Assembly (NCBI RefSeq): GCF_001975825.1
Contig: NZ_MTKN01000033.1
Location: 1 to 64,000, forward strand
Origin: [Flexibacter] sp. ATCC 35208
Lineage (GTDB): Bacteria > Bacteroidota > Bacteroidia > Chitinophagales > Chitinophagaceae
Length of the DNA stretch: 64,000 bases
Direction of reading: 5' to 3'
Numbering within the stretch: position 1 is the stretch's first letter; every line of letters starts with the position of its first letter. Positions 1 through 64,000 of this stretch are shown here, one piece after another. Both the position numbers and the translations under genes were made by a program. The notes under the pieces are model-generated. The model had not been told where the DNA came from and searched no databases. It saw only the letters and a program-made list of their open reading frames with translations.

Positions 1-154
1 AAGCAAAAATCGACCTTTTATTGGTGCTTTTTCAGCCTGTAGAAAAAACTGATTTAAGACTCTAAGTACAAACGATTGTTGCTATAAGCACGAAAAGAAA
101 ATTTTAATCCTATAGAGTCATATCAAATTATGGCCTGGACGAACTATTTTCAAA

Positions 155-190
155 GAAAAAATAGCGCATTCACCCGAAGGCAAATGCGCT
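155..190 (-). terminator. Rho-independent terminator of the aldehyde dehydrogenase gene
   Basis: Read on the minus strand, this is a 12-bp stem (two G-U pairs) closed by a TTCG tetraloop and followed by a T run (A run at 155-161 on the plus strand). It lies 24 bp past the stop codon of the dehydrogenase. Positions 1-154 before it hold no gene that I can support. Confidence 0.8.
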
Positions 191-213
191 TTATACAATC
201 ACTTATTTTAGAC

Positions 214-1743
214 TTACAGGTCGAACTTAATCCCCTGTGCCAGTGGCAATTGCGTAGAATAGTTAATTGTATTCGTCTGTCTCCGCATATATGCTTTCCA
301 TGCCTCTGAACCACTTTCTCTACCACCACCGGTTTCTTTCTCACCACCAAATGCTCCACCAATTTCCGCACCAGAGGTACCGATATTGACATTCGCAATG
401 CCGCAATCAGATCCGGCCTGAGAGAGGAAAGCTTCTGCCTCACGCAGGTTCAATGTCATGATTGAAGAAGACAAGCCCTGTGGCACGCCATTCTGTAATG
501 CGATCGCCTCATCCAGCGTCTTGTACTTCATCACATACAGAATAGGAGCAAACGTTTCATGCTGCACGATCTTGTAATGGTTCTCTACTTCCGCAATACA
601 AGGCTTTACATAACAACCGGAAGCATAATCGCCACCGCTCAATACACCGCCTTCTACCAGAATTTTACCCCCTTCTTTCTGCACTTCTACAATCGCCTGC
701 TCATACATCTTCACCGCATCTTTATCAATCAATGGGCCTACATGGTTATTTTCATCCAGCGGATTACCAATCTTTAACTGTCCATATGCTTTCACCAGCT
801 TAGCCGTAAATGCATCATATACACTCTCATGAATAATCAGTCTGCGTGTAGATGTACAACGTTGTCCAGCTGTACCCACCGCGCCAAACACACAACCGAT
901 CAATGACATATCCAGGTCTGCATCTTTTGAAATAATAATGGCATTGTTACCACCTAATTCTAATAATGAACGACCTAAACGCGCACCTACCACTGCCGAT
1001 ACCGCTTTACCCATACGGGTAGAGCCTGTCGCTGATACCAATGGAACACGGGTATCTTCCGCCAGCCATTCACCAGCGTCGCGGTTACCAACCAACAAAC
1101 AACATACCCCTTCAGGCACCTTGTTCGCCTTCAGTACATCCTGGATAATCTGTTGACACGCAATCGCAGACAACGGTGTTTTTTCTGATGGTTTCCAGAT
1201 ACATACATCGCCGCATACCCATGCCAGCATAGCGTTCCAACTCCATACTGCTACAGGGAAATTGAATGCGGAGATAATACCTGTAATGCCTAACGGATGC
1301 CACTGCTCATACATACGGTGACCCGGACGCTCAGAGTGCATGGTCAACCCGTGCAACTGACGGGAGAGACCTACTGCAAAGTCACAGATGTCGATCATTT
1401 CCTGTACTTCGCCATAGCCTTCCTGCAGGCTTTTACCCATTTCGTAAGACACCAGTTTGCCCAGTGCTTCTTTATTTTTACGCAGTGCTTCACCCACCTG
1501 TCTTACTACTTCACCACGGCGAGGCGCTGGCCACAACCGCCATTCTTTGAAAGCAGCCGCAGCTGTCTCTACTACTTTATCATAATTCGCACGACTGGCA
1601 GCAGTCACTTGTGCAATGTGTTTACCATCTACCGGAGAATTGGCGTCGATTATAGCGCCATCGGCTTTCAACCACTGGGTACCTGTACTGACACCGCTGT
1701 TTTGGGGCGTGATATGGAATTGGTTCAGAATATCTTGTATCAT
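214..1743 (-). CDS. ALDH7-type (2-aminoadipate semialdehyde) dehydrogenase
   Basis: NAD(P)-dependent aldehyde dehydrogenase of 509 residues. The family hallmarks are visible: the substrate-channel Asn in SAFNFPV (N161), the general-base Glu in LLELGGNNA (E262) and the nucleophile in AGQRCTSTRR (C296). ELGGNNA and AGQRCT are typical of the ALDH7/antiquitin group, which oxidises 2-aminoadipate 6-semialdehyde in lysine breakdown. The next gene upstream on the same strand is a DUF1338/HglS-type 2-oxoadipate dioxygenase, which supports a lysine/2-aminoadipate role; that substrate is inferred. The start was placed at the ATG at 1743. A longer frame to 1767 would begin upstream of a probable -7 box (1748-1755). 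No signal peptide, so cytoplasmic. A related aldehyde such as betaine aldehyde cannot be excluded. Confidence 0.9.
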   Translation of the reverse strand: MIQDILNQFHITPQNSGVSTGTQWLKADGAIIDANSPVDGKHIAQVTAASRANYDKVVETAAAAFKEWRLWPAPRRGEVVRQVGEALRKNKEALGKLVSYEMGKSLQEGYGEVQEMIDICDFAVGLSRQLHGLTMHSERPGHRMYEQWHPLGITGIISAFNFPVAVWSWNAMLAWVCGDVCIWKPSEKTPLSAIACQQIIQDVLKANKVPEGVCCLLVGNRDAGEWLAEDTRVPLVSATGSTRMGKAVSAVVGARLGRSLLELGGNNAIIISKDADLDMSLIGCVFGAVGTAGQRCTSTRRLIIHESVYDAFTAKLVKAYGQLKIGNPLDENNHVGPLIDKDAVKMYEQAIVEVQKEGGKILVEGGVLSGGDYASGCYVKPCIAEVENHYKIVQHETFAPILYVMKYKTLDEAIALQNGVPQGLSSSIMTLNLREAEAFLSQAGSDCGIANVNIGTSGAEIGGAFGGEKETGGGRESGSEAWKAYMRRQTNTINYSTQLPLAQGIKFDL

Positions 1744-1747
1744 GGTG

Positions 1748-1755
1748 CAAATATA
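1748..1755 (-). promoter_or_regulatory. Probable -7 box of the ALDH gene
   Basis: TATATTTG on the minus strand fits the Bacteroidota -7 consensus TAnnTTTG exactly. Only four bases separate it from the ATG at 1743, so the transcript would be leaderless or nearly so. No clear -33 TTTG lies at the usual distance, which limits confidence. Confidence 0.4.
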
Positions 1756-1791
1756 TGTTTTTAACAAGCTTTGCGCACTTGCTTAAAATAG

Positions 1792-2017
1792 GTCTTTAAC
1801 CAGCTGTATGGACTTTCGACATCTCGTCGTCTGTGGTTATAAATGTTCTTAACGAGCTGTACGAACTTTCAACATCTCGCCTGAGGTTATTTATAAATGT
1901 TCCTAACGAGCTATGTGAACTTTCGACATCTCGTCGTCTGTGGTTATTTATAAATGTTTTTAACGAGCTATGCAAACTTTCGAAAGCCTGGTTATAAATA
2001 TTTTTAACGGGCTGTAA
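1792..2017. repeat. Imperfect tandem repeat of about 54 bp, 4.3 copies
   Basis: Units run 1792-1844, 1845-1898, 1899-1955, 1956-1999 and a partial one at 2000-2017. Each begins near TTAACGAGCT, continues through ACTTTCGACATCTCG and ends GGTTATTTATAAAT. The array lies between the stop of hglS and the start of the ALDH gene. The last coding bases of hglS (about 2037-2065, GAGCTAT...ACTTTCAAAG...CCTG) resemble the same unit, so the array may have grown from the gene's own 3' end. The units differ in length, so they do not keep one reading frame. Confidence 0.8.
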
Positions 2018-2024
2018 TATTCCC

Positions 2025-2909
2025 TTATCGTTGCGTTTGGGAGCTATAAGTACTTTCAAAGATCCTGTCTGCATTCCCCGCCTCAAACCCTTCTCTTCTA
2101 TGCTCCCGCTTAATATCCTTAGGATCCAGGTGCGCAAATTCCGGCAACACCCTTCTTTCCGCAAACTCCACATAAGAACCCGATATCTCCTGCGTTTTAT
2201 GATCTCCAAATGTAGCAGCAATCATCTTCGCCACCGTACTGCTCTGCAATAACAAATGATCCGGGCTTTCTTTTATCTTCCCACCTGCGTCATTCAATTT
2301 AAACCCATTCTTCTCCAGGAAATTATTGAAATCCGCCACTGTATTATATCCTACAGGCAGGTTCTGCAAACTGACTGTGAAATGATTCAGATAATATCTG
2401 TTATAAATCACCCATGCCGCATATTCGCTCTCTGCTGCCAGCGTTTGGTAATCCGCCAGGGTAGGGGTTCTCCAAAGCGCACTATGCAAAAACACATCTA
2501 CATCCGGCCCATTATCCAGGTCTAATTTTGATACCGGATCTACCTTTACTTCATCCGTATAACTGGTGATGATCCGTTGTGCCTCCGCACTCAGATCCTG
2601 CACCCGCAGCTCACTGATAAAGATGCGCGGATACTTCGGCGCCGGCGGCGCATACCAATAAGCATCCAGTTTTTTTTCCCTGAAATGATAAGGTTCTTTC
2701 TTCGTGTAACCATAATGCAGGAAGATCTTTTCCAGCGATTGAATGCCTAATTGTGGCACGCCTATCGTTCTGAAAGCAATATGGTCATTTTCAATATCAT
2801 CTGCGATCTGAATAACATCTTCATTGATCATGGCCGCAATAATAGCAGCGACATCAGGAACACGCTCCTGATACCGTTGCATCAGGCCGTTCAGTACATA
2901 GTCTAACAT
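2025..2909 (-). CDS. hglS: DUF1338 / HglS-type 2-oxoadipate dioxygenase-decarboxylase
   Basis: 294 residues with the VOC-fold DUF1338 pattern. Characterised relatives (Pseudomonas HglS, plant FLO7) are Fe(II) enzymes that convert 2-oxoadipate to D-2-hydroxyglutarate. Likely metal ligands are visible: H43 in NDHIAFRTIG, H176 in NHFTVS and E248 in SYVEFAERR, with R47 as probable substrate-binding Arg. It is shorter than the ~460-residue Pseudomonas enzyme but close to the short plant and Bacteroidota forms. The neighbouring ALDH7 gene would supply 2-aminoadipate, one transamination away from this substrate. The last residues (FESTYSSQTQR) resemble peptides that would be read from the tandem array just downstream, so the tail may be recently altered. 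The family call is firm; the substrate is inferred. Confidence 0.85.
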   Translation of the reverse strand: MLDYVLNGLMQRYQERVPDVAAIIAAMINEDVIQIADDIENDHIAFRTIGVPQLGIQSLEKIFLHYGYTKKEPYHFREKKLDAYWYAPPAPKYPRIFISELRVQDLSAEAQRIITSYTDEVKVDPVSKLDLDNGPDVDVFLHSALWRTPTLADYQTLAAESEYAAWVIYNRYYLNHFTVSLQNLPVGYNTVADFNNFLEKNGFKLNDAGGKIKESPDHLLLQSSTVAKMIAATFGDHKTQEISGSYVEFAERRVLPEFAHLDPKDIKREHRREGFEAGNADRIFESTYSSQTQR

Positions 2910-2956
2910 AACAAAGATTTAGTTTGTGGAAGTGGGGTAAAGGTAGGTTATTTTAG

Positions 2957-2986
2957 CAAAACGCTCCTGCCGGGAGCAGAAGCGTT
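2957..2986 (-). terminator. Terminator downstream of panB
   Basis: Inverted repeat AACGCTCCTGC / GCAGAAGCGTT with a 5-base loop and one internal mismatch, starting 9 bp past the panB stop. The T run on the minus strand is short, so termination may be partial. Confidence 0.5.
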
Positions 2987-2994
2987 CGTTTATC

Positions 2995-3810
2995 TTAATA
3001 TTGTTCATTATCATTGGGGAAGTCCTTCGCTTTCACATCACTGATATATTGCTTCGATGCTTTCAGGATCTCCTCATACAGGTTCAGGTACCTGCGCAGG
3101 AATCTCGGTTTAAAGTCTTTGTTGATGCCCAGCATATCGTGCATCACCAGTACCTGGCCGTCTACATATTTACCGGCGCCAATACCAATGATAGGAATGC
3201 GAACGCTTTCTGCCACTTTCTTTGCCAGCAGGGCCGGGATCTTTTCCAGCACAATGGCAAAACAACCCGCTTCTTCCAGCAGTTTGGCGTCGCGCACCAG
3301 TTTTTCAGCTTCCACTTCTTCTGTAGCACGTACAGAATAAGTACCGAACTTATTAATAGACTGAGGTGTCAGTCCCAGGTGCCCCATCACAGGCACACCT
3401 GCTGATATAATACGTTTTACCGATTCTAATATTTCTTCACCACCTTCGATCTTTACACCATGCGCGCTGGTTTCCTTCATAATGCGCACGGTAGACATCA
3501 GGGCTTCCTTAGAATTACCCTGGTAAGTACCAAAAGGCAGATCTACCACTACAAAAGCCCGTTTAATCGCCCTTACTACCGACGCCGCATGATAAATCAT
3601 ATGGTCCAGTGTAATAGGTAGGGTGGTCTCATAACCAGCCATTACGTTTGCAGCGGAATCGCCCACCAGCAATACATCCATCCCCGAATCGTCAAAGATG
3701 CGGGCCATGGAAAAATCGTAGGCTGTGATCATTGAAATCTTTTCCCCTTCATCCTTCATCCGCTGAAGGATATGCGTTGTGATCCGCTTAACTTCTTTAT
3801 GCGTAGACAT
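2995..3810 (-). CDS. panB: 3-methyl-2-oxobutanoate hydroxymethyltransferase
   Basis: 271 residues, the usual length for ketopantoate hydroxymethyltransferase, which adds a one-carbon unit from 5,10-methylenetetrahydrofolate to 2-oxoisovalerate in the first step of pantothenate synthesis. Diagnostic segments are [10 protein letters not shown] near residue 30, [17 protein letters not shown] (metal-binding Asp) near 50, DLPFGTYQ near 90 and the catalytic-Glu region VLEKIPA near 180. [20 protein letters not shown] near 210-230 is also typical. panC and panD lie 5 kb away with ppk1 and ppx in between, so the three pan genes here are near neighbours but not one operon. Cytoplasmic. Confidence 0.97.
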
Positions 3811-3855
3811 TTCTTATCTTATTGTTAAAAAAGGGTGTTAAGGTAGGAAAAAAAA

Positions 3856-4740
3856 TCAAATTGAGTTGATTTCCCCGTACAATGATTGGATCAGGCCGTC
3901 TGCAAGCCCTATCTTAGGTACGAAAATCTCTTCTGCATTCGCCCAACGCATGATGTTAACGTAGATCTGCAGGGCAGGCACGATCACATCGGCCCTGTCT
4001 TCCCTTAAATTATAGAGGTGAATTCTTTCTTCGACAGAGAAACTGCTGAACTCTTTGTAGTAATCTTTCAGCACATCGAGGGTGAGTGGCTTCCCTTCCT
4101 TGCGTTTGGAAAGGGAAAAGATCTTGTTGATGTTACCACCGGAGCCAATGGCTGTCACAGGACCAATGCTTTTGATCTGCTGCTTGATAGTCTCTTTCAT
4201 AGTTTGCCACTGCGCATCAGTGACCTGTTGCTGCAGCAGGCGGATGGTACCGATATTAAAAGAGGTTTTGTGTACGAGGGTGTTCCTGCTGAAGATCGTT
4301 ACCTCTGTGCTACCGCCGCCCACATCTATATACATATAGGCGCGTGACTTGTCGAGGTTCTCGGCAATGTGGCTTTCGTAGAGGAACGATGCTTCTTCCT
4401 GTCCCGATATAATTTTGATGTCAATACCTGTTTCGCGCTTCACATCGTCCAGGATGGCGGCGGAGTTACCCGCATCACGCATCGCGCTGGTAGCACAGGC
4501 TTTCAGGTATTTAACTTCGTATACTTCGAGTAAGAGTTTGTATGCTTTGATCGTGCTGATCAGGTGTTCGGCCCTTTTTGGAGAAATGATGCCGGTGCTG
4601 AAAACGTCGATACCCAGTCTTAATGGCACACGCACCAGGTTTACTTTCGTAAAATCCATACGTCCCTGACTGTTGGGCGATGCTTCTGAAATAAGTAACC
4701 TGGCGGCATTGGAGCCTATGTCAATAGCAGCAAGCTTCAT
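3856..4740 (-). CDS. ppx: Ppx/GppA-family phosphatase (exopolyphosphatase-like)
   Basis: 294 residues of the ASKHA-fold Ppx/GppA family: phosphate-1 motif AAIDIGSNAARLLI at the N-terminus, ATSAMRDAGN near 85, phosphate-2 motif YIDVGGGSTEV near 135 and AIGSGGNINKI near 200. It is the short form without the C-terminal HD domain found in E. coli Ppx. Its position just downstream of ppk1 on the same strand points to polyphosphate breakdown; guanosine-pentaphosphate hydrolysis is the other family activity. ATG at 4740 was chosen over an upstream TTG at 4749 because the probable -7 box (4747-4754) covers that TTG. Confidence 0.9.
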   Translation of the reverse strand: MKLAAIDIGSNAARLLISEASPNSQGRMDFTKVNLVRVPLRLGIDVFSTGIISPKRAEHLISTIKAYKLLLEVYEVKYLKACATSAMRDAGNSAAILDDVKRETGIDIKIISGQEEASFLYESHIAENLDKSRAYMYIDVGGGSTEVTIFSRNTLVHKTSFNIGTIRLLQQQVTDAQWQTMKETIKQQIKSIGPVTAIGSGGNINKIFSLSKRKEGKPLTLDVLKDYYKEFSSFSVEERIHLYNLREDRADVIVPALQIYVNIMRWANAEEIFVPKIGLADGLIQSLYGEINSI

Positions 4741-4746
4741 AATGGG

Positions 4747-4754
4747 CAAAGATA
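4747..4754 (-). promoter_or_regulatory. Probable -7 box of ppx
   Basis: TATCTTTG on the minus strand, six bases before the ATG at 4740. It implies a leaderless or near-leaderless message and that ppx can be transcribed apart from ppk1, from which a terminator separates it. Confidence 0.4.
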
Positions 4755-4782
4755 ATTGTTTTATTATTTTTTTACTGCCTAT

Positions 4783-4794
4783 CGGCCGCAGGCC
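4783..4794 (-). repeat. GC-rich dispersed motif, site a
   Basis: GGCCTGCGGCCG on the minus strand in the ppk1-ppx gap. It resembles GC-rich motifs in three other intergenic spaces of this window (12181-12281, 14557-14580, 60121-60139). Confidence 0.45.
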
Positions 4795-4811
4795 ACAAAT
4801 CCCTTTTCGCG

Positions 4812-4847
4812 AAAAAACCGCTCTTGCCTGAATGCCGGAGCGGGTTT
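4812..4847 (-). terminator. Terminator of ppk1
   Basis: On the minus strand, AACCCGCTC pairs with GAGCGGTTTTTT across a loop of about 14 bases, and the T run is part of the descending arm. It sits 22 bp past the ppk1 stop. Confidence 0.7.
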
Positions 4848-4868
4848 CTCTTTATAAAAAATCTATTA

Positions 4869-7007
4869 TTATTTGTATTGCTTTTCATGCAGGTACTTAA
4901 AGATTTCAATCTGCGACCTCACTTTCTTACCACTGTCTCTCTTGTACTCGTTTTCCTGTTTATTGTCGAGTATTCTCGCTTTTACATTGCCACTGAGTTG
5001 TATCGCCAGTATGTCTTTGATCTCCTGTTGGATAGATAGGTCAAAGATAGGTACGGCTACTTCCACGCGGTGGTCAAGGTTACGTACCATCCAATCGCAG
5101 GAGGAGATGTATACGCCACTTCTGAAAACGAACGCCCTGGCATGTTCCAGGTATTCATCCACGATACTGATAGCCGTGATATCTTTTTTCCATTTCTTAT
5201 TTTCCGTATAGGCGCAACAGATACCTCTGATGATCATCTTTACATCTACACCTACGCGTGCGGCTTCGTACAGGAGGTTGATCATTTGCGGATCGGAGAG
5301 TGAGTTCATCTTGAGGATCATCTCACCACCATTTTTGTTTTTCGCGAGTTTGATTTCTCGCTCAATCATTTTCACAAAGAAAGGACGCATGCTGATCGGG
5401 CTTATGGCCAGTGTTTTACAGCCTGCGAGGATCTTTGGATCGTGCTTGGGACTTTCAAGATAAGCGAACACACGGTTGATATCGGCAATGATGGCCCTGT
5501 TAGCAGTGAGCAGCCAGTGGTCGCCATATACGCGGGCGGTTTTTTCATTCAGGTTACCGGTGGCGACAAAACCACACTGAATGGTTTTGGTACCGATCTT
5601 CTTTTTGATCACGCACATCTTGGCATGTACTTTCAGACCCGGAATACCGATCAATACTTTCACCCCTTCATCTTCCAGTCTGGTTTTCCATTCCAGGTTA
5701 TCAGCTTCGTTAAAACGGGCACGGAGCTCGAGGGATACCGTCACCTGTTTACCATTACGAACGGCATTGATCAGCGCATTTACGATCCTGGAATTGCGAG
5801 CCAGCCGGTAAGCAGTGATCTTAATACTCACCACGTTCGGATCGATAGCCGCTTCGCGCAGCAGATCAATGATGGTATCGAAAGAGTGGTAAGGGGTGTG
5901 GAGCATCACATCCTGGCCCTGAATTACGTGCATCACGCTCGTGGCTTCGGCAAATAATGGATGCAAAAAGCTTTTGCGTGATGAGCTGGTTTTCTCAGCG
6001 AATACGGCGTTCGGGAAATCCATAAAGTCTTTGAAGTTATGGATACGTGCACCCGGAATCAGGTTATCGCCGGGGGAGAGGCCCATACGGCGCATGAGGT
6101 ATTCGAGCAACAGGGGATCGATATCCTTGTCATAGACAAAGCGGACCGGTTTCCCTTTACGACGGTCTTTCAGGCCTTTTTCGATCTGGTGAATGAGGCT
6201 GGTAGAGATATCATTATCAATATCCAGCTCCGCATCGCGGGTCACTTTGATGATGTGGGCGTTGAACTTGTCGTAGCCGAAGTAAGTAAAAATATGAGGC
6301 AGGCAGAAACGGATCACGTCCTCAAGGAGGATAATGTCTTTTTCGCCTTCTTTTGATGGCAGAATGATAAAGCGGGGGAGGACAATGGTAGGAATTTCTA
6401 TCAGGGCAAATTTTTGTCTGACAGAGTTATCCTGTCTCGCCAGTACGATGGCCAGATAAATAGATTTATCGCGCAGTAATGGGAAATGTGGGATACTTTC
6501 TATCATCAGTGGGATGATGTTGGTACGCACTTGCTCATTAAAGTAGGTGAGCACGAATTTCTGTTGCTCCTTGCTCAGGTGTTTTTCTGTACGGATATAG
6601 ATCTTCTGTTCTTTCAGCTGATCTTCAATTTCGTCCCAGATGCGGTCGAATTCACGGGTCTGATCTATAACAAGATCGTGGATATCGTTGAGGATCTGCT
6701 CCGGGTTTTCTTCCAGGTGCATACGGGCAGATTTGCCTACAGAGAGCATTCTTCGAAGGGTGGCTACGCGTACGCGGAAGAATTCATCCTGGTTATTGGA
6801 ATGAATACCGAGGAAACGGATACGTTCATGTAATGGAACACTGGTGTCAGCTGCTTCCTGTAATACTCTGGCATTAAAGGCGAGCCAGCTAACGTCCCGG
6901 GGGATCATTTTCTTTTTTTCTGGCGCATTTTTCTTGCTGTTCGTCTTTTTTTCCATCTCCTGATCTTGAGTAAAAGTATCTAAAGGCTCACTTTTGGACA
7001 ATCGCAT
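4869..7007 (-). CDS. ppk1: Polyphosphate kinase 1
   Basis: 712 residues with the full PPK1 layout: N-terminal helical domain (RDVSWLAFNARVLQEA near 35), head domain, and two phospholipase-D-like C-terminal domains. The autophosphorylated His lies in LKVHAKMCVI near residue 435, the second conserved His in RNLDHRVEVAVP near 655, and FVATGNLNE is typical. PPK1 reversibly polymerises the gamma-phosphate of ATP into polyphosphate at the inner membrane. The ATG at 7007 was chosen; an upstream TTG (7019) is less likely and a downstream ATG at 6956 (MEKKTNSKKN) cannot be excluded, since the residues between are poorly conserved in type. ppx follows downstream, giving a synthesis/degradation pair. 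Confidence 0.97.
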   Translation of the reverse strand: MRLSKSEPLDTFTQDQEMEKKTNSKKNAPEKKKMIPRDVSWLAFNARVLQEAADTSVPLHERIRFLGIHSNNQDEFFRVRVATLRRMLSVGKSARMHLEENPEQILNDIHDLVIDQTREFDRIWDEIEDQLKEQKIYIRTEKHLSKEQQKFVLTYFNEQVRTNIIPLMIESIPHFPLLRDKSIYLAIVLARQDNSVRQKFALIEIPTIVLPRFIILPSKEGEKDIILLEDVIRFCLPHIFTYFGYDKFNAHIIKVTRDAELDIDNDISTSLIHQIEKGLKDRRKGKPVRFVYDKDIDPLLLEYLMRRMGLSPGDNLIPGARIHNFKDFMDFPNAVFAEKTSSSRKSFLHPLFAEATSVMHVIQGQDVMLHTPYHSFDTIIDLLREAAIDPNVVSIKITAYRLARNSRIVNALINAVRNGKQVTVSLELRARFNEADNLEWKTRLEDEGVKVLIGIPGLKVHAKMCVIKKKIGTKTIQCGFVATGNLNEKTARVYGDHWLLTANRAIIADINRVFAYLESPKHDPKILAGCKTLAISPISMRPFFVKMIEREIKLAKNKNGGEMILKMNSLSDPQMINLLYEAARVGVDVKMIIRGICCAYTENKKWKKDITAISIVDEYLEHARAFVFRSGVYISSCDWMVRNLDHRVEVAVPIFDLSIQQEIKDILAIQLSGNVKARILDNKQENEYKRDSGKKVRSQIEIFKYLHEKQYK

Positions 7008-7039
7008 CTTAAAGGGCAAATTACAAATTAACGGTGTGG

Positions 7040-7059
7040 GTTATATGATGATATAACCA
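7040..7059. promoter_or_regulatory. Perfect inverted repeat upstream of ppk1
   Basis: GGTTATAT-GATG-ATATAACC, 8-bp perfect arms with a 4-base spacer, 33 bp before the ppk1 ATG. There is no T run on either side, so an operator or a 5'-UTR hairpin is more likely than a terminator. Confidence 0.4.
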
Positions 7060-7141
7060 TAATCACAACAATACCAGATTTTGGGGAAAATCCAATGTTA
7101 AATTTATGATATAATACTTAAAGATAAGGAATTATGGATGA

Positions 7142-8158
7142 TTACTCAGCTACAGGTGTGCGGTTTCCTTTGTTATAGATCGGGAGGGCAATCATGCTGG
7201 CGAAGCCGATTACAATTACCATCAGGGTCTGTGCCAGCCATACGATCCAGCCAAAAGCATAGCCGGTAGTGGCATGGATGCCATATAAGAGGAGGGTTTG
7301 CTGTACTAAGATCTGGTAAGCACCAATACCGCCCTGGGTGGCGATCATACCGATACTACCAAAGCACAGCACAGAAAGGGCGGCGCCTACACCCAGTGCC
7401 CTGGTTTCGTCCATACAAAGGAAGCCCAGGTACATCATGATAAAGTACAATACCCATATAAAGAGGGAGTGAAATATGAACCAGCCTTTTTTCTGCATTT
7501 GGCCAATGGAAAGAACGCCTTCCCATACGCCTCTGAAGATCTTTTTGACCTTATTGCCCACTTTGGAACGGGCGATGATCCGGAAGGCGATAATACCCAG
7601 TACAACCAGTACGATGACAATGCCTGCCAGTATCCAGGTGCGGCTACCACCGGCATTACCCAGTTTGGTCTGTAAAGGTACCCATATATGTTGGGTGAAG
7701 AAAACACCGACTGTATCCAGCTGTAATAACACCGTTACGAGCATGAGTAGCATGAGCACCAGCATATCGACCGCTCTTTCGGCGATCATGGTACCTACCA
7801 GTTTCTCTGCAGGGATGTTTTCATATTTGGCCACGATGCCACAACGGGTTACTTCTCCCAGGCGGGGAATGGCAAGGTTAGTCAGGTAGCCGACCATGAC
7901 GGCAAAGAAAGTATTCAGGGTACTGGGATGATAACCCAGCGGTTCCATGAGTAATTTCCAGCGTACGGCGCGGAACCAGTGACTTGCTATACCAACAAAA
8001 ATAACGGGTATTATAAGCCAGTAATTGGCTTTTCGGAAGCTACGGATGATATCTTCCTTTTCCTGTGCAGTTAGATTGTGCGTAACCAACCAGATCAAAC
8101 CTAAACCTATCGCTAAAAATATTGCAAAATTGATAATAGTTCTGAGCGATTTAGGCAT
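7142..8158 (-). CDS. Flippase-like / LPG-synthase transmembrane-domain protein
   Basis: 338 residues with about eight hydrophobic segments, starting at the N-terminus (IINFAIFLAIGLGLIWLV), and no soluble catalytic domain. WFRAVRWKLLMEPLGY near 70, VGYLTNLAIPRLGEVTRCG near 95, and IGMIATQGGIGAYQ near 275 are signatures of the UPF0104 / lysylphosphatidylglycerol-synthase TM-region family. Members are thought to move lipids or lipid-linked sugars across the inner membrane; no substrate can be read here. It starts 25 bp after panD ends on the same strand, so the two are probably co-transcribed, although no functional tie is evident. Confidence 0.85.
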   Translation of the reverse strand: MPKSLRTIINFAIFLAIGLGLIWLVTHNLTAQEKEDIIRSFRKANYWLIIPVIFVGIASHWFRAVRWKLLMEPLGYHPSTLNTFFAVMVGYLTNLAIPRLGEVTRCGIVAKYENIPAEKLVGTMIAERAVDMLVLMLLMLVTVLLQLDTVGVFFTQHIWVPLQTKLGNAGGSRTWILAGIVIVLVVLGIIAFRIIARSKVGNKVKKIFRGVWEGVLSIGQMQKKGWFIFHSLFIWVLYFIMMYLGFLCMDETRALGVGAALSVLCFGSIGMIATQGGIGAYQILVQQTLLLYGIHATTGYAFGWIVWLAQTLMVIVIGFASMIALPIYNKGNRTPVAE

Positions 8159-8183
8159 AGAAAGTCAGATTTAGGGGTTACAC

Positions 8184-8528
8184 TTACAATTTATTATTTT
8201 CTTTTGGAAAAACAGCGATCGGTGTATGTTTTTTGGCTTCTTCGAAGTCCATTGTACAATAAGAGATGATGATAACTACATCACCTACAGCACAGAGACG
8301 AGCTGCCGGGCCATTCATACATATCAGCCCTGAACCACGTTTTCCTTTGATAACGTAGGTTTCCAGGCGTTCGCCATTATTCACGTTGACTACCTGAACC
8401 TTTTCATATTCGATCAGGCCGGCCGCATCCATCAGATCTTCATCGATGGTGATGCTACCTACGTATTGTAAGTTGGCTTCCGTGATAACTGCGCGGTGTA
8501 TTTTACACTTTAATACTTCAATCTGCAT
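8184..8528 (-). CDS. panD: Aspartate 1-decarboxylase
   Basis: 114 residues, the expected size of the PanD proenzyme, which decarboxylates L-aspartate to beta-alanine for pantothenate. The self-cleavage site YVGSITID is intact (G24-S25, where Ser becomes the pyruvoyl group), with [11 protein letters not shown] before it and GAAR-type NGPAARL near 73. It is preceded by a good -7 box (8551-8558) and by a dispersed repeat that separates it from panC. Cytoplasmic. Confidence 0.97.
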
Positions 8529-8550
8529 AACGTAATTCTGCGTGCGGCTG

Positions 8551-8558
8551 CAAAGTTA
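8551..8558 (-). promoter_or_regulatory. -7 box of panD
   Basis: TAACTTTG on the minus strand matches TAnnTTTG, 22 bp before the panD ATG. It gives panD its own promoter, apart from panC. Confidence 0.45.
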
Positions 8559-8616
8559 AGGTAAAATAAATGAATGTGACAAAAGGTGATCAGTCTCATG
8601 TAGGGAACTGATGAAA

Positions 8617-8705
8617 GGGGGGGGCGTATCGAAGCCTTGTTTCCTTTTTCAAACATAAGAACTCAAAACTTCGGGACAGCCCCTTTTTATTTGGGTACAT
8701 GGTGG
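8617..8705 (+). repeat. Dispersed structured repeat, copy A
   Basis: About 90 bp between panC and panD. It is repeated in inverted orientation at 14651-14742, with an identical 31-base run (8646-8676 versus 14680-14710) and good similarity on both sides. CGAAG pairs with CTTCG and, inside that, GTTT pairs with AAAC, so the unit can fold as nested hairpins. No open frame is shared by the copies. I do not recognise the family. Confidence 0.85.
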
Positions 8706-8770
8706 AGTGATTTTTCGTACATACAATTCTCATGGCCCTTCCAGTTGCTTATGATACATCCCCCTTCCAT

Positions 8771-9625
8771 TTATAACATGATATTATCTATCAACCTTAC
8801 CCCGCTACTCACTTCCTTCGCAGCCACTACTGCATACAAAGGGGTCGTTGCCGCCGTTTCCGGAAATATCACGGACCCGTCTTCCAGTATACTGATCAGT
8901 TCCACATAATCCACTTCAAACCCACTGGTTTTCAGTTCATTGACAGCTTTTTCCTTCATCTCTTTAAAGCCTTCCTTCTTATAGTGATGCTTGATATAAG
9001 ACAACCCCTGGTATAAATGGAGGGCATTGACCCTTTCAGTCGTATTTAACCGCATGTTCCGGCTACTCATTGCCAACCCATCATTTTCCCTTTGTGTAGG
9101 ACAGATCACCAATTCCACATGCGAATCAATAATCTTTAGCAATCGGTTTATAATCAGACACTGCTGCAGATCTTTCTGTCCCATAAATAATTTGTCCGGC
9201 TGCACCAGGTTCAGCAACTGATGTACTATCTGCCCTACTCCCTGAAAGTGCCCGGGCCTTGCTGCGCCTTCCAGCACCGTTTCCAGCGTACCAAAGTCGT
9301 AATGCATTTTGGCAGTCAGCCCCTCCGGGTACATTTCCTGCACAGATGGCAGGAACAATACATCACACCCTGCTTCTGTCAGTAGCTGTACATCCTGGTC
9401 GATGGTGACAGGGTATTTTTCGAAATCTTTTGGATCATTGAACTGTGTGGGATTTACAAAGATGCTACAAACCACCAGGTCAGAATTTTCTTTTGCAGCA
9501 TTGATCAGGGAGATGTGTCCCCGGTGCAAAGCGCCCATAGTTGGCACAAAACCAATGTGTTTTCCTGCATGCCGGGCTGTCGTTAAATGCCTTTCCAGTT
9601 CGTCTTTCCGTTTGAATAAATACAT
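8771..9625 (-). CDS. panC: Pantothenate synthetase
   Basis: 284 residues, a typical length. Joins pantoate and beta-alanine with ATP hydrolysis to AMP. The nucleotidyltransferase HIGH-like signature FVPTMGALHRGHISL is near residue 30, followed by SIFVNPTQFNDPKDFEKYP near 60, GQKDLQQ near 150 and the KMSKS-like MSSRN near 190. It is divergent from the truncated starch-synthase homologue at 9735 with a 109-bp shared upstream region. Cytoplasmic. Confidence 0.97.
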   Translation of the reverse strand: MYLFKRKDELERHLTTARHAGKHIGFVPTMGALHRGHISLINAAKENSDLVVCSIFVNPTQFNDPKDFEKYPVTIDQDVQLLTEAGCDVLFLPSVQEMYPEGLTAKMHYDFGTLETVLEGAARPGHFQGVGQIVHQLLNLVQPDKLFMGQKDLQQCLIINRLLKIIDSHVELVICPTQRENDGLAMSSRNMRLNTTERVNALHLYQGLSYIKHHYKKEGFKEMKEKAVNELKTSGFEVDYVELISILEDGSVIFPETAATTPLYAVVAAKEVSSGVRLIDNIML

Positions 9626-9659
9626 AATTTATTGCTTAAAAGGATGTTAAAAGTGCCAA

Positions 9660-9694
9660 ATTGTCTTTTCTTCCGGTAAAAATCCGTAATTTTG
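9660..9694 (+). promoter_or_regulatory. Promoter of the starch-synthase-like gene
   Basis: TAATTTTG at 9687-9694 matches the -7 box and ATTG at 9660-9663 may be the -33 element, 23 bp apart (a little long). It gives a leader of about 35 bases before the ATG at 9735. Confidence 0.45.
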
Positions 9695-9734
9695 CAAACC
9701 AAATTTAAATTTACTGCATTAATATCAGCATTAG

Positions 9735-10553
9735 ATGTCCACAAAGAAACGAATTCTTTTTATTGCTCAGGAGATGTCGCCTTATCTGGAACTCACAGAT
9801 TATGCGGCTATGGTCAATAAGATGGCAATTAAGTCCAACGAGTCAGGGCTGGAAGTGCGGGTGATCATGCCCCGTTTTGGCATTATCAACGAGAGAAGGC
9901 ACCGACTGCATGAGGTGGTACGATTGTCTGGCATTAACATCGTGATTGAAGGAGATGATTATCCACTGATTATCAAGGTGGCTTCGTTGCCAAATGCCCG
10001 TTTGCAGGTGTATTTCCTTGACAATGAGGATTACTTTAAGCGAAAAGCGTTATTTACGGACGAGAATGATCAGTTCTATGATGACAACGCTGCGCGTGCT
10101 GTATTTTTCTGTAAAGGAGCATTGGAAACGGTGAAAAAGTTCGGTTGGCCTCCTGACATCATCCACTGTAGCGGTTGGATGACATCACTGATCCCTCTGT
10201 ACCTGAAGACTGCCTATAAGAAGGAGCCTGTATTCGCACATTCCAAGGTGGTTTACTCTTTAGAACCCAATTCTTTTGAAGATAACCTGGGTGCGGGCTT
10301 TGTTAAAAAGGCGACCATCAGCAATCAGATCAAGGAAAAAGACATTGAACTGTACAAAGAAGGTACAAATACAGCCCTGAACAGAGGCGCTGCAAAATAT
10401 GCAGATGCGGTAATAATGGCTGGCGAAAAGATCGATAAGAAAGTGGTGGATGAACTGAAGGCCGAAAAGGGTAAGATTATCCTGCCATACAAGAAAGAAA
10501 ATGAAGATTTAGCAGATTATCTGCAGCTGTACTCACAGTTGCTTGGTAAATAA
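9735..10553 (+). CDS. Glycogen/starch-synthase catalytic-domain-like protein, N-domain only
   Basis: 272 residues related to the GT5 N-terminal domain of GlgA: ILFIAQEMSPY at the start, GLEVRVIMPRFGIINERRH near 40, DNEDYFKRKALFTDEND near 95 and DIIHCSGWMTSLIPLYLKT near 145. Family GlgA is about 470 residues with two Rossmann domains; the second, which carries most of the ADP-glucose site, is absent. The KTGGL motif of active GlgA is replaced by DYAAMVNKM. It therefore probably does not make glucan on its own. It may be a regulatory or carbohydrate-binding relic kept beside panC. No signal peptide. Confidence 0.75.
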   Translation: MSTKKRILFIAQEMSPYLELTDYAAMVNKMAIKSNESGLEVRVIMPRFGIINERRHRLHEVVRLSGINIVIEGDDYPLIIKVASLPNARLQVYFLDNEDYFKRKALFTDENDQFYDDNAARAVFFCKGALETVKKFGWPPDIIHCSGWMTSLIPLYLKTAYKKEPVFAHSKVVYSLEPNSFEDNLGAGFVKKATISNQIKEKDIELYKEGTNTALNRGAAKYADAVIMAGEKIDKKVVDELKAEKGKIILPYKKENEDLADYLQLYSQLLGK

Positions 10554-10571
10554 AGCATTTAATCGAATTTG

Positions 10572-10610
10572 AAAAAGGGGGGGTATCATACTTTTGATAC
10601 ACCCCCTTTT
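10572..10610. terminator. Bidirectional terminator after the starch-synthase-like gene
   Basis: AAAAGGGGG...GTATCA pairs with TGATAC...CCCCCTTTT around a short loop. Poly-A and poly-T flanks allow use on both strands; it ends the plus-strand gene 19 bp after its stop. The rest of the 309-bp gap (10611-10762) shows no further gene up to the metK promoter. Confidence 0.8.
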
Positions 10611-10762
10611 CATGCTGACCCTGCCAGAGACGAACTGTTGTTGCCCCCGAATCTCCAACCTTAATTTTATTTTTGAGACTACGCTTTTTGGGGGTTTATC
10701 AATTTCCCGCCCCTTTAACGAATATTTTCCCTATCAAAATACTGGAATATAGTCAAATGACT

Positions 10763-10770
10763 TATTTTTG
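10763..10770 (+). promoter_or_regulatory. -7 box of metK
   Basis: TATTTTTG matches TAnnTTTG. Transcription should begin near 10774-10777, right at the first arm of the inverted repeat in the leader. Confidence 0.5.
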
Positions 10771-10774
10771 CCCC

Positions 10775-10862
10775 AGTTTACCATTAGGCATACCACCAAA
10801 TGACTAAAATATGGTAAATTGTACTAGATTTACTAATCTTAAAGCCGAAATTCAATTATTTT
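10775..10862 (+). promoter_or_regulatory. Possible structured 5' leader of metK
   Basis: The ~88-base leader starts with TTTACCAT (10777-10784), which pairs perfectly with ATGGTAAA (10811-10818) over a 26-base loop. A second hairpin AGATT-TACT-AATCT (10826-10839) follows. The segment then runs AU-rich to the ATG. A leader opening with a stem upstream of an S-adenosylmethionine synthase gene could be a ligand-sensing element, but it does not match the SAM-II layout I know. It is a candidate only. Confidence 0.35.
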
Positions 10863-12116
10863 ATGCCTTATTTATTTACCTCAGAATCAGTATCCGAAGG
10901 ACATCCGGATAAAGTTGCCGATCAGATATCAGATGCATTGATAGATAATTTCTTAGCCTATGATGCGACTTCCAAAGTTGCTTGTGAGACATTGGTGACT
11001 ACCGGTCAGGTGGTACTGGCTGGAGAAGTTAAATCCGAAGCTTACCTGGATGTGCAGGAAATTGCGCGTGAGGTAATTCGCAAGATAGGGTATACCAAAA
11101 GTGAATACATGTTCGAGGCTAACTCCTGCGGTATCTTCTCTGCCATCCATGAGCAGTCTCCAGATATCAACCAGGGTGTAGAGCGCAAGAGCCCGGAAGA
11201 GCAGGGTGCTGGCGACCAGGGTATGATGTTCGGTTACGCTACCAAGGAGACCGATAACTATATGCCACTGGCACTGGATCTGGCGCACAAACTGCTGATC
11301 GAACTGGCTGCGATCCGTCGCGAAAACAAAGAGATCACTTACCTGCGTCCGGATGCAAAGTCACAGGTGACGATCGAGTATTCTGACGATAACAAGCCTG
11401 TACGTATCGATACAATCGTGATCTCTACACAGCACGATGATTTCGATGCCGAAGCAAAGATGCTGGCTAAGATCAAGGAAGACATGATCAATATCGTTAT
11501 TCCCCGTGTAAAAGCACAGCTGAAGCCAGAACTGGCAGCGCTGTTCAATGATAAAATTACTTACCACATCAACCCAACCGGTAAATTCGTAATCGGTGGT
11601 CCTCATGGTGATACTGGTCTGACAGGCCGTAAGATCATCGTGGATACTTATGGTGGTAAAGGCGCACACGGTGGTGGTGCGTTTTCTGGTAAAGATCCTT
11701 CCAAAGTAGACCGTTCTGCTGCTTATGCTACCCGTCACATTGCTAAGAACCTGGTTGCTGCAGGTCTGGCAGATGAGGTGCTGGTACAGGTGTCTTATGC
11801 GATTGGTGTGGCTAAACCTTGTGGTTTGTTCATCGATACGCGTGGTACTGCCAAGGTGGAGATGACTGATGGTGAGATTGCACGTAAGGTGGAAGAGATC
11901 TTTGACCTGCGTCCTTATGCGATCGAGCAGCGTTTAAAACTGCGTAATCCTATTTATAGCGATACTGCTGCTTATGGTCATATGGGTCGGGAGAGCAAGG
12001 TGGTGACCAAGGTATTCAATAAGGGTAAGAAGCATGAGAAGAGTGTAGAAGTGGAGTTGTTTACATGGGAGAAGCTGGATTATGTGGATAAGGTGAAGGC
12101 AGCATTTAGCCTGTAA
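10863..12116 (+). CDS. metK: S-adenosylmethionine synthetase
   Basis: 417 residues, slightly longer than E. coli MetK (384), as is common in Bacteroidota. It makes S-adenosylmethionine from ATP and methionine. Signatures: [21 protein letters not shown] at residues 5-25, [12 protein letters not shown] near 117 and the P-loop-like [19 protein letters not shown] near 270. Catalytic His (GHPDK) and metal-binding Asp are intact. Monocistronic: own promoter upstream and a strong terminator downstream. Cytoplasmic. Confidence 0.98.
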
Positions 12117-12131
12117 TTGATTTAAATAGAT

Positions 12132-12169
12132 AAAAAACCGCTTTCACCTATGGTGAAAGCGGTTTTTTT
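12132..12169 (+). terminator. Terminator of metK
   Basis: AAAAAACCGCTTTCACC pairs with GGTGAAAGCGGTTTTTT across a 3-base loop, 15 bp past the metK stop. A textbook intrinsic terminator that could act on both strands. Confidence 0.9.
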
Positions 12170-12180
12170 ATGCGGGTAGC

Positions 12181-12281
12181 CCTGCGGCCGGCTGGAAGGT
12201 GCCGGTTCATTTATGGCAGGCAGAGTGTGCCAGTTCTTTTGCGGCCAGCTGGCAGGTACCAGTATATTAGTGGCCGGCTTC
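12181..12281 (+). repeat. GC-rich dispersed motif, tandem site b
   Basis: GCGGCCGGCTGGAAGGTGCC (12184) and GCGGCCAGCTGGCAGGTACC (12241) are near copies 57 bp apart, followed by a half copy GTGGCCGGCTTC (12270) that reaches the stop codon of the desaturase. The motif core recurs at 4783, 14557 and 60121. Confidence 0.6.
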
Positions 12282-13063
12282 TAAAAAGTTTGTTTTTTCT
12301 CTAATTCAGGTAAAACCTGATCGATCCTTTTTGCGAGCTCAGGCAGTTTTATTGTTGGCACTGCCGGAAACAGGTGATGTTCCAGATGATAGAACATACT
12401 AAATGTAATTTTATTCTTCCAGCTCCCTCTCTGCGTTCTCGCTATTTCAGGATGCGCTTCGGTATCATGGTGCACAGTCCATACCGCGAAGAAAGCCATC
12501 AAAAGCTCCCCAATTACCATCACAATTACATGATACACTAAGAAGGGTACCTGGAAGTAAAATACCGCGCTTACGAAGGCGATAACGGCCAATAATTCGG
12601 CAACCAGGTGGTTCCTGTAGGTCCGGTTCCCTTTTTGCCAGGTGATTTTGTGAATAAGGAACATATGCAGGGGGCCATAAAGGATGGCGCCATACCAGCT
12701 CATGCCCGCTGATTTCCCTTCGTAATCTTCTTCAGATAGACAATACTTGTGGTGACGGATATGATTAAATTTGACGGCATGCATGGACGCACACATCAAT
12801 ACACTGTTGGAGAATAAGGTGAATTCTGTGAGGAATTTATTGGTTCCTAAGGAGTTGTGGAAGCCATTGTGTACCTGCCTTAAAGCAGTGAGAAAAAAGA
12901 AAGCAGAAAAAGGTAAAGCCCATATATAATACCCAAAATAAGCTAATACCCACGAGGCAAGGGCCCAGGGGATCGTCAGGTTATTTTCAATGAGCATTTC
13001 AGGGATGGAAAGATGGCGCAGGTCTTTCCAGTGTACGCGTTTGATGATATCGGTATGGTTCAT
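12281..13063 (-). CDS. Membrane fatty acid desaturase
   Basis: 260 residues, integral-membrane di-iron desaturase family. Histidine clusters are present: HNGFHNS near 70, HIRHHKYC near 105, HHDTEAH near 210 and HLEHHLFP near 235, separated by paired hydrophobic segments (LASWVLAYFGYYIWALPFSA; LLAVIAFVSAVFYF). HxxHHLFP near the C-terminus is typical of acyl-lipid or acyl-CoA desaturases; position specificity cannot be read. The ATG at 13063 was chosen because the only longer start is a TTG (13120) inside an inverted repeat in the promoter. Likely role: membrane unsaturation. Confidence 0.85.
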   Translation of the reverse strand: MNHTDIIKRVHWKDLRHLSIPEMLIENNLTIPWALASWVLAYFGYYIWALPFSAFFFLTALRQVHNGFHNSLGTNKFLTEFTLFSNSVLMCASMHAVKFNHIRHHKYCLSEEDYEGKSAGMSWYGAILYGPLHMFLIHKITWQKGNRTYRNHLVAELLAVIAFVSAVFYFQVPFLVYHVIVMVIGELLMAFFAVWTVHHDTEAHPEIARTQRGSWKNKITFSMFYHLEHHLFPAVPTIKLPELAKRIDQVLPELEKKQTF

Positions 13064-13083
13064 GCGGGGTAATATTTGTGAAT

Positions 13084-13129
13084 CAAATCTACCCCGCGAA
13101 ATATAATATATAAATGACAAATGTCATTA
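13084..13129 (-). promoter_or_regulatory. Desaturase promoter with palindromic operator
   Basis: TAGATTTG (minus strand, 13084-13091) fits the -7 box, 20 bp before the ATG. About 22 bp upstream of it, AATGAC-AAAT-GTCATT (13113-13128) is a 6-bp perfect inverted repeat at the place of the -33 element, where a bound dimer would block RNA polymerase. Confidence 0.45.
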
Positions 13130-13190
13130 AACTAAAGGCAGGTGAGGGGGGATGTAATGGCTGAGTTCATCCCGGATGTTTGTAACAGTA

Positions 13191-14096
13191 TCAGGCATTT
13201 TCAAATTCTTCCCAGATCATTTCCCTGTTTACAAACGCGGCCGCCGCCAATCCCACTGCTACTGCATTAGCCACACCACGCATCATACTGCAATTATCCC
13301 CGGCGGCATACACGCCTTCAACAGTCGTCTTTACAAAATCAGCTACTTTGATATGCCCTGTTTCTGTCAATTCACATCCCAGTTGCGCAGGTATATCACT
13401 GTGCTGTATAAACGGTAAACGGGCATAGACTGCTTTTAACGATACTTTGATACCATCGGCCAGTTCCACTGCACTTAATTGTCCCTTGTCATGAATAATG
13501 GCTTTTACAGGTGTCTCAATGATATTGATGTTCTTTTTCTTTATCTGTGCCACCATTTCAGCTGTCATAGTGATAGGTCCGTTCGTGAACAAAGTTAAGT
13601 CTTTTGTCCAGTGTTGTATCAGTTTTGTTGTTTCAAAACCACCTTCGCCATTGCCTAAAATACCGGTTGGCTGATTAGCTACTTCATAACCATGGCAATA
13701 GGGGCAATGAATGACAGAAATTCCCCAGCATGCTGCTATACCCGGAATTTCGGGCATGATGTCTTTGACACCCGTGGTAATAATGAGTTTTTTTGAGGTG
13801 AATTTTTCTCCTGCTTCCGTGGTAATAGAAAATCCGTTGTTGGTTTTCTCTCCCAGTGTGGCTTTGCCATGGAGCACCTGAACGGTGGTATATGCTTTGA
13901 GTTGTTCCAGTGCTGCTTTTGTAATGGCGGCTGGGGGTTCTCCATCTCTCGTTAAGAAATTATGTGAATGTGGCGTTTGAGCATTACAGGGTTTGCCGCT
14001 ATCAATGATCAATACCTTTCTAAGTGCGCGGCCTAGTGTCATTCCGGCTTGTAATCCTGCATAGCTTCCTCCGATGATGATAACTTCAAATTCCAT
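13191..14096 (-). CDS. Thioredoxin-reductase-like NAD(P)/FAD oxidoreductase
   Basis: 301 residues, low-molecular-weight flavoprotein disulfide-reductase fold. FAD-binding IIIGGSYAGLQAGMTLGRA at the N-terminus, a CxxC in IHCPYCHGYEVA near 135-140, an NAD(P) Rossmann motif ILGNGEGGFETTKL near 155 and the C-terminal FAD motif GVYAAGDN near 275. The NADP motif GNGEGG departs from GGGxxA/G of true thioredoxin reductase, so the partner may not be thioredoxin. It is divergent from an HxlR regulator with a shared palindrome, a common arrangement for quinone- or aldehyde-responsive oxidoreductases. ATG 14096 was chosen because it leads directly into the FAD motif and follows a -7 box. Confidence 0.85.
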   Translation of the reverse strand: MEFEVIIIGGSYAGLQAGMTLGRALRKVLIIDSGKPCNAQTPHSHNFLTRDGEPPAAITKAALEQLKAYTTVQVLHGKATLGEKTNNGFSITTEAGEKFTSKKLIITTGVKDIMPEIPGIAACWGISVIHCPYCHGYEVANQPTGILGNGEGGFETTKLIQHWTKDLTLFTNGPITMTAEMVAQIKKKNINIIETPVKAIIHDKGQLSAVELADGIKVSLKAVYARLPFIQHSDIPAQLGCELTETGHIKVADFVKTTVEGVYAAGDNCSMMRGVANAVAVGLAAAAFVNREMIWEEFENA

Positions 14097-14104
14097 ATTG
14101 ATGA

Positions 14105-14119
14105 TTTTGTACAAAAGTA
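14105..14119. promoter_or_regulatory. Palindrome over the oxidoreductase -7 box, probable HxlR operator
   Basis: TTTTGTACAAAA (14105-14116) is a perfect 12-bp palindrome. On the minus strand the -7 box TACTTTTG (14112-14119) overlaps it. Binding by the divergently encoded HxlR protein would switch off the oxidoreductase. The tie is inferred from position. Confidence 0.5.
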
Positions 14120-14136
14120 AATAGGTTAACTTTACA

Positions 14137-14541
14137 ATGGTGAAAGCTACCCTTTATGGAAGTGCTTCCATGGAGGGAATGAAAATAATAAAAAATAATT
14201 CCTATATGGTTTGTCCCGGTGAAAAGATTTATGATTGTAAGCGACAATTGCTGGCTATTCAGGATACCTTGGATATCATTGGTGGTAAGTGGAAAGTGAC
14301 GATCCTGGGGTGCCTGGCGATGGGAGGAAAGCGCTTTATGGATTTGCAGCGGGAGCTGGCGGGCATAGGGCCAAAAATGTTGTCGAGAGAGTTGCATGAG
14401 CTGGAAATGAATGGGCTGATCCGGAAAGAGGAAGAGGGGAAGTATGAGATGACGGCGTATAGTGATTCGCTGAAGCCGGTGATACAGGTATTGGCAGAGT
14501 GGGGAACGCAGCATAGGGTGAAGGTGATGTCTATGCAATAA
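14137..14541 (+). CDS. HxlR-family transcriptional regulator
   Basis: 134 residues with the winged-helix HxlR pattern: DTLDIIGGKWKVTILGCL near 43-60, RFMDLQRELAGIGPKMLSRELHELEMNGLI near 65-95 and the family ending PVIQVLAEWGTQH. Two Cys near residues 26 and 34 (VCPGEKIYDC) could be redox or electrophile sensors as in YodB and HypR. It probably controls the divergent flavoprotein. The start is uncertain: ATG at 14137 lies two bases after a possible -7 box TAACTTTA (14127-14134), so the ATG at 14170 or 14182 may be used instead, removing 11 or 15 residues without touching the domain. Confidence 0.9.
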   Translation: MVKATLYGSASMEGMKIIKNNSYMVCPGEKIYDCKRQLLAIQDTLDIIGGKWKVTILGCLAMGGKRFMDLQRELAGIGPKMLSRELHELEMNGLIRKEEEGKYEMTAYSDSLKPVIQVLAEWGTQHRVKVMSMQ

Positions 14542-14556
14542 AATAGTGACTTTTGG

Positions 14557-14580
14557 AAAGCTGGCCGCAAGCCATGCCAG
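14557..14580 (-). repeat. GC-rich dispersed motif, site c
   Basis: On the minus strand, CTTGCGGCCAGCTTT matches CTTGCGGCCGGCTTT at 60125-60139 with one change. It lies 15 bp past the HxlR stop. Confidence 0.5.
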
Positions 14581-14650
14581 TCCGAAAAGAAGCGGGAATG
14601 TATCATAAGTAACAGGATCTCCATGAGAATTGCAGTTACGAGAATTCTGA

Positions 14651-14742
14651 CCATCAGGTACCCAAATAAAAAGGAACCATCCCGAAGTTTTGAGTTCTTA
14701 TGTTTGAAAATGGAAACATGGCTTCGGGACGCCCCCGGTTCT
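14651..14742 (-). repeat. Dispersed structured repeat, copy B
   Basis: Inverted copy of the element at 8617-8705. Here the outer stem is longer, TCCCGAAG pairing with CTTCGGGA, and an inner stem ATGTTT / AAACAT is perfect. It lies between the HxlR gene and the polysaccharide deacetylase gene. Stem-preserving differences between the copies suggest that the fold matters. Confidence 0.85.
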
Positions 14743-14790
14743 ATCGCAAGTAAAAATTATTCATACCTTTAAGAACATTTAACACAATAT

Positions 14791-15804
14791 ATGAGCCTGG
14801 TAAAAAATGTATTTTACAGTGCTGCGCAACTGTTACCCCTTGCCGTATTGAAACAACGACGTCCGGATAGTTTATTGCTTCCCTATCATCACCTGGTGAG
14901 CGACGCACCTGTTCCACATATCAAGCACCTCTATCCCTGGAAAGGAACCAAAGCATTTGAAAAAGATCTCGATTACCTGCTCAGACGATTTACCCCGGTT
15001 ACTTTACAGGATATCATTCATGCTTTAAAAACAGGACAGGCATTGCCTTCCGGTTCTTTCCTGCTCACATTCGACGATGGGCTACGTGAAGTAAAAGATA
15101 TCATCGCTCCTATGTTGCTTCGCAAAGGCGTACCAGCAGCATTTTTCCTGAATAGTGCATTTCTTAACAATAAAAGTCTGTTTTATAAATTCAAGCTTAG
15201 CCTGATTATCGAAAGTTTACAAACAACACATCATTCAAAGGCAACGCTTGATCAATTGTATGCTTATCTGCAAACAGATGAAGCATCACTCATTCCAGCT
15301 ATTAAAAAGATCACTTACAACACAAAGGGACAGGCAGATGAAATAGGAAAGATATTAGAGATTTCCTTTGCACAATATCTGGAGAAAGAAATGCCGTTCC
15401 TTACGCTGGATGAAGTGGGCGCACTGGTACAACAGGGTTTTGCAATTGGTGGGCATAGTATTGATCATCCTTATTATAGCCAGCTTACACTGGATGAACA
15501 ACTCTTTCAGACACGACAATCTGTAGACTTCCTTGTACAGCATTTTAACCTACCTTATAGAGCATTTGCATTTCCACATACAGATGCGGGAGTGAGTAAG
15601 ATATTTTTCAATACATTATTAGAAGGTCCTGATCCGATAGATGTGATCTTTGGTACAGGCAATCAAAAGAAAGATTTCAATCCGAAGATCTTACATCGTT
15701 TTAATTGTGAAAGGCCAACCGTAAGTATCAATGCTGCTGTAAAAGGGATCTTACTATTGAACAAAATTCAGCAGATGACAAATAAGGACCAGATCAGCCG
15801 GTAA
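14791..15804 (+). CDS. Polysaccharide deacetylase family protein (NodB homology)
   Basis: 337 residues. NodB-fold carbohydrate esterase 4 motifs: LLPYHHLVSD near 30 and the catalytic DD motif in FLLTFDDGLREV near 90; AIGGHSIDHPYY near 220 gives the HxxxH-type metal motif; FAFPHTDAG near 258 replaces the usual RxPxG. The N-terminus (AAQLLPLAVLKQ) is mildly hydrophobic but not a clear signal peptide. The family removes N- or O-acetyl groups from sugars, or acts on peptidoglycan. It stands just outside the exopolysaccharide locus on the same strand as the 1661-residue protein and may act on that polymer or on lipid-linked sugars; this is inferred. Confidence 0.8.
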   Translation: MSLVKNVFYSAAQLLPLAVLKQRRPDSLLLPYHHLVSDAPVPHIKHLYPWKGTKAFEKDLDYLLRRFTPVTLQDIIHALKTGQALPSGSFLLTFDDGLREVKDIIAPMLLRKGVPAAFFLNSAFLNNKSLFYKFKLSLIIESLQTTHHSKATLDQLYAYLQTDEASLIPAIKKITYNTKGQADEIGKILEISFAQYLEKEMPFLTLDEVGALVQQGFAIGGHSIDHPYYSQLTLDEQLFQTRQSVDFLVQHFNLPYRAFAFPHTDAGVSKIFFNTLLEGPDPIDVIFGTGNQKKDFNPKILHRFNCERPTVSINAAVKGILLLNKIQQMTNKDQISR

Positions 15805-16189
15805 TAGTAAGTATAATACAGGTAAGAGCAATACAATAAATAAGGAAAGAAGTACACCATATAAATAATGATGTATAATACATAGCTAAATTTTATCTCT
15901 ATATAAATTCGTAATGTGACACTAATTAAAGAAAAAGAAAACAAATTATACAACAATGGTGTTTTCCATAAAAGGGGAATTTATAACTTCAAATAAAGAA
16001 TTACTACACACATATCCTAAGTCGAAACAGTTAAAATGATCCCTGTGTCTCAGCTAAAATGGATAACATTTTTAGCATGGAATTATATCAAAAAAAATAG
16101 AGGGGAAGATTAAAGTACATCTTGTTTTTCTTCAAAGAGTTACGTATATTTAATAAATATAAATTATTTAATACTTTATATTTGTTTTT
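15805..16189. other. AT-rich intergenic region upstream of the 1661-aa secreted protein
   Basis: About 385 bp of very AT-rich DNA without a supportable gene. A 13-bp inverted repeat ATGTAT-A-ATACAT lies at 15871-15883. No terminator for the preceding deacetylase is obvious. Short frames on either strand have no start context or protein-like composition. Confidence 0.6.
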
Positions 16190-16222
16190 TTTGTTGAAAA
16201 ACAAATTTGTATCCTATTTTTG
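16190..16222 (+). promoter_or_regulatory. Promoter of the 1661-aa T9SS protein
   Basis: TTTG at 16190-16193 and TATTTTTG at 16215-16222, 21 bp apart, match the Bacteroidota -33/-7 consensus well. The predicted leader is about 85 bases. Confidence 0.6.
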
Positions 16223-16312
16223 CCCGGGACGATTGAGACACATAAAATCGAAACAATGTATTATTAAGAAAAACGTCGGCTATTGTAAAACGCTACTAAA
16301 TTTTAACCAAAC

Positions 16313-19300
16313 GTGAAGAACCTACCTATTGTCAGGCTACTGATATGTGCCTGTCTGTTATTAACTGCATCTGTGTATCCCTATGTATCCAAAGCCCAGG
16401 GAGACCAGACTGCGATCACTGTAAAACTAGGCACTAGCCAAACTACAGGTGCCTGGCTGCATTTACCGGATGATTACAACAGTACATCGACCAGTTATCC
16501 TCTTATAATTTTCCTGCATGGCGTAGGAGAGGGGGGAACTGATGTCAACGCTGTATTAGCGCATGGTGTACCAAAGATGATTGCAAACGGTGCAAAGATG
16601 CAGTATACAGTCAATGGAAAGTTGTTTAAATTTATCGTGGTATCTCCGCAAATCACCAATGGATGGGCAAGTGAGACCATGGTGCAAAGTGTACTGAATG
16701 ATATTAAATCAAAGTACAGAGTAGATGCATCCCGTATTTACCTGACCGGGTTAAGTGCCGGTGGTTATGGTGTATTAAATTACATCGCGTCTGGAACAAC
16801 CTATTCAGATAACCTGGCTGCTATCGTACCCGTGTCTTCAGCAGCAATTGATGCAAATAAATTTGCAGGACTATGTAATGTCGCCAGCAGCAAACTTGCT
16901 GTATGGATGCTATGTGGCACCAGCGACAGCTTTATTGGCAACCAACGTGATTACATCGCTGATATGAAGGCGTGTAGTCCATCTATCACTCCTATTGCTA
17001 CCGAATACAGCGGTGGTACACACAGCGATAATGTTTGGGACAAAGCATATGATCCCAACCACACTTACCAGAATCCTAACATTTACGAATGGATGTTGCA
17101 GTACAGCCGCAACACCGCATCTTCTACCATATCCCCTCCTGTAGCCGCCTTAGCATCTTCCAGCCTGACCATAACCTTACCAACCAATAGTACTACTTTA
17201 GATGGTTCCACTTCTACCGGTACCATCACTACATATGCATGGACGCAAACCTCAGGTCCCTCTACAGCGACACTGAGCAGCACCAGCACTGCAAAGATTA
17301 CTGCCAGCAACCTCGTTGCCGGCACTTATGTGTTTAAACTAACTGTATCAAATTCTGCAGGAAGTAGTTCACAAACTGTAACAGTAGTGGTGAATCCAGC
17401 CACTCCCGTAGCAGCTGTAGCAGCATCCAGCATTACGCTGACACTGCCTACGAATTCTACTACTTTAGACGGTTCTTCTTCTACCGGTACCATCACCAGT
17501 TATACATGGGCACAAACTTCGGGTCCTTCTACTGCTACACTGAGCAGTACCAGCACTGCAAAGATCACTGCCAGCAACCTGATAGCTGGCACCTATGTGT
17601 TTACACTGACCGTAAAGAACACTACAGGTAGTAGCAGCAAAACAGTGACGGTAGTAGTGAATGCCGCTACCACTGCCGCTCCGGTGGCAGCAGTGGCTTC
17701 TGCTTCCCTGAGCATTACATTACCTACCAACAGCACTGCTTTAGACGGTTCTTCTTCTACCGGTACCATCACCAGTTATACATGGGCACAAACTTCAGGT
17801 CCTTCTACTGCTACACTGAGCAGCACCAGCACTGCGAAGATCACTGCCAGCAACCTGATAGCTGGCACCTATGTGTTTACACTGACCGTGAAGAACACTA
17901 CAGGTAGCAGCAGCAAAACAGTCACCGTAACCGTAAATGCCGCTACCGGTGGCAAGACCGCCTGCGCCAGTTGCAAGTTCCTCATTACACCAGGTACGGA
18001 TGGCGGTGCATATATTAATGGTAACAACCTGGGTGTTCAACCAGGTGATACTGTATGTATCCAGTCAGGTAGTTACGACTACATCCAGTTCTTCAACATC
18101 ACCGGTACCACTGCCAAACCAATTGTATTCATCAACTGCGGTGGCCAGGTAAAAATAGGGAATGGTGGTAGCTATGGTTTTGTATTCAACAATGCCAAGT
18201 ATTTCAAAGTAACGGGTACAGGTAGTTCTGACACCTACGGTTTTAGTGTAGACGGTGTGAGCAAGAAACTGAACGTAGGTCTTGGTATCAGCAAGGGATG
18301 TACCGATTATGAAGCGGATCACTTTGAAATCACCGGCTCTGAAGTAGGGGTGATGGCAAAAGTAAACCCAGATTGCGATGTCAACAACCAGTATCCAACT
18401 TTCTCTATCAGAAATGTAAAACTGCATGATTTTTATATACACGATGTAACCGGTGAAGGTATGTATATTGGTAACACTGCGCCCAATGGAGAAACGTCCA
18501 CCTGCAACGGTGTATCTACCACCTTATTACCTCCACGCATTTATAACCTGAAAATTTACAACGTCATCACCGCCAATACCGGTTGGGATGGTATCCAGGT
18601 AGCTTCCGCACCTGAGAATGTAGAGATCTATAATAATAAGGTATCTAACTACGGTGTTGAAAATAAAGGTAGCCAGCAGGCGGGTATCATCCTTGGTGGT
18701 GAGTCCAACGGTAAGGTGTACAACAACACGGTGATCAAAGGTACCGGTAACGGTATTGAAATATTCGGTACGGGTCTGAGCTACGTTTACAACAACATTC
18801 TCAGCGATTGTGGTATAGATGGTACCAGCACAGGTCAGGATGCGATCTTCATCGACGACCGCCCTACCAAACAGAACTACACACCACTGCAGGTGTATGT
18901 GATGAACAACACCATCGTCAACTCAGGCAGAGATGCGATCCGTATGCAGAATACAAATGGTACCGATGGTACCGGCAACCTGTTTGTCAACAACCTTGCG
19001 GTAAAACCTGGTTCTCTGGCTTCGAGAGGAGCACGCGCATACCTGACTATTCAATCCGGTATATCATACACATCTGCAAATGGACTGAACTATCCGGATG
19101 CTGCGACTGTGAAGTTTGTAGATGCGGCTAATAAGAATTTCCACCTGGCAGCGGGTTCTCCTGCCATCGATCAGGGGAAGGATCTAAGCGCTTATTTCAA
19201 AATTGATATAGATGGCAACGCCCGCCCACAAGGCAGCGCATACGATGTAGGTGCCGATGAATATGCATCCGGTACTGCAGCAAACGTAGCGCCTACTGCC

Positions 19301-21298
19301 AGTGCAGGTGCTGACCAGGCCATTACTTTGCCCGTTACAACTGTTACACTTAATGGTACCGGATCTACTGATAGTGACGGTACCATTAAAACTTACAAAT
19401 GGGTTCAGACTTCCGGTCCGGTAACTGCCACTTTCAGCAGTGCGGCCATTGCCTCGCCTGTATTGACAAAACTCACTGCTGCAGGTACCTATGTATTTAC
19501 ACTGACTGTGACGGATGATGATGGCGCTACCGCTTCGGATGCTGTCACCATTACAGTGAATGCTGCGAATGTAGCACCTACTGCCAACGCCGGTACAGAT
19601 CAGACCATCACCCTGCCTACGACCACTGTTACCCTGAATGGTACAGGTTCCAAAGACACTGATGGTTCTATCAAAACTTACAAATGGGTACAGCCCTCAG
19701 GACCTGTCACTGCTACAATCAGCAATACAGCTATTGCGTCGCCGGTGATCACTAACCTGAAAACTGCGGGTACTTATGTATTCACCCTGACTGTTACTGA
19801 TGATGATGGTGCGACAGCTACTGACAATGTAACCATTACGGTAAAGGCTGCGAATGTTGCACCCACTGCCAATGCAGGTGCTGATCAGACCATTCAATTG
19901 CCTATTGCAACTGTAACGCTGAATGGTACTGGCTCTAAAGATAGCGATGGTACGATCAGTACTTATAAATGGGTACAGACATCTGGTCCGGCTACGGCCA
20001 CTATCAGCAGTGCAACCATTGCTTCTCCTGTGATTACTAACCTGTCTACTGCAGGCACCTATGTATTCACACTAACGGTGACAGATAATGGCGGCGCGAC
20101 TGCTACTGACCAGGTAACCATTACTGTAACTGCCGCTGCCGTGAATAAAGCGCCTACAGCCAATGCCGGTGCTGACCAGACCATTACTCTGCCTACTGCT
20201 ACTGTAACATTGAATGGTACAGGTTCTACTGACAGCGATGGTACAATCAATGCATACAAATGGGTACAGGCTTCCGGCCCTGTGACGGCGACACTGAGCA
20301 GCGCTACTATTGCTTCTCCGGTGGTAACAAAACTGACTACAGCAGGTAGCTATGTGTTCACATTGACGGTTACTGATGATGATGGCGCCACTGCTACTGA
20401 CAATGTAACCATTACGGTAAAGGCAGCGACTGTTTCTACACCTGCTGCTAATAAAGCACCTGTAGCGAATGCGGGTAGCGATATCACCATCACCATGCCT
20501 AGGAACAACACCACCGTAGATGGTTCGGGTTCTACTGACAGTGATGGCACAATCGTATCTTACAAATGGACACAGGTATCAGGACCGGCTACGGCATCTG
20601 TACCGTCTTCTACTGCTGCGAAGACAGATATCAATCAGCTCTCTTATGTGGGTACTTATGTATTCAGACTCACAGTGACTGATGATGATGGGGCAACTGC
20701 TACCGATGATATCAATGTAATTGTGAAAGCTGCCAGCAACAATAGCCTTGTGGCCAATGCGGGCGCAGATCAGACCATCACCCTGCCAACGGTGAATACC
20801 GTGACACTGACGGGTGCCGGATCTACTACTACAAATTATATCTCTTCTTATAAATGGGAATTGGTGAGTGGAACTGCTGGTTCGGCGACCATTCTGAATC
20901 CTGCTTCTGAAACACCGGTAATTACATTCTCACAGGCAGGCACTTATGTTTTTCGTCTTACCGTGACAGACACATATGGCGCTACCTCCACCGACGAAGT
21001 ATCGGTGTATGTGAATGGCAAGACTGCGGCTGTGGATGACAGCGAAGTCACGATACAGGTATATCCTAATCCTGCCAGTACCTCTCTCAACCTGAAGCTG
21101 GTGGTGAAAGAGGCGGCCAATCTTATTGTAAGAATATTTAACAGCAACGGGTATATTAAGGGTACTTATTATATGGGTACCACGAATACCGTGATGAAAA
21201 CCTTTGATGTAAGTGGTTTAGCAAACGGGCTGTATATTCTTGAAATAACGGATGGTAATTCGATGAAACTAACCAGTAAGTTTATAAAAGTTAATTGA
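16313..21298 (+). CDS. Giant secreted T9SS protein: esterase, PKD-like repeats, beta-helix, PKD-like repeats
   Basis: 1661 residues. Signal peptide (1-28, ending SKAQG). Alpha/beta-hydrolase of the PHB-depolymerase/feruloyl-esterase type at ~30-265: LIIFLHGVGEGG near 63, nucleophile in LTGLSAGGYG (~S148), catalytic His in GGTHSDNVWDKAYD (~H237). Three PKD-like repeats at ~270-545, a right-handed beta-helix (CASCKFLITPG..., AGIILGGESNGKVYNN) at ~545-985, six more PKD-like repeats (NxAPTANAGADQTITLP type) at ~985-1560, and a T9SS type A sorting domain (VYPNPASTSLNL ... KFIKVN) at the end. The start is GTG: an in-frame TAA lies three codons upstream and the signal peptide begins directly after. 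Expected on the cell surface or released. The esterase resembles those at 21337 and 30387. Substrate unknown; an acylated polysaccharide is inferred. Confidence 0.9.
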   Translation: MKNLPIVRLLICACLLLTASVYPYVSKAQGDQTAITVKLGTSQTTGAWLHLPDDYNSTSTSYPLIIFLHGVGEGGTDVNAVLAHGVPKMIANGAKMQYTVNGKLFKFIVVSPQITNGWASETMVQSVLNDIKSKYRVDASRIYLTGLSAGGYGVLNYIASGTTYSDNLAAIVPVSSAAIDANKFAGLCNVASSKLAVWMLCGTSDSFIGNQRDYIADMKACSPSITPIATEYSGGTHSDNVWDKAYDPNHTYQNPNIYEWMLQYSRNTASSTISPPVAALASSSLTITLPTNSTTLDGSTSTGTITTYAWTQTSGPSTATLSSTSTAKITASNLVAGTYVFKLTVSNSAGSSSQTVTVVVNPATPVAAVAASSITLTLPTNSTTLDGSSSTGTITSYTWAQTSGPSTATLSSTSTAKITASNLIAGTYVFTLTVKNTTGSSSKTVTVVVNAATTAAPVAAVASASLSITLPTNSTALDGSSSTGTITSYTWAQTSGPSTATLSSTSTAKITASNLIAGTYVFTLTVKNTTGSSSKTVTVTVNAATGGKTACASCKFLITPGTDGGAYINGNNLGVQPGDTVCIQSGSYDYIQFFNITGTTAKPIVFINCGGQVKIGNGGSYGFVFNNAKYFKVTGTGSSDTYGFSVDGVSKKLNVGLGISKGCTDYEADHFEITGSEVGVMAKVNPDCDVNNQYPTFSIRNVKLHDFYIHDVTGEGMYIGNTAPNGETSTCNGVSTTLLPPRIYNLKIYNVITANTGWDGIQVASAPENVEIYNNKVSNYGVENKGSQQAGIILGGESNGKVYNNTVIKGTGNGIEIFGTGLSYVYNNILSDCGIDGTSTGQDAIFIDDRPTKQNYTPLQVYVMNNTIVNSGRDAIRMQNTNGTDGTGNLFVNNLAVKPGSLASRGARAYLTIQSGISYTSANGLNYPDAATVKFVDAANKNFHLAAGSPAIDQGKDLSAYFKIDIDGNARPQGSAYDVGADEYASGTAANVAPTASAGADQAITLPVTTVTLNGTGSTDSDGTIKTYKWVQTSGPVTATFSSAAIASPVLTKLTAAGTYVFTLTVTDDDGATASDAVTITVNAANVAPTANAGTDQTITLPTTTVTLNGTGSKDTDGSIKTYKWVQPSGPVTATISNTAIASPVITNLKTAGTYVFTLTVTDDDGATATDNVTITVKAANVAPTANAGADQTIQLPIATVTLNGTGSKDSDGTISTYKWVQTSGPATATISSATIASPVITNLSTAGTYVFTLTVTDNGGATATDQVTITVTAAAVNKAPTANAGADQTITLPTATVTLNGTGSTDSDGTINAYKWVQASGPVTATLSSATIASPVVTKLTTAGSYVFTLTVTDDDGATATDNVTITVKAATVSTPAANKAPVANAGSDITITMPRNNTTVDGSGSTDSDGTIVSYKWTQVSGPATASVPSSTAAKTDINQLSYVGTYVFRLTVTDDDGATATDDINVIVKAASNNSLVANAGADQTITLPTVNTVTLTGAGSTTTNYISSYKWELVSGTAGSATILNPASETPVITFSQAGTYVFRLTVTDTYGATSTDEVSVYVNGKTAAVDDSEVTIQVYPNPASTSLNLKLVVKEAANLIVRIFNSNGYIKGTYYMGTTNTVMKTFDVSGLANGLYILEITDGNSMKLTSKFIKVN
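17471..17940 (+). repeat. Nearly identical tandem coding repeats (276-bp period)
   Basis: The second and third PKD-like units of the 1661-residue protein share long almost identical DNA (17471-17660 versus 17747-17936) with only a few third-base changes. This suggests recent duplication or gene conversion, and likely variation in copy number between strains. Confidence 0.8.
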
Positions 21299-21303
21299 AT
21301 GAG

Positions 21304-21335
21304 AAAAGGCCTGCGGTGTACCGCAGGCCTTTTTT
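21304..21335. terminator. Bidirectional terminator between convergent genes
   Basis: AAAAGGCCTGCGGT pairs with ACCGCAGGCCTTTT around GT. It lies between the stop codons of the 1661-aa protein (plus) and the small esterase (minus) and serves both. Confidence 0.9.
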
Positions 21336-21336
21336 A

Positions 21337-22125
21337 TCACTTTTTGTATTGCAACATCCACTCATAAATACTCATACCATACTGTTTATTCTTAGGATCA
21401 TACAGTGCTTTCCATGTATGATGTGCAAATCCATCCAATATTGTTAGCTTAGCCAGATTTGGCTTATGAGAGTTCGTACTATCCTTATACCGTTCACACT
21501 CCTCCAGAAAATGCGGTTCATCTGTCCCTGCCATGTACCAGGTGGCGATATTCGCATCTGCAACCAGCTTAAAACGTTTCATATTCGCTACATCAATCGT
21601 CGCTACCGACATGGGTACTGCTGCTGCAATACGATTAGACAGCTTCGCATTATCCGTCATTGCCATCACCGTCGCCCAGCCACCTGCACTGTAACCAGTG
21701 AGGTATATCCTGGAACGATCTACTCTGTAATGTTTCTCTATATCGTCCAGCAGGCGTTTGATTTCTGCTGGTTTCAGTCCCCAACTAGGCGCTTGTGGCG
21801 CAACAACAATGAATTTATACAGTTTACCATCAACGGGATTTACAGCTTCTATTTTCTCCCCATTATTGATCCAGTAAGGAATGCCTTCAAGATATAACTT
21901 AGACAGGTCATGTCCTGATTTGCTTTTTCCATGCAGAAAAACGATCAGCGGGTATTCTTTTTTGGACTTATTATAATCGTCCGGGAGCTGCAGCAATGCC
22001 CCTATTTTATTCCAGGGATTTACCGGAATAAGTATACTGTCCATTCGGTGCTGCGCATATGTGTTCACTGTTTGTATGCACATTACGAACAAAAGTGCAA
22101 CAATTGTAGTGGTACTTTTTACCAT
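21337..22125 (-). CDS. Secreted alpha/beta-hydrolase (esterase), stand-alone
   Basis: 262 residues. Signal peptide MVKSTTTIVALLFVMCIQTVNTYA, then a single hydrolase domain of the same type as the N-termini of the two giant proteins: LIVFLHGKSKSG near 63, nucleophile in LTGYSAGGWA (~S147), and catalytic His followed by W and A in FAHHTWKALYD (~H237), ending IYEWMLQYKK as in the 1661-aa protein (NIYEWMLQYS). It has no sorting domain and so is probably periplasmic. It starts 33 bp after the TolC-like gene and is the last gene of the exopolysaccharide operon. Likely a carbohydrate esterase or depolymerase acting on polymer or trapped intermediates; not proven. Confidence 0.8.
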   Translation of the reverse strand: MVKSTTTIVALLFVMCIQTVNTYAQHRMDSILIPVNPWNKIGALLQLPDDYNKSKKEYPLIVFLHGKSKSGHDLSKLYLEGIPYWINNGEKIEAVNPVDGKLYKFIVVAPQAPSWGLKPAEIKRLLDDIEKHYRVDRSRIYLTGYSAGGWATVMAMTDNAKLSNRIAAAVPMSVATIDVANMKRFKLVADANIATWYMAGTDEPHFLEECERYKDSTNSHKPNLAKLTILDGFAHHTWKALYDPKNKQYGMSIYEWMLQYKK

Positions 22126-22158
22126 GACAAAAAATTATTTTAAATGAATGAGCCCGGG

Positions 22159-22869
22159 TTACTGGGCAATAACAGTCTCCAGCTTCACACCGATCAGCTC
22201 TTCGATTTCCAGCTTTACATTAGCCAGGTCTCTTTCCAGATTCAGCTTCTTGGTTCTGTCATTGTTATACTGCTGTGATGCGGAGGTATATGATTCGTAA
22301 GAAATGCTACCTGCAGCCAGTTTGCTTTCTGCCTGTGTGAATGCTGCAAAATCATCTTCAGTGATTTCGTTCTGCATTGCCAGCAATTGTTTGTTCATCA
22401 GGTAGTCGTGGTATTTGGACAATACCATTGCTTTGATCTGTCTTTTGGCTGATTCTTCCTGCGCAGAAGCAATGTTTACATTCGACCTGGCTACTTTTAC
22501 ATCAGCGCCTTTACCAACCAGTGAACCCAATGGTACATTCACACCCACGTTCCAGAGCGGATAGTACACCTGTGCACGATAGTCGCCGGAGTTTTTGAAG
22601 CGCCCCAGTGTTACATCATTGAAGTTTGCACTGAGGGTTACATAATTCAGCCAGTTACCCTTTGCTTTGTTGAGCTCATATTCTGCTCTTTGTTTTTCGT
22701 ATACTCTAACTTTTAGATCTGGATTCTCGTACGCGAGTTGTACCAGTTTTTCCTGGATGTCTTCTGCTGATACATCTTTGGAAGGGGTAGAAGGCAATGT
22801 CTTGTTTTGTGCGCTCACTGTGAGAGCTGTAGAGAGGAAAATTAAAAGGACGCTGATGTGCTGTTTCAT
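22159..22869 (-). CDS. Half-size TolC-like outer-membrane factor
   Basis: 236 residues with a signal peptide (MKQHISVLLIFLSTALTVSAQ). The rest reads like one of the two structural repeats of TolC/OEP proteins: helix PDLKVRVYEKQRAEYELNKAKGNWLNYVTLSANF, strand segments around YYPLWNVGVNVPLG, then a long heptad-rich helix pair from ~125 to 225 (AQEESAKRQIKAMVLSKYHDYL; EIEELIGVKLE). Full TolC proteins have about 400-490 residues, so a trimer from this protein would supply only half the helices; a hexamer would be one solution. The start overlaps the polymerase stop (ATGA). Its place in a Wzx/Wzy-type operon without a visible Wza suggests a part in polymer export, which is inferred. Confidence 0.7.
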   Translation of the reverse strand: MKQHISVLLIFLSTALTVSAQNKTLPSTPSKDVSAEDIQEKLVQLAYENPDLKVRVYEKQRAEYELNKAKGNWLNYVTLSANFNDVTLGRFKNSGDYRAQVYYPLWNVGVNVPLGSLVGKGADVKVARSNVNIASAQEESAKRQIKAMVLSKYHDYLMNKQLLAMQNEITEDDFAAFTQAESKLAAGSISYESYTSASQQYNNDRTKKLNLERDLANVKLEIEELIGVKLETVIAQ

Positions 22870-24359
22870 GTTATTATAGTTTTTGCTTGGTCTGAATTTT
22901 TATGAGAAAGTGTTTCGAAATCTTTCATTTTTACGATGATGGCCATGGCGCTATAAAAGAAGAATGCGCCGGGTATCTGCCCGATGGCCACCTGTGCATA
23001 GTGCGCGATGATGTAGGCATATAACCCTGTCACAATGGCTACATAGAGCGCCCTGACCTCCCGGGTCCTGGCCTGATAATATCCTTTTACGCCTACGAGG
23101 AGGGTGACAAAGAATAGCGTCATTGTGATTATTAGCCCGATCCAGCCCGTTTCGAGTGCTGTTCGGAGGTAACCGCTGTCCGGTGGAAAACCTGCCAGCG
23201 GATGGCCTGGATTGTACTGTATACCTAATACCCCGGAAGTGGCTACCCCCCCCCCGATAGGATGCCGCAGTATATAAGGTTGTATGTGATGCCTGTTTTC
23301 ATCCCTCACGTTCATCGATTCATCATCTTTGAGGTGAAAGGACGTACGTATACGGTTCACTGTATTATTGCCGGAAAATGGTCCGAACATGAGCACCACG
23401 ATAAACATAAAGAACCCTGCCATGAACAGCAATGTTCTACGGTTTGTGATGGTCATCAGAAAATAGATAGCCAGACCACCGGGTATCATAAAGTAAGCCG
23501 TACGCGTACCGGAAAAGGCCATGCCCAGGCACATAATGATAATGCCCACTATGAGCCAGTTACGTTGCTTTGGCTTTTGTGTGGTCATGGCCAGTACAAT
23601 GGCAAATACCACGCTGCACGCCATCAATATACCATAAGCAGTAGGGTCGGAGAGGAAGGAGAACTTCCTGATCTCACCACCCTGGAAGTACAGTCTGTAA
23701 CGCACCGGATCACTTACTACCCAGTGCTCTTCAAAGCCCAGTAACCCAAACCATTCCTGGAAACAGCCATAGGCACCACTCAGTACGGACAGGAATAACC
23801 AGAGTTTGAGATAATCTTTTACATCTTTGACACTGTTGAAAGTGAACAGGCCGATAAAATAGATCATCACGAAGTTGACAAACTTGCGCACGGTAAATAT
23901 CCACCCCGATACTGAATACATAGAGGGGTTGAACAATTCGATGAGCAGAAATCCCAGGTACATGATGTACATGTAAGAAACAGGATTCTTCATATACTGC
24001 CAGATGCGCTGCTTATGAATCGTCTTTTTATAATAAGCGCCGATGAAGGTCACCGCTGTCAGTACATCGACAGCCACACCCATGGGGAGGGTATCGTCAG
24101 ACATGCGCTTAATGTAAAACATAAAGAAACCCACTACCGTAGTAATCAGAAACCCCAGATGGGTATTGAACAGACAGATCAGTGTGACCATGCCTCCTAT
24201 TAAGCCTGCTGCGATGATCATACCTATGCGGTAATCTACGTAGCCCACCAGCAGGCTGATGCCGATGGCTACTACTAACACAGCGGCAAAGGCCAGGGGC
24301 TTGTGCAGTAAACCGGACCCTCGCAGAGGTGCTGCTCCTGTGATGAGTGATGGTCGCAT
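22866..24359 (-). CDS. Wzy-like polysaccharide polymerase / O-antigen ligase family
   Basis: 497 residues with about twelve hydrophobic segments from residue 18 to 480. The family Wzy_C region lies around 330-430, with a large periplasmic loop (RTSFHLKDDESMNVRDENR ... HPIGGGVATSGVLG ... PPDSGYLRTALETGWIG). This layout is that of the O-antigen ligase/polymerase family, which joins lipid-linked repeat units at the periplasmic face. In this operon polymerase is likelier than ligase, because a flippase and a chain-length co-polymerase lie next to it. Coupled by an ATGA overlap to the TolC-like gene. Confidence 0.85.
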   Translation of the reverse strand: MRPSLITGAAPLRGSGLLHKPLAFAAVLVVAIGISLLVGYVDYRIGMIIAAGLIGGMVTLICLFNTHLGFLITTVVGFFMFYIKRMSDDTLPMGVAVDVLTAVTFIGAYYKKTIHKQRIWQYMKNPVSYMYIMYLGFLLIELFNPSMYSVSGWIFTVRKFVNFVMIYFIGLFTFNSVKDVKDYLKLWLFLSVLSGAYGCFQEWFGLLGFEEHWVVSDPVRYRLYFQGGEIRKFSFLSDPTAYGILMACSVVFAIVLAMTTQKPKQRNWLIVGIIIMCLGMAFSGTRTAYFMIPGGLAIYFLMTITNRRTLLFMAGFFMFIVVLMFGPFSGNNTVNRIRTSFHLKDDESMNVRDENRHHIQPYILRHPIGGGVATSGVLGIQYNPGHPLAGFPPDSGYLRTALETGWIGLIITMTLFFVTLLVGVKGYYQARTREVRALYVAIVTGLYAYIIAHYAQVAIGQIPGAFFFYSAMAIIVKMKDFETLSHKNSDQAKTIIT

Positions 24360-24362
24360 ATC

Positions 24363-24467
24363 TTAGAAGAATAAAACTTTTAATGCCAGAAATAACAACG
24401 TGAAGCCAATGAATAGTGTCACGGTGATCTCTAATAACCGATCGTCTGAAAACCTGTTATCTTTCAT
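24363..24467 (-). CDS. 34-residue single-pass membrane miniprotein
   Basis: A short frame not listed by standard length cut-offs. It starts with an ATG that overlaps the stop of the glycosyltransferase gene (ATGA at 24464-24467) and ends three bases before the polymerase ATG. The protein has a charged head (MKDNRFSDDRLLE) followed by about 20 hydrophobic residues (ITVTLFIGFTLLFLALKVLFF), as expected for one transmembrane helix with the N-terminus in the cytoplasm. The exact fit between two coupled genes is the main evidence that it is real. No family is recognised. It may be a small subunit of the polymerase or flippase, or serve translational coupling. Confidence 0.6.
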   Translation of the reverse strand: MKDNRFSDDRLLEITVTLFIGFTLLFLALKVLFF

Positions 24468-25657
24468 GCTTCTACGTTTTGAGTTTGTTCAAGGTATGCC
24501 CCCATTAATGCAATACACTGTTCCCAGGTATGTGAAAATGCAAAGGCTTTTCTTGCTTCCTGCAGTTCGGTGTTATCACCCTCCTGCAGGGCGGTGTCGA
24601 TGTTTATGATGTAGTCATCTGCTGTCTTGCAGAGATATACATAAGGTGCAAAGATTTGCATCGCTACCGTATCTGTTGCTACCACCGGTTTGCCCAGTGC
24701 CAGGTACTCGTCTATCTTACGGGGATAGTTACCAATGGTCATCTCATTGAGCTCCTGTGGATTGATACATACATCAAAAGTGCTGAGCCATGATGGAAGT
24801 TCCCCTCCATGACGGGCACCCATGAAGTGTACGTTCTTCAACTGATGCAGTGAACTGTTACGGAATGCCTCGTCTTCAGGACCAACCAGTATCAGTGTCC
24901 ATTCAGGACGTTGTGTAGCAATCTGTTCCAGCAATGAGATGTTGAGCCGGGATTTGATCAATGCACCTACATACCCGATCACAGGGCTTTTGAAATCTTT
25001 GAACGGCGGATATTCTTCTTTCGTCCAACCGAAGTCACAACCCTGTCCGATATCAAAAGATGCTTTGTTATACTTTGCACCATACGCTGCGAGGTAAGCT
25101 GAATTGGCAGCGACCATCGTAGCTTTCTGCATGAGCAATGGTTCCAGTCTTACGCCATGCTTTTTGAAATATGGCTGACTGGTCAGGTTATCCCTGATAT
25201 AGTAGATCGTTTCCTTTACACCTTCCAGCAATTCAGGCAGGTACTGTGCACGGAAAAAATCATTATCGATAAACAACAACGCATCGTTAAATCCAAGTCG
25301 CTTAGCTGCCTGGTTGATTTCGCGGGCGAGTCTTTTATTGTTGACTAAGTTGATCCTGTCAAAGATCGATGGCACGGGAATCCAGTTGATAGATTCCAAT
25401 ACGGTACGTGGATCCAGGGTCCAGAGCGAAGCAGAGACAGGCTTCAGATCGTTGGTGTCGCCACGGAGGCTTGCTTTTCTGGTCAGCACCATTTCGTCGT
25501 CGCTGGATCGGATGGCAGAGATCCTGTCCAGTGCCCTGTTTACGTACAATACACGGTTGTATTGTGACAGTTCCTGCGCCATGTTCTTACAGTTACTCCC
25601 GATCTTAATATCCCAGGGCTGTAAGCCTACTACGATTATATCCCTGTTCCTGATCAT
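24464..25657 (-). CDS. Glycosyltransferase (GT4-like, GT-B fold)
   Basis: 397 residues from the ATG at 25657, which overlaps the flippase stop as ATGA; an ATG at 25669 would give 401 and a 16-base overlap. Opening RDIIVVGLQPWDIKIGSNCKNMAQELS is typical of cytoplasmic GT-B transferases in polysaccharide loci. The C-domain has SPVIGYVGALIKSRLN near 230, LILVGPEDEAF near 260 and DVCINPQELNEMTIGNYPRKIDEYLALGKPVVA near 310-345, which holds the donor-binding E-x7-E-like region. Donor and acceptor are unknown. One of five glycosyltransferases in the locus. Confidence 0.85.
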   Translation of the reverse strand: MIRNRDIIVVGLQPWDIKIGSNCKNMAQELSQYNRVLYVNRALDRISAIRSSDDEMVLTRKASLRGDTNDLKPVSASLWTLDPRTVLESINWIPVPSIFDRINLVNNKRLAREINQAAKRLGFNDALLFIDNDFFRAQYLPELLEGVKETIYYIRDNLTSQPYFKKHGVRLEPLLMQKATMVAANSAYLAAYGAKYNKASFDIGQGCDFGWTKEEYPPFKDFKSPVIGYVGALIKSRLNISLLEQIATQRPEWTLILVGPEDEAFRNSSLHQLKNVHFMGARHGGELPSWLSTFDVCINPQELNEMTIGNYPRKIDEYLALGKPVVATDTVAMQIFAPYVYLCKTADDYIINIDTALQEGDNTELQEARKAFAFSHTWEQCIALMGAYLEQTQNVEA

Positions 25658-27003
25658 CTGGCTTTCCATTTTAGTAAATAACGTTGCTGTACCACGGAGA
25701 TCGCTTCCGGGTAGAATTGCAGCATATATTTCCCCACATTGAGCAAGCTGGTATTGAGCTTACGGTACAGTATGGTCTGCGTGATAATGAAGCAGATACC
25801 ATATGAGGTCATGGTACCATAAGCAGCGCCCATCAGTCCCATCTGCCGGGTATAGAACATGCAGATGAATATATTACAGATAGCCGTTACAGTGATTACA
25901 TAAAAATTCAGTTTGGGCAGGCCAATTGAATCCATAATAGTGCCAAACTGCTTGATGAAGGGCAGAAACAGGCCATAAAATATAGTTATCTGCAAAATAG
26001 GTACCGCTTCCATATATCCCTGACCTGCGATGATGCCGATCACCAGCCTGGGTAACAATACAATAGCAAGGCTGGCGGGTACTGCGATTGCGAGAATTGT
26101 ACCTACAGCTCTTTCATAATAGTACTTCACCATTTCGATGTTACCGTCTTCCATCATCTTCGCCGTCTTAGGAAATAAAATATCACCTAAGACCTGCGAA
26201 GGCACATCTACCAGATTGGATATACGCAAACATACATTGTACAAGGCAACTGATGGGGTTCCTAAAAAAGAAGATATAATAAATGTATCCGTATTACGGA
26301 ACAAAGAAGAACTCACGTTCGTACCAAACACCCATCTACCAAAGGTCCAAAGCCTGGTGAACCATTCCTTATGATACTTAATCTGACGGGTCACAAAGTT
26401 CCGGGCAAAGTAGCCGGATACGATGGTGCCACATACCAAACCTGCATCGAAGTAGAGGATGAGGTGGGTAAGGGTAATATTATGATCTATCAGTAAATGC
26501 GCGACGATCAAAATAAAACTTGTACCCTGACGACTTAAATATCCCCAGAAAATGCCCCTGAAGTCAGCATTGGCATTCTGTACCCATTCAAAATGAGAGA
26601 AGGGAACTAACAACAATAAACCGGGCAGGAACAGGTACATCACCATCGCCAATGGGGGGGCCTGCAATAGCTTGCTCACGGGAATGATAAAGGCCGCGAT
26701 CAGGATACCGATCAGGACTGTGATCACAATATTGAGGTACAGAGCAGCAGACTGTATATGGGGGTGTTCTTCCGTAGCGTGACCATTGATGTATTTGATC
26801 ACAGCGTTTTTAATCAGACTTTGTCTTATGATCTCGATAATACCGGTATATACGAGAAAGAGGTTCCATACGCCCATGTCAGACTTGGTCAGTGAGCGGG
26901 TTAATACCAGCACACTGCCGATCCCGAACAGGAGTACGGCGATTTTCTGTAATCCGCTGTAGATGCCGGATTTCAGCCAGTAGGTGTATTTTGGGTTGCT
27001 CAT
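25654..27003 (-). CDS. Wzx-type oligosaccharide flippase
   Basis: 449 residues, about twelve transmembrane helices, MOP/polysaccharide-transport family. Start YWLKSGIYSGLQKIAVLLFGIGSVLVLTRSLTKSDMGVWNLF is characteristic; the loop TFIISSFLGTPSVALYNVCLRISNLVDVPSQVLGDILFPKTAKM near 230-275 is the conserved central segment. It should move undecaprenyl-linked repeat units to the periplasm. It follows the acyltransferase with a 3-bp gap and overlaps the glycosyltransferase gene. Confidence 0.9.
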   Translation of the reverse strand: MSNPKYTYWLKSGIYSGLQKIAVLLFGIGSVLVLTRSLTKSDMGVWNLFLVYTGIIEIIRQSLIKNAVIKYINGHATEEHPHIQSAALYLNIVITVLIGILIAAFIIPVSKLLQAPPLAMVMYLFLPGLLLLVPFSHFEWVQNANADFRGIFWGYLSRQGTSFILIVAHLLIDHNITLTHLILYFDAGLVCGTIVSGYFARNFVTRQIKYHKEWFTRLWTFGRWVFGTNVSSSLFRNTDTFIISSFLGTPSVALYNVCLRISNLVDVPSQVLGDILFPKTAKMMEDGNIEMVKYYYERAVGTILAIAVPASLAIVLLPRLVIGIIAGQGYMEAVPILQITIFYGLFLPFIKQFGTIMDSIGLPKLNFYVITVTAICNIFICMFYTRQMGLMGAAYGTMTSYGICFIITQTILYRKLNTSLLNVGKYMLQFYPEAISVVQQRYLLKWKAR

Positions 27004-27006
27004 TTT

Positions 27007-28080
27007 TTAGCTTAATTTAAGTTCCATGGGCTTTTCCAGGCTATACAGCCACCATGCACCTGCGCGCATAGCTGCCTTGTATAGCAGGATGGGGATCACA
27101 ACGGCAAAGCATAAACAGATCACTAACAACACTGGCAGGTAGGTGATGTGAAACACTTTTACCAGGCACATACGCACTGCAGATGCGACCAACACATGAG
27201 AAACGTAAATGTAAAGTGAATGGAATCCTGCTACCCGCAGCAGCTTTACACTGCCATAGCGCTGTAAAAGGAATGATATATTGATCATAAATGCACAACC
27301 CACGAGCGCGATGAGCGCAAATAATAAAGGTTGATGTTCTTCTACAAAAAGATTGTACTTCATCTCTGAATTCGTCATCAGGAAGTAATACTGGCCTGCG
27401 GCAAAGAAGGGCAGGAGGGCGGCAAACAATCCCCAGCTGCCATACAGGGGATACTTAGTGCTATCCAATATCTGATCCGCAACGAGTTCGCCGATGGCGA
27501 AGAAGATATAGAAGTGACAGATGTCGTAAATAAAGCCGAGATCAATATGATGTACGGAGACATAACTGCTGTACATATAAGCAGCCAAACCGATCACCAG
27601 CTGGTGCCAGATCTTCAGCCGCAGTTTTTCTTTCGTGAGTATATACAACACTGTTACATTGAATAATGCATAGAGGTACCAGAACTGATCGATGCGGCGG
27701 GGGTATATAAAAATATACCCGTAATCCGCCCAACCCCTGTCTGCATTCACCAGTCCACTCAGACAGATTTGAATGGTGATCTGCAATGCGGACCATAAGA
27801 GATATGGATACAGCAGGATGTTGAATTTATTAACGATCAGGCTCTTCATCCCTCTCTTTGCCAGACTTTTACCAATGAACACACCAGACAGGATGAAGAA
27901 CAGGGGCATACGGAAACTGTAGAAAATGATGTTTGCATTTTCCAGCCACTTAAACTGTGAAGCCTCCACACCTGAGCGGCTAATGCCCTCAAAGATATGA
28001 CGGTACAGTACCAGTATGATGGCAATGCCCCGCGCGTAATCTATCCACGCCAGCCTGTTGCCGGGTTTCACTGTGCTCAT
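27007..28080 (-). CDS. Acyltransferase 3 family membrane protein
   Basis: 357 residues with about ten transmembrane helices. RLAWIDYARGIAIILVLYRHIFEG near 8-30 carries the family's catalytic His region (R-x10-H), and FRMPLFFILSGVFIGKSL near 57-75 is the second conserved motif. Such enzymes O-acetylate or O-succinylate sugars of surface polysaccharides, using a cytoplasmic acyl-CoA. The start overlaps the co-polymerase stop as TAATG, so it is translated with it. A second protein of this type is at 37420. Acyl substituents on the polymer would give the esterases of the locus a substrate. Confidence 0.88.
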   Translation of the reverse strand: MSTVKPGNRLAWIDYARGIAIILVLYRHIFEGISRSGVEASQFKWLENANIIFYSFRMPLFFILSGVFIGKSLAKRGMKSLIVNKFNILLYPYLLWSALQITIQICLSGLVNADRGWADYGYIFIYPRRIDQFWYLYALFNVTVLYILTKEKLRLKIWHQLVIGLAAYMYSSYVSVHHIDLGFIYDICHFYIFFAIGELVADQILDSTKYPLYGSWGLFAALLPFFAAGQYYFLMTNSEMKYNLFVEEHQPLLFALIALVGCAFMINISFLLQRYGSVKLLRVAGFHSLYIYVSHVLVASAVRMCLVKVFHITYLPVLLVICLCFAVVIPILLYKAAMRAGAWWLYSLEKPMELKLS

Positions 28081-30266
28081 TATAGATCTATATTTTCGGG
28101 TTCAACAAAGTTCAATATTGCACCACTGAACTTACCATTCAGACTTTGCAGGAAAGAAATAGTCTCCCTATCTGTCTGGTTCACACCTGATCTTGCAGAT
28201 ACGACGGTAATGATGGTATCGGCATACTGCATCAGTTCTTTACTATCTGCACGCTCATTCAACGCAGCACCTTCCAGCAGGATGTAATCATATTCCCTGG
28301 TAAGTGCACCCAGGTATTCCAGCAGGTTGCCCGGTTTCAGTATTTCAGCAGGCGTATATTCGCCACCTTCACAACCAATGATAAATACATTGGGCATGGT
28401 GGTAGGAGAGATAAGGTCTGCGATCTGTCCGGAATTAAATTCATTAGAATTAAAACTCTCCAACACGGGCTTCGCTTCAAATTCCTGTGTCAGTGAATTA
28501 TGTGGAAACTGTGTATCAATAATCAATACTCTCTTATGACTCAGACTTAAGCTATATGCCAGTGCTTTCAGAATAGTAGATTTACCTTCGCCCGGTTTCC
28601 CACTGGTAAGCAGGAAGATCTTCTTACCACTGTGCTCCATTTCAAAACGCAGTTTACGCAGGAGTTCCCGGAAAGCAGCCGTATCATGTTGTTTAAGGGT
28701 TGGATCGGTAAAGATCTCTTCCAGTGGTGTTTTCTTCAGGTTGATCCTGTTTACTACACCCAGTAGTTTCAGTTCAAGAATACGCAGGAACTGGGTCGGA
28801 GTCTTGATGCTCACATCAATATATTCCAGGAAGATGATGAGGATACAGCAGAACACCGCTACGGCCATACCAGCCATTGCGACAATAATGATACGTTTGG
28901 AAGGCTCAGGTTCAACCGCAGGCTGACCATACAGGATCTGGTGGAAGTTATCCATCGGTGCGATCTTGTTGTTCACCGCTGCATCGTAACGGGATTTGAT
29001 GCTTTCATATTCCTGTTGTGCCAGTTCTACTTCTTTCTGCAGCGCAAGGTTGTTTGCACCTCTTGACGCAGCAGCGCCCATAGTGCCATTCAGCTGTCTG
29101 ATCTTTTGTTCGTAAAAAGCAATGTTTTGTTGGGTAGATCTTACCTGCAGGTCCAGGTCGCTTTTCTTCTGTTGCAGGTCTGCCCTGGTGGTACCCGGGC
29201 TGGCGGCACTGGGAGCTGCAGAAGCAATAGCCATCAGTTTGGAAGAATAATCGTTTCTCGCCTTTTTGTATTTGTTATACAGTTCCGGATCGCTCCCGCC
29301 TTTGCTCTGGTATTCATTAGAGGCATCATTCATTTTTTCACGCAGGGTGGCCAGCTCTGAATTAGAGCTATTGGTAGATGCTGCATTTTGTGTGCTGGTG
29401 CTTTCCATTTCAGACAGGCGCTGGGTCACCTGCTGGCTGGCCAGTTGTGCACTGTTCAGGATTGCCTTTTCATCAGCGAGTCTGCTTTCGAAGTTGGAGA
29501 TCTGTTCCAGTGTGTTGGAACTTTCCACAGTGGCATCGAGGGTACCCATTGTTTTGATGTTACCAATCTTGCCATCCAGTTCCTCACGCTTCTGGTCTAC
29601 CAGTTTCTTCAGCGTTTCGATGTTCTGAACAGTTTGCTGGTTACGGCTGGATTCATAGTTGCGCATGAATTCAGTTACGACCTGGTTCACGATATAAGCA
29701 CTCAGCTCCGGATTGATAGAGCGATACTGAATATCGATATAGTCCGTTCTTTGTACCCGACCTACGTACAATACATTGCGCATTGTTTCGAGATCGTATT
29801 TATATATCATCATCAGTTCCTGGATGTCCCTTTCCTGGGGATCGAAAGAACTGAGCAATTTCTCTTCGTTGTATTTTTTGTTGAGGATTTCTATTGCCTT
29901 CTGTCTATTCAGTTTACGATAGACAGGGTTTTTACGATCCTCTACAGAGGGTACCCTGTAGGGTTTGTCAGGGTTTTCCAGGTCATGCAGCATGAGGCTA
30001 TAACCGGTCATGCCTAATACACGGGGTGACTTGATGGCCTCGACAGCGTTGTTGAATTTTACATCAATTTCATACACGTTGAAGCTTTCATCTTTAAGTT
30101 TTACCTGGTCACTCATGGTGTACCCGGTAGCAATTTGGGAAACAGACTTGTACAGTTTTTCCTGGTTGAGGGTTAACAAAAAAGCCGCCAGCACCGCTAT
30201 AAAAGTGCTGATGATGATTAACCATTTTCTCCTCAGTAGTGATTTGAATAAATAAATCAAATCCAT
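28080..30266 (-). CDS. Wzz/Wzc-like polysaccharide co-polymerase with degenerate kinase domain
   Basis: 728 residues. Wzz domain with a first membrane helix at ~16-35 (IIISTFIAVLAAFLLTL), a long coiled-coil periplasmic region (~190-430), a GNVR-like segment and a second helix at ~470-490, then a cytoplasmic BY-kinase-like domain. Walker A (TSGKPGEGKSTILKAL, ~555) is intact. Walker A' reads VLIIDTQFPHN instead of DxDxR, Walker B reads YDYILLEGAA instead of an Asp, and the protein ends FVEPENIDL without a tyrosine cluster. It probably controls chain length but may lack kinase activity. First gene of the minus-strand operon. Confidence 0.88.
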   Translation of the reverse strand: MDLIYLFKSLLRRKWLIIISTFIAVLAAFLLTLNQEKLYKSVSQIATGYTMSDQVKLKDESFNVYEIDVKFNNAVEAIKSPRVLGMTGYSLMLHDLENPDKPYRVPSVEDRKNPVYRKLNRQKAIEILNKKYNEEKLLSSFDPQERDIQELMMIYKYDLETMRNVLYVGRVQRTDYIDIQYRSINPELSAYIVNQVVTEFMRNYESSRNQQTVQNIETLKKLVDQKREELDGKIGNIKTMGTLDATVESSNTLEQISNFESRLADEKAILNSAQLASQQVTQRLSEMESTSTQNAASTNSSNSELATLREKMNDASNEYQSKGGSDPELYNKYKKARNDYSSKLMAIASAAPSAASPGTTRADLQQKKSDLDLQVRSTQQNIAFYEQKIRQLNGTMGAAASRGANNLALQKEVELAQQEYESIKSRYDAAVNNKIAPMDNFHQILYGQPAVEPEPSKRIIIVAMAGMAVAVFCCILIIFLEYIDVSIKTPTQFLRILELKLLGVVNRINLKKTPLEEIFTDPTLKQHDTAAFRELLRKLRFEMEHSGKKIFLLTSGKPGEGKSTILKALAYSLSLSHKRVLIIDTQFPHNSLTQEFEAKPVLESFNSNEFNSGQIADLISPTTMPNVFIIGCEGGEYTPAEILKPGNLLEYLGALTREYDYILLEGAALNERADSKELMQYADTIITVVSARSGVNQTDRETISFLQSLNGKFSGAILNFVEPENIDL

Positions 30267-30309
30267 ATCGGCGTATTCTTTAAAGTGTAAAAAAATCTAA
30301 TCTAAAATG

Positions 30310-30345
30310 ACCGAAAAAATCCGGCTTACACCGGACTTTTTCGGT
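30310..30345 (-). terminator. Terminator of the 2246-aa protein gene
   Basis: ACCGAAAAA and TCCGG pair with CCGGA and TTTTTCGGT around a 6-base loop, 42 bp past the stop of the giant gene. It separates it from the co-polymerase operon, whose own promoter must lie in 30267-30310, where TAGATTTT (minus strand) is the best -7 candidate. Confidence 0.75.
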
Positions 30346-30386
30346 AACAAATAAGTAATCAATCAAAGAATGGTAATTATCAATTA

Positions 30387-33300
30387 TTAATTCTTAATCA
30401 ACTTCACTGTCTTCACTACATTTTCTCCATCTAACACACGCAGGATGCAAGGACCAGCTGGAATCTGAGATGTACTGAGATCGACATTGATCCGCTGACT
30501 GCCGGCATCCAGTTTCCCAAGTGATCTTGCGTAAAGGATCTTACCTGAAATATCTGAGACTACGATGCTCACATTGCTGCTGGTTTTACCAGTATTTGCC
30601 ATATCCAGGGTTACGCTGGAAACGAACGGATTCGGATAAACATTGGTCAGCGTCACTTTGTCTGCTGCATCGGAATTAGTCAGTTCACCTGTCAGGTAGT
30701 TGTTCTTCTTAGCCATGATCAGGGATTGATCCAGGTCACTGCTGCTCGGCGTATACTGTTGAATCACCAGGGCGCCGATGTAGCCGTAGATGGAGTTACC
30801 ACCTGCTTTTACATTGATGAGCGCTTCACCGTTTGCATCAGGAACGATATCGTTGATCTGAACGGTATTGCTGGTGTTATAAGAAGCATTCAGCGATACA
30901 GTGGTGGTACCAACGGTGTAGTTGGTCGTTCTGTCTCCGTCGCCATCGCGGCTTGCGAAGAATACGAAGTTGTAGCGCTTAGCCAGGTTCAGACCGGAGA
31001 TCTTCAGCTGACCATTCACATTGATATCCACCCAGTAGGTACTGCTGATGACGTTGTCAGGATAGATGCCTGAATTGTTACCAGTGTTCATACCATAAGG
31101 GTTATCACCCGTGAAGGCCTGTGTGATGGTCATGGTCAGACCGGTATTGTTGCCACTTTCATCTTTCAGGTTCGGGAACGTAGAACCCAGGGCAGGTCCG
31201 GAGTTGGTATTGTTCCATGGCGTACCTGCAGGAGTGTATACGTTACAGTTGATGTACACAGCGTTGATGAAAGTAGAAGCACTCGCTACATTGGTAAAGT
31301 CAGAACTGGCAGTATCCTTAATGGCGCGGATCTTATAGTAGTAGCGGGTATCTGTTCCCAGACCTGCATCTGTATAAGAGTTCACGTTATTACCTACTGT
31401 AGTCAGCAGGGAGAAGGTACTGTTGTCAGTAGAACGGTATACCTGGAATCCGGTCTCGTTCGTTGAGTTATCCTGCCATTTCAGATTGATACTGGTCTTG
31501 CCGGTAGCAATCGCAGTAGCGTTGGTAGGATTGAGCGGAGAACCGTTGTCGATGTAGTATTGTAATACTACTGAGTTGATATAACCGTAAGTAGCGCCGG
31601 TAGACTGTTTCACAGTGAACTGGATAGCGCCGGTGCTGTCTGCAGAGATACCGTTGATCTGAACAGTATTGGTGCTGTTATTCGCAGCGTTCAGCGTGAC
31701 GGTGTTGCTGCCTACTGTAAAGTCCGTGTTCTTGTTATCGTTCCCTGTACGGCTGCCAAAGAAGATCAGGTTGTAGCGGTAAGTGGAAGACAGACCGGTG
31801 AACTTGATCCTTCTTGCTGTAGACTCACTGGTGTAGTAAGTGGTCGCAATAACGTTGTCAGGATATACGCCGCTGTTGTTGCCTGTGGAAGCACCGCTTG
31901 CGTTGGTACCGGAGAAGGCATCCAGCACAGCGATCTTGATGGCGGTAGCAGCGCCGGTTTCGTCGATGGCGTTATTGATAACAGCTGTATTGTACGGATA
32001 AGTATTGAAGTTGTTCCATGGTGCGTCTGCAGGCAACGTCTGGTTGAAGTTGAAGTACAGTGATGTCAGGTTCTTATCCCTGATATAGATCACGAATGTT
32101 CTTGTAGCACTTCCACCATTGTTGTCAGTAGCTGTGATGGGCACAGTATACTTACCTACGTTTCCGGCAGCAGGAGTGATGCTGATAGCACCTGTACCAT
32201 CGCCATTGTCAGTCAGTTTAGCGAATGATGGCAGGTTGGTTGCTTTCAGTGTCAGGATGTCGCCTGCATCGTCAATCGCGCGAAGGGTAACGTTAGCGGT
32301 TTCGTTATTCTTGATAGTTACACCTGCGATGCTGTCGAGTTTAGGTGCATTGTTGCCGGTAGTAATTGTAACGGTATCAGAGAATGCAGAATTACCATTT
32401 CCATTGATTGCCCTGATAGCGTAGAAGTAAGTCTTGTTTGCCTTAGCAGAAGTATCTGTGTAGCTTACGGCATTTGCAGCGGCTGTTGGTGTGAGCAGGC
32501 TGTAAGCACCTGTTCTGGTGGCAGCGCGCCAGATCTCGTAAGCGGTTTCGTTGAAGGCAACGTCTTTCCAGGTGAGGTTCACACCAGTTGTACCGCTGGC
32601 TACAGCCAGGTTGGTTGGTTTGGCAGGTGCGTTACCATCATCATAAGATACTTTCACCACCATTGCATTCAGGTAGCCATAAACAGAGCCGGTACCATTT
32701 TGCAGATCGATGCTGATTTCATTGTTTGCATCAGGAGCGACATTGTTGATCGCAACTGTATTCTTTGTATTGGAAGAAGCCTGTAAAGAAACGGTTGTCG
32801 TACCGATGGTATAATTGGTCAGACGATTGTCAGTTACATCCGCACGTGCACCAAAGAAAGTGAAGCTATACTTGCTGGTGCTGCTCAGACCATACAGTTT
32901 CAGTGTTTGCTTGGTCGTGTTGGTCCAGTAAGCAGTTCTCATCACGTTGTCTGGATAAACACCGGAGTTGTTGCCGGTATTGGTACCATAGTAGTTAGAA
33001 CCGTTACCCAGTGCGCCCCAGTTACTTACAATTTTGATACCTACTGTAGTGGCTACGCTGTTCTGATCTTTCAGATTAGGGAACAGGTCGTTTTGTACCG
33101 GTGCCTTGTTTGTACTGTTCCATGGAGAAGATGGAGGATAAGATCCATCAGAGAAATTCACATAGAGTGTACGGCTTGGATCCACATCCGTCACTGTGAT
33201 AGCGAAGGTTTTGGTATCGATACCACCTTTACCATCGTTAGCATTAACAGTAACATTGTAAGTACCTGCGTCGATGTAAGTAGGAGCGAGGGCGATCGTC

Positions 33301-36300
33301 GCATTGTTACCACTATTAGTCAGTGTAGCGAAAGAAGGCAGGCCGCTGGCGGTCCAGGTGATGGTGTCAGTTGCGTTGCCATCAGTAGCGGTCAGGCTGA
33401 TAGAAGAGGTTGTAGCTTCTGCCAGTGTCACACTACTTACAGTACTAATTACTGGTGTGTAGTTGTCATTCACGGTCAGGGTGAATGTAGTGCTGGCAGT
33501 ACCGCTATGCTGGTCAGCAGCAGTCACAGTAATGTTGGCATAGGTACCCTGATTGGCAGTGGCAGGATTGAAAGTCAATGTAGCCGTACCGTTCCCTGTG
33601 TTGGCAAATGTTCCGAAGGAAGGTACATTCGCGGCCGTGAGCGTCAGGGTCTCGCCATCTGCATCAGTAGCGGTGATGTTCAGCACGAGCTGAGTGCCAT
33701 ACCTCACTGATCGGTTGACCAACTGTGAGATCACAGGAGGAGTGTTGAGTGTGTAAATTCCGGTGCTGTTAGTGAAGACAGAGTAACCACCTTCATTCTT
33801 TGCACGCACCTTATAGAAGTACTTCACGTTGGCAAACAGTGCAGAGTCGTTGTACACGGCTGTGGTCGTACTGTTTGCAGCAACAGTGGTGAAAAGTTTA
33901 AACGTTGTGCTGTCATTTACAGAACGGTAAATTTCAAAGCCGGTTTCAGTAGTGGAGTTATCTTTCCAGCTTAACTGAATCTTGTTTGGACTTACAGCTG
34001 TCAATGTCAGGTTAGTCGGAGCTGTTGGTACCGCTGGTGTAGCCAGGGTAGTTGCTTTCATGTTTTTGTAGATGAAAGCGCTGTCTGGAATGAGGCGCTT
34101 GCTGAGACCCGGACCTGCATAGCTGGCAGATAATGTCTGGCTACCCGTTGCTTCAAAATAAGTAACAGTGATAGGATATCTGCCAGCAGTTAGGGTCTTG
34201 GTACCGGAACGTTCGGTAGTCCCTTGCAGGTAGTTATTGTTCACCACCAGATTGCTCTCGCTAAAGCCTCCGATATATAATTTACTGCCATCGTCTGAAG
34301 CAGTATAGAACGTATAAGTGCCGGTAGTCGGAATATTAATATACCCATCGAATTTGAGTGCGAAGTAATCTTCACGGTCTCTTACATTCAGGGTAATATT
34401 ATTGGTGGTACCGGATATAGATGGTGTGAGTGAGCTGAAAGCAGGCAAAGTACTGTAGGAGCCTGGATATTCACCCCAGAACAGGCCACCGCTTTCAGCA
34501 GGATTAAAGCCTGAGTCACCATATTTATTAATTGCTTTAACGCGGTAGTAATATGTAGTAGACGCTACAAGGTTACTATCGGTATAGCTCGTTGCATTAG
34601 CAGCGGTGGTGGCTACTGTGGTGTAAGGACCACCTTGTGTAGTAGCACGGTATACTTCAAAACCGGTTTCGTTGCTGCTGCTGTCTGCCCATGTCAGTTT
34701 AATCTTGTTGTAAGCAGTAGCAGTCGCCAGCAGGTTACCAGGGTATTTAGGTACTGCACCGGTAGTCACTGTTTTCTTGAAGTAGTCAGCAGTGATCTGG
34801 GTGGCAGTAGTGATACCATTTGCAGTATTCTTCCAGGAGAGGGTGAATGACTGACCACCTGCGATTTCATTGTAGGCAGCAGCAATTTTGTGCATACCAG
34901 CAGTGAGGTAGATGGTACCTTCTCTGTCCTGTGTACCATGTGAACCATCGTTGTTCACGAGTGGGGTTACAGAAGCATCGTACTTACTGTCTATCCAGAG
35001 TTTACTACCATCATCAGAGTTAATGATGAAAGTATAGTTGCCGGATACAGGGATACGGATTTCACCTTCCCATACAAAGCCGAAGTAATCCGCATCTGTC
35101 GCTACGCTGATATCAGGGATAGCAGAGTAACCAGTTGCATCAGGCGTCAATGTATTAAAGTCAGGCAGTGTACTCCAGTTACCGGTGTAGTAGCGCCATG
35201 CGAGGCCATTAGCCACAGCATAGGCGGTAACCTGGTTACTGCGTGCAGAAGAGTTGCCTGCTACGTCTCTTGCTTTTACCACAAAGTTGTACAGGGAATC
35301 GCTCTTCAGGCCATAAGCGGTGAAGGTTGTCTGATCGTTTCCTACAGTGTAAGATTTGATACCATTAATATAGATATCGTATTTATATACACCTACATCA
35401 TCAGTAGAGATCGTCCATGACAGGGAAGCCTGGCTGGAAGTGCTACCGGTTATGGTGAGGTTGCCCGGTGCAGTAGGTGGTGTATTGTCCACCTGTGTCT
35501 GGGTCACAGCCTCGTTGCTGTTTGCAGCAGAGCTGCTGTCGTTTACAGCACGTATAATGTAGTAGTATTTAGTGTTGGGGTTCAGCAGGCTGTCAGTATA
35601 AGTAACCGCGTTAGCCGCAGTTAAATTTATGAGGGTATATGGGCCGCCGGAAGTAGATCCGCGGTATATCTCATAACCTGTTTCATTGTAAGTTGCATTT
35701 GGATTGTCTGTCCAGTCAAGGGTAATGGCTGTTTTTGAAATAGCCATAGCCGTGAGACCGGAAGCAGGTGCTGGTGCATTAGTACCAGTCGCAGGCACTA
35801 CATAGAATGAAGAAGACCATTCGCTGGAACAGCCATACAGCTCAGTCACTTTAGCGCGGTAAGAACCAGCTGTGCCTGCATTGTAAGTCTGGGTAGTAGC
35901 CAGTGTAGTAGTGTCCGTTGCTTTTGCCCAGCGGTAAGAAGTATAACCGTCAGGCAGGGTCAGTGTCACATAAGTATTCCCGTCCGGAGCAGGGATCACC
36001 TTACTCATCAGGCCGGAAATAGTGATAGGAGGGGTTTGTGTGGCTGCTTTTTGTTTTACAACAACAGGTGTTGAAGAATAATCAGACCATACTGTACCTC
36101 TCTTTATTCTCGCATCGTAGGTACCATAAGCGGTCACTACCAATTCGTTTGTAGTAGCGCCAGGGATAGTAACACCATCCTTGCGCCATTCGTAACCATC
36201 AAAACCAGCAGTTAATCCTAAAGTAACATTTACTGTTTCTCCAGGGCAAAATTCATTGTGCCCGGCTGTAGGCCAGGGGTTGGTTTTATTCTGCCTGTTA

Positions 36301-37127
36301 ATCCAGGGCCAGAAATCAGTTTCGTTCCATGCGTTGTCCCAAATACCATGACCCCCATTAGGGTATACAGTTTCTTTCCAGTTACCGCCTGCGAGAGAAT
36401 CGGCGGTCATAACCTGTGATGTGGTGTTAGGGTGAGGACTATTGTCCAGACCACCCTGGAAGATCCAAAGAGGAATGTACTTGAAGGTGTTGACCTGGTC
36501 TTTATATGCTATAGAGCAACCGCTGATAGGCAGGAAACCTGCTACCAGTGTAGGGTAAGCAAACATAAATTCCCAGGTGGAAGAGCCACCTGCGGAAAGA
36601 CCGTCAACAAAGATGCGATTGATGTCCAGCTTGTTGCTGGCGATGAGTGTGTCGATGATCTGCTTTACAAATGTGTAGTGAGATGCACCGAAATAGCCTG
36701 TGGTGTTTTGGGGTACCAGCACAAAGCCATCGAAAGTTCCATTGTCTACAGCAGCACAGAATTTGCTACCGCCATGATACAGAGAATATTCGTTGTCATA
36801 AATGCCACCACCTTCGCCTTTACCGTGGAAGAAAATAAAGATGGGGTACTTCTTACCATCTGTTACACCTTGCTCATAGCTCTTGGGAAACTTGAGGCGA
36901 AAAGGCATCCCATTCAGGTAGTAACACTTGTAAGAGTCTTTGTTAGTAAAATTGACGTCGCTCCGATTAGTACGGACCCATTTACCAATCGTACCCCACG
37001 ATGGTGCGGTAGGAGGGTTATTGGGGTCGTAATTCACAACGGCGTCGCCTGAATTGAATATCTGCGCCATGGCCATATGACCAAAGCACATGATTAAAAA
37101 CAGACAAATTGCGTAAAATTTCCTCAT
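30387..37127 (-). CDS. Giant secreted T9SS protein: esterase, FN3, PA14, Ig-like and repeated novel modules
   Basis: 2246 residues from the ATG at 37127; the longer frame to 37175 starts with TTG. Signal peptide MRKFYAICLFLIMCFGHMAMA. Alpha/beta-hydrolase to ~290: FIFFHGKGEGGG, nucleophile in VDGLSAGGSS (~S178), His in GGHGIWDNAW (~H259). Then an Ig-like segment, FN3 repeats (ITLDWTDNPN, SLSWTISTDD, KLTWADSSSNETGFEVYR and others), two PA14 domains (GLAWRYYTGNW..., GLFWGEYPGSY..., each with SDDGSKL), Ig/cadherin-like repeats, and three copies of a ~175-residue module with TGNNSGVYPDNV at its centre, separated by FN3. The end is a T9SS sorting domain (VYPNPFVSSVTL ... VKLIKN). PA14 and FN3 suggest glycan binding. 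Alone between a terminator and a 290-bp upstream region. Confidence 0.9.
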   Translation of the reverse strand: MRKFYAICLFLIMCFGHMAMAQIFNSGDAVVNYDPNNPPTAPSWGTIGKWVRTNRSDVNFTNKDSYKCYYLNGMPFRLKFPKSYEQGVTDGKKYPIFIFFHGKGEGGGIYDNEYSLYHGGSKFCAAVDNGTFDGFVLVPQNTTGYFGASHYTFVKQIIDTLIASNKLDINRIFVDGLSAGGSSTWEFMFAYPTLVAGFLPISGCSIAYKDQVNTFKYIPLWIFQGGLDNSPHPNTTSQVMTADSLAGGNWKETVYPNGGHGIWDNAWNETDFWPWINRQNKTNPWPTAGHNEFCPGETVNVTLGLTAGFDGYEWRKDGVTIPGATTNELVVTAYGTYDARIKRGTVWSDYSSTPVVVKQKAATQTPPITISGLMSKVIPAPDGNTYVTLTLPDGYTSYRWAKATDTTTLATTQTYNAGTAGSYRAKVTELYGCSSEWSSSFYVVPATGTNAPAPASGLTAMAISKTAITLDWTDNPNATYNETGYEIYRGSTSGGPYTLINLTAANAVTYTDSLLNPNTKYYYIIRAVNDSSSAANSNEAVTQTQVDNTPPTAPGNLTITGSTSSQASLSWTISTDDVGVYKYDIYINGIKSYTVGNDQTTFTAYGLKSDSLYNFVVKARDVAGNSSARSNQVTAYAVANGLAWRYYTGNWSTLPDFNTLTPDATGYSAIPDISVATDADYFGFVWEGEIRIPVSGNYTFIINSDDGSKLWIDSKYDASVTPLVNNDGSHGTQDREGTIYLTAGMHKIAAAYNEIAGGQSFTLSWKNTANGITTATQITADYFKKTVTTGAVPKYPGNLLATATAYNKIKLTWADSSSNETGFEVYRATTQGGPYTTVATTAANATSYTDSNLVASTTYYYRVKAINKYGDSGFNPAESGGLFWGEYPGSYSTLPAFSSLTPSISGTTNNITLNVRDREDYFALKFDGYINIPTTGTYTFYTASDDGSKLYIGGFSESNLVVNNNYLQGTTERSGTKTLTAGRYPITVTYFEATGSQTLSASYAGPGLSKRLIPDSAFIYKNMKATTLATPAVPTAPTNLTLTAVSPNKIQLSWKDNSTTETGFEIYRSVNDSTTFKLFTTVAANSTTTAVYNDSALFANVKYFYKVRAKNEGGYSVFTNSTGIYTLNTPPVISQLVNRSVRYGTQLVLNITATDADGETLTLTAANVPSFGTFANTGNGTATLTFNPATANQGTYANITVTAADQHSGTASTTFTLTVNDNYTPVISTVSSVTLAEATTSSISLTATDGNATDTITWTASGLPSFATLTNSGNNATIALAPTYIDAGTYNVTVNANDGKGGIDTKTFAITVTDVDPSRTLYVNFSDGSYPPSSPWNSTNKAPVQNDLFPNLKDQNSVATTVGIKIVSNWGALGNGSNYYGTNTGNNSGVYPDNVMRTAYWTNTTKQTLKLYGLSSTSKYSFTFFGARADVTDNRLTNYTIGTTTVSLQASSNTKNTVAINNVAPDANNEISIDLQNGTGSVYGYLNAMVVKVSYDDGNAPAKPTNLAVASGTTGVNLTWKDVAFNETAYEIWRAATRTGAYSLLTPTAAANAVSYTDTSAKANKTYFYAIRAINGNGNSAFSDTVTITTGNNAPKLDSIAGVTIKNNETANVTLRAIDDAGDILTLKATNLPSFAKLTDNGDGTGAISITPAAGNVGKYTVPITATDNNGGSATRTFVIYIRDKNLTSLYFNFNQTLPADAPWNNFNTYPYNTAVINNAIDETGAATAIKIAVLDAFSGTNASGASTGNNSGVYPDNVIATTYYTSESTARRIKFTGLSSTYRYNLIFFGSRTGNDNKNTDFTVGSNTVTLNAANNSTNTVQINGISADSTGAIQFTVKQSTGATYGYINSVVLQYYIDNGSPLNPTNATAIATGKTSINLKWQDNSTNETGFQVYRSTDNSTFSLLTTVGNNVNSYTDAGLGTDTRYYYKIRAIKDTASSDFTNVASASTFINAVYINCNVYTPAGTPWNNTNSGPALGSTFPNLKDESGNNTGLTMTITQAFTGDNPYGMNTGNNSGIYPDNVISSTYWVDINVNGQLKISGLNLAKRYNFVFFASRDGDGDRTTNYTVGTTTVSLNASYNTSNTVQINDIVPDANGEALINVKAGGNSIYGYIGALVIQQYTPSSSDLDQSLIMAKKNNYLTGELTNSDAADKVTLTNVYPNPFVSSVTLDMANTGKTSSNVSIVVSDISGKILYARSLGKLDAGSQRINVDLSTSQIPAGPCILRVLDGENVVKTVKLIKN
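30748..33180 (-). repeat. Three coding repeats of an unassigned ~175-residue module
   Basis: Copies lie at about 32640-33180, 31547-32072 and 30748-31268. Shared protein features in order: a Y(V/F/I)N(F/C) strand, PWN followed by N, a TGNNSG(V/I)YPDNV box, GL followed by Y and FFG/FFA-SR, YT(V/I)GTTTVSL-like strand, NT(V)QIN, and a final YGYI/L segment. FN3 and Ig-like units lie between them. Copies are diverged, so this is an old repeat. The layout is that of a beta-sandwich, possibly malectin-like. Confidence 0.75.
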
Positions 37128-37174
37128 ATGGATAAGTGTTTCAGTTGTAAACCGATTAATTAACTTACCCAGCA

Positions 37175-37189
37175 AGTTTTGGCAAAACT
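37175..37189. promoter_or_regulatory. Inverted repeat upstream of the 2246-aa protein
   Basis: AGTTTTG-G-CAAAACT, perfect 7-bp arms, 48 bp before the ATG. No matching -7 box is obvious next to it. The rest of the gap (37190-37419) is AT-rich and shows no gene. Confidence 0.4.
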
Positions 37190-37419
37190 GCTCACATGTT
37201 TCTTAACAACGTATTCGGCGCCAACTCAATGCTGAGCGGCTTTTAATAGGAAAACGGCTAAAAGTATTATCGTGAGGTTTTAAATGAGGACTGGTTGGAA
37301 GGATAAAATTAGAATGCTAAGGTAGCATAAAATTTAAAAGAAGCAAATCTTTTTAATTACATTAACAAATCGTTTTCTAAATCCACGTAATGTTTAGTAG
37401 TAAAGGATTGCAACGTTTT

Positions 37420-38586
37420 TCAGGATTTAGATGTAGACACTTTGTATACTCTTTTGTGTTCTTCAGTATTCGATTTTTCTCTTTTCCCATGTAAATAAAA
37501 CCCTATAATAGTGTACCGAACAAACCACTGGTAGGTAAGCAGTGATATTGCTACGGGTACGATAAAACATAATACGGGCTTCAGAATTCCCGGTAATTGG
37601 GTATCGCCCAGCCATGCCTGCATCATGTATACCAGCCCTACATGCACCAGGTATACCCAGTAGGAGGCGTCTGAAAGGTAACGCATGGTATATGATTCAG
37701 CATTGACCCAGCGAAGGAATACACCCAGGAAACCAAGCACCAGCGATGCGGTGGCAATAGTCATACCGGCTTTCAACAAAATATCGGCCGTGGTACTATT
37801 ATTATATATCAACAGTGCAGCGGCCATTCCAATGGCTGTAAACGTCAGCCCATAGCGTTTGAGCAGGGGGAAATATTTTTCTTTGTGCTCATGCAGTACC
37901 CATCCGGCGTATACGAAAATGCCATAGTACAGGATGTAGTTTGGCTTCGGAACCAATCCAGGTGTGTATTTGATATAGTATGTATCAAACAGCAACAGTG
38001 ATACAAAAGAGCCCACCAGTAACAGCGCAGGCACAATGGTAACGGGCAGTTTGGGCAACTTTAGTCTCAGTAATACAATCCCGATGATGTAGAACAGCGT
38101 CAGGTAATACAGGAACCACAGGTGTACCGGGCCTCTCCAGATCATGATGTTGTGCAGGATCAGGGAAACGTCCGGACCGGTGAGGTGCTGGCCCCCACCG
38201 GTGACCGTATACGCTGTGAGCGGCAGATTGGTAAAGGGAAGGATCAGGAACAGACCCACTACGAAAGGGATCAGGATGCGCTGCGTGCGATGCTTGATGA
38301 ACGCAGCTTCGCCAATCCTGAAATATAATAAACGAAAGAAAAACCCGGCTATCAGATAAAATAACTGCATCCGGAAAGTGTGTATTACAAAAAAGATCAC
38401 ATCATAAGCGCCGCTGCTATAGTGCGGGTCATGATAAAAGTTTTCGAATGGGGTTATGGTATACGCCATCACTGCATGTAGCACCACGCCAAGGAACATG
38501 GCCAGCGCCCGGAGTGCATCCATGCTATTAATACGCTGTGTATTGGTTGTAGTCGACATCTTCTGGTTGTTGCGATTTTTATGCAT
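37420..38586 (-). CDS. Acyltransferase 3 / OpgC-like membrane protein
   Basis: 388 residues (379 if the ATG at 38559 is used, which leads straight into STTTNTQRINSMDALRALA). About ten membrane helices. SMDALRALAMFLGVVLHAVMAY carries the family's His, and FRMQLFYLIAGFFFRLLY is the second motif. GPVHLWFLYYLTLFYI near 170 is also typical. Relatives succinylate or acetylate glucans and other surface sugars. The ATG at 38586 overlaps the stop of the upstream GT2 gene by 8 bases, so the two form an operon. With the enzyme at 27007 it suggests two kinds or positions of acyl decoration. Confidence 0.87.
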   Translation of the reverse strand: MHKNRNNQKMSTTTNTQRINSMDALRALAMFLGVVLHAVMAYTITPFENFYHDPHYSSGAYDVIFFVIHTFRMQLFYLIAGFFFRLLYFRIGEAAFIKHRTQRILIPFVVGLFLILPFTNLPLTAYTVTGGGQHLTGPDVSLILHNIMIWRGPVHLWFLYYLTLFYIIGIVLLRLKLPKLPVTIVPALLLVGSFVSLLLFDTYYIKYTPGLVPKPNYILYYGIFVYAGWVLHEHKEKYFPLLKRYGLTFTAIGMAAALLIYNNSTTADILLKAGMTIATASLVLGFLGVFLRWVNAESYTMRYLSDASYWVYLVHVGLVYMMQAWLGDTQLPGILKPVLCFIVPVAISLLTYQWFVRYTIIGFYLHGKREKSNTEEHKRVYKVSTSKS

Positions 38587-39766
38587 TCATAACGGCTGTT
38601 TCTCTTCTTGCCTTTTCCCATACTGCGGATTGCTGTTTCCTGATATATCGGAAAAACCCTTCGTATATCGCCACATTCATGAAGAGAAAATAGAATGGTA
38701 TATAGCAGGGCTTGAATTTAATATCTCTCTTAGCGAGGAAAAATCCGGCGACTGCGAGTAAATAAAATATTACCTGTGCTGCAAAAATGAGCTGACACCA
38801 ACCACCAGCACCCTGCAATGTCAGTACAGCTGCGGAAATGAGCAGTATTGGCAGACTGAGTGGACTCAGTGTCCAGCGCAGTACGCGGTGCGAAATGTAC
38901 TGGAAGGAGAGGAGTGGATACCGGAATACATTGAGCAATGCACGCAGCATGACGATGGATTGGAAACCACCTGCACTGATGCGGATCTTGCGCTTATGTT
39001 CTTCTGTAATACCTGCTGATGGCGTTTCCATTGCGAAGGCATCCGGTGCATACGCAATCCTGTAGCCCATTTGGTTCACTCTGAGTGAAATTATAAAATC
39101 ATCCAGGATCACTTCAGGTGCCACTGGTGTAAAGAGTACAGTTCTTACAGAGAACAACTCACCGGCAGCGCCTACCACTGTATACAGGGCAGCATCCAGT
39201 CGCTTTAACAATGATTCGTATTTCCAGTAGATGCCTTCAGTGCCCGCTGCACCGCTGTTGCCAGCGGGCATTACTTTTTTCTCACCAGCCACACCACCGG
39301 TTTTTGGATCCTGGTAGTGGCGCACAATATTTTTAACAGCATCAATGTTCAGCAACGTATTTGCATCGCAGAAGATCACAACCGGTGTCTGCACGGTCTG
39401 CATGGCCCTGTTGATGGCGGCAGTTTTTCCTTTTCTTTCAGGTTCGTGCATACTCCTGATACCTGCGTATTGCTGCACTATTATTTCAGAACCATCATTG
39501 GAACCGTCAGTGATAAATATAATTTCTAATTTATCAGCAGGGTAATCCAGTTCCAGGGTGTTCTTTATTTTTTCTGCTATGAATGCCGCTTCATTATATG
39601 CAGCAACGATGAGGGTGACTGCGGGCTCAAATGTAGTGACTTCTCTGGAAGCCCTTGACAGGAGGCGTTTGCAGGCCACGAGTATCCCCACCAGGAAACC
39701 ATACCCGATATAATTATAGAACAGAATGAATAAGCTGGTGTAGAATAAAATCATCATTGTAAACAT
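38579..39766 (-). CDS. Membrane-bound glycosyltransferase family 2
   Basis: 395 residues from the ATG at 39766 (MFTMMILFYTSLFILFYNYIGYG). A longer frame to 39835 exists, but a weak -7 like box (39804-39811) lies inside it. One N-terminal helix, a GT-A domain with VTLIVAAYNEAAFIAEKIKNTL near 50, ITDGSNDGS near 82 and the DxN-type metal site VVIFCDANTLL near 130, EVILDDFIISLRVNQMGYRI near 240, and three C-terminal helices from ~285. KRKIRISAGGFQS near 275 corresponds to the QxxRW region of processive GT2 enzymes, but QRRRW is not intact. It may add a sugar at the membrane or make a short polymer. Confidence 0.87.
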   Translation of the reverse strand: MFTMMILFYTSLFILFYNYIGYGFLVGILVACKRLLSRASREVTTFEPAVTLIVAAYNEAAFIAEKIKNTLELDYPADKLEIIFITDGSNDGSEIIVQQYAGIRSMHEPERKGKTAAINRAMQTVQTPVVIFCDANTLLNIDAVKNIVRHYQDPKTGGVAGEKKVMPAGNSGAAGTEGIYWKYESLLKRLDAALYTVVGAAGELFSVRTVLFTPVAPEVILDDFIISLRVNQMGYRIAYAPDAFAMETPSAGITEEHKRKIRISAGGFQSIVMLRALLNVFRYPLLSFQYISHRVLRWTLSPLSLPILLISAAVLTLQGAGGWCQLIFAAQVIFYLLAVAGFFLAKRDIKFKPCYIPFYFLFMNVAIYEGFFRYIRKQQSAVWEKARRETAVMNA

Positions 39767-40339
39767 TGGCTTTATCGGGGTAATGCTTTCGTTATAATGG
39801 TGCCAAATTAAAGAAGAAAAATTATTGTGTGTCAATATAATGATACATCAACCGCAATTTTAGCATCGTTTACTTTCACTTTCGCATCATTCACGAGGAA
39901 TTCTTTATCATTTACCAATTTCAAAATATTAAAAAATAATTATTACTATACTTTTGGGCCAGATTTCGATAAAAACCATCAGATTGTTGACTTTCAAGTG
40001 CGAAAAAAATATTGTTCAAGATTTTATTTGCACTATTCAGGAATAATAAATATTTTTACCCTGATTATAGCAATCTGCTAAATGTAACCATAGCCATCTC
40101 CTCTGAAATTCACTTTAACCAATTTGTCCTGAAATGAACTACCACCGCAGTCTTTGCGCGTATGCCTTTCTATATCGCATATGTATTAAACTGCAAGTGG
40201 TGTTAATTTAGTGATAATTCTACCTTATCCTCCTGGAAGATCAAAGAGATTCCATTTGCCCATTCTGCAACAGCAAACGTTGTAGCGTGAACGCATTTGG
40301 TTTACAGAGCAATCTTTTATGTTCTAAACCGGAGTTAAA
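39767..40339. other. Divergent intergenic region of the exopolysaccharide locus
   Basis: About 570 bp between the two oppositely directed parts of the locus, AT-rich (especially 39900-40080). It must hold promoters for the GT2/acyltransferase pair (weak box TTAATTTG, minus, 39804-39811) and for the receiver-led plus operon; no convincing -33/-7 pair is seen for the latter. A 31-codon run on the minus strand (near 39833-39925) reads protein-like but has no ATG. No RNA gene recognised. Confidence 0.5.
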
Positions 40340-40726
40340 ATGAAAAAGAAGATTTTAATAGTAGATGACAGTGCCCCAATGCGATTTTTGTTAGAAGCGA
40401 TGTTAGGCAACAAGTACAAAGTATATGCTGCGACAGACGGACTGACTGCAACAATGTGGTTATCCAGCGGCAATATTCCGGATCTGATCATCACGGATGT
40501 GCAAATGCCTAATATAGACGGCTGGCAGCTCGCCAAGAACCTTGCAGGCAATGCTCTATATAGCGATATACCAGTTATCGTTCTTACAGGTATGGACCTG
40601 AAGGACAGTATCCCCCTATATCCCAATGTAGCTAGAGTGATTAACAAACCATTTGATCCAATTAAGTTGCTCGAGATTGTAGATAACCAGTTAAGCACAA
40701 GACAGTCAGTGAGTATAGCGGGATGA
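40340..40726 (+). CDS. Stand-alone CheY-like response-regulator receiver
   Basis: 128 residues, one receiver domain with all functional residues: acidic pair D9-D10 in LIVDDSAPM, phosphoacceptor D53 in IITDVQMPNIDGW, T83 in VIVLTGM and K103 in INKPFDP. No output domain. It is the first gene of the plus-strand exopolysaccharide operon and is followed after 62 bp by a sugar transferase whose N-terminus is a degenerate receiver. No histidine kinase is encoded nearby, so phosphorylation must come from elsewhere. Likely controls polymer synthesis by protein contact, not DNA binding. Confidence 0.92.
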   Translation: MKKKILIVDDSAPMRFLLEAMLGNKYKVYAATDGLTATMWLSSGNIPDLIITDVQMPNIDGWQLAKNLAGNALYSDIPVIVLTGMDLKDSIPLYPNVARVINKPFDPIKLLEIVDNQLSTRQSVSIAG

Positions 40727-40788
40727 TCTTTTTTGTTGCACCCCAGTGACCATTGTTACACAAGATTTTTTAAGTAAACCGAACGCAC

Positions 40789-41928
40789 ATGATATCTAAT
40801 CTACCATTGAGCTATCCTGATGCCAGGATAAAGACAGGTACCAAAGTACTCACCATGGCCTCGAGCCACGTGAACAGGTACACACTCTGCATCGGGAATG
40901 ATGAATTCTTCGATGGGGTCACAGGCAAAACCGAGGAGTATGTTTTTACTGCAAAAGAGTTGTCTTTGTCAGTGAATGTACTAAAGGAACAACTGCATTA
41001 CAACATAGTGCCTACATTTATTATATGTAACGTACATAACAATCCCCATTTCAATTTGCGTAAGCTCAGGGATTTTATTCGCACTGAATCCCGGCTTGCC
41101 AAGGTACCTGTGTTTATTTATACTGAAGCATTATCAGCCTCGCTGAAACAAGAACTCCGCACCATAGGAGGTATTGATGATATCCTTACCCCCGCCGTTA
41201 CCCCTGCGATATTTGAAGAAAAGCTGCGTACTGCGCAGCAGATCCGTCACATGGCACAGACTATTGAAAAAGATGACAGATCTGTTTCAATAAAGCCTGG
41301 CTATTACCTTAACTATTCCATCAAGCGTGGCCTGGATATCTTATTTGCCGGCACACTGCTTTTATTGTTATCCCCGGTATTTCTTGTCCTGGCTATTCTA
41401 ATCAAACTGGGGTCCAAAGGGCCTGTTTTCTATGTGTCTCACCGCGCTGGCAAACGCTACCAGATCTTCAAATTTTACAAGTTCCGCACCATGGTAGCGG
41501 ATGCTGACAAGCAGGTTGCCCAGATGAAGCACCTGAACCAGTACGATACAAACGGTACCGGTCCTGTGTTTTTCAAAATTAGTAATGACCCCCGTGTAAC
41601 CCGTCTGGGTACCTTCCTTCGCAACACCAGTTTAGATGAAATTCCCCAGCTTCTGAATGTATTGCTGGGACATATGTCACTCGTAGGCAATCGGCCCCTT
41701 CCATTGTACGAAGCTGCTACCCTCACGACAGACGACTACGCCGGCCGCTTTCTGGCACCTGCCGGCATCACTGGTCTGTGGCAGATTAAGAAGAGAGGGA
41801 ATAAAGATATGAGCGTGAGCGAGCGCATCAACCTGGATAAAAGTTATGCTGAAAAACATTCTGTGCTGTACGATATGTGGATTCTCGCTAATACTCCGAA
41901 TGCCCTGAGGCAGAAGGATAATGTATAA
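40789..41928 (+). CDS. Polyprenyl-phosphate sugar-1-phosphate transferase with N-terminal pseudo-receiver
   Basis: 379 residues. C-terminal half (~175-379) is a bacterial sugar transferase: membrane segment DILFAGTLLLLLSPVFLVLAI, FKFYKFRTMVADAD near 228, the DE pair in TSLDEIPQLLNVL (D283-E284), MSLVGNRPL near 297 and GITGLWQI near 326. Such enzymes start repeat-unit synthesis by loading the first sugar phosphate on undecaprenyl phosphate. The N-terminal half is unusual: residues ~72-150 follow a receiver fold (PTFIICNVHNNP, VPVFIYTEA, DILTPAVTP) with the phosphoacceptor replaced by N81 and the Lys by T134, while T112 is kept. The start ATG at 40789 is the only one before the domain. Confidence 0.88.
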   Translation: MISNLPLSYPDARIKTGTKVLTMASSHVNRYTLCIGNDEFFDGVTGKTEEYVFTAKELSLSVNVLKEQLHYNIVPTFIICNVHNNPHFNLRKLRDFIRTESRLAKVPVFIYTEALSASLKQELRTIGGIDDILTPAVTPAIFEEKLRTAQQIRHMAQTIEKDDRSVSIKPGYYLNYSIKRGLDILFAGTLLLLLSPVFLVLAILIKLGSKGPVFYVSHRAGKRYQIFKFYKFRTMVADADKQVAQMKHLNQYDTNGTGPVFFKISNDPRVTRLGTFLRNTSLDEIPQLLNVLLGHMSLVGNRPLPLYEAATLTTDDYAGRFLAPAGITGLWQIKKRGNKDMSVSERINLDKSYAEKHSVLYDMWILANTPNALRQKDNV

Positions 41929-41952
41929 AATTAATAATTACCGAATACGATT

Positions 41953-42864
41953 ATGAGTTTGCAAGAACAAACACCACTGGTGTCCATTATTGCCCTTAAT
42001 TTCAACCAGACAACTGTTACCTGCGAATTTCTGGAGTCTACAAAAAAGCTAACCTACCGCAATTTTGAGACGATCATCGTAGATAATGGGTCCAGTGTTG
42101 ATCCTACTGCACAAATTGAAGCAGGCAACTATCCGAATCTCCGCCTCATTCTAAGCCCTGTAAACCTGGGTTTCACCGGTGGCAACAACCTCGGTATTGA
42201 GCAGGCGAAAGGTGATTTTTTATTCATTGTAAATAATGATACAGAAGTCACTCCCGATCTGCTGGAGCACCTGTTGCAGCCATTTTATGTAGACGGAACC
42301 ATTGGCGTGGTATGTCCTAAAATTCGTTTTTACTCTCACCCCAATGTGATCCAATACGCCGGCTTTAACAAGATGAACCTCCTAACAGGTCGTACATGGG
42401 CTGTAGGCAGCAAGGAGGAAGATAAAGGTCAGCACGATGTATCAGGCCCTACCTGGTGTGCACATGGCGCTGCCATGATGGTAAAGCGTGAAGTGATTGA
42501 CAATGTAGGCCGCTTTGCTGACAAATTCTTTATCTACTATGAAGAAAGTGACTGGTCTGCCAGAATTCTGCGCGCCGGGTACAAGATCTATTATAATGCT
42601 AACGGGCTGATCTTTCATAAGGAGTCCATCACCATGGGTAAGGAAAGCGCGATTAAAGCGTATTACCATACACGTAACCGCATTCTCTACATGCGCAGGA
42701 ATACGAACAAGATGCAGCTGGCAGCGTTCCTCTGTTTCTTTAGTTTCCTTACGTTCCCCAAGGCAGTGGTCACTTACACAATGAAAGGACAGTTTAAGCA
42801 TTTACGGTCATTTGTAAAAGGCACGTTCTGGAACCTCACTACATCAAGTTATTCACCTGTATAA
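41953..42864 (+). CDS. Glycosyltransferase family 2 (rhamnosyltransferase-like)
   Basis: 303 residues. GT-A fold: VSIIALNFNQTTVTCEFLES near 10, FETIIVDNGSSVD near 38, LGFTGGNNLGIEQAKGDFLFIVNNDTEV near 75-102 with the DxD-like NND, GAAMMVKREVIDNVGRFADKFFIYYEESDW near 172-200. This is the WbbL/RfbF-like branch that often transfers rhamnose from dTDP-rhamnose, but no rhamnose genes are in the window, so the donor is unknown. A C-terminal hydrophobic stretch (LAAFLCFFSFLTF) may attach it to the membrane. Follows the initiating transferase after 24 bp. Confidence 0.88.
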   Translation: MSLQEQTPLVSIIALNFNQTTVTCEFLESTKKLTYRNFETIIVDNGSSVDPTAQIEAGNYPNLRLILSPVNLGFTGGNNLGIEQAKGDFLFIVNNDTEVTPDLLEHLLQPFYVDGTIGVVCPKIRFYSHPNVIQYAGFNKMNLLTGRTWAVGSKEEDKGQHDVSGPTWCAHGAAMMVKREVIDNVGRFADKFFIYYEESDWSARILRAGYKIYYNANGLIFHKESITMGKESAIKAYYHTRNRILYMRRNTNKMQLAAFLCFFSFLTFPKAVVTYTMKGQFKHLRSFVKGTFWNLTTSSYSPV

Positions 42865-42876
42865 AAAAACTCAATT

Positions 42877-43905
42877 ATGTCTAAAATAACATCACTTGTT
42901 ACCGGCGGTGCCGGCTTTATCGGTTCACATGTCGTAAAACATTGCCTGGCAATGGGACATGAAGTAGTTGTACTGGATGACCTCAGCGGAGGCTTCGAAG
43001 ATCATATCCCTGCAGGTGCAATATTCGTTCAGGGTTCTGTTTCCGACGATCAGCTGGTGACCAGTCTGTTTGAAGAATACCGTTTTCAATATGTATACCA
43101 CCTGGCGGCATATGCAGCTGAAGGGCTGAGCCACTTTATCCGCCGTTTCAATTATAACAATAACCTCATTGGTAGCATTAACCTGATCAATGAGTCTATC
43201 AAGCATAAAGTAAAATGTTTCGTATTTACCTCTTCCATCGCTGTATATGGTGCAGGTCAGCTGCCTATGCGTGAGGAAATGGTGCCAATGCCGGAAGATC
43301 CATATGGCGTATCTAAGTTCGCAGTAGAACTGGATCTGAAAGCAGCCCACGAAATGTTTGGTCTGAACTACGTGGTATTCCGTCCGCACAATGTATATGG
43401 TGAAAACCAGAACATTGGCGATAAATACCGTAACGTAATCGGCATCTTCATGAACCAGATCATGCAGGGCCAGCAACTCACCATCTTCGGTGATGGTGAA
43501 CAGACCAGGGCTTTCAGCTTTATTGACGATGTGGCTATTCCGATTGCGAACAGCGTAAACATTCCTGCTGCTTACAATCAGGTTTTCAATATTGGTGCAG
43601 ACAAACCTTATACGGTGAATGAACTGGCGAAGGTAGTAGGCGCCTGTTTCGGTGTAACCCCGGATATCAAATACCTGGCAGCACGTAACGAGGTTATGCA
43701 CGCTTACTCTGACCACACCAAAGCACACAGCGTATTTGGCGAAGGCAGTGGTGTTTCCTTACAGGAAGGCATTGAAAGAATGGCAGCATGGGCCAAAGAA
43801 GTAGGTGCGCGTAAGAGCAAGGAATTCGAAAACATTGAGATTTACGAAAAACTGCCACAGGGCTGGGAAAGGAAACAACCCCAGGCCGAAGGCGTTCCGG
43901 CATAA
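42877..43905 (+). CDS. NAD-dependent epimerase/dehydratase (UDP-glucose 4-epimerase-like)
   Basis: 342 residues, extended short-chain dehydrogenase. NAD-binding VTGGAGFIGSHVVKHC at the N-terminus, VVLDDLSGG near 30, catalytic TSSIAVYG near 122 and the YxxxK pair in DPYGVSKFA near 146-152, FRPHNVYGENQNIGDKYRNVIGIF near 165-190 for substrate binding. It most resembles nucleotide-sugar 4-epimerases and should supply a donor sugar for the locus. Ends in TAATG, overlapping the next glycosyltransferase start. Confidence 0.88.
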   Translation: MSKITSLVTGGAGFIGSHVVKHCLAMGHEVVVLDDLSGGFEDHIPAGAIFVQGSVSDDQLVTSLFEEYRFQYVYHLAAYAAEGLSHFIRRFNYNNNLIGSINLINESIKHKVKCFVFTSSIAVYGAGQLPMREEMVPMPEDPYGVSKFAVELDLKAAHEMFGLNYVVFRPHNVYGENQNIGDKYRNVIGIFMNQIMQGQQLTIFGDGEQTRAFSFIDDVAIPIANSVNIPAAYNQVFNIGADKPYTVNELAKVVGACFGVTPDIKYLAARNEVMHAYSDHTKAHSVFGEGSGVSLQEGIERMAAWAKEVGARKSKEFENIEIYEKLPQGWERKQPQAEGVPA

Positions 43906-45038
43906 TGAACAACACACCTAAAATAAAGGTATTGCAGGCCATCCGCCAGGGACTGATAGGTGGTGGGGAATCCCACGTACTCAGCCTGGTGGATGCCATG
44001 GACAAAGAACGCTTTGAGCCGGTGGTGCTGTCTTTTACAGACGGACCTATGATCACGCGTTTGCAGGAAATGGGTATACGCCATTATGTAATTCCTTCCC
44101 TGAAAGCATTTGACCCTTCCTGCTGGAAACGGGTCAAAACGCTTATACAGGAAGAACAGATTGACATCGTTCATGCACACGGTTCACGTGCTGCCAGCAA
44201 TCTGTATATTCCCACCCGCATGAGTGGCCGACCTTTATTGTATACGATCCATGGCTGGTCATTTCACGATGATCAGCCTTTTCTGCAAAAGCAGATGAGG
44301 GTATGGTCAGAAAGGTTGCTGACCAGTGGAGCAAAGGCGAACATCTCTGTCTCTGCGTCTAACAGGGATACAGGTGTGAAGCATTTTTCAGGCTTCAGGT
44401 CTACGGTGATCAATAATGGGATCGATCTGACCAGATTCAATCCTTCCGCATCACAAAACAACATTCGCCAGGAATTAGGTATTCCAGCCCAAAATACGGT
44501 GATTGGGTACATTGCACGCATTACAATTCAAAAAGATCCTTTAACACTTGTTTACGCCTTTAAAAAGGTATTGGAGCAACATCGCGACATTACCCTGCTG
44601 GTGGTAGGGGAAGGGGATATGAAAGAAGAAATGGTTTCACTGGCAGCCGCACAAGGCATTGCCAGCCATATTGTATATCAGCCATTCCGCGGCGACGTGC
44701 CGGCATTGTTACAGGCAATTGATATTTATTGTTTACCCTCCCTCTGGGAAGGGCTGCCAATCGGGCTGCTGGAAGCCATGGCCATGCGTAAGGCCGTGAT
44801 CGTGACAGCAGTAGATGGCTCCAAAGAAATTGTAGCCGACAGGCAAAACGGGCTGGTTGTTCCCGTCCGTGATCCTGCGGCGCTGGCTACGGCCATCAGC
44901 ACCTTACATACAGATGTACCCTTACGTACATCTGTACAGCACGCAGCAGCTGTTACTGTGAATCAGCATTATTGTGCAAAAGGCATGACCCGTCAGGTAG
45001 AAGACCTGTACAGGGATGTGCTTGATCATCAAAATTAA
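43905..45038 (+). CDS. Glycosyltransferase family 4
   Basis: 377 residues, GT-B fold. N-domain opening KVLQAIRQGLIGGGESHVLSLVDAM, IVHAHGSRAASNLY near 85; C-domain VIGYIARITIQKDPLTLVYAFKKVL near 200, LLVVGEGDMKEEM near 235 and the E-x7-E motif in SLWEGLPIGLLEAMAM near 283-292. A retaining transferase acting in the cytoplasm on lipid-linked sugars. The start shares one base with the epimerase stop. Donor unknown. Confidence 0.92.
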   Translation: MNNTPKIKVLQAIRQGLIGGGESHVLSLVDAMDKERFEPVVLSFTDGPMITRLQEMGIRHYVIPSLKAFDPSCWKRVKTLIQEEQIDIVHAHGSRAASNLYIPTRMSGRPLLYTIHGWSFHDDQPFLQKQMRVWSERLLTSGAKANISVSASNRDTGVKHFSGFRSTVINNGIDLTRFNPSASQNNIRQELGIPAQNTVIGYIARITIQKDPLTLVYAFKKVLEQHRDITLLVVGEGDMKEEMVSLAAAQGIASHIVYQPFRGDVPALLQAIDIYCLPSLWEGLPIGLLEAMAMRKAVIVTAVDGSKEIVADRQNGLVVPVRDPAALATAISTLHTDVPLRTSVQHAAAVTVNQHYCAKGMTRQVEDLYRDVLDHQN

Positions 45039-45051
45039 CCGGATACGAATC

Positions 45052-45819
45052 ATGACTACTACTATTACATATGAATATGATAGAATCGCTGACAGGAAGC
45101 GGCTTGACTTTATCAGTGACTCATTGAAAGGGAAGGTAAAGGCGGATGCCAGGGTGCTGGATGTAGGCTGTGGCAACGGTGTGATCAGCCGTCACCTGGG
45201 TAAACTGGGTTTCAATGTACTGGGGATTGATGTGAGCGAGCAAACTATTGCCCGTGCACGTGCTCTGAATACATTGCCCAATGTGTGGTTTGATGTAATC
45301 AGTGCAGAGAAGCTCGTGGCACAGGGCGATACATTTGATGCGATCATCTGTAGCGAGGTACTGGAACACCTGCAGGATCCTTCTTCTTTATTGAAAGTTT
45401 TGTACCAGTCGTTGAAACAGGACGGTGTGCTCATCGTGACTGTGCCAAATGGCAGCGGCCCCCGCGAATTGTTTGTGACCCGCCCCGTATTAGCAATGCG
45501 TGAAAAAAACAGCTGGCCATGGAGAATGGTGGTCGGTGTCAAGAAAGCGCTGGGCTACACAGGAACTACTGTGCAGTCGGCAGCGGATAATCTGGATCAT
45601 GTGCAATTTTTCAACAAAACGGATCTGGAAAATTTGTCTACACAAAACCACTTCCGCATCGTACGTTTTGGCAAAGCGAATTTTATTGAGGATGTATTCC
45701 CGTTCTCTTTTGTAGCTAAAAAAGTACGTGCATTACAGTGGCTGGATTGTAAGATCGCCGATGCATTGCCCTACCGCTTTACAGGTGGGTTCTTTTCTGT
45801 TTGGGAAAAAGCAAATTAA
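45052..45819 (+). CDS. Class I SAM-dependent methyltransferase
   Basis: 255 residues from the ATG at 45052; the longer frame to 45016 would overlap the preceding gene. Motif I RVLDVGCGNGVISRHLG near 33-48, post-I acidic LGIDVSEQTI near 56 and motif II FDAIICSEVLEHLQDP near 95-110 define a UbiG-like Rossmann methyltransferase. In an exopolysaccharide operon it probably O-methylates a sugar or caps a chain; target inferred. Ends one base before the next gene's ATG. Confidence 0.88.
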   Translation: MTTTITYEYDRIADRKRLDFISDSLKGKVKADARVLDVGCGNGVISRHLGKLGFNVLGIDVSEQTIARARALNTLPNVWFDVISAEKLVAQGDTFDAIICSEVLEHLQDPSSLLKVLYQSLKQDGVLIVTVPNGSGPRELFVTRPVLAMREKNSWPWRMVVGVKKALGYTGTTVQSAADNLDHVQFFNKTDLENLSTQNHFRIVRFGKANFIEDVFPFSFVAKKVRALQWLDCKIADALPYRFTGGFFSVWEKAN

Positions 45820-45820
45820 T

Positions 45821-47029
45821 ATGTGGACCATCCTTTTTTACTGCTTTGCAGCGATACAGCTTTTGCTGGCAGCGTACCTGCTACAGCCAACTATTCTTTT
45901 GCTTGTTTATGGCATAAAGAAATTTTTTGGCTCCCTCTTTGCAAGCAGGAAGGTGAATACTGAAGCACCGGCACAAGATTATTCTTTTGCAGTCATCATC
46001 ACGGCCCATAAGAATCTACAACTGGTTCCACCCCTTGTAGATTCTGTACTCAGGCAAACCTACCGCCACTTCAAAGTATATGTTGTAGCGGATGGCTGTG
46101 AACATGCGAACATTGGATACAACGACGATCCACAGGTAAAAGTGTTACTGCCGGAAGTACCCTTAAATGCAAAAATCCGTTCCATCGACTATGCGATCAA
46201 TCATTTTGATGCTACACACGATGTAATGATCATACTGGATGCAGACAACCTGTTGCATCCTGATTACCTCGACGTATTGAACAGGTATTTCAATAAAGGT
46301 TACCGTGCGGTACAAACCAATATGCTGGCGAAGAACAACGATAGCGTATATGCACAACTGGATGCTGCAGGTAACTATTTCAGCAACTTCATTGACAGGC
46401 GTATGCGCATGGAAATGGGATTGTCTGCCAATATATGGGGACTGGGTATTGCTATCGAAACAGCCCTGTACAAGCAGGTAATCTATCGCAACTTCCTGGG
46501 TGGATTTGATAAGAAGATCCAGGCCGATATTGTGAAACTGATTCCACAGCTGGCCTATGCAGAAGAAGCGAAGGTATACGATGAGAAGATTGATAGCGGC
46601 GATGCACTGGAAACACAGCGTACCAGGTGGATCAATGCCTACTTTAAATATTTAAAATACGGTTGGGATGTGTTGCTGACGGGATTGAAACGTGGCAGTT
46701 TTAACCTCGTATTCTTTGGTTTTAATTTACTGCGTCCGCCATTGTTTCTGCAGGTGGTGGGAGCGGCCTTTTTTGCAGTAGTGAACTATTGGATCTCACC
46801 GGTGTGGATGCTGGGCTGGCTAGTGGCGATGGTGCTGTTCCCTTTGTCTTTCCTGATCATCGTAGCGGTGATGAGTACAGACAGGAAAACCGTAGCCGCG
46901 CTGTTTTACCTGCCAGTATTTTTTATCAGACAGGTGAAAGCATTCCTGCACATTGGCAGAGCAAATAAAGCCTTTTTACAAACTCAAAATAATAAGGTTA
47001 TCTATATTCAGGATCTACTGAATCAATAG
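45821..47029 (+). CDS. Membrane-bound glycosyltransferase family 2
   Basis: 402 residues from the ATG at 45821 (MWTILFYCFAAIQLLLAAYLL), one base after the methyltransferase stop; an earlier ATG at 45728 lies inside that gene. N-terminal helix, GT-A domain with SFAVIITAHKNLQLVPPLVDSVLRQTY near 50 and the DxD site VMIILDADNLLHPDYL near 135, then RTRWINAYFKYLKYGW near 267, close to the Q(R)xxRW motif of processive enzymes, and at least two further helices. Last gene of the plus operon, followed by a terminator. Confidence 0.88.
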   Translation: MWTILFYCFAAIQLLLAAYLLQPTILLLVYGIKKFFGSLFASRKVNTEAPAQDYSFAVIITAHKNLQLVPPLVDSVLRQTYRHFKVYVVADGCEHANIGYNDDPQVKVLLPEVPLNAKIRSIDYAINHFDATHDVMIILDADNLLHPDYLDVLNRYFNKGYRAVQTNMLAKNNDSVYAQLDAAGNYFSNFIDRRMRMEMGLSANIWGLGIAIETALYKQVIYRNFLGGFDKKIQADIVKLIPQLAYAEEAKVYDEKIDSGDALETQRTRWINAYFKYLKYGWDVLLTGLKRGSFNLVFFGFNLLRPPLFLQVVGAAFFAVVNYWISPVWMLGWLVAMVLFPLSFLIIVAVMSTDRKTVAALFYLPVFFIRQVKAFLHIGRANKAFLQTQNNKVIYIQDLLNQ

Positions 47030-47090
47030 CTTTCCTCTCATACTTGAGGAAAACCCCGCAAAGCGGCGGGGGAATATGCGAAAAATCCGC

Positions 47091-47123
47091 AAAAAGGGTG
47101 TATCGTCATGATATGCCCTTTTT
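47091..47123 (+). terminator. Terminator of the plus-strand exopolysaccharide operon
   Basis: AAAAAGGG and inner TATC pair with GATA and CCCTTTTT around a small loop, 61 bp past the last glycosyltransferase stop. A second GC-rich hairpin (CCCCGC-AAA-GCGGCGGGG) lies just before it. Confidence 0.8.
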
Positions 47124-47153
47124 ACTTTAAATTGCCTGTAAAACGAAGAGACC

Positions 47154-48671
47154 ATGTCAGAAACTGTAGAAATCAGGCAATTGACCGCAGAGGATTATAT
47201 CGATTTGAAGGAGTCTATGTTGAGGGCCTACCCAGATATGGCAGGCAGTTACTGGCGGGAACCCACGCTCCGCAGGCTCATTGAGATATTTCCGGAGGGG
47301 CAGATTGCCATCACTGTGAATGAGAAGATAGTGGGCTGTGCCTTATCCATTATCGTGGATTATGGCAAATTTGGGGATGAGCACACCTATGAGCAGATCA
47401 CAGGGTATTATACTTTCAGTACCCACACTCCCAAAGGGGATATCTTATATGGTATCGAAGTGTTTGTACATCCTGATTACAGGGGCAAGCGACTGGCCAG
47501 ACGTTTGTATGACGCCCGCAAGAACCTTTGTGAGCGGCTGAACCTGAGAGGTATAGTAGCCGGTGGCCGTATTCCGAATTATGAGAAATATGCGGATCAG
47601 CTCACTCCCCGTGAGTATATCGAGAAAGTTAAGGATAAAGAAATATATGATCCTACCCTGACCTTTCAATTCTCCAACGACTTTTTAGTAAAGAAAATAT
47701 TAAAGAATTACCTGCCGAATGATGAAGCCAGCAGAGGATTCGCTACGCTATTACAATGGTATAATATCTACTATGAAAAGGATAATGATACCGTTCGTTA
47801 TAATAAATCTACTGTGCGTATCGGGTTGGTGCAATGGCAGATGAGGGACTATGGCAGCCTGGATGGTTTCCTGCAACAGGTAGAATATTTCATTGATGCC
47901 GTGAGCGATTATGGGTCTGACTTTGTGGTTTTCCCTGAATTGTTCAACGCCCCATTGATGGCAGAATTTAGCCAGATGGATTCTGCACAGGCCATCAGGG
48001 GTGTGGCGAAATACACAGAGGAGATCAGGAACTGGTTTGTAGGTAAGGCAGTGGCATACAATGTAAATATTATTACAGGTAGTATGCCGATCCTGATTGA
48101 GGATGCACTGTATAATATTTCTTACCTCTGTCGCAGGGATGGTACCTTTGATCATTATATCAAAATTCATCCTACACCGAGCGAGGTGTATGCATGGGGA
48201 ATCAAAGGGGGGAATGAACTGAAAACTTTTGATACAGATTGTGGAAAAATTGGGATACAGATCTGTTACGATGTAGAATTCCCTGAACCATCCCGTATAC
48301 TGGCAGAAGAGGGGATGCAGATCCTGTTCGTACCTTTTCTCACAGATACTCAGCATGCTTTCAACAGGGTACGATTCTGTGCACAGGCACGTGCCATCGA
48401 GAATGAATGTTATGTAGCCATAGCGGGTTGTGTAGGTAATCTGCCCAAGGTGAATAACATGGATCTGCAATATGCACAGAGTGCAGTATTAACCCCTTCT
48501 GACTTTGCATTTCCTGTAACAGGGGTTAAAGCAGATGCGACCACTAATACAGAAATGGTGGTGATTGCAGATGTCGACCTGGTATTATTAAAGGAATTGC
48601 ATGCCTTTGGAAGCGTGCAGACCAAAAAGGATATACGAAAAGATCTTTACGAAGTAAAATGGAAAAAATAA
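47154..48671 (+). CDS. GNAT acetyltransferase fused to carbon-nitrogen hydrolase
   Basis: 505 residues. N-terminal GNAT domain (~1-190) with the acetyl-CoA loop in FVHPDYRGKRLARRLYDARK near 105-122. C-terminal nitrilase-superfamily domain (~222-500) with an intact Glu-Lys-Cys triad: FVVFPELFNAP (~E264), HYIKIHPTPSE (~K343) and IGIQICYDVEFPEP (~C377). Similar two-domain proteins occur in many bacteria, but the substrate is not known; the pair suggests linked amide cleavage and N-acetylation of an amine. The stop overlaps the start of the thiamine-binding-type gene (TAATG). Confidence 0.9.
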   Translation: MSETVEIRQLTAEDYIDLKESMLRAYPDMAGSYWREPTLRRLIEIFPEGQIAITVNEKIVGCALSIIVDYGKFGDEHTYEQITGYYTFSTHTPKGDILYGIEVFVHPDYRGKRLARRLYDARKNLCERLNLRGIVAGGRIPNYEKYADQLTPREYIEKVKDKEIYDPTLTFQFSNDFLVKKILKNYLPNDEASRGFATLLQWYNIYYEKDNDTVRYNKSTVRIGLVQWQMRDYGSLDGFLQQVEYFIDAVSDYGSDFVVFPELFNAPLMAEFSQMDSAQAIRGVAKYTEEIRNWFVGKAVAYNVNIITGSMPILIEDALYNISYLCRRDGTFDHYIKIHPTPSEVYAWGIKGGNELKTFDTDCGKIGIQICYDVEFPEPSRILAEEGMQILFVPFLTDTQHAFNRVRFCAQARAIENECYVAIAGCVGNLPKVNNMDLQYAQSAVLTPSDFAFPVTGVKADATTNTEMVVIADVDLVLLKELHAFGSVQTKKDIRKDLYEVKWKK

Positions 48672-48964
48672 TGGAACACACGATTAACGTAGCTTTACAG
48701 ATCCTGCCTACAGTACCGTCAGACAAGGTTTATGCAACAGTAGATGAGGCCATTGCTGTCATTCACAACTCTGGCCTCAAGTACCGGGTATGTCCGTTTG
48801 AAACTGTGATAGAAGGGAAGTATGATGAAGTAATGGCGGTGGTACGTCAGGCACAGGAAGTATGCTTCACTGCCGGTGCATCACAGCTATTGTGCTACAT
48901 CAAAATGCAGATCAAAAAAGACGCAGATGTATACATCGACGACAAGATGGAAAAATATGATTAA
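48671..48964 (+). CDS. MTH1187/YqgV-like thiamine-binding family protein
   Basis: 97 residues from the ATG at 48671, which shares a base with the upstream stop; an ATG at 48659 adds four residues. The sequence INVALQILPTV, YATVDEAIAVIHNSGLKYRVCPFETVIEGKYDEVMAVVRQAQ and GASQLLCYIKMQI fits the DUF77 ferredoxin-like family, some of whose members bind thiamine or its pyrimidine. Translation coupled to the GNAT-nitrilase suggests a shared pathway, possibly thiamine-fragment amide salvage; this is inferred. Confidence 0.82.
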   Translation: MEHTINVALQILPTVPSDKVYATVDEAIAVIHNSGLKYRVCPFETVIEGKYDEVMAVVRQAQEVCFTAGASQLLCYIKMQIKKDADVYIDDKMEKYD

Positions 48965-50157
48965 CCAAACACGAGGTAAGCAATACCCAGTGTAAAGAAG
49001 ATATTGAACACCTGTGCAATGATGAAAGCCATAGCCGGGCGTCCTCTTTCCATACTGAAAATGTCAGTGAACTTTGTTTCCAGCCCTATGCAGGTGAAGG
49101 CTAAGGCAAACCAGTAAGTTTGTAATTCCTTGATGCTACCCTTGATGGTTGTCACCAGCATAGGGCTGAGGGCAAAGGAGAAAAGGAGGGAAGCGAGGAT
49201 AAAACCTAACACGAATTTAGGGAAGCGCTCCCAGATGGTTCTCAATGTTGGCTTTTCGTAGTTCGCATCTTTTTTGGAATAAGACCAGTATAAAGAGATA
49301 AAAAACGCTGCTAATCCTAATAATACATTCTGCGAGAACTTTACCAGGGTGGCATATTTCAGGGCTTCTTCACCCAGCATGGTACCCGCAGCTACAACTG
49401 CACCGGAAGTATCGATGGTACCTCCCAGCCACGCACCCGCTACAGCTGGAGACATGCCTGCCCACTTGGCGATGTAAGGCATAAAAAGCATCATCGGAAT
49501 GGCGACAATCAATACCAGTGAAATGACATGGGATAGTTTCTTGTTATCTCCCTCAATCGCTCCAGCAGTGGCAATGGCTGCAGATACCCCACAGATAGAC
49601 ACTGCACTGGATATCATCATCCTGAATTCATCATCCAGCCCTAATTTCTTACATACCCAAAAGCTGAAATACCAGACAGTAAATACGACGGCTACGGATT
49701 GAATAATACCCAAAGCGCCGGCTTTGACGATATCCTGGAACAGGACGGTACAACCTAATAATACCAATCCTATTTTGATATAAAGTTCCGTTTGAATAGC
49801 AGGTTTTAACCAGCCAGGTACACCGATCGTATTGCTGATGATTAACCCGAGAATAAGGCTGAAGAGTACCACTTCTATGCCGTAAGACTTCATGAATGCG
49901 GTGTTCGCCACGATCTGTGCCACAAGCGTAATTAATACAATCACTAATAATGCGGGAAGTAATTTTATAAAGTCCGCCGTACTGCGGATAAGTACTTTCG
50001 CTATGAACAGGCTGGCGGCTACCCATATAAAACCCGATGCGGTTTTGGTCAGGATCACGGTTCCGAAAAAAGGCTTGAGACCAAAGGTAATAACGGCAAT
50101 TGAGAGGAACGCTATGATGACAGCGATCCAGTCTTCGTGGATTTTCTTAGTAAGCAT
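48961..50157 (-). CDS. YeiH/UPF0324-family membrane transporter
   Basis: 398 residues, about ten to eleven membrane helices. SAVSICGVSAAIATAGAI near 190 and AGAWLGGTIDTSGAVVAAGTMLGEEALKYATLVKFSQN near 245-280 are hallmarks of the YeiH family (putative sulfate exporter family). Substrate unproven; sulfur-compound export is the usual annotation. Its stop overlaps the convergent thiamine-binding gene by four bases. It begins 50 bp after the SpmAB-like gene ends on the same strand, a probable operon. Confidence 0.88.
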   Translation of the reverse strand: MLTKKIHEDWIAVIIAFLSIAVITFGLKPFFGTVILTKTASGFIWVAASLFIAKVLIRSTADFIKLLPALLVIVLITLVAQIVANTAFMKSYGIEVVLFSLILGLIISNTIGVPGWLKPAIQTELYIKIGLVLLGCTVLFQDIVKAGALGIIQSVAVVFTVWYFSFWVCKKLGLDDEFRMMISSAVSICGVSAAIATAGAIEGDNKKLSHVISLVLIVAIPMMLFMPYIAKWAGMSPAVAGAWLGGTIDTSGAVVAAGTMLGEEALKYATLVKFSQNVLLGLAAFFISLYWSYSKKDANYEKPTLRTIWERFPKFVLGFILASLLFSFALSPMLVTTIKGSIKELQTYWFALAFTCIGLETKFTDIFSMERGRPAMAFIIAQVFNIFFTLGIAYLVFG

Positions 50158-50207
50158 GCATAAGGTTTTTTCGTTCGTGGTGGTGCCGGTAAGATAGTAA
50201 ATAAGGT

Positions 50208-51446
50208 TTATTTATGCCAGAAGAAAATGTAGCCGATAATAATGGCGCCTATGAGGCCAACTACATCTGCAATCAGTCCACAGGTAAGGGCGTATCTGGT
50301 CTTTTTGATATTTACGGATCCGAAGTATACGGCTAATATATAAAAGGTAGTTTCTGTAGAACCCTGAATTACACTGGCCAGTTTGCCCTGGAAGGAATCT
50401 ACACCATAGTGTACAATCGTATCAACCATCAGGCCCCGCGCTGCGCCACCACTGAAAGTCTTCATGATGCCGACAGGCAGTACAGGTACGAAATCAGTAT
50501 TCAGACCCATCCAGGCAACTACAGCTCCAATGCCATTTGTTACATAATCCAGGCACCCGGTAGCGCGGAAGGCGCTGATACCTACCAGCATGGCCACGAG
50601 GTAAGGAATGATCATTACGGAAGTCTGAAAACCTTCTTTCGCCCCTTCAATAAATACATCGTAGACATTTACTTTTTTGATCAATCCCAGGGTCAGGAAG
50701 GATACAATGATCGAAAAGATCACCAGTCCGCCAATTAAGCTTGTATAAGTCGCTATTTGCTCGGCGGGCAGGTTATGCATGGCATAATATAAGATAGCCA
50801 GTAAGCCGCCGAAGATGCCCAGAAATATCAATACGGGCAATTTGAAGAGATTGAGACGCTGGTAGATGGCTACGGCAATCATACCCGATATGAAGGAGAT
50901 GAGTGTACCAATCAGGGTAGGAATGAAGATATCCGCAGGGTTGGCAGCATGTTGTGCCAGCCGGATAGCGATCACTGATGTAGGAATAAGCGTGATCCCA
51001 GCGGTGTTGAGCACCAGGAACATGATCTGGGCATCGCTGGCAGTATCTTCTTCTTTATTGATCTCCTGTAGCTGCTTCATGGCTTTCAGGCCAAGGGGAG
51101 TAGCGGCATTGTCCAGTCCCAGTGCGTTGGCACTAAAGTTCATGAGCATGGATCCCATGGCAGGATTGCCCTTTGGAATAGATGGAAACAGTTTCGAGAA
51201 GAAGGGTGTTACGGCTTTGGCAAACACTTCAATCATGCCAGCTTTTTCACCCACTTTCATCATTCCCAGCCAGAAGGTCATGATTCCGGCCAGACCCAGT
51301 GAGATTTCGGCCCCGGTTTTGGCACTGTCGAACATGCTTGTCATAACGGTAGAGAACACAGCGGTATCTCCCAAAACGATCAGTTTAAAGAGTGCCACCA
51401 CAAAAGAAACCAGGAAAAAAGCCAGCCAGACGTAGTTTAAAGCCAT
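50208..51446 (-). CDS. SpmA-SpmB-type nucleoside-recognition (Gate) domain fusion
   Basis: 412 residues, hydrophobic throughout. The N-half matches SpmA (GLAGIMTFWLGMMKVGEKAGMIEVFAKAVTPFFSKLFPSIPKGNPAMGSMLMNFSANALGLDNAATPLGLKAM, ~50-120) and the C-half SpmB (EGAKEGFQTSVMIIPYLVAMLVGISAFRATG, ~265-295). In Bacillus these are two spore-maturation proteins; here they are one chain in an organism not expected to sporulate, as in many Bacteroidota. Function unknown; a transporter role is likely from the Gate domains. First gene of a pair with the YeiH-like gene. Confidence 0.85.
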   Translation of the reverse strand: MALNYVWLAFFLVSFVVALFKLIVLGDTAVFSTVMTSMFDSAKTGAEISLGLAGIMTFWLGMMKVGEKAGMIEVFAKAVTPFFSKLFPSIPKGNPAMGSMLMNFSANALGLDNAATPLGLKAMKQLQEINKEEDTASDAQIMFLVLNTAGITLIPTSVIAIRLAQHAANPADIFIPTLIGTLISFISGMIAVAIYQRLNLFKLPVLIFLGIFGGLLAILYYAMHNLPAEQIATYTSLIGGLVIFSIIVSFLTLGLIKKVNVYDVFIEGAKEGFQTSVMIIPYLVAMLVGISAFRATGCLDYVTNGIGAVVAWMGLNTDFVPVLPVGIMKTFSGGAARGLMVDTIVHYGVDSFQGKLASVIQGSTETTFYILAVYFGSVNIKKTRYALTCGLIADVVGLIGAIIIGYIFFWHK

Positions 51447-51596
51447 GAATTTAGATTGGTTATATAAGTAATCCGGTAAATGTAATAAATTTTTTACCCG
51501 GCTGCAAGATGGCTTCTTTAGCGCAGAAGAGGCCGGATGGCAAAACTTCTTAATTAAGTTAAAAAAATACTATCTTCGCGCAAATTTTTTAAAAAA

Positions 51597-52700
51597 ATGG
51601 CGTTACAAGCAGGAATTGTTGGATTACCGAATGTGGGAAAATCGACATTATTTAATGCGGTAAGCAACAGCGCAAAAGCGCAGGCTAGCAACTACCGTTT
51701 TTGTACTATTGAACCTAACGTAGGACTGGTGGATGTACCGGATACCAGACTGAGTAAACTGGCAGAACTGGTAAACCCAAACAGAATTGTACCTACTACC
51801 ATTGAATTTGTAGACATCGCCGGTCTGGTAAAAGGTGCCAGTAAAGGTGAAGGTCTGGGAAACAAGTTCCTCGCCAATATCCGTGAGGTAGACGCCATCG
51901 TGCACGTGATCCGTTGTTTCGAAGATGACAACATCCTCCGTGAGGAAGGTGCGATCAACCCGATCGGCGACAAGGAAATCATCGATACCGAGCTTCAGCT
52001 GAAAGACCTGGAAAGTGTGGAAAAGAAAATCGCCCGTACTGAAAAGATGGCGAAGACCGGTGGTGATCCGAAAGCAAAGAAAGAATACGAAATCCTGAAA
52101 CAATGCCAGGAACACCTGGAAAAAGGTAAAAATATCCGTGAACTGGGTCTGAGCAAGGAAGACAGTGTTGCTATTGCAGACCTGTTCCTGCTGACAGCAA
52201 AACCAGTGCTGTATGTAGCTAACGTAGACGAAGGCAGCATGCACACTGGCAATAAATATTCCCAGGCGCTGCAGGAAGGTGTTAAAGCCGAAGGCGCACA
52301 GGTGATCGTGATGAACAATACCATCGAAGCACAGATCTCTGAAATGGAAGATCCGGCAGACAAGGAACTGTTCCTTTCTGAATACAGCCTGACTGAGCCA
52401 GGTCTGAACCGCCTGATCCGTTCTGCTTACAACCTGCTGGAACTGATCACCTACTTCACAGCGGGTGTGCAGGAAGTAAGGGCGTGGACCATCCATAAAG
52501 GCTGGAAAGCTCCACAGGCAGCGAGCGTGATCCACACGGATTTCGAAAAAGGTTTCATCAAAGCGGAAGTAATTGCTTATGATGATTATGTTAAATATGG
52601 TTCAGAAGCAGCTGCCAGAGATAACGGCCGCTTTAGAATTGAAGGTAAAGAGTATATCGTAGCGGATGGTGATGTTATGCACTTCCGTTTTAATGTATAA
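51597..52700 (+). CDS. ychF: Redox-regulated ATPase / GTPase YchF
   Basis: 367 residues, normal for this universally conserved OBG-family protein, which prefers ATP. G1 GLPNVGKSTLFNAV near 10, G3 DIAGLVKGASKGEGLGNKFLANIREVD near 70-95, the non-canonical G4 NVDE (ANVDEG near 205) that explains ATP use, and a C-terminal TGS domain (EVRAWTIHKGWKAPQAASVIHTDFEKGFIKAEV ... ADGDVMHFRFNV). A plausible -7 box TATCTTCG lies about 25 bp before the ATG. Binds ribosomes and responds to oxidative stress in other bacteria. Confidence 0.98.
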   Translation: MALQAGIVGLPNVGKSTLFNAVSNSAKAQASNYRFCTIEPNVGLVDVPDTRLSKLAELVNPNRIVPTTIEFVDIAGLVKGASKGEGLGNKFLANIREVDAIVHVIRCFEDDNILREEGAINPIGDKEIIDTELQLKDLESVEKKIARTEKMAKTGGDPKAKKEYEILKQCQEHLEKGKNIRELGLSKEDSVAIADLFLLTAKPVLYVANVDEGSMHTGNKYSQALQEGVKAEGAQVIVMNNTIEAQISEMEDPADKELFLSEYSLTEPGLNRLIRSAYNLLELITYFTAGVQEVRAWTIHKGWKAPQAASVIHTDFEKGFIKAEVIAYDDYVKYGSEAAARDNGRFRIEGKEYIVADGDVMHFRFNV

Positions 52701-52744
52701 AAGATGCTTCACGGCTTTTAGGGCCGATGAGGGTTACAACAAAA

Positions 52745-52775
52745 GACGCCCTGGGCCATCTGGTCCCAGGGCGTC
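52745..52775 (+). terminator. Hairpin downstream of ychF
   Basis: GACGCCCTGGG pairs perfectly with CCCAGGGCGTC around 9 bases. No T run follows on the plus strand, though one exists on the minus strand, so termination of ychF by it is plausible but not textbook. Confidence 0.55.
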
Positions 52776-52900
52776 GCCTATTTCAGGGGGCTTTAATTCC
52801 TGCTTACACACGATCTGATTCTCTGATAGCCCCGTTTTTTAAACTGGTAATTAATCCTTTCCCGTAAATATTTTTTCCTCTCCATTAATCTTTCCTTTAT

Positions 52901-52926
52901 TATATTTGTCTACTTATTTAGTAGAC
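52901..52926 (+). promoter_or_regulatory. -7 box and palindromic operator of the TonB receptor-sulfatase operon
   Basis: TATATTTG (52901-52908) matches the -7 box. Its last base begins a perfect 7-bp inverted repeat GTCTACT-TATTT-AGTAGAC (52908-52926) that covers the expected start of transcription. A dimeric repressor here would block initiation; a 5' hairpin is the alternative. Confidence 0.6.
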
Positions 52927-52969
52927 TAATGGCCATTGTCTCTCAAATTAAAAATATCGTCGCAAAAAA

Positions 52970-55732
52970 ATGAGAGCAATATTAGCACTGATAGGCATGT
53001 TGATGACTATAACAGCACATGCACAATTAACGGGGAAAGTAGTAGATCCGGATACAGGCACCCCTGTTCCGGGAGCGAGTGTATTGATTAAGTCTACCAC
53101 GACAGGGGCGCTGACCGATACGGCGGGGGTATTCCATTTACCTTTTTCGGGGGCATTTCCCGTGAAGCTGGTGGTGACTTACGTTGGTTATGGTAATAAG
53201 GAAGTGGTGCTAAAGAATGCCAGCTTTGTTACAATTACGTTATCTGAAAAACAAATTACACACTTGAATGACGTGGTAGTGACAGCGTCACGTCATTCGG
53301 AATCCATCCTGCGTTCACCGGTTACCATCGAGAAGTTAAGCAGCAGGCAGCTGGCAGAAAGCCCGGCCGTGAGTGCCTATGAGGCGATTTCTTCACTAAA
53401 GGGGGTGAATACGTTGAATACGAGTTTGCTGTTTACAGTGTATAATACACGTGGGTTCCAGAATCCTACGAATTTGCGGTTTGTACAGCTGGTAGATGGG
53501 ATGGATAATCAGTCGCCGGTATTGAACTTCCCAATAGCGAATACGATTGGCGCAGGGGATCTGGATGTGGAGAGTGTGGAGTTGATACCGGGGGCGTCTT
53601 CGGCGCTGTACGGGTTGAGTGCAACGAATGGGTTGGTAAATACAATCACGAAGGATCCATGGTTGCATCAGGGGCTGAGTTTTAATTATAAAGGAGGGGT
53701 AAATAATCTTCATAATCCTTATAACTATGTGTCACCCTCAGCATATACCAGTATTTCATTGCGGTATGCGAAAGCGATTTCTGACCGGTTGGCATTTAAA
53801 GTGAACTTTGCATATACCCGTGGGAGTGATTGGGCTTCCGGTGATACTGCCAGGCAGACAAATTTGAATGCAGGAATTGGGTATGGTTCAATAGGCACAC
53901 GTCAGGATCCCGGGTACAATGGTGTGAATGTGTATGGCGATGAAAGTTATCGGACATTGACTCTGAATAGCCAGAGTGTGGTAGTAAGCCGCACAGGTTA
54001 TAAAGAAGCCGAGCTGACTGATTATGCATCTAAATTGCTGAAAGCAGATGCAACCTTAGTGTATAAATTCAATAATGATACCCGGTTGTCTTATTCTTAC
54101 AAAGGTGGTATCGTTGATAATATTTTTACCCGTGCAAATAAGCTGAAGTTTAAAAACTACACAGTACAACAGCATGGGATCACATTTAAATCTCCTGTGA
54201 TCTCTTATAAGGGATATGTGAATACGGAGAACTCAGGGGATTCTTATAATATCCGTTTCCTGGCTGATAATATTAATCGTACGTGGAAGAGCGATAGCCA
54301 GTGGTATAGTGATTTTACTACCGCATTTAATAGTAACTATTCTTCTGAAGGGAATATGAATACTGCCCTGCAGGCCGCAAGAACCGCTGCTGATAACGGT
54401 CGTATTGAAGCAGGTACTACCTCTTTTAATCATATAGCCGATAGTTTAAAACGCATTGGCAGCTGGACTTCAGGTGCGAAGTTTATTTCCAGAGGGTATT
54501 TTATTCATAATGAATTGCAGGCGGATCTGTCTAAATGGACCTCTAAAATTTTGGATGTGCAGATTGGTGCAGATTACAGATTTAGTTCTTTGCGCTCTGA
54601 TGGTACCTTTTATCCTGATACTACGGGAAGTCCTATTACCACATGGAAAGGCGGTGCTTTTGTGCAGTTAAGCAGGGAGATTATTCCCGGCAAATTAAAA
54701 GCGACAGGTTCCGTGCGCTATGATAAGGCACAATATATAGATGGACAATTCACTTCACGGCTTGGGTTGGTGTATTCTCCTACACCTCAGCATAATTTTC
54801 GTTTATCTTTTCAGAATGGTTACCGAATGCCTGTATTCCAGGATGCGTGGGCAAATCTGCGCTTAGGTACTACGCAGGTATTGGGTGGTATCAAACAGAA
54901 CCTGCAATCCTATGATATCATAGGGAACTCTTACTTCACTTCCAGTATAACAGCGTTTAATACGGCTGTCAACAAAGCTGTGAACGCAGGTACAGACAGG
55001 GATGAAGCTATTCAGGCGAATAAATCCCTGCTGGTAGCTGCGCCTATCAATTACATCAAACCAGAGAAGAACTTAACATTTGAACTGGGCTATAAGGGCT
55101 CATTGTTGAATGATAAATTGTTTGTGGATGTATCTGCTTTCTGGGTACAGTTTGATGGATTTATACAGGGTATTGGCGTGGGTAAAGTAAATCTCTCATC
55201 TGGGATATCCAACGATAGTCTGGCAGCAATCGCAGTAGCCGGAGGTAATTATTCCAGTTATTCTGTGTATACGAATACACCTTCTAAAGTATATAACTAT
55301 GGAGTATCTCTGGGTGTAGATTATGTATTACCAAAAGATTATCATTTCTCTGCGAATGCGACTTATAATGGGTTTGATCAGGCAGGGACGAAGGATGCTT
55401 ACCTGAGTTCAGGAGGGTTTAATACGCCCAGTTTTAGTGGAAGCTTTAGTTTGGGGAATACGCATGTGTATAAAAACTTTGGATTTAATGTGGCTTATCG
55501 CTGGTCAGGTGGTATTAACTGGGTGTCCAGTATTGCGAATGGATATGTACCGGCATGGGGTTCACTGGATGCGCAGGTTTCCTATCATATTCCCGCAGCG
55601 AAGAGTACGATCAGGATCGGTGGAAGCAATATCCTGAACAAATATTATACGCAGTATATGAGTGGGCCTTCTATTGGCGGCTTGTATTATGCGAGCTTCA
55701 CTTTTGATGAATTATTCAGTAAAAAGCACTAA
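52970..55732 (+). CDS. TonB-dependent outer-membrane receptor
   Basis: 920 residues. Signal peptide MRAILALIGMLMTITAHA, CarboxypepD_reg-like domain (~20-105, GKVVDPDTGTPVPGASVLIKS), plug domain with SILRSPVTIEKL near 110, NTRGFQNPTNLRFVQLVDGMDNQ near 160 and VELIPGASSALYGLSATNGLVN near 205-225, then a 22-stranded barrel ending in SFTFDELFSKKH. No SusD partner follows; instead a sulfatase gene begins 3 bp later. It is a paralogue of the receptor at 57248. Probably imports a sulfated organic compound or its product with energy from TonB; the ligand is inferred from the neighbour. Confidence 0.93.
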   Translation: MRAILALIGMLMTITAHAQLTGKVVDPDTGTPVPGASVLIKSTTTGALTDTAGVFHLPFSGAFPVKLVVTYVGYGNKEVVLKNASFVTITLSEKQITHLNDVVVTASRHSESILRSPVTIEKLSSRQLAESPAVSAYEAISSLKGVNTLNTSLLFTVYNTRGFQNPTNLRFVQLVDGMDNQSPVLNFPIANTIGAGDLDVESVELIPGASSALYGLSATNGLVNTITKDPWLHQGLSFNYKGGVNNLHNPYNYVSPSAYTSISLRYAKAISDRLAFKVNFAYTRGSDWASGDTARQTNLNAGIGYGSIGTRQDPGYNGVNVYGDESYRTLTLNSQSVVVSRTGYKEAELTDYASKLLKADATLVYKFNNDTRLSYSYKGGIVDNIFTRANKLKFKNYTVQQHGITFKSPVISYKGYVNTENSGDSYNIRFLADNINRTWKSDSQWYSDFTTAFNSNYSSEGNMNTALQAARTAADNGRIEAGTTSFNHIADSLKRIGSWTSGAKFISRGYFIHNELQADLSKWTSKILDVQIGADYRFSSLRSDGTFYPDTTGSPITTWKGGAFVQLSREIIPGKLKATGSVRYDKAQYIDGQFTSRLGLVYSPTPQHNFRLSFQNGYRMPVFQDAWANLRLGTTQVLGGIKQNLQSYDIIGNSYFTSSITAFNTAVNKAVNAGTDRDEAIQANKSLLVAAPINYIKPEKNLTFELGYKGSLLNDKLFVDVSAFWVQFDGFIQGIGVGKVNLSSGISNDSLAAIAVAGGNYSSYSVYTNTPSKVYNYGVSLGVDYVLPKDYHFSANATYNGFDQAGTKDAYLSSGGFNTPSFSGSFSLGNTHVYKNFGFNVAYRWSGGINWVSSIANGYVPAWGSLDAQVSYHIPAAKSTIRIGGSNILNKYYTQYMSGPSIGGLYYASFTFDELFSKKH

Positions 55733-55735
55733 TAA

Positions 55736-57175
55736 ATGAAAAGAAGATTTTTGTTACCTGTCGCATTGGGCACAGCTGTATTGTGCAGCTTTACAGGCAA
55801 AAAGCCGGCGCCTAACCGTCCGCCGAATGTCATTGTAATATTGGCAGATGACTTAGGATATAGTGATCTGCAGGCGTATGGAAATACGAAAGTACGGACG
55901 CCAAATATAGATGGATTAGGGAAAAGTGGGATACGGTTCACCACTGCATATGCAGCAGCGCCAATTTGTTCTCCTTCCCGTGCGGGGTTGATCACGGGGC
56001 GTAGCCAGGTACGATTTGGATATGAATTTATGCCAGATGGTAGTGGGGCTGCACAGAATGGGTTGCCAGCTTCTGAGCTCACGCTGGCGCAGTTGCTGCA
56101 TGCGCAGGGGTATGCTACTGGCATCGTAGGCAAATGGCACCTGGGTACTGGTGATGGCTTCTATCCTGATCAGAAAGGATTTGATTACAGCTATTATTTT
56201 CAGGCAGGGTTATCTCCTTATACAGAAGGGGAACTGGATACCACTAAATATGTGGGCATTCGTGCACCATGGGCATTGACGGATAAGATTGCATGGACAC
56301 CACGTAAGGGTGCGACTGCTATTCGAGAAGGCAGAGAGGTCGTGCAGGATACGGGTTACCTTACTTTTTCTTTGGCTAATAAAGCTTCGCAGTTTATACA
56401 GCAGCATAAAGACAAGCCTTACTTTTTATACCTGACCTTTAATGCGCCGCATGATCCATTCCAGGTGCCAAAGGCTTATTACAACAGGATAACTACAGAG
56501 AAGGATTCTCTTAAACGTATATACTATGGTATGATTGAAGCACTGGATGATGCTGTGGGTCAGGTATTGGCGCAGGTGAAAGCATCTGGTCAGGAAGATA
56601 ATACGATCATTTTCTTTACCAGTGATAATGGTGGTGCAAGTTATACCCGTGCGACAGATAATTATCCTTTGCGGGGTGGCAAGTGTACGCACTTTGAAGG
56701 TGGTTTGTCTGTACCATTTTATGTACGCTATACGGGGCATATAGCCAGCGGCGTGACATCAGCACAGGAGATATCTTCGCTGGATATTTTTGCTACTGCT
56801 GCGGCATTGTCCGGTGCGACACTACCTGCTGACAGGACTTATGATGGAGTGAACCTTGTACCTTTTTTACAAAAGGGAACGTTGAATAAGCATCCCCATG
56901 AGCAATTTGTTTGGAGAAGTGGGTTTTCAAAAGCGTTTAGGAGTGGGAACTGGAAGTTAGTGGTGAATGAGCATGATAAAAAAGAATGGTTGTTTGATCT
57001 GTCTAAGGATAGGGAAGAGAAAAATGATCTGTCAGCGTCACATCCGAAGGAGTTGAAACAATTGAAGGAGGAGTTGAAGAAGTATGAGGATACGCAGGTG
57101 CATTCTCCTTTGTGGGAGAGTCGGTATAATGCGACAGTTTCGGAGAGAGGGGAGGAATATACTTTCCCGATTTAA
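55736..57175 (+). CDS. Sulfatase (formylglycine-dependent)
   Basis: 479 residues. N-terminal hydrophobic signal (MKRRFLLPVALGTAVLCSFTG), then the alkaline-phosphatase-fold sulfatase: metal-binding DD in VIVILADDLGYSD near 40, the formylglycine signature in ICSPSRAGLITGR near 80 (CxPSR, Cys to be oxidised by an FGE/anSME enzyme encoded elsewhere), GKWHLG near 137 and FFTSDNGGASY near 300 (second metal site). Hydrolyses sulfate esters, likely in the periplasm. It follows the TonB receptor by 3 bp, so import and desulfation are coupled. Substrate class (glycan or small aryl/alkyl sulfate) cannot be told. Confidence 0.95.
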   Translation: MKRRFLLPVALGTAVLCSFTGKKPAPNRPPNVIVILADDLGYSDLQAYGNTKVRTPNIDGLGKSGIRFTTAYAAAPICSPSRAGLITGRSQVRFGYEFMPDGSGAAQNGLPASELTLAQLLHAQGYATGIVGKWHLGTGDGFYPDQKGFDYSYYFQAGLSPYTEGELDTTKYVGIRAPWALTDKIAWTPRKGATAIREGREVVQDTGYLTFSLANKASQFIQQHKDKPYFLYLTFNAPHDPFQVPKAYYNRITTEKDSLKRIYYGMIEALDDAVGQVLAQVKASGQEDNTIIFFTSDNGGASYTRATDNYPLRGGKCTHFEGGLSVPFYVRYTGHIASGVTSAQEISSLDIFATAAALSGATLPADRTYDGVNLVPFLQKGTLNKHPHEQFVWRSGFSKAFRSGNWKLVVNEHDKKEWLFDLSKDREEKNDLSASHPKELKQLKEELKKYEDTQVHSPLWESRYNATVSERGEEYTFPI

Positions 57176-57188
57176 ATATTTTTGAGTA

Positions 57189-57233
57189 CTAAATTGAAAC
57201 GCTTTTGCCGATGGCAAAAGCGTTTCAATTTAG
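57189..57233. terminator. Bidirectional terminator with 21-bp perfect stem
   Basis: CTAAATTGAAACGCTTTTGCC and its exact complement flank a 3-base loop. It lies between the stops of the sulfatase (plus) and the second TonB receptor (minus). Confidence 0.85.
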
Positions 57234-57247
57234 AGGTTGTTTTTTAT

Positions 57248-59998
57248 TTATTTCAGAAGGTCTTCGAAAAGCAAAGAGATATAATAAATACCTCCTGCCT
57301 TTGGATTACCAAATGATGTTTGATAATAGTGGTTAGTTATATTCGAACCACCAACTTTAATTGTCGCATTCACTTTTGGAATTCTATAGTTCACCTGTGC
57401 ATCCAGCGTAGCATACGCCGCTACTTCACCCTGCACAAAACTACTATTCCACGTAAACGCATCCTGCCATCTGTACATCACATTAAATCCAAGATTCTTA
57501 TATACATTCCTATTTGACAAACCTAGATTGAAACGATATTTAGGCGTGTTAAATGAATTAGATAATGTCTTTGAATCCTTCGTGATATCATTGTAAGATA
57601 CATTGCCAGTAATGGTCCATTTACCAATCAAATATTCCAGTCCCAACGCTCCCCCTTGTGTGACCACATCAGTAGGATTGTTTACATAAGTCGCAAAGAT
57701 ATTTGCTCTGCTAAATGATGGATCGGAAGCCAGCGGCTGTGTAGGTTGGATCAGTACCAGGTAAGAAAGGAAGTTTTTATACTTGCTGTAATAGTAGTAA
57801 GCATCTATCAACAGGCGGTTATTGATCAGCCCCTTATAACCTACTTCATAAGAACTCACGCTCTCAGGTCTGAACTTACCAAAGGTATACGTTTCCAGTT
57901 TGGTAGGATCACCGGTTGCAGCATATTGCTGAACGCTTGCCTGTGTATAGCCTTTTGTATTATACAGGTCATACTTTGAGATCAATGCAGGCAAGCCACC
58001 AATCAGTCTTGTATTGGAGCGGATAGGTAAATCTATGTACTGGTCCTGGTTGGTAGGATTACGATAAGCTGTCTGGAAGGAGAGCCGGATATTGTGTTGT
58101 GGTGCTACTGTGAATACACCAGAGATACGGGGTGTAAACCTGCCATCAAAGTTTTCGTTCTTATCATAGCGCACAGAACCTGTCAGTTTAATCCTGTCAT
58201 TTATCAGTTTCTTCCCCACCTGTACAAAGCCACCGTATTCATTGATTCCAATACGTCCGTTTGCATCGTCGAAGATGGTACCGTCTGAGTTAAGTGCGTA
58301 ATGGCGGAAACTAGCTCCTGCCTGCAATTCCAGTACTTTTACATGATCCGTGAAATCATAGAATCCTTCATAGTGGTACAGGTTTGTTTTATCATTGAAT
58401 TTAGCACCATTACGATCAGTACCAAACCCGATGTAGCGTTCCGTAATTGTCTTTTTCGCTGTGTTAAAGTTTTCAGAACCTGGTACTAAACGGTTTCTGT
58501 CTGCATATCCACGGGCAATGGCATGTGCTTCCAGATCCGTCTTTACACCCGGTGCACCCTGAAATACACCCAGTCTTGCCTGATTGTAAACAGTGGCATA
58601 TTCTGCAAACCAGCCACCTGTTACAGCGCCATTAGCATCGTAGGTAGCACTTGGGCTGTAAGTTTCATTGAGCAGGGTACCAAGCGCAGTCGCGTTGTAG
58701 GCTTCGCCGGAACGTTCCTGTGTGGTATATGCTCTTAAATAGAAGCGTTTGCCTCTCAGTTCCACCTTATACTGTCCCATGTCGAAATTGCGGAGAGAGT
58801 AGCGGTCGGAGCCGGTATACACCGTGGTACCTTTACCCCAGTTACCCTGAATAATACCTTCCAGGTTATCGGTGAATTTATAATGTAAAGCACCGCTTAA
58901 TTTTAGACTTTTAGTACCATAATCCACCAGGTCTTTTTCCCTGTAACCGGTACGTGACACCGCCACCCCATTCAGGTAACCTGCGCTGGTGCCATAGGTA
59001 GTTGTGATTTCATCACCATACACATTCACCCCATCATAATTGGGATCTGAGGCATGTGAGAAACCCGCTTTTGTCTTGCCATTTAAACGGTCATAATTAG
59101 TAGAATCCAAAGCCTGCCAGTCATCTGCCTGCAGGTAGCAGAGGTTCAGCTTAAATGCAAAGCGACCAAAAGCTTTTGCATAGCGGGCAGCAATGTCCGG
59201 GATAAAACCTACATAAGGTTGTTGTTGCTTACCTACATGGTTTACACCACTCTGCAACCGAAGGCTCAGTCCCTGGTATTCAAAAGGGCTTTTGCTGGTC
59301 ATAAGCAGGGTACCGTTCATACCACCTGCACCGTACAGGGCGGAAGATGCACCGGGCAGTAATTCAACAGAAGCGACATCCAGTTCGGAGAGGCCTAATA
59401 TGTTTCCTACAGAGAAGTTGAGACCGGGGGCCTGGTTATCCATGCCATCTACCAGCTGATTAAAACGGGTGTTTCCATTCGTATTGAAACCACGGGTCGT
59501 TACGGTACGGAAGGTGAGGCTTTGCATACTGGTTTCTACGCCTTTCAGAGAGGGGAGTGCATCGTAGAAATTGGGGGTAGGTGTTTCCCTGATGGCGGTA
59601 GCATTGAGTTTTTCGATAGACACCGGGGAGGCAAGGATAGATTCTGATACACGGCTGGCGGCGACTACTACTTCTTCACCCAGGATTTCGGTGGAGCTCA
59701 GCTGAATATTGTTACTTTCTTCATTCGAGACCTGTACCTGTTCGCTTTTAAAACCTACGGATGAGAAAATAAGTGTCAGCGGCAACGATCGGGTCGTGTT
59801 GAATTTATAGTGGCCGCTGCCATCGGTGATAGTCCCCGACAGGGTACCTTTTAAACTAACGGTTACACCAGGTAGGGGTTCGCCGGTAGTCTTATTAGTT
59901 ACGGTACCGGTAATGGTCTTTTGCTGGGCGTATGCTAACGTGAAAAGCTGTAATAACAGCATACAGCACAGACTGGCTTTTACAAAGCAGTTCTTCAT
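57248..59998 (-). CDS. TonB-dependent outer-membrane receptor, paralogue
   Basis: 916 residues. Signal peptide ending AYAQQ, CarboxypepD_reg-like domain (GTVTNKTTGEPLPGVTVSLKG), plug with SILASPVSIEKLNATAIRE near 115, TTRGFNTNGNTRFNQLVDGMDNQAPGLNF near 165-195 and VELLPGASSALYGAGGMNGTLLM near 210-232, and a barrel ending in YYISLLFEDLLK. The plug is clearly related to the receptor at 52970 (same SIL-SPV-IEKL, LVDGMDNQ and PGASSALYG segments), so the two are diverged duplicates facing each other around the sulfatase. No SusD. No strong promoter box is seen upstream. Ligand unknown. Confidence 0.93.
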   Translation of the reverse strand: MKNCFVKASLCCMLLLQLFTLAYAQQKTITGTVTNKTTGEPLPGVTVSLKGTLSGTITDGSGHYKFNTTRSLPLTLIFSSVGFKSEQVQVSNEESNNIQLSSTEILGEEVVVAASRVSESILASPVSIEKLNATAIRETPTPNFYDALPSLKGVETSMQSLTFRTVTTRGFNTNGNTRFNQLVDGMDNQAPGLNFSVGNILGLSELDVASVELLPGASSALYGAGGMNGTLLMTSKSPFEYQGLSLRLQSGVNHVGKQQQPYVGFIPDIAARYAKAFGRFAFKLNLCYLQADDWQALDSTNYDRLNGKTKAGFSHASDPNYDGVNVYGDEITTTYGTSAGYLNGVAVSRTGYREKDLVDYGTKSLKLSGALHYKFTDNLEGIIQGNWGKGTTVYTGSDRYSLRNFDMGQYKVELRGKRFYLRAYTTQERSGEAYNATALGTLLNETYSPSATYDANGAVTGGWFAEYATVYNQARLGVFQGAPGVKTDLEAHAIARGYADRNRLVPGSENFNTAKKTITERYIGFGTDRNGAKFNDKTNLYHYEGFYDFTDHVKVLELQAGASFRHYALNSDGTIFDDANGRIGINEYGGFVQVGKKLINDRIKLTGSVRYDKNENFDGRFTPRISGVFTVAPQHNIRLSFQTAYRNPTNQDQYIDLPIRSNTRLIGGLPALISKYDLYNTKGYTQASVQQYAATGDPTKLETYTFGKFRPESVSSYEVGYKGLINNRLLIDAYYYYSKYKNFLSYLVLIQPTQPLASDPSFSRANIFATYVNNPTDVVTQGGALGLEYLIGKWTITGNVSYNDITKDSKTLSNSFNTPKYRFNLGLSNRNVYKNLGFNVMYRWQDAFTWNSSFVQGEVAAYATLDAQVNYRIPKVNATIKVGGSNITNHYYQTSFGNPKAGGIYYISLLFEDLLK

Positions 59999-60075
59999 AT
60001 AGTGGCGATTTTTCGATTTTGATTGACGGGGTGTATAATTTTAATTGAATATAGGTAAATTATGTTAATAAAAAC

Positions 60076-60116
60076 AAAAAGGAAGGCTTCCGCTGTACGT
60101 GGAAGTCTTCCTTTTT
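60076..60116 (-). terminator. Terminator of the metal-efflux operon
   Basis: AAAAAGGAAG and CTTCC pair with GGAAG and CTTCCTTTTT with one mismatch. It lies 35 bp past the stop of the RND pump on the minus strand and may also act on the plus strand. Confidence 0.8.
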
Positions 60117-60120
60117 GGCG

Positions 60121-60139
60121 CTGGCTTGCGGCCGGCTTT
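60121..60139 (+). repeat. GC-rich dispersed motif, site d
   Basis: CTGGCTTGCGGCCGGCTTT, 12 bp before the stop codon of the RND pump gene (read from the left). It matches the minus strand of 14557-14571 with one change over 15 bases. Confidence 0.5.
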
Positions 60140-60150
60140 ATTAAATTGAA

Positions 60151-63100
60151 TTAATCCATTTTTTGACCAACTTTTCTATATCCAAGATAGAAGAACAGCG
60201 GGAATACTAACAGCGTCAGAATTGTTGCCGTAATCAGCCCCCCAATCACTACAATTGCCAGTGGTTTGGAAGTCTCGGAACCTATTCCTTTGGACAATGC
60301 CGCCGGTAACAACCCGATTGCCGCCATCAGTGCTGTCATTACCACCGGACGTACCCTTTCGCGCACACCATCCCTTATGGATATTTCAAGTGTATGGTGG
60401 TTGAAGTCGTGCTTTTTCACCTTGCCCATGTTATTCTTAAACACCGATATGAGGATCACCCCGTTCTGTATACAGATACCAAAGAGTGCAATGAAACCGA
60501 TACCTGCAGAGATACTGAAGTTTGTGTTACTTATGAGCAGGGCAGCGATACCCCCGATGATCGCAAATGGTACGTTGATCAATACAAGGCCTGCATCCTT
60601 CACATTTCCAAACATCACAAACAGGATCAGGAAGATCAGCATCAAACTGATTGGTACTACCTGAGTAAGGCGCTGAGTGGCACGTTGCTGGTTTTCAAAG
60701 TCTCCCGCCCACTGCATTTCATAGCCTTTATCCAGCTTCACATCCTTATTCACTTTGGCCTGTGCTTCCGCAATCACACTACCCATATCACGACCACGTA
60801 CAGAGAATTTTACAGCAGTATAGCGCCTGTTATCATCTCTGAAGATGATGCTCGGACCTGTCAGGGTCTTGATGTTCGCAATGTTTTTGATAGGTACTTT
60901 TGCACCACGCAGGGTAGGTACCATCAGGTCACTGATCGCTTCTGCATTGTTACGGTATTGCTCTTCGTAACGCAGACGCAGCTGGAACTTACGCTCACCT
61001 TCATAGATCTGTGTAACGGCTTTACCACCAATCGCCATTTCGATAATCGCATTGGCATCGGCAGTCGTTACACCATACAGGGCCATTTTATTTTCATCCA
61101 GTTCAATATCCATTTCAGGCTGACCAATGTTCTTGATGACACCTAAGTCTGTCACACCCGGAATGTTCTTCATGATATCATATACCTGATTGGCTTTGCC
61201 TTCAGTATACACCAGACTATCTCCATAGATCTTCACACACAGGGAACCTTTCACACCGGATACCGCTTCTTCCACGTTGTCCATGATCGGCTGGGAGAAG
61301 TTCAGGTTGATACCCGGATACACAGCCAGTTTCTGCTGCATACGGTCAATCAATTCTTCTTTCGTAATACCGCTCTTCCATTGTTTTTTTGGATAGATAT
61401 CCACATGGAATTCGATGTTGTAGAAACCTGTTGCATCCGTACCATCATTTGGACGACCGGTTTGCGACATCACCTGTTTTACCTCCGGATAAGACAGGAT
61501 AATACGCCGCATTTTGTTGGCGATAGATTTGGATTCTTCAAGCGATACGCTGAGCGGACAGGTAGCACGGATATAGATCGCACCTTCATCCAGCTCAGGC
61601 AGGAACTCACTACCCAGGAATTTGAAGTTGAACAGACCTACTACCACTAAACCAACCGCAACCAGCAAAGAGAGCCGTTTATTTCTATATGTCCAGGCGA
61701 ACATTTTCATTACACCATTGGTAATGAACTCCACAAAAATATTGTGTTTCTCTCTTACATTCTTACGCAGTAAAATACTACTGAGCAATGGAATCAGGGT
61801 CAGGGTGAGGATCAATGCACCTAAGAGCGCAAAGCCCAGTGTCCATGCCAACGGAGAGAACATCTTACCTTCTACTTTCTGGAAAGAGAAGATAGGCAAC
61901 AGACCTGCGATGATGATCAGTTTGGAGAAGAAGATCGCTTTACCCAGTTCACCACCGGTATTCTTGATGATACCCAGTTTGGAAAGTTTGTTGAACCGCT
62001 CCATACCCATCTGGTGTGCCCGCTGATCTAACAACACAAAGATCCCTTCCACCATCACGACGGCACCGTCAATGATGATACCGAAGTCAATCGCCCCCAT
62101 CGACAGCAGGTTCGCAGACATGCCTTTTAGTGTGAGGCAGATAAATGCAAACAGCAGTGCCAGTGGAATTACAATCGCCACGATCACAGTCGTACGCCAG
62201 TCAGCCATAAAGAGGAATACGATCACCGTTACGAAGATGATACCTTCCAGCATGTTGTGCAATACGGTGTGTGTCGCGAATTCGATCAGGTCACTACGGT
62301 TATAGAATGTATTGATCTTTACATCGGGAGGCAGCACTTTGTCGTTCAGGTAGGTAATCCTATCCTGCACACGTTTGATCACCTCACTTGGGTTTTCACC
62401 TTTACGCATGACGATGATACCTTCCACCACATCGTTCTGTTTATCACGACCTACCTGACCTAAGCGGGGCAGGGCAGAGATAGCCACAGTACCGATATCT
62501 TTTACTAAAATAGGTGTACCATTGATGTTGTCAACGATGATGTTACCAATTTCTTCCGCATTGTTCAGCAAACCAATACCACGTACTACATAAGCCTGTG
62601 AGTTATCTACGATCACATCACCACCTACGTTGATATTACTTTTGGAAATCGCGTTTGATACATCCAGTGGGGTGATATTATAAGAAGCGAGTTTCTGTGG
62701 GTTTACGGCAATTTCATACGTTTTTACTTCCCCCCCAAAGCTCACCACATCGCCTACACCAGGTACGTTCAACAGGCGACGTTCAATCACCCAGTCCTGC
62801 AGTGTTTTCAGCTCTCTCACCGTCTTGGTTTTGCTCTCCAGCGTATAGCGGAAGATCTCACCGGTAGGGCCGGTAGGGGGCTGTACATCAGGGTCTGCAC
62901 CATCAGGCAGTTCCACATCACGGAGCAGGTTGTTTACCTGCTGACGGGCAAACGCATCGTCCACACCATCTTCAAAGATCACTTTCACCACTGACAGACC
63001 GAATACAGTCGTAGAACGAACAGATTCTTTTTTCTGTACAGGGTTCATGGCTATTTCCACGGGCACAGTCACAAACTTTTCTACCTCTTCGGCACTTCTG

Positions 63101-63273
63101 CCTGGCCATTGGGTAATAATAGTGATCTGAGTATTTGTTACATCCGGAAAAGCCTCAATGGGAATATTTTTGAATGCGATCACACCCCATACGACGAGGA
63201 CGATGGTCGCAAAACCTATGAAAAGCTTATTCTTTAACGAAAAAGCAATTATCTTTTTTATGACTTTCTGCAT
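60151..63273 (-). CDS. CzcA/CusA-family heavy-metal efflux RND permease
   Basis: 1040 residues, twelve membrane helices in the RND pattern (one at ~12-32, clusters at ~340-540 and ~860-1030) with two large periplasmic loops. The family signature DFGIIIDGAVVMVEGIFVLL near 395-415, with its proton-relay Asp, is intact; IPIEAFPDVTNTQITIITQWPGRSAEEVE near 33-60 and GSEFLPELDEGAIYIRATCPLSVSLEESKS near 545-575 are typical of the heavy-metal (HME) branch. Pumps divalent or monovalent metal ions from periplasm or cytoplasm through a TolC-like channel. Begins 3 bp after the adaptor gene. Metal (Zn/Co/Cd versus Cu/Ag) not resolved. Confidence 0.95.
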   Translation of the reverse strand: MQKVIKKIIAFSLKNKLFIGFATIVLVVWGVIAFKNIPIEAFPDVTNTQITIITQWPGRSAEEVEKFVTVPVEIAMNPVQKKESVRSTTVFGLSVVKVIFEDGVDDAFARQQVNNLLRDVELPDGADPDVQPPTGPTGEIFRYTLESKTKTVRELKTLQDWVIERRLLNVPGVGDVVSFGGEVKTYEIAVNPQKLASYNITPLDVSNAISKSNINVGGDVIVDNSQAYVVRGIGLLNNAEEIGNIIVDNINGTPILVKDIGTVAISALPRLGQVGRDKQNDVVEGIIVMRKGENPSEVIKRVQDRITYLNDKVLPPDVKINTFYNRSDLIEFATHTVLHNMLEGIIFVTVIVFLFMADWRTTVIVAIVIPLALLFAFICLTLKGMSANLLSMGAIDFGIIIDGAVVMVEGIFVLLDQRAHQMGMERFNKLSKLGIIKNTGGELGKAIFFSKLIIIAGLLPIFSFQKVEGKMFSPLAWTLGFALLGALILTLTLIPLLSSILLRKNVREKHNIFVEFITNGVMKMFAWTYRNKRLSLLVAVGLVVVGLFNFKFLGSEFLPELDEGAIYIRATCPLSVSLEESKSIANKMRRIILSYPEVKQVMSQTGRPNDGTDATGFYNIEFHVDIYPKKQWKSGITKEELIDRMQQKLAVYPGINLNFSQPIMDNVEEAVSGVKGSLCVKIYGDSLVYTEGKANQVYDIMKNIPGVTDLGVIKNIGQPEMDIELDENKMALYGVTTADANAIIEMAIGGKAVTQIYEGERKFQLRLRYEEQYRNNAEAISDLMVPTLRGAKVPIKNIANIKTLTGPSIIFRDDNRRYTAVKFSVRGRDMGSVIAEAQAKVNKDVKLDKGYEMQWAGDFENQQRATQRLTQVVPISLMLIFLILFVMFGNVKDAGLVLINVPFAIIGGIAALLISNTNFSISAGIGFIALFGICIQNGVILISVFKNNMGKVKKHDFNHHTLEISIRDGVRERVRPVVMTALMAAIGLLPAALSKGIGSETSKPLAIVVIGGLITATILTLLVFPLFFYLGYRKVGQKMD

Positions 63274-63276
63274 GGA

Positions 63277-64000
63277 TTATTTTGTATTAAGGGCATCATA
63301 AATAAATACCTGTGAGCTGGTCACTACCTGGTCATTTACCTGCAGACCAGAGATGAACGCCCTGTTGTCGATACGTCGAATCACTTTGATCTCACGGATT
63401 TCAAGACCTTTGGCTGTTTTTACTACTACATACTGCTTGCTGTTGTCCATCACCACAGCATTGGCAGGGATGCTCAGCATGCTGGTAGCGGCTGGTTTGG
63501 TATTTACTTTTACAGTGGCAAACATCTCTGGTTTCAGTTCCCCACTTGCATTCTGCATGCTGATACGCACCTGCATGGTACGGTTGGCAGGATCCAGTAC
63601 ATTGTATACTTTGTCGATTTTACCGATGTAATCCTTTTCAGGATTTGCGAGGGTAGTGACACGTACTTCGTCGCCCAGTTTGATAGCAGGAATATCTGCT
63701 TCGTAAACATTTGCGATGATCCAAACGGTATTCAGGTCGGCAACAGTGAAGAGGTTCGCGCTGTTGTCCTGGCGAACTTCGGAGTTGTTGCTAATATTTT
63801 TCTCAATTATATAACCGCTGATCGGTGCTTTCAAAGTATATGCTGAGCTGCTGCCACCGGTGATGCTGGCTACGGAGCGGGCGCGGTTCAGTTCAGATTC
63901 AGCTTTCTTTTCTTCGATCTGTGCACCCAGGTAATCCTGTTGGGTAGCTAGGTTACCTTCGAAGAGAGACTTCTGGGTTTCAACATTTTTCTTCGCCAGG
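63277..64000 (-). CDS. RND efflux periplasmic adaptor (CusB/CzcB-like), 5' end outside window
   Basis: Partial gene: the frame stays open to the right edge, so only the C-terminal ~240 residues are visible. The edge part reads as a coiled-coil hairpin arm (AQIEEKKAESELNRARS), followed by the lipoyl half-motif LKAPISGYIIEKNISNNSEVR, a beta-barrel region (VWIIANVYEADIPAIKLGDEVRV) and the membrane-proximal domain (LSIPANAVVMDNSKQYVVVK; GLQVNDQVVTSSQVFIYDALNTK). The TTG at 63834 within it is internal, not a start. First in order before the CzcA-like pump, 3 bp apart. Confidence 0.92.
   Translation of the reverse strand, partial: LAKKNVETQKSLFEGNLATQQDYLGAQIEEKKAESELNRARSVASITGGSSSAYTLKAPISGYIIEKNISNNSEVRQDNSANLFTVADLNTVWIIANVYEADIPAIKLGDEVRVTTLANPEKDYIGKIDKVYNVLDPANRTMQVRISMQNASGELKPEMFATVKVNTKPAATSMLSIPANAVVMDNSKQYVVVKTAKGLEIREIKVIRRIDNRAFISGLQVNDQVVTSSQVFIYDALNTK

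Follow-up and report, generated by a model that had tools for sequence, protein, structure and literature searches.

Giant esterase proteins with T9SS sorting domains in a Wzx/Wzy-type exopolysaccharide locus of Chitinophagaceae

Main finding and gene content of the locus

Two giant proteins encoded in a Wzx/Wzy-type exopolysaccharide (EPS) locus of [Flexibacter] sp. ATCC 35208 (Chitinophagaceae) are, with a probability that we put at roughly 60%, T9SS-exported esterases dedicated to this EPS, which would bind the acylated polymer and de-esterify it outside the cell. The window, i.e. the whole stretch of DNA that was analysed, comprises 64,000 nt (assembly GCF_001975825.1, NZ_MTKN01000033.1, positions 1-64,000). 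It contains the EPS locus and three alpha/beta-hydrolases, designated GIANT1, EST2 and GIANT3, whose ORFs had been placed by an initial annotation and were confirmed on the sequence. The features are as follows.

14791..15804, plus strand: polysaccharide-deacetylase-family protein just upstream of GIANT1, system membership uncertain (Pfam and a weak PgaB-like match)
16313..21298, plus strand: GIANT1, 1661 aa, with esterase, PKD/K319L-like repeats, right-handed beta-helix and T9SS sorting domain
16313..17131, plus strand: GIANT1 signal-like N-terminus and esterase domain
17885..19267, plus strand: GIANT1 beta-helix region, also found as separate proteins in EPS loci of relatives
21059..21286, plus strand: GIANT1 T9SS sorting domain
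21337..22125, minus strand: EST2, a stand-alone esterase of 262 aa that has a signal-like N-terminus and closes the minus-strand run
22159..22869, minus strand: outer-membrane efflux (OEP) protein of half size, a candidate channel for polymer exit (Pfam)
22866..24359, minus strand: Wzy/O-antigen-ligase family polymerase (Pfam)
24464..25669, minus strand: glycosyltransferase group 1, GT4a (Pfam)
25654..27003, minus strand: Wzx-type flippase (Pfam)
27007..28080, minus strand: membrane acyltransferase AT3a (Pfam)
28080..30266, minus strand: Wzz/Wzc-type co-polymerase with kinase-like ATPase domain (Pfam)
30387..37175, minus strand: GIANT3, 2262 aa, with esterase domain, Ig/FN3 repeats, two PA14 and three malectin-like modules, and T9SS sorting domain
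30411..30641, minus strand: GIANT3 T9SS sorting domain, marginal score
30756..31265, minus strand: GIANT3 malectin-like module, copy 3
31560..32066, minus strand: GIANT3 malectin-like module, copy 2
32646..33173, minus strand: GIANT3 malectin-like module, copy 1, without Pfam family, the copy used for folding
34815..35210, minus strand: GIANT3 PA14, the better-scoring of two (Pfam)
36246..37118, minus strand: GIANT3 esterase domain, Ser-Asp-His invariant among relatives
37420..38586, minus strand: membrane acyltransferase AT3b (Pfam)
38579..39835, minus strand: GT2a, a family 2 glycosyltransferase with which the minus-strand run starts (Pfam)
40340..40726, plus strand: stand-alone response-regulator receiver, conserved neighbour of the sugar transferase
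40789..41928, plus strand: initiating sugar transferase, Bac_transf (Pfam)
41953..47029, plus strand: GT2b, NAD-dependent epimerase, GT4b, methyltransferase and GT2c (Pfam)

GIANT3 had been thought to flank the operon; it is itself part of the minus-strand gene run and immediately precedes the Wzc gene. Pfam searches bore out the presence of Wzx, Wzy, Wzz/Wzc and two Acyl_transf_3 proteins. The initiating polyprenyl-phosphate sugar transferase (Bac_transf, E 8.1e-57) and the Wzx flippase (Polysacc_synt_3, E 2.4e-20) are present; the match of Wzy (Wzy_C, O-antigen ligase, PF04932, E 1.8e-14) fits a polymerase and a ligase alike, and the Wzz/Wzc co-polymerase (Wzz, E 6e-08; AAA_31, E 2.3e-06; eps_fam under its cut-off) is a putative kinase. 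Searches of the home genome at E 1e-10 matched the window's Wzy and Wzc each to one contig only (C229). A Wza-type exporter (Poly_export) is absent from the locus, which has the half-size OEP protein in its place; the four Poly_export matches of the genome are all on other contigs, and a phmmer search with these four proteins (E 1e-5) yielded 2 ORFs across all stretches examined. Neither a SusC/SusD pair nor other uptake genes were found among the Pfam-scanned genes of 14791-47029. Two ORFs that read by eye like TonB-dependent receptors start 6-10 kb outside this interval.

Structured RNAs and tRNAs were not found above tool thresholds in the window. The Bacteroidota promoter pattern (-33/-7) has four matches in the window versus 1.55 expected, and 3 of 100 shuffles gave as many; one match lies at 16190-16222, just before GIANT1, and the pattern was set aside as too weak.

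Co-occurrence with EPS genes and acyltransferases

Orthologues of the Wzc were found in 30 of 117 family genomes; for 29 of these 30, a GIANT3 homologue is no more than 13 kb away (median distance 118 bp, with 23 of the 29 within 417 bp). The initial annotation predicted that the giants and EPS genes co-occur, and this held: of the 46 merged GIANT3 places, 30 are less than 20 kb from a Wzc or Wzy homologue, which applies to 30 of the 32 genomes. In a second sample, 56 of 77 GIANT3 loci contain at least three EPS-gene homologues; this sample overlaps the first, and the 77 loci are not independent, as several of them can come from one genome. Chance adjacency of giants and EPS genes is ruled out by both counts. 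The pairing extends across several genera, and the same kind of pairing occurs in three genomes of a second family in the class. The evidence for counting the secreted esterases as part of the EPS locus is strong.

The 46 places were derived from 80 GIANT3 hits. Left out were hits consisting of FN3/PA14 repeats only, free-standing hydrolases, small second gene pieces and the two contig-edge pieces of genome G104, as well as Wzc hits below 350 bits and, with one exception in G077, Wzy hits of loci lacking GIANT3. As the genome searches scored the best three candidates per genome (GIANT3 sample) or the best six (another search), the counts are lower bounds. The same applies to the gene counts of the 77 loci, whose flanks extend no further than 10 kb ahead of the domain start and some 3-4 kb past GIANT3; several of the contigs are short. 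Sixteen of the 46 places are not near Wzc or Wzy, and 12 of the 77 loci show no EPS homologue; some of these cases are contig ends. Parafilimonas terrae, Chitinophaga tropicalis and strain DXS carry GIANT3 copies without EPS homologues in the flanks, and the 20-kb flanks of a full-length GIANT3 in genome G028 contain one acyltransferase match only.

An acyltransferase was found less than 10 kb from Wzc in 28 of 30 EPS loci with GIANT3, compared to 2 of 24 EPS loci without it; the latter do not contain such a hydrolase either. Acyltransferases were counted on the fetched stretches only. Locus L252, on a 17.7-kb contig, has none; that of G055 sits on the other flank only. Where a locus was represented by two flanks, the one richer in labelled genes was taken, and the first locus of G055 was scored as lacking an acyltransferase. 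The 30 loci exclude the flanks of G014, and also G081 because its stretch contains neither Wzc nor Wzy, and include G104, whose GIANT3 pieces sit on a different contig; the 24 were taken from 25 loci with Wzy or a long Wzc but no GIANT3, leaving out G046 (a tiny contig). The link between the giants and acyltransferases is supported by these counts, which ignore ancestry. Presence or absence of the acyltransferase tracks two groups of EPS loci that differ in their Wzc, and the link may thus rest on few evolutionary events.

Esterase domains

The nucleophile boxes GLSAGG (GIANT1), GYSAGG (EST2) and GLSAGG (GIANT3) and the His-W-A motifs HSDNVWDKA, HHTWKAL and HGIWDNA, respectively, were recovered from the translations as annotated. 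All three proteins had been assigned to one shared hydrolase type. Their relatedness is above chance, with GIANT1 and EST2 sharing 37% identity over 264 columns (E 4e-55), GIANT3 and GIANT1 31% over 139 columns (E 2e-15), and GIANT3 and EST2 27% over 139 columns (E 8e-11), but the single family had to be replaced by two clades, one of GIANT1 and EST2 and one of GIANT3. This analysis used 97 of 137 sequences, with GIANT3 domains thinned for redundancy, free-standing sequences taken from the GIANT3 profile, and the window's GIANT1 domain shortened by the ATG-only ORF rule.

In the alignment, all 79 hydrolase domains from ORFs with modules retain Ser, Asp and His, which rules out a degenerate esterase for GIANT3. 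In eight short ORFs, the acid column holds D in four, E in three and a gap in one, and the His column holds H in six and a gap in two; these odd columns may come from short or cut sequences or from alignment slips. ORFs of 500-1700 aa without modules are a mixed class that includes cut-off GIANT3 genes.

The structural model of the GIANT3 hydrolase is nearest to esterases, with 3doh as top match (Z 25.5, rmsd 1.9, 214 residues, 28% identity) and acetylxylan and feruloyl esterases lower among the neighbours; the closest neighbours of the sequence profile are plain esterases, too. The domain has the fold (by model) and the Ser-Asp-His triad (by alignment) of the CE1-like class. Pfam assigned Abhydrolase_2 to GIANT1 and Peptidase_S9 and Esterase to EST2, all just above cut-offs, and no hydrolase family to GIANT3; PHB-depolymerase models scored far under cut-off on the hydrolases. 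The hydrolase fold is promiscuous.

Sorting domains and surface modules

Both giants had been described as combining modules with a T9SS sorting domain. This is clear for GIANT1 (Por_Secre_tail, PF18962, 49.8 bits; TIGR04183, 37.6 bits). The modules of GIANT3 were found as well, but its tail is marginal, with Por_Secre_tail at 29.9 bits in the genome search (cut-off 27) and 22.3 bits, i.e. below cut-off, in the single-protein Pfam scan, and with no TIGR04183 match reported. Among hydrolase-bearing module ORFs longer than 2000 aa, 66 of 68 end in a sorting domain according to a profile built from the tails of GIANT1 and GIANT3, and the remaining two reach the end of their contig. The genome has two matches to SprA, the product of the T9SS translocon gene sprA (2850 and 2667 bits), and 49 of its 51 T9SS-tail matches are on other contigs. 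GIANT3 and GIANT1 are thus presumably secreted via T9SS, judging from their sequences. For EST2, the signal-like N-terminus without a sorting domain suggests a periplasmic location.

Module-bearing giants are mostly 900-2800 aa long and multi-modular. The malectin-like module of GIANT3 (about 165 aa, three copies) was assigned its fold from an AF2 model of copy 1 (pLDDT 95.8), with Z scores of 12.8 to the YxiM N-terminal region, 11.8 to ANXUR2 and 10.2 to human malectin (10-13 overall); the best Foldseek E was 1.5e-3. It shares this fold with malectin, ANXUR/FERONIA and YxiM but, unlike these, belongs to no Pfam or NCBIfam family, the three window copies giving one sub-threshold PH-like match only. 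Across the stretches examined, the module occurs in 83 ORFs, mostly giants, and 79 of these have the hydrolase too. It is a candidate new carbohydrate-binding family.

The beta-helix of GIANT1 is fused to the hydrolase in seven ORFs and separate in five. As a single sequence it had no PDB match at E 0.1, and its profile gave weak matches to alpha-galactosidase (E 1.1e-5) and alpha-1,3-glucanase (E 5.8e-4) structures; these matches did not identify it as a known lyase.

Proposed function and alternatives

In our model, a single EPS locus encodes the making of one polymer along with its export and its remodelling outside the cell. Going by pathway knowledge and family matches, the sugar transferase would begin the repeat unit, the glycosyltransferases would lengthen it, Wzx, Wzy and Wzc would flip and polymerise it, and the half-size OEP protein would be the probable polymer exit. 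AT3a and AT3b, from their family, are predicted to O-acylate the polymer, and EST2 would act before export. GIANT3 and GIANT1 would leave through T9SS, bind the polymer with their malectin-like, PA14 and beta-helix modules, and take off acyl groups with the active serine esterase; the sorting domains, module folds or families, and catalytic triad were found, and secretion, binding, activity and substrate are predicted from them. De-acylation may tune slime charge, gelling or adhesion at the surface. The role proposed in the initial annotation, trimming or anchoring of an acylated polymer, is likewise a prediction.

The giants might instead be matrix scaffolds or adhesins that mainly serve to keep the EPS attached to the cell or cross-linked, with a secondary esterase. 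We regard this as unlikely, even if the bulk of each giant consists of repeat modules (FN3, PA14, PKD, malectin-like), matrix proteins belong to the Vibrio cholerae EPS cluster in the excerpt of PMC11637428, and, in that of PMC13211072, a lectin domain is credited with exopolysaccharide binding by the T9SS adhesins RemA and SprB. The catalytic residues are invariant over the 79 domains, which is not expected of a vestigial enzyme. Foraging enzymes that cleave plant or microbial polysaccharide esters, with an incidental EPS adjacency, would suit the acetylxylan and feruloyl esterases among the relatives of the fold, the habits of Chitinophaga, which are polymer degraders, and the extra GIANT3 copies far from EPS genes in some genomes. 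The near-constant Wzc adjacency in several genera and a second family and the lack of uptake genes among the scanned genes argue against this, and we hold it to be rather improbable.

There is a small chance that GIANT3 and GIANT1 are EPS-dedicated transacylases, which would turn acyl groups placed by the AT3 proteins, or the polymer end, into ester links between EPS and a surface protein, fixing the polymer covalently; T9SS and EPS assembly would then jointly build a covalent slime-protein coat. The structural neighbours include Ag85 proteins, which are mycolyltransferases (1f0n, Z 18.8), as well as a mycoloyltransferase of C. glutamicum (Z 18.7), and the giants also bear modules of glycan-binding folds. 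However, plain esterases are closest in structure and sequence, and Ag85 shares the general fold only. It is highly improbable that T9SS cargo uses the polymer as its anchor glycan: most genomes of the family are expected to have T9SS, whereas the orthologous Wzc was found in about a quarter of those searched, and on pathway knowledge Wzc together with an outer-membrane OEP protein suits a polymer that is released in free form. PF04932 does bear the name O-antigen ligase, and A-LPS of Porphyromonas gingivalis, in the excerpt of PMC7468200, is likewise made with a WbaP sugar transferase and attached to T9SS cargo.

Relation to known systems and significance

The EPS-tailoring deacetylases PgaB/IcaB, PelA and HfsH are encoded with EPS genes and remove acyl groups, but have other enzyme folds and act in the periplasm or on the cell wall; none of them is known to be a T9SS protein carrying a set of binding modules. 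The window resembles the PgaB/IcaB systems in the PgaB-like protein at 14791 (weak match). The Thermotoga esterase 3doh/3doi, LC-Est1C, and acetylxylan and feruloyl esterases share the hydrolase-domain fold; to our knowledge, they have neither a T9SS tail nor an EPS linkage.

The claim that no described system pairs Wzx/Wzy synthesis with T9SS multi-domain esterases stood in so far as no such description was found in one open-access library; it needs qualifying, as matrix proteins encoded with EPS genes are known from Vibrio. In V. cholerae, the VPS biofilm cluster likewise includes genes for secreted matrix proteins (RbmA, RbmB and RbmC), and the partly O-acetylated VPS polymer is itself the substrate of the secreted enzyme RbmB (excerpt of PMC11637428). 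The likeness is one of layout, the present system differing in T9SS exit, serine esterase and multi-module proteins of giant size. RemA and SprB of Flavobacterium, compared by description, are also T9SS surface proteins with a lectin domain said to bind exopolysaccharide; the excerpt of PMC13211072 mentions neither an esterase nor a surrounding EPS synthesis locus.

The enzyme, binding modules and acyltransferase found together predict an extracellular cycle of EPS acylation and de-acylation, which is testable in culturable Chitinophaga; Chitinophaga arvensicola and C. pinensis are culturable relatives that have a locus of this kind. One conserved class of giant T9SS cargo is tied to a specific polymer pathway. 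This suggests a purpose for such proteins; we know of no role for most T9SS cargo in free-living Bacteroidota. The data suggest that soil bacteria of the Chitinophaga group rework, at the cell surface, the slime that they produce themselves.

Layout of the locus

The window is part of its contig (C229) in a genome of 8.6 Mb. As proposed in the initial annotation, it holds a Wzx/Wzy-type exopolysaccharide (EPS) locus with two membrane acyltransferases (AT3a, AT3b) and three hydrolases; Wzx, Wzy, Wzc and both acyltransferases lie in one minus-strand run. The hydrolases are the large T9SS-tailed proteins GIANT1 (1661 aa) and GIANT3 (2262 aa), which carry an N-terminal esterase domain, and the stand-alone esterase EST2 (262 aa). 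They had been thought to flank and end the operon. EST2 does end the run, with GIANT1 beside it, but GIANT3 lies within it, next to Wzc.

Features of the locus (GT, glycosyltransferase; OEP, outer-membrane efflux protein)
16313-21298, plus strand: GIANT1, convergent with EST2
39835 to 21337, minus strand: gene run in the order GT2a, AT3b, GIANT3, Wzc, AT3a, Wzx, GT4a, Wzy, OEP, EST2
32646-33173, 31560-32066 and 30756-31265, minus strand: three copies of the GIANT3 module (malectin-like in the model fold), about 165 aa each
22159-22869, minus strand: half-size OEP of the TolC family, 236 aa, between Wzy and EST2
40340 to 47029, plus strand: gene run in the order receiver, initiating sugar transferase, GT2b, epimerase, GT4b, methyltransferase, GT2c
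40340-40726, plus strand: stand-alone response-regulator receiver, beside the initiating sugar transferase
40789-41928, plus strand: initiating sugar transferase

Among titled records, from which the window's own genome was possibly excluded, the nearest locus is that of Chitinophaga silvisoli (GIANT3 esterase domain 92% identical). Of the 85 sugar-transferase ORFs in the fetched stretches, 79 have a co-directional receiver no more than two ORFs away, and this conserved placement suggests that EPS initiation is under phospho-signal control. The half-size OEP is the sole outer-membrane channel candidate observed in the locus; across the fetched stretches, 53 of 58 OEP ORFs measure 213-268 aa, and a Wza-like ORF is present in only two stretches. 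A sulfatase gene (55736-57175) sits between two ORFs that by eye resemble TonB-dependent receptors, and the region 52970-59998 is probably a separate uptake locus.

Association of the giants with EPS genes

GIANT3 was matched at E 1e-20 in at least 41 of 117 genomes of the Chitinophagaceae. The best three candidates per genome were scored, so that the counts of places are lower bounds. After merging, which left out rows with only FN3/PA14 repeats, free-standing hydrolases, small second gene pieces and two contig-edge pieces of one genome (G104), there were at least 46 GIANT3 places in 32 genomes. A Wzc or Wzy homologue was found within 20 kb of 30 of these 46, in 30 genomes; the other 16, which count against the link, are partly at contig ends and partly extra copies, and in one genome (G028) the sole GIANT3 is displaced from the EPS genes. 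Conversely, 29 of 30 Wzc orthologues (matches over 350 bits) share a contig with GIANT3, at distances from 31 bp to 12.9 kb (median 118 bp; at most 417 bp in 23 of the 29), compared with about 1% expected by chance according to our own arithmetic, on the assumption that each genome of several Mb contains roughly one such cluster. For the thirtieth (G104), GIANT3 is on a different contig.

A second, overlapping sample of 77 loci from titled records (Chitinophaga, Parafilimonas, Thermoflavifilum, Terrimonas, Foetidibacter, Flavitalea and Ferruginibacter, among others) contained three or more EPS homologues in 56 cases, one or two in 9 and none in 12. When 395 genomes of the phylum were searched with the hydrolase profile (E 1e-30, best six candidates per genome), giants of more than 2000 aa beyond the family were confined to three genomes, all from a single other family of the class, and the remaining matches beyond the family lay in open frames of about 240-310 aa. 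Genes for sugar transferases, glycosyltransferases, OEP and Wzy surround two of these three giants; around the third, the stretches contain an OEP, a GT2 and an acyltransferase. An acyltransferase occurs in the stretches of two of the three loci. Overall, the association of the giants with EPS loci is strong.

Among the 30 EPS loci that contain GIANT3, 28 have an Acyl_transf_3-type protein no more than 10 kb from Wzc, or from Wzy if Wzc was not detected; of 24 Chitinophagaceae EPS loci that lack GIANT3, only 2 do (Fisher 8.6e-11). The two sets are for the most part also distinct in their Wzc (over 350 versus under 250 bits), and the p-value therefore ignores ancestry. The hydrolase is absent from all 24 loci without GIANT3. 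This sister class (L223-L232, L237-L250) lacks the giants, keeps OEP, Wzy and GT4a in 23 of 24 loci each, and is without acyltransferase in 22.

Hydrolase domains

The three hydrolases had been taken for one type. GIANT1 and EST2 are indeed 37% identical across the full domain, but GIANT3 is less close to both and falls into a separate group in a midpoint-rooted maximum likelihood tree of 97 domains, in which bootstrap values had not yet fully converged and only part of the window's GIANT1 domain was included. Support is 98/100 for the GIANT1/EST2 group of 35 rows and 99/98 for the GIANT3 group of 46; the second-family giants fall in with the latter (50 rows, 100/99). Because EST2 clusters (100/99) within the GIANT1 group together with two further short ORFs from the same genus, it probably arose from a GIANT1-type esterase by shortening. 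From the home genome, a profile built on all three hydrolases retrieved the three themselves, one clear extra (a 263-aa ORF, E 2.4e-24) and three further sequences at marginal scores.

The GIANT3 hydrolase model (pLDDT 92.6) is nearest to the Thermotoga esterase 3doh (Z 25.5, rmsd 1.9, 214 residues), followed by LC-Est1 (Z 22.6) and a Haliangium carboxylesterase (Z 22.5), the same top three as in a sequence-profile search. Acetylxylan esterases, feruloyl esterases and Ag85 follow at Z around 19.

Modules and sorting domains

GIANT3 matches FN3, PA14 and bacterial Ig families and, weakly, Por_Secre_tail. The copies of its 165-aa module in the window match no Pfam family, and copy 1 no NCBIfam family either. 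The fetched stretches contain 263 copies of the module, spread over 83 ORFs; 79 of these ORFs also contain the hydrolase, and 68 of the 79 have three or four copies. With its model (pLDDT 95.8), Foldseek returned nothing under E 0.001. VIA-align matched the N-terminal part of YxiM (Z 12.8), ANXUR2 and FERONIA (Z 11.8), C-terminal parts of Bacteroides beta-glucuronidases (Z about 11) and human malectin (Z 10.2), and on these scores the predicted fold is malectin-like. A sorting domain, detected with a profile grown from the tails of GIANT1 and GIANT3 themselves, ends 66 of the 68 ORFs of more than 2000 aa with module and hydrolase; the remaining two reach a contig end.

GIANT1 contains PKD/K319L-like repeats and a right-handed beta-helix. 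A related helix is fused in seven hydrolase ORFs (GIANT1 included) and stands alone in five ORFs of 405-564 aa around EPS loci, which points to a shared task. One 1092-aa ORF (L074) combines a GIANT1-group esterase with the malectin-like module that otherwise typifies GIANT3, a sign that modules may have been exchanged between the two types.

Comparison with known systems and proposed function

In the open-access literature covered, we found no description of EPS synthesis paired with T9SS giant esterases, in line with the initial annotation. The nearest arrangement known to us is the biofilm gene cluster of Vibrio cholerae, in which a partly O-acetylated polymer is the partner of both the matrix proteins and the VPS lyase RbmB (PMC11637428). 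The T9SS adhesins RemA and SprB have been described as exopolysaccharide-binding (PMC13211072). In P. gingivalis, T9SS cargo is described as anchored by A-LPS (PMC7468200), which is another kind of link between T9SS and polysaccharide than the one proposed here; that the polymer of the present locus is likewise an anchor glycan is an unlikely alternative.

For the giants themselves, less probable alternatives are a role as scaffold only, as foraging enzymes or as transacylases. Ser, Asp and His are present in the alignment in 79 of 79 hydrolase domains from ORFs with the malectin-like module (the L074 domain among them belongs to the GIANT1 group). In a mixed class of 29 ORFs of 500-1700 aa that lack the module, the three residues are present in 29, 27 and 29, respectively.

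The initial observation holds up. Its reading, that the esterases serve the EPS locus, is borne out in part: as far as association is concerned it is well supported, and their function we infer. The locus would make an O-acylated polymer. GIANT1 and GIANT3 would leave via the T9SS (sprA is present in the genome), hold this polymer with their modules and de-esterify it outside the cell, and EST2 may de-esterify it ahead of export.
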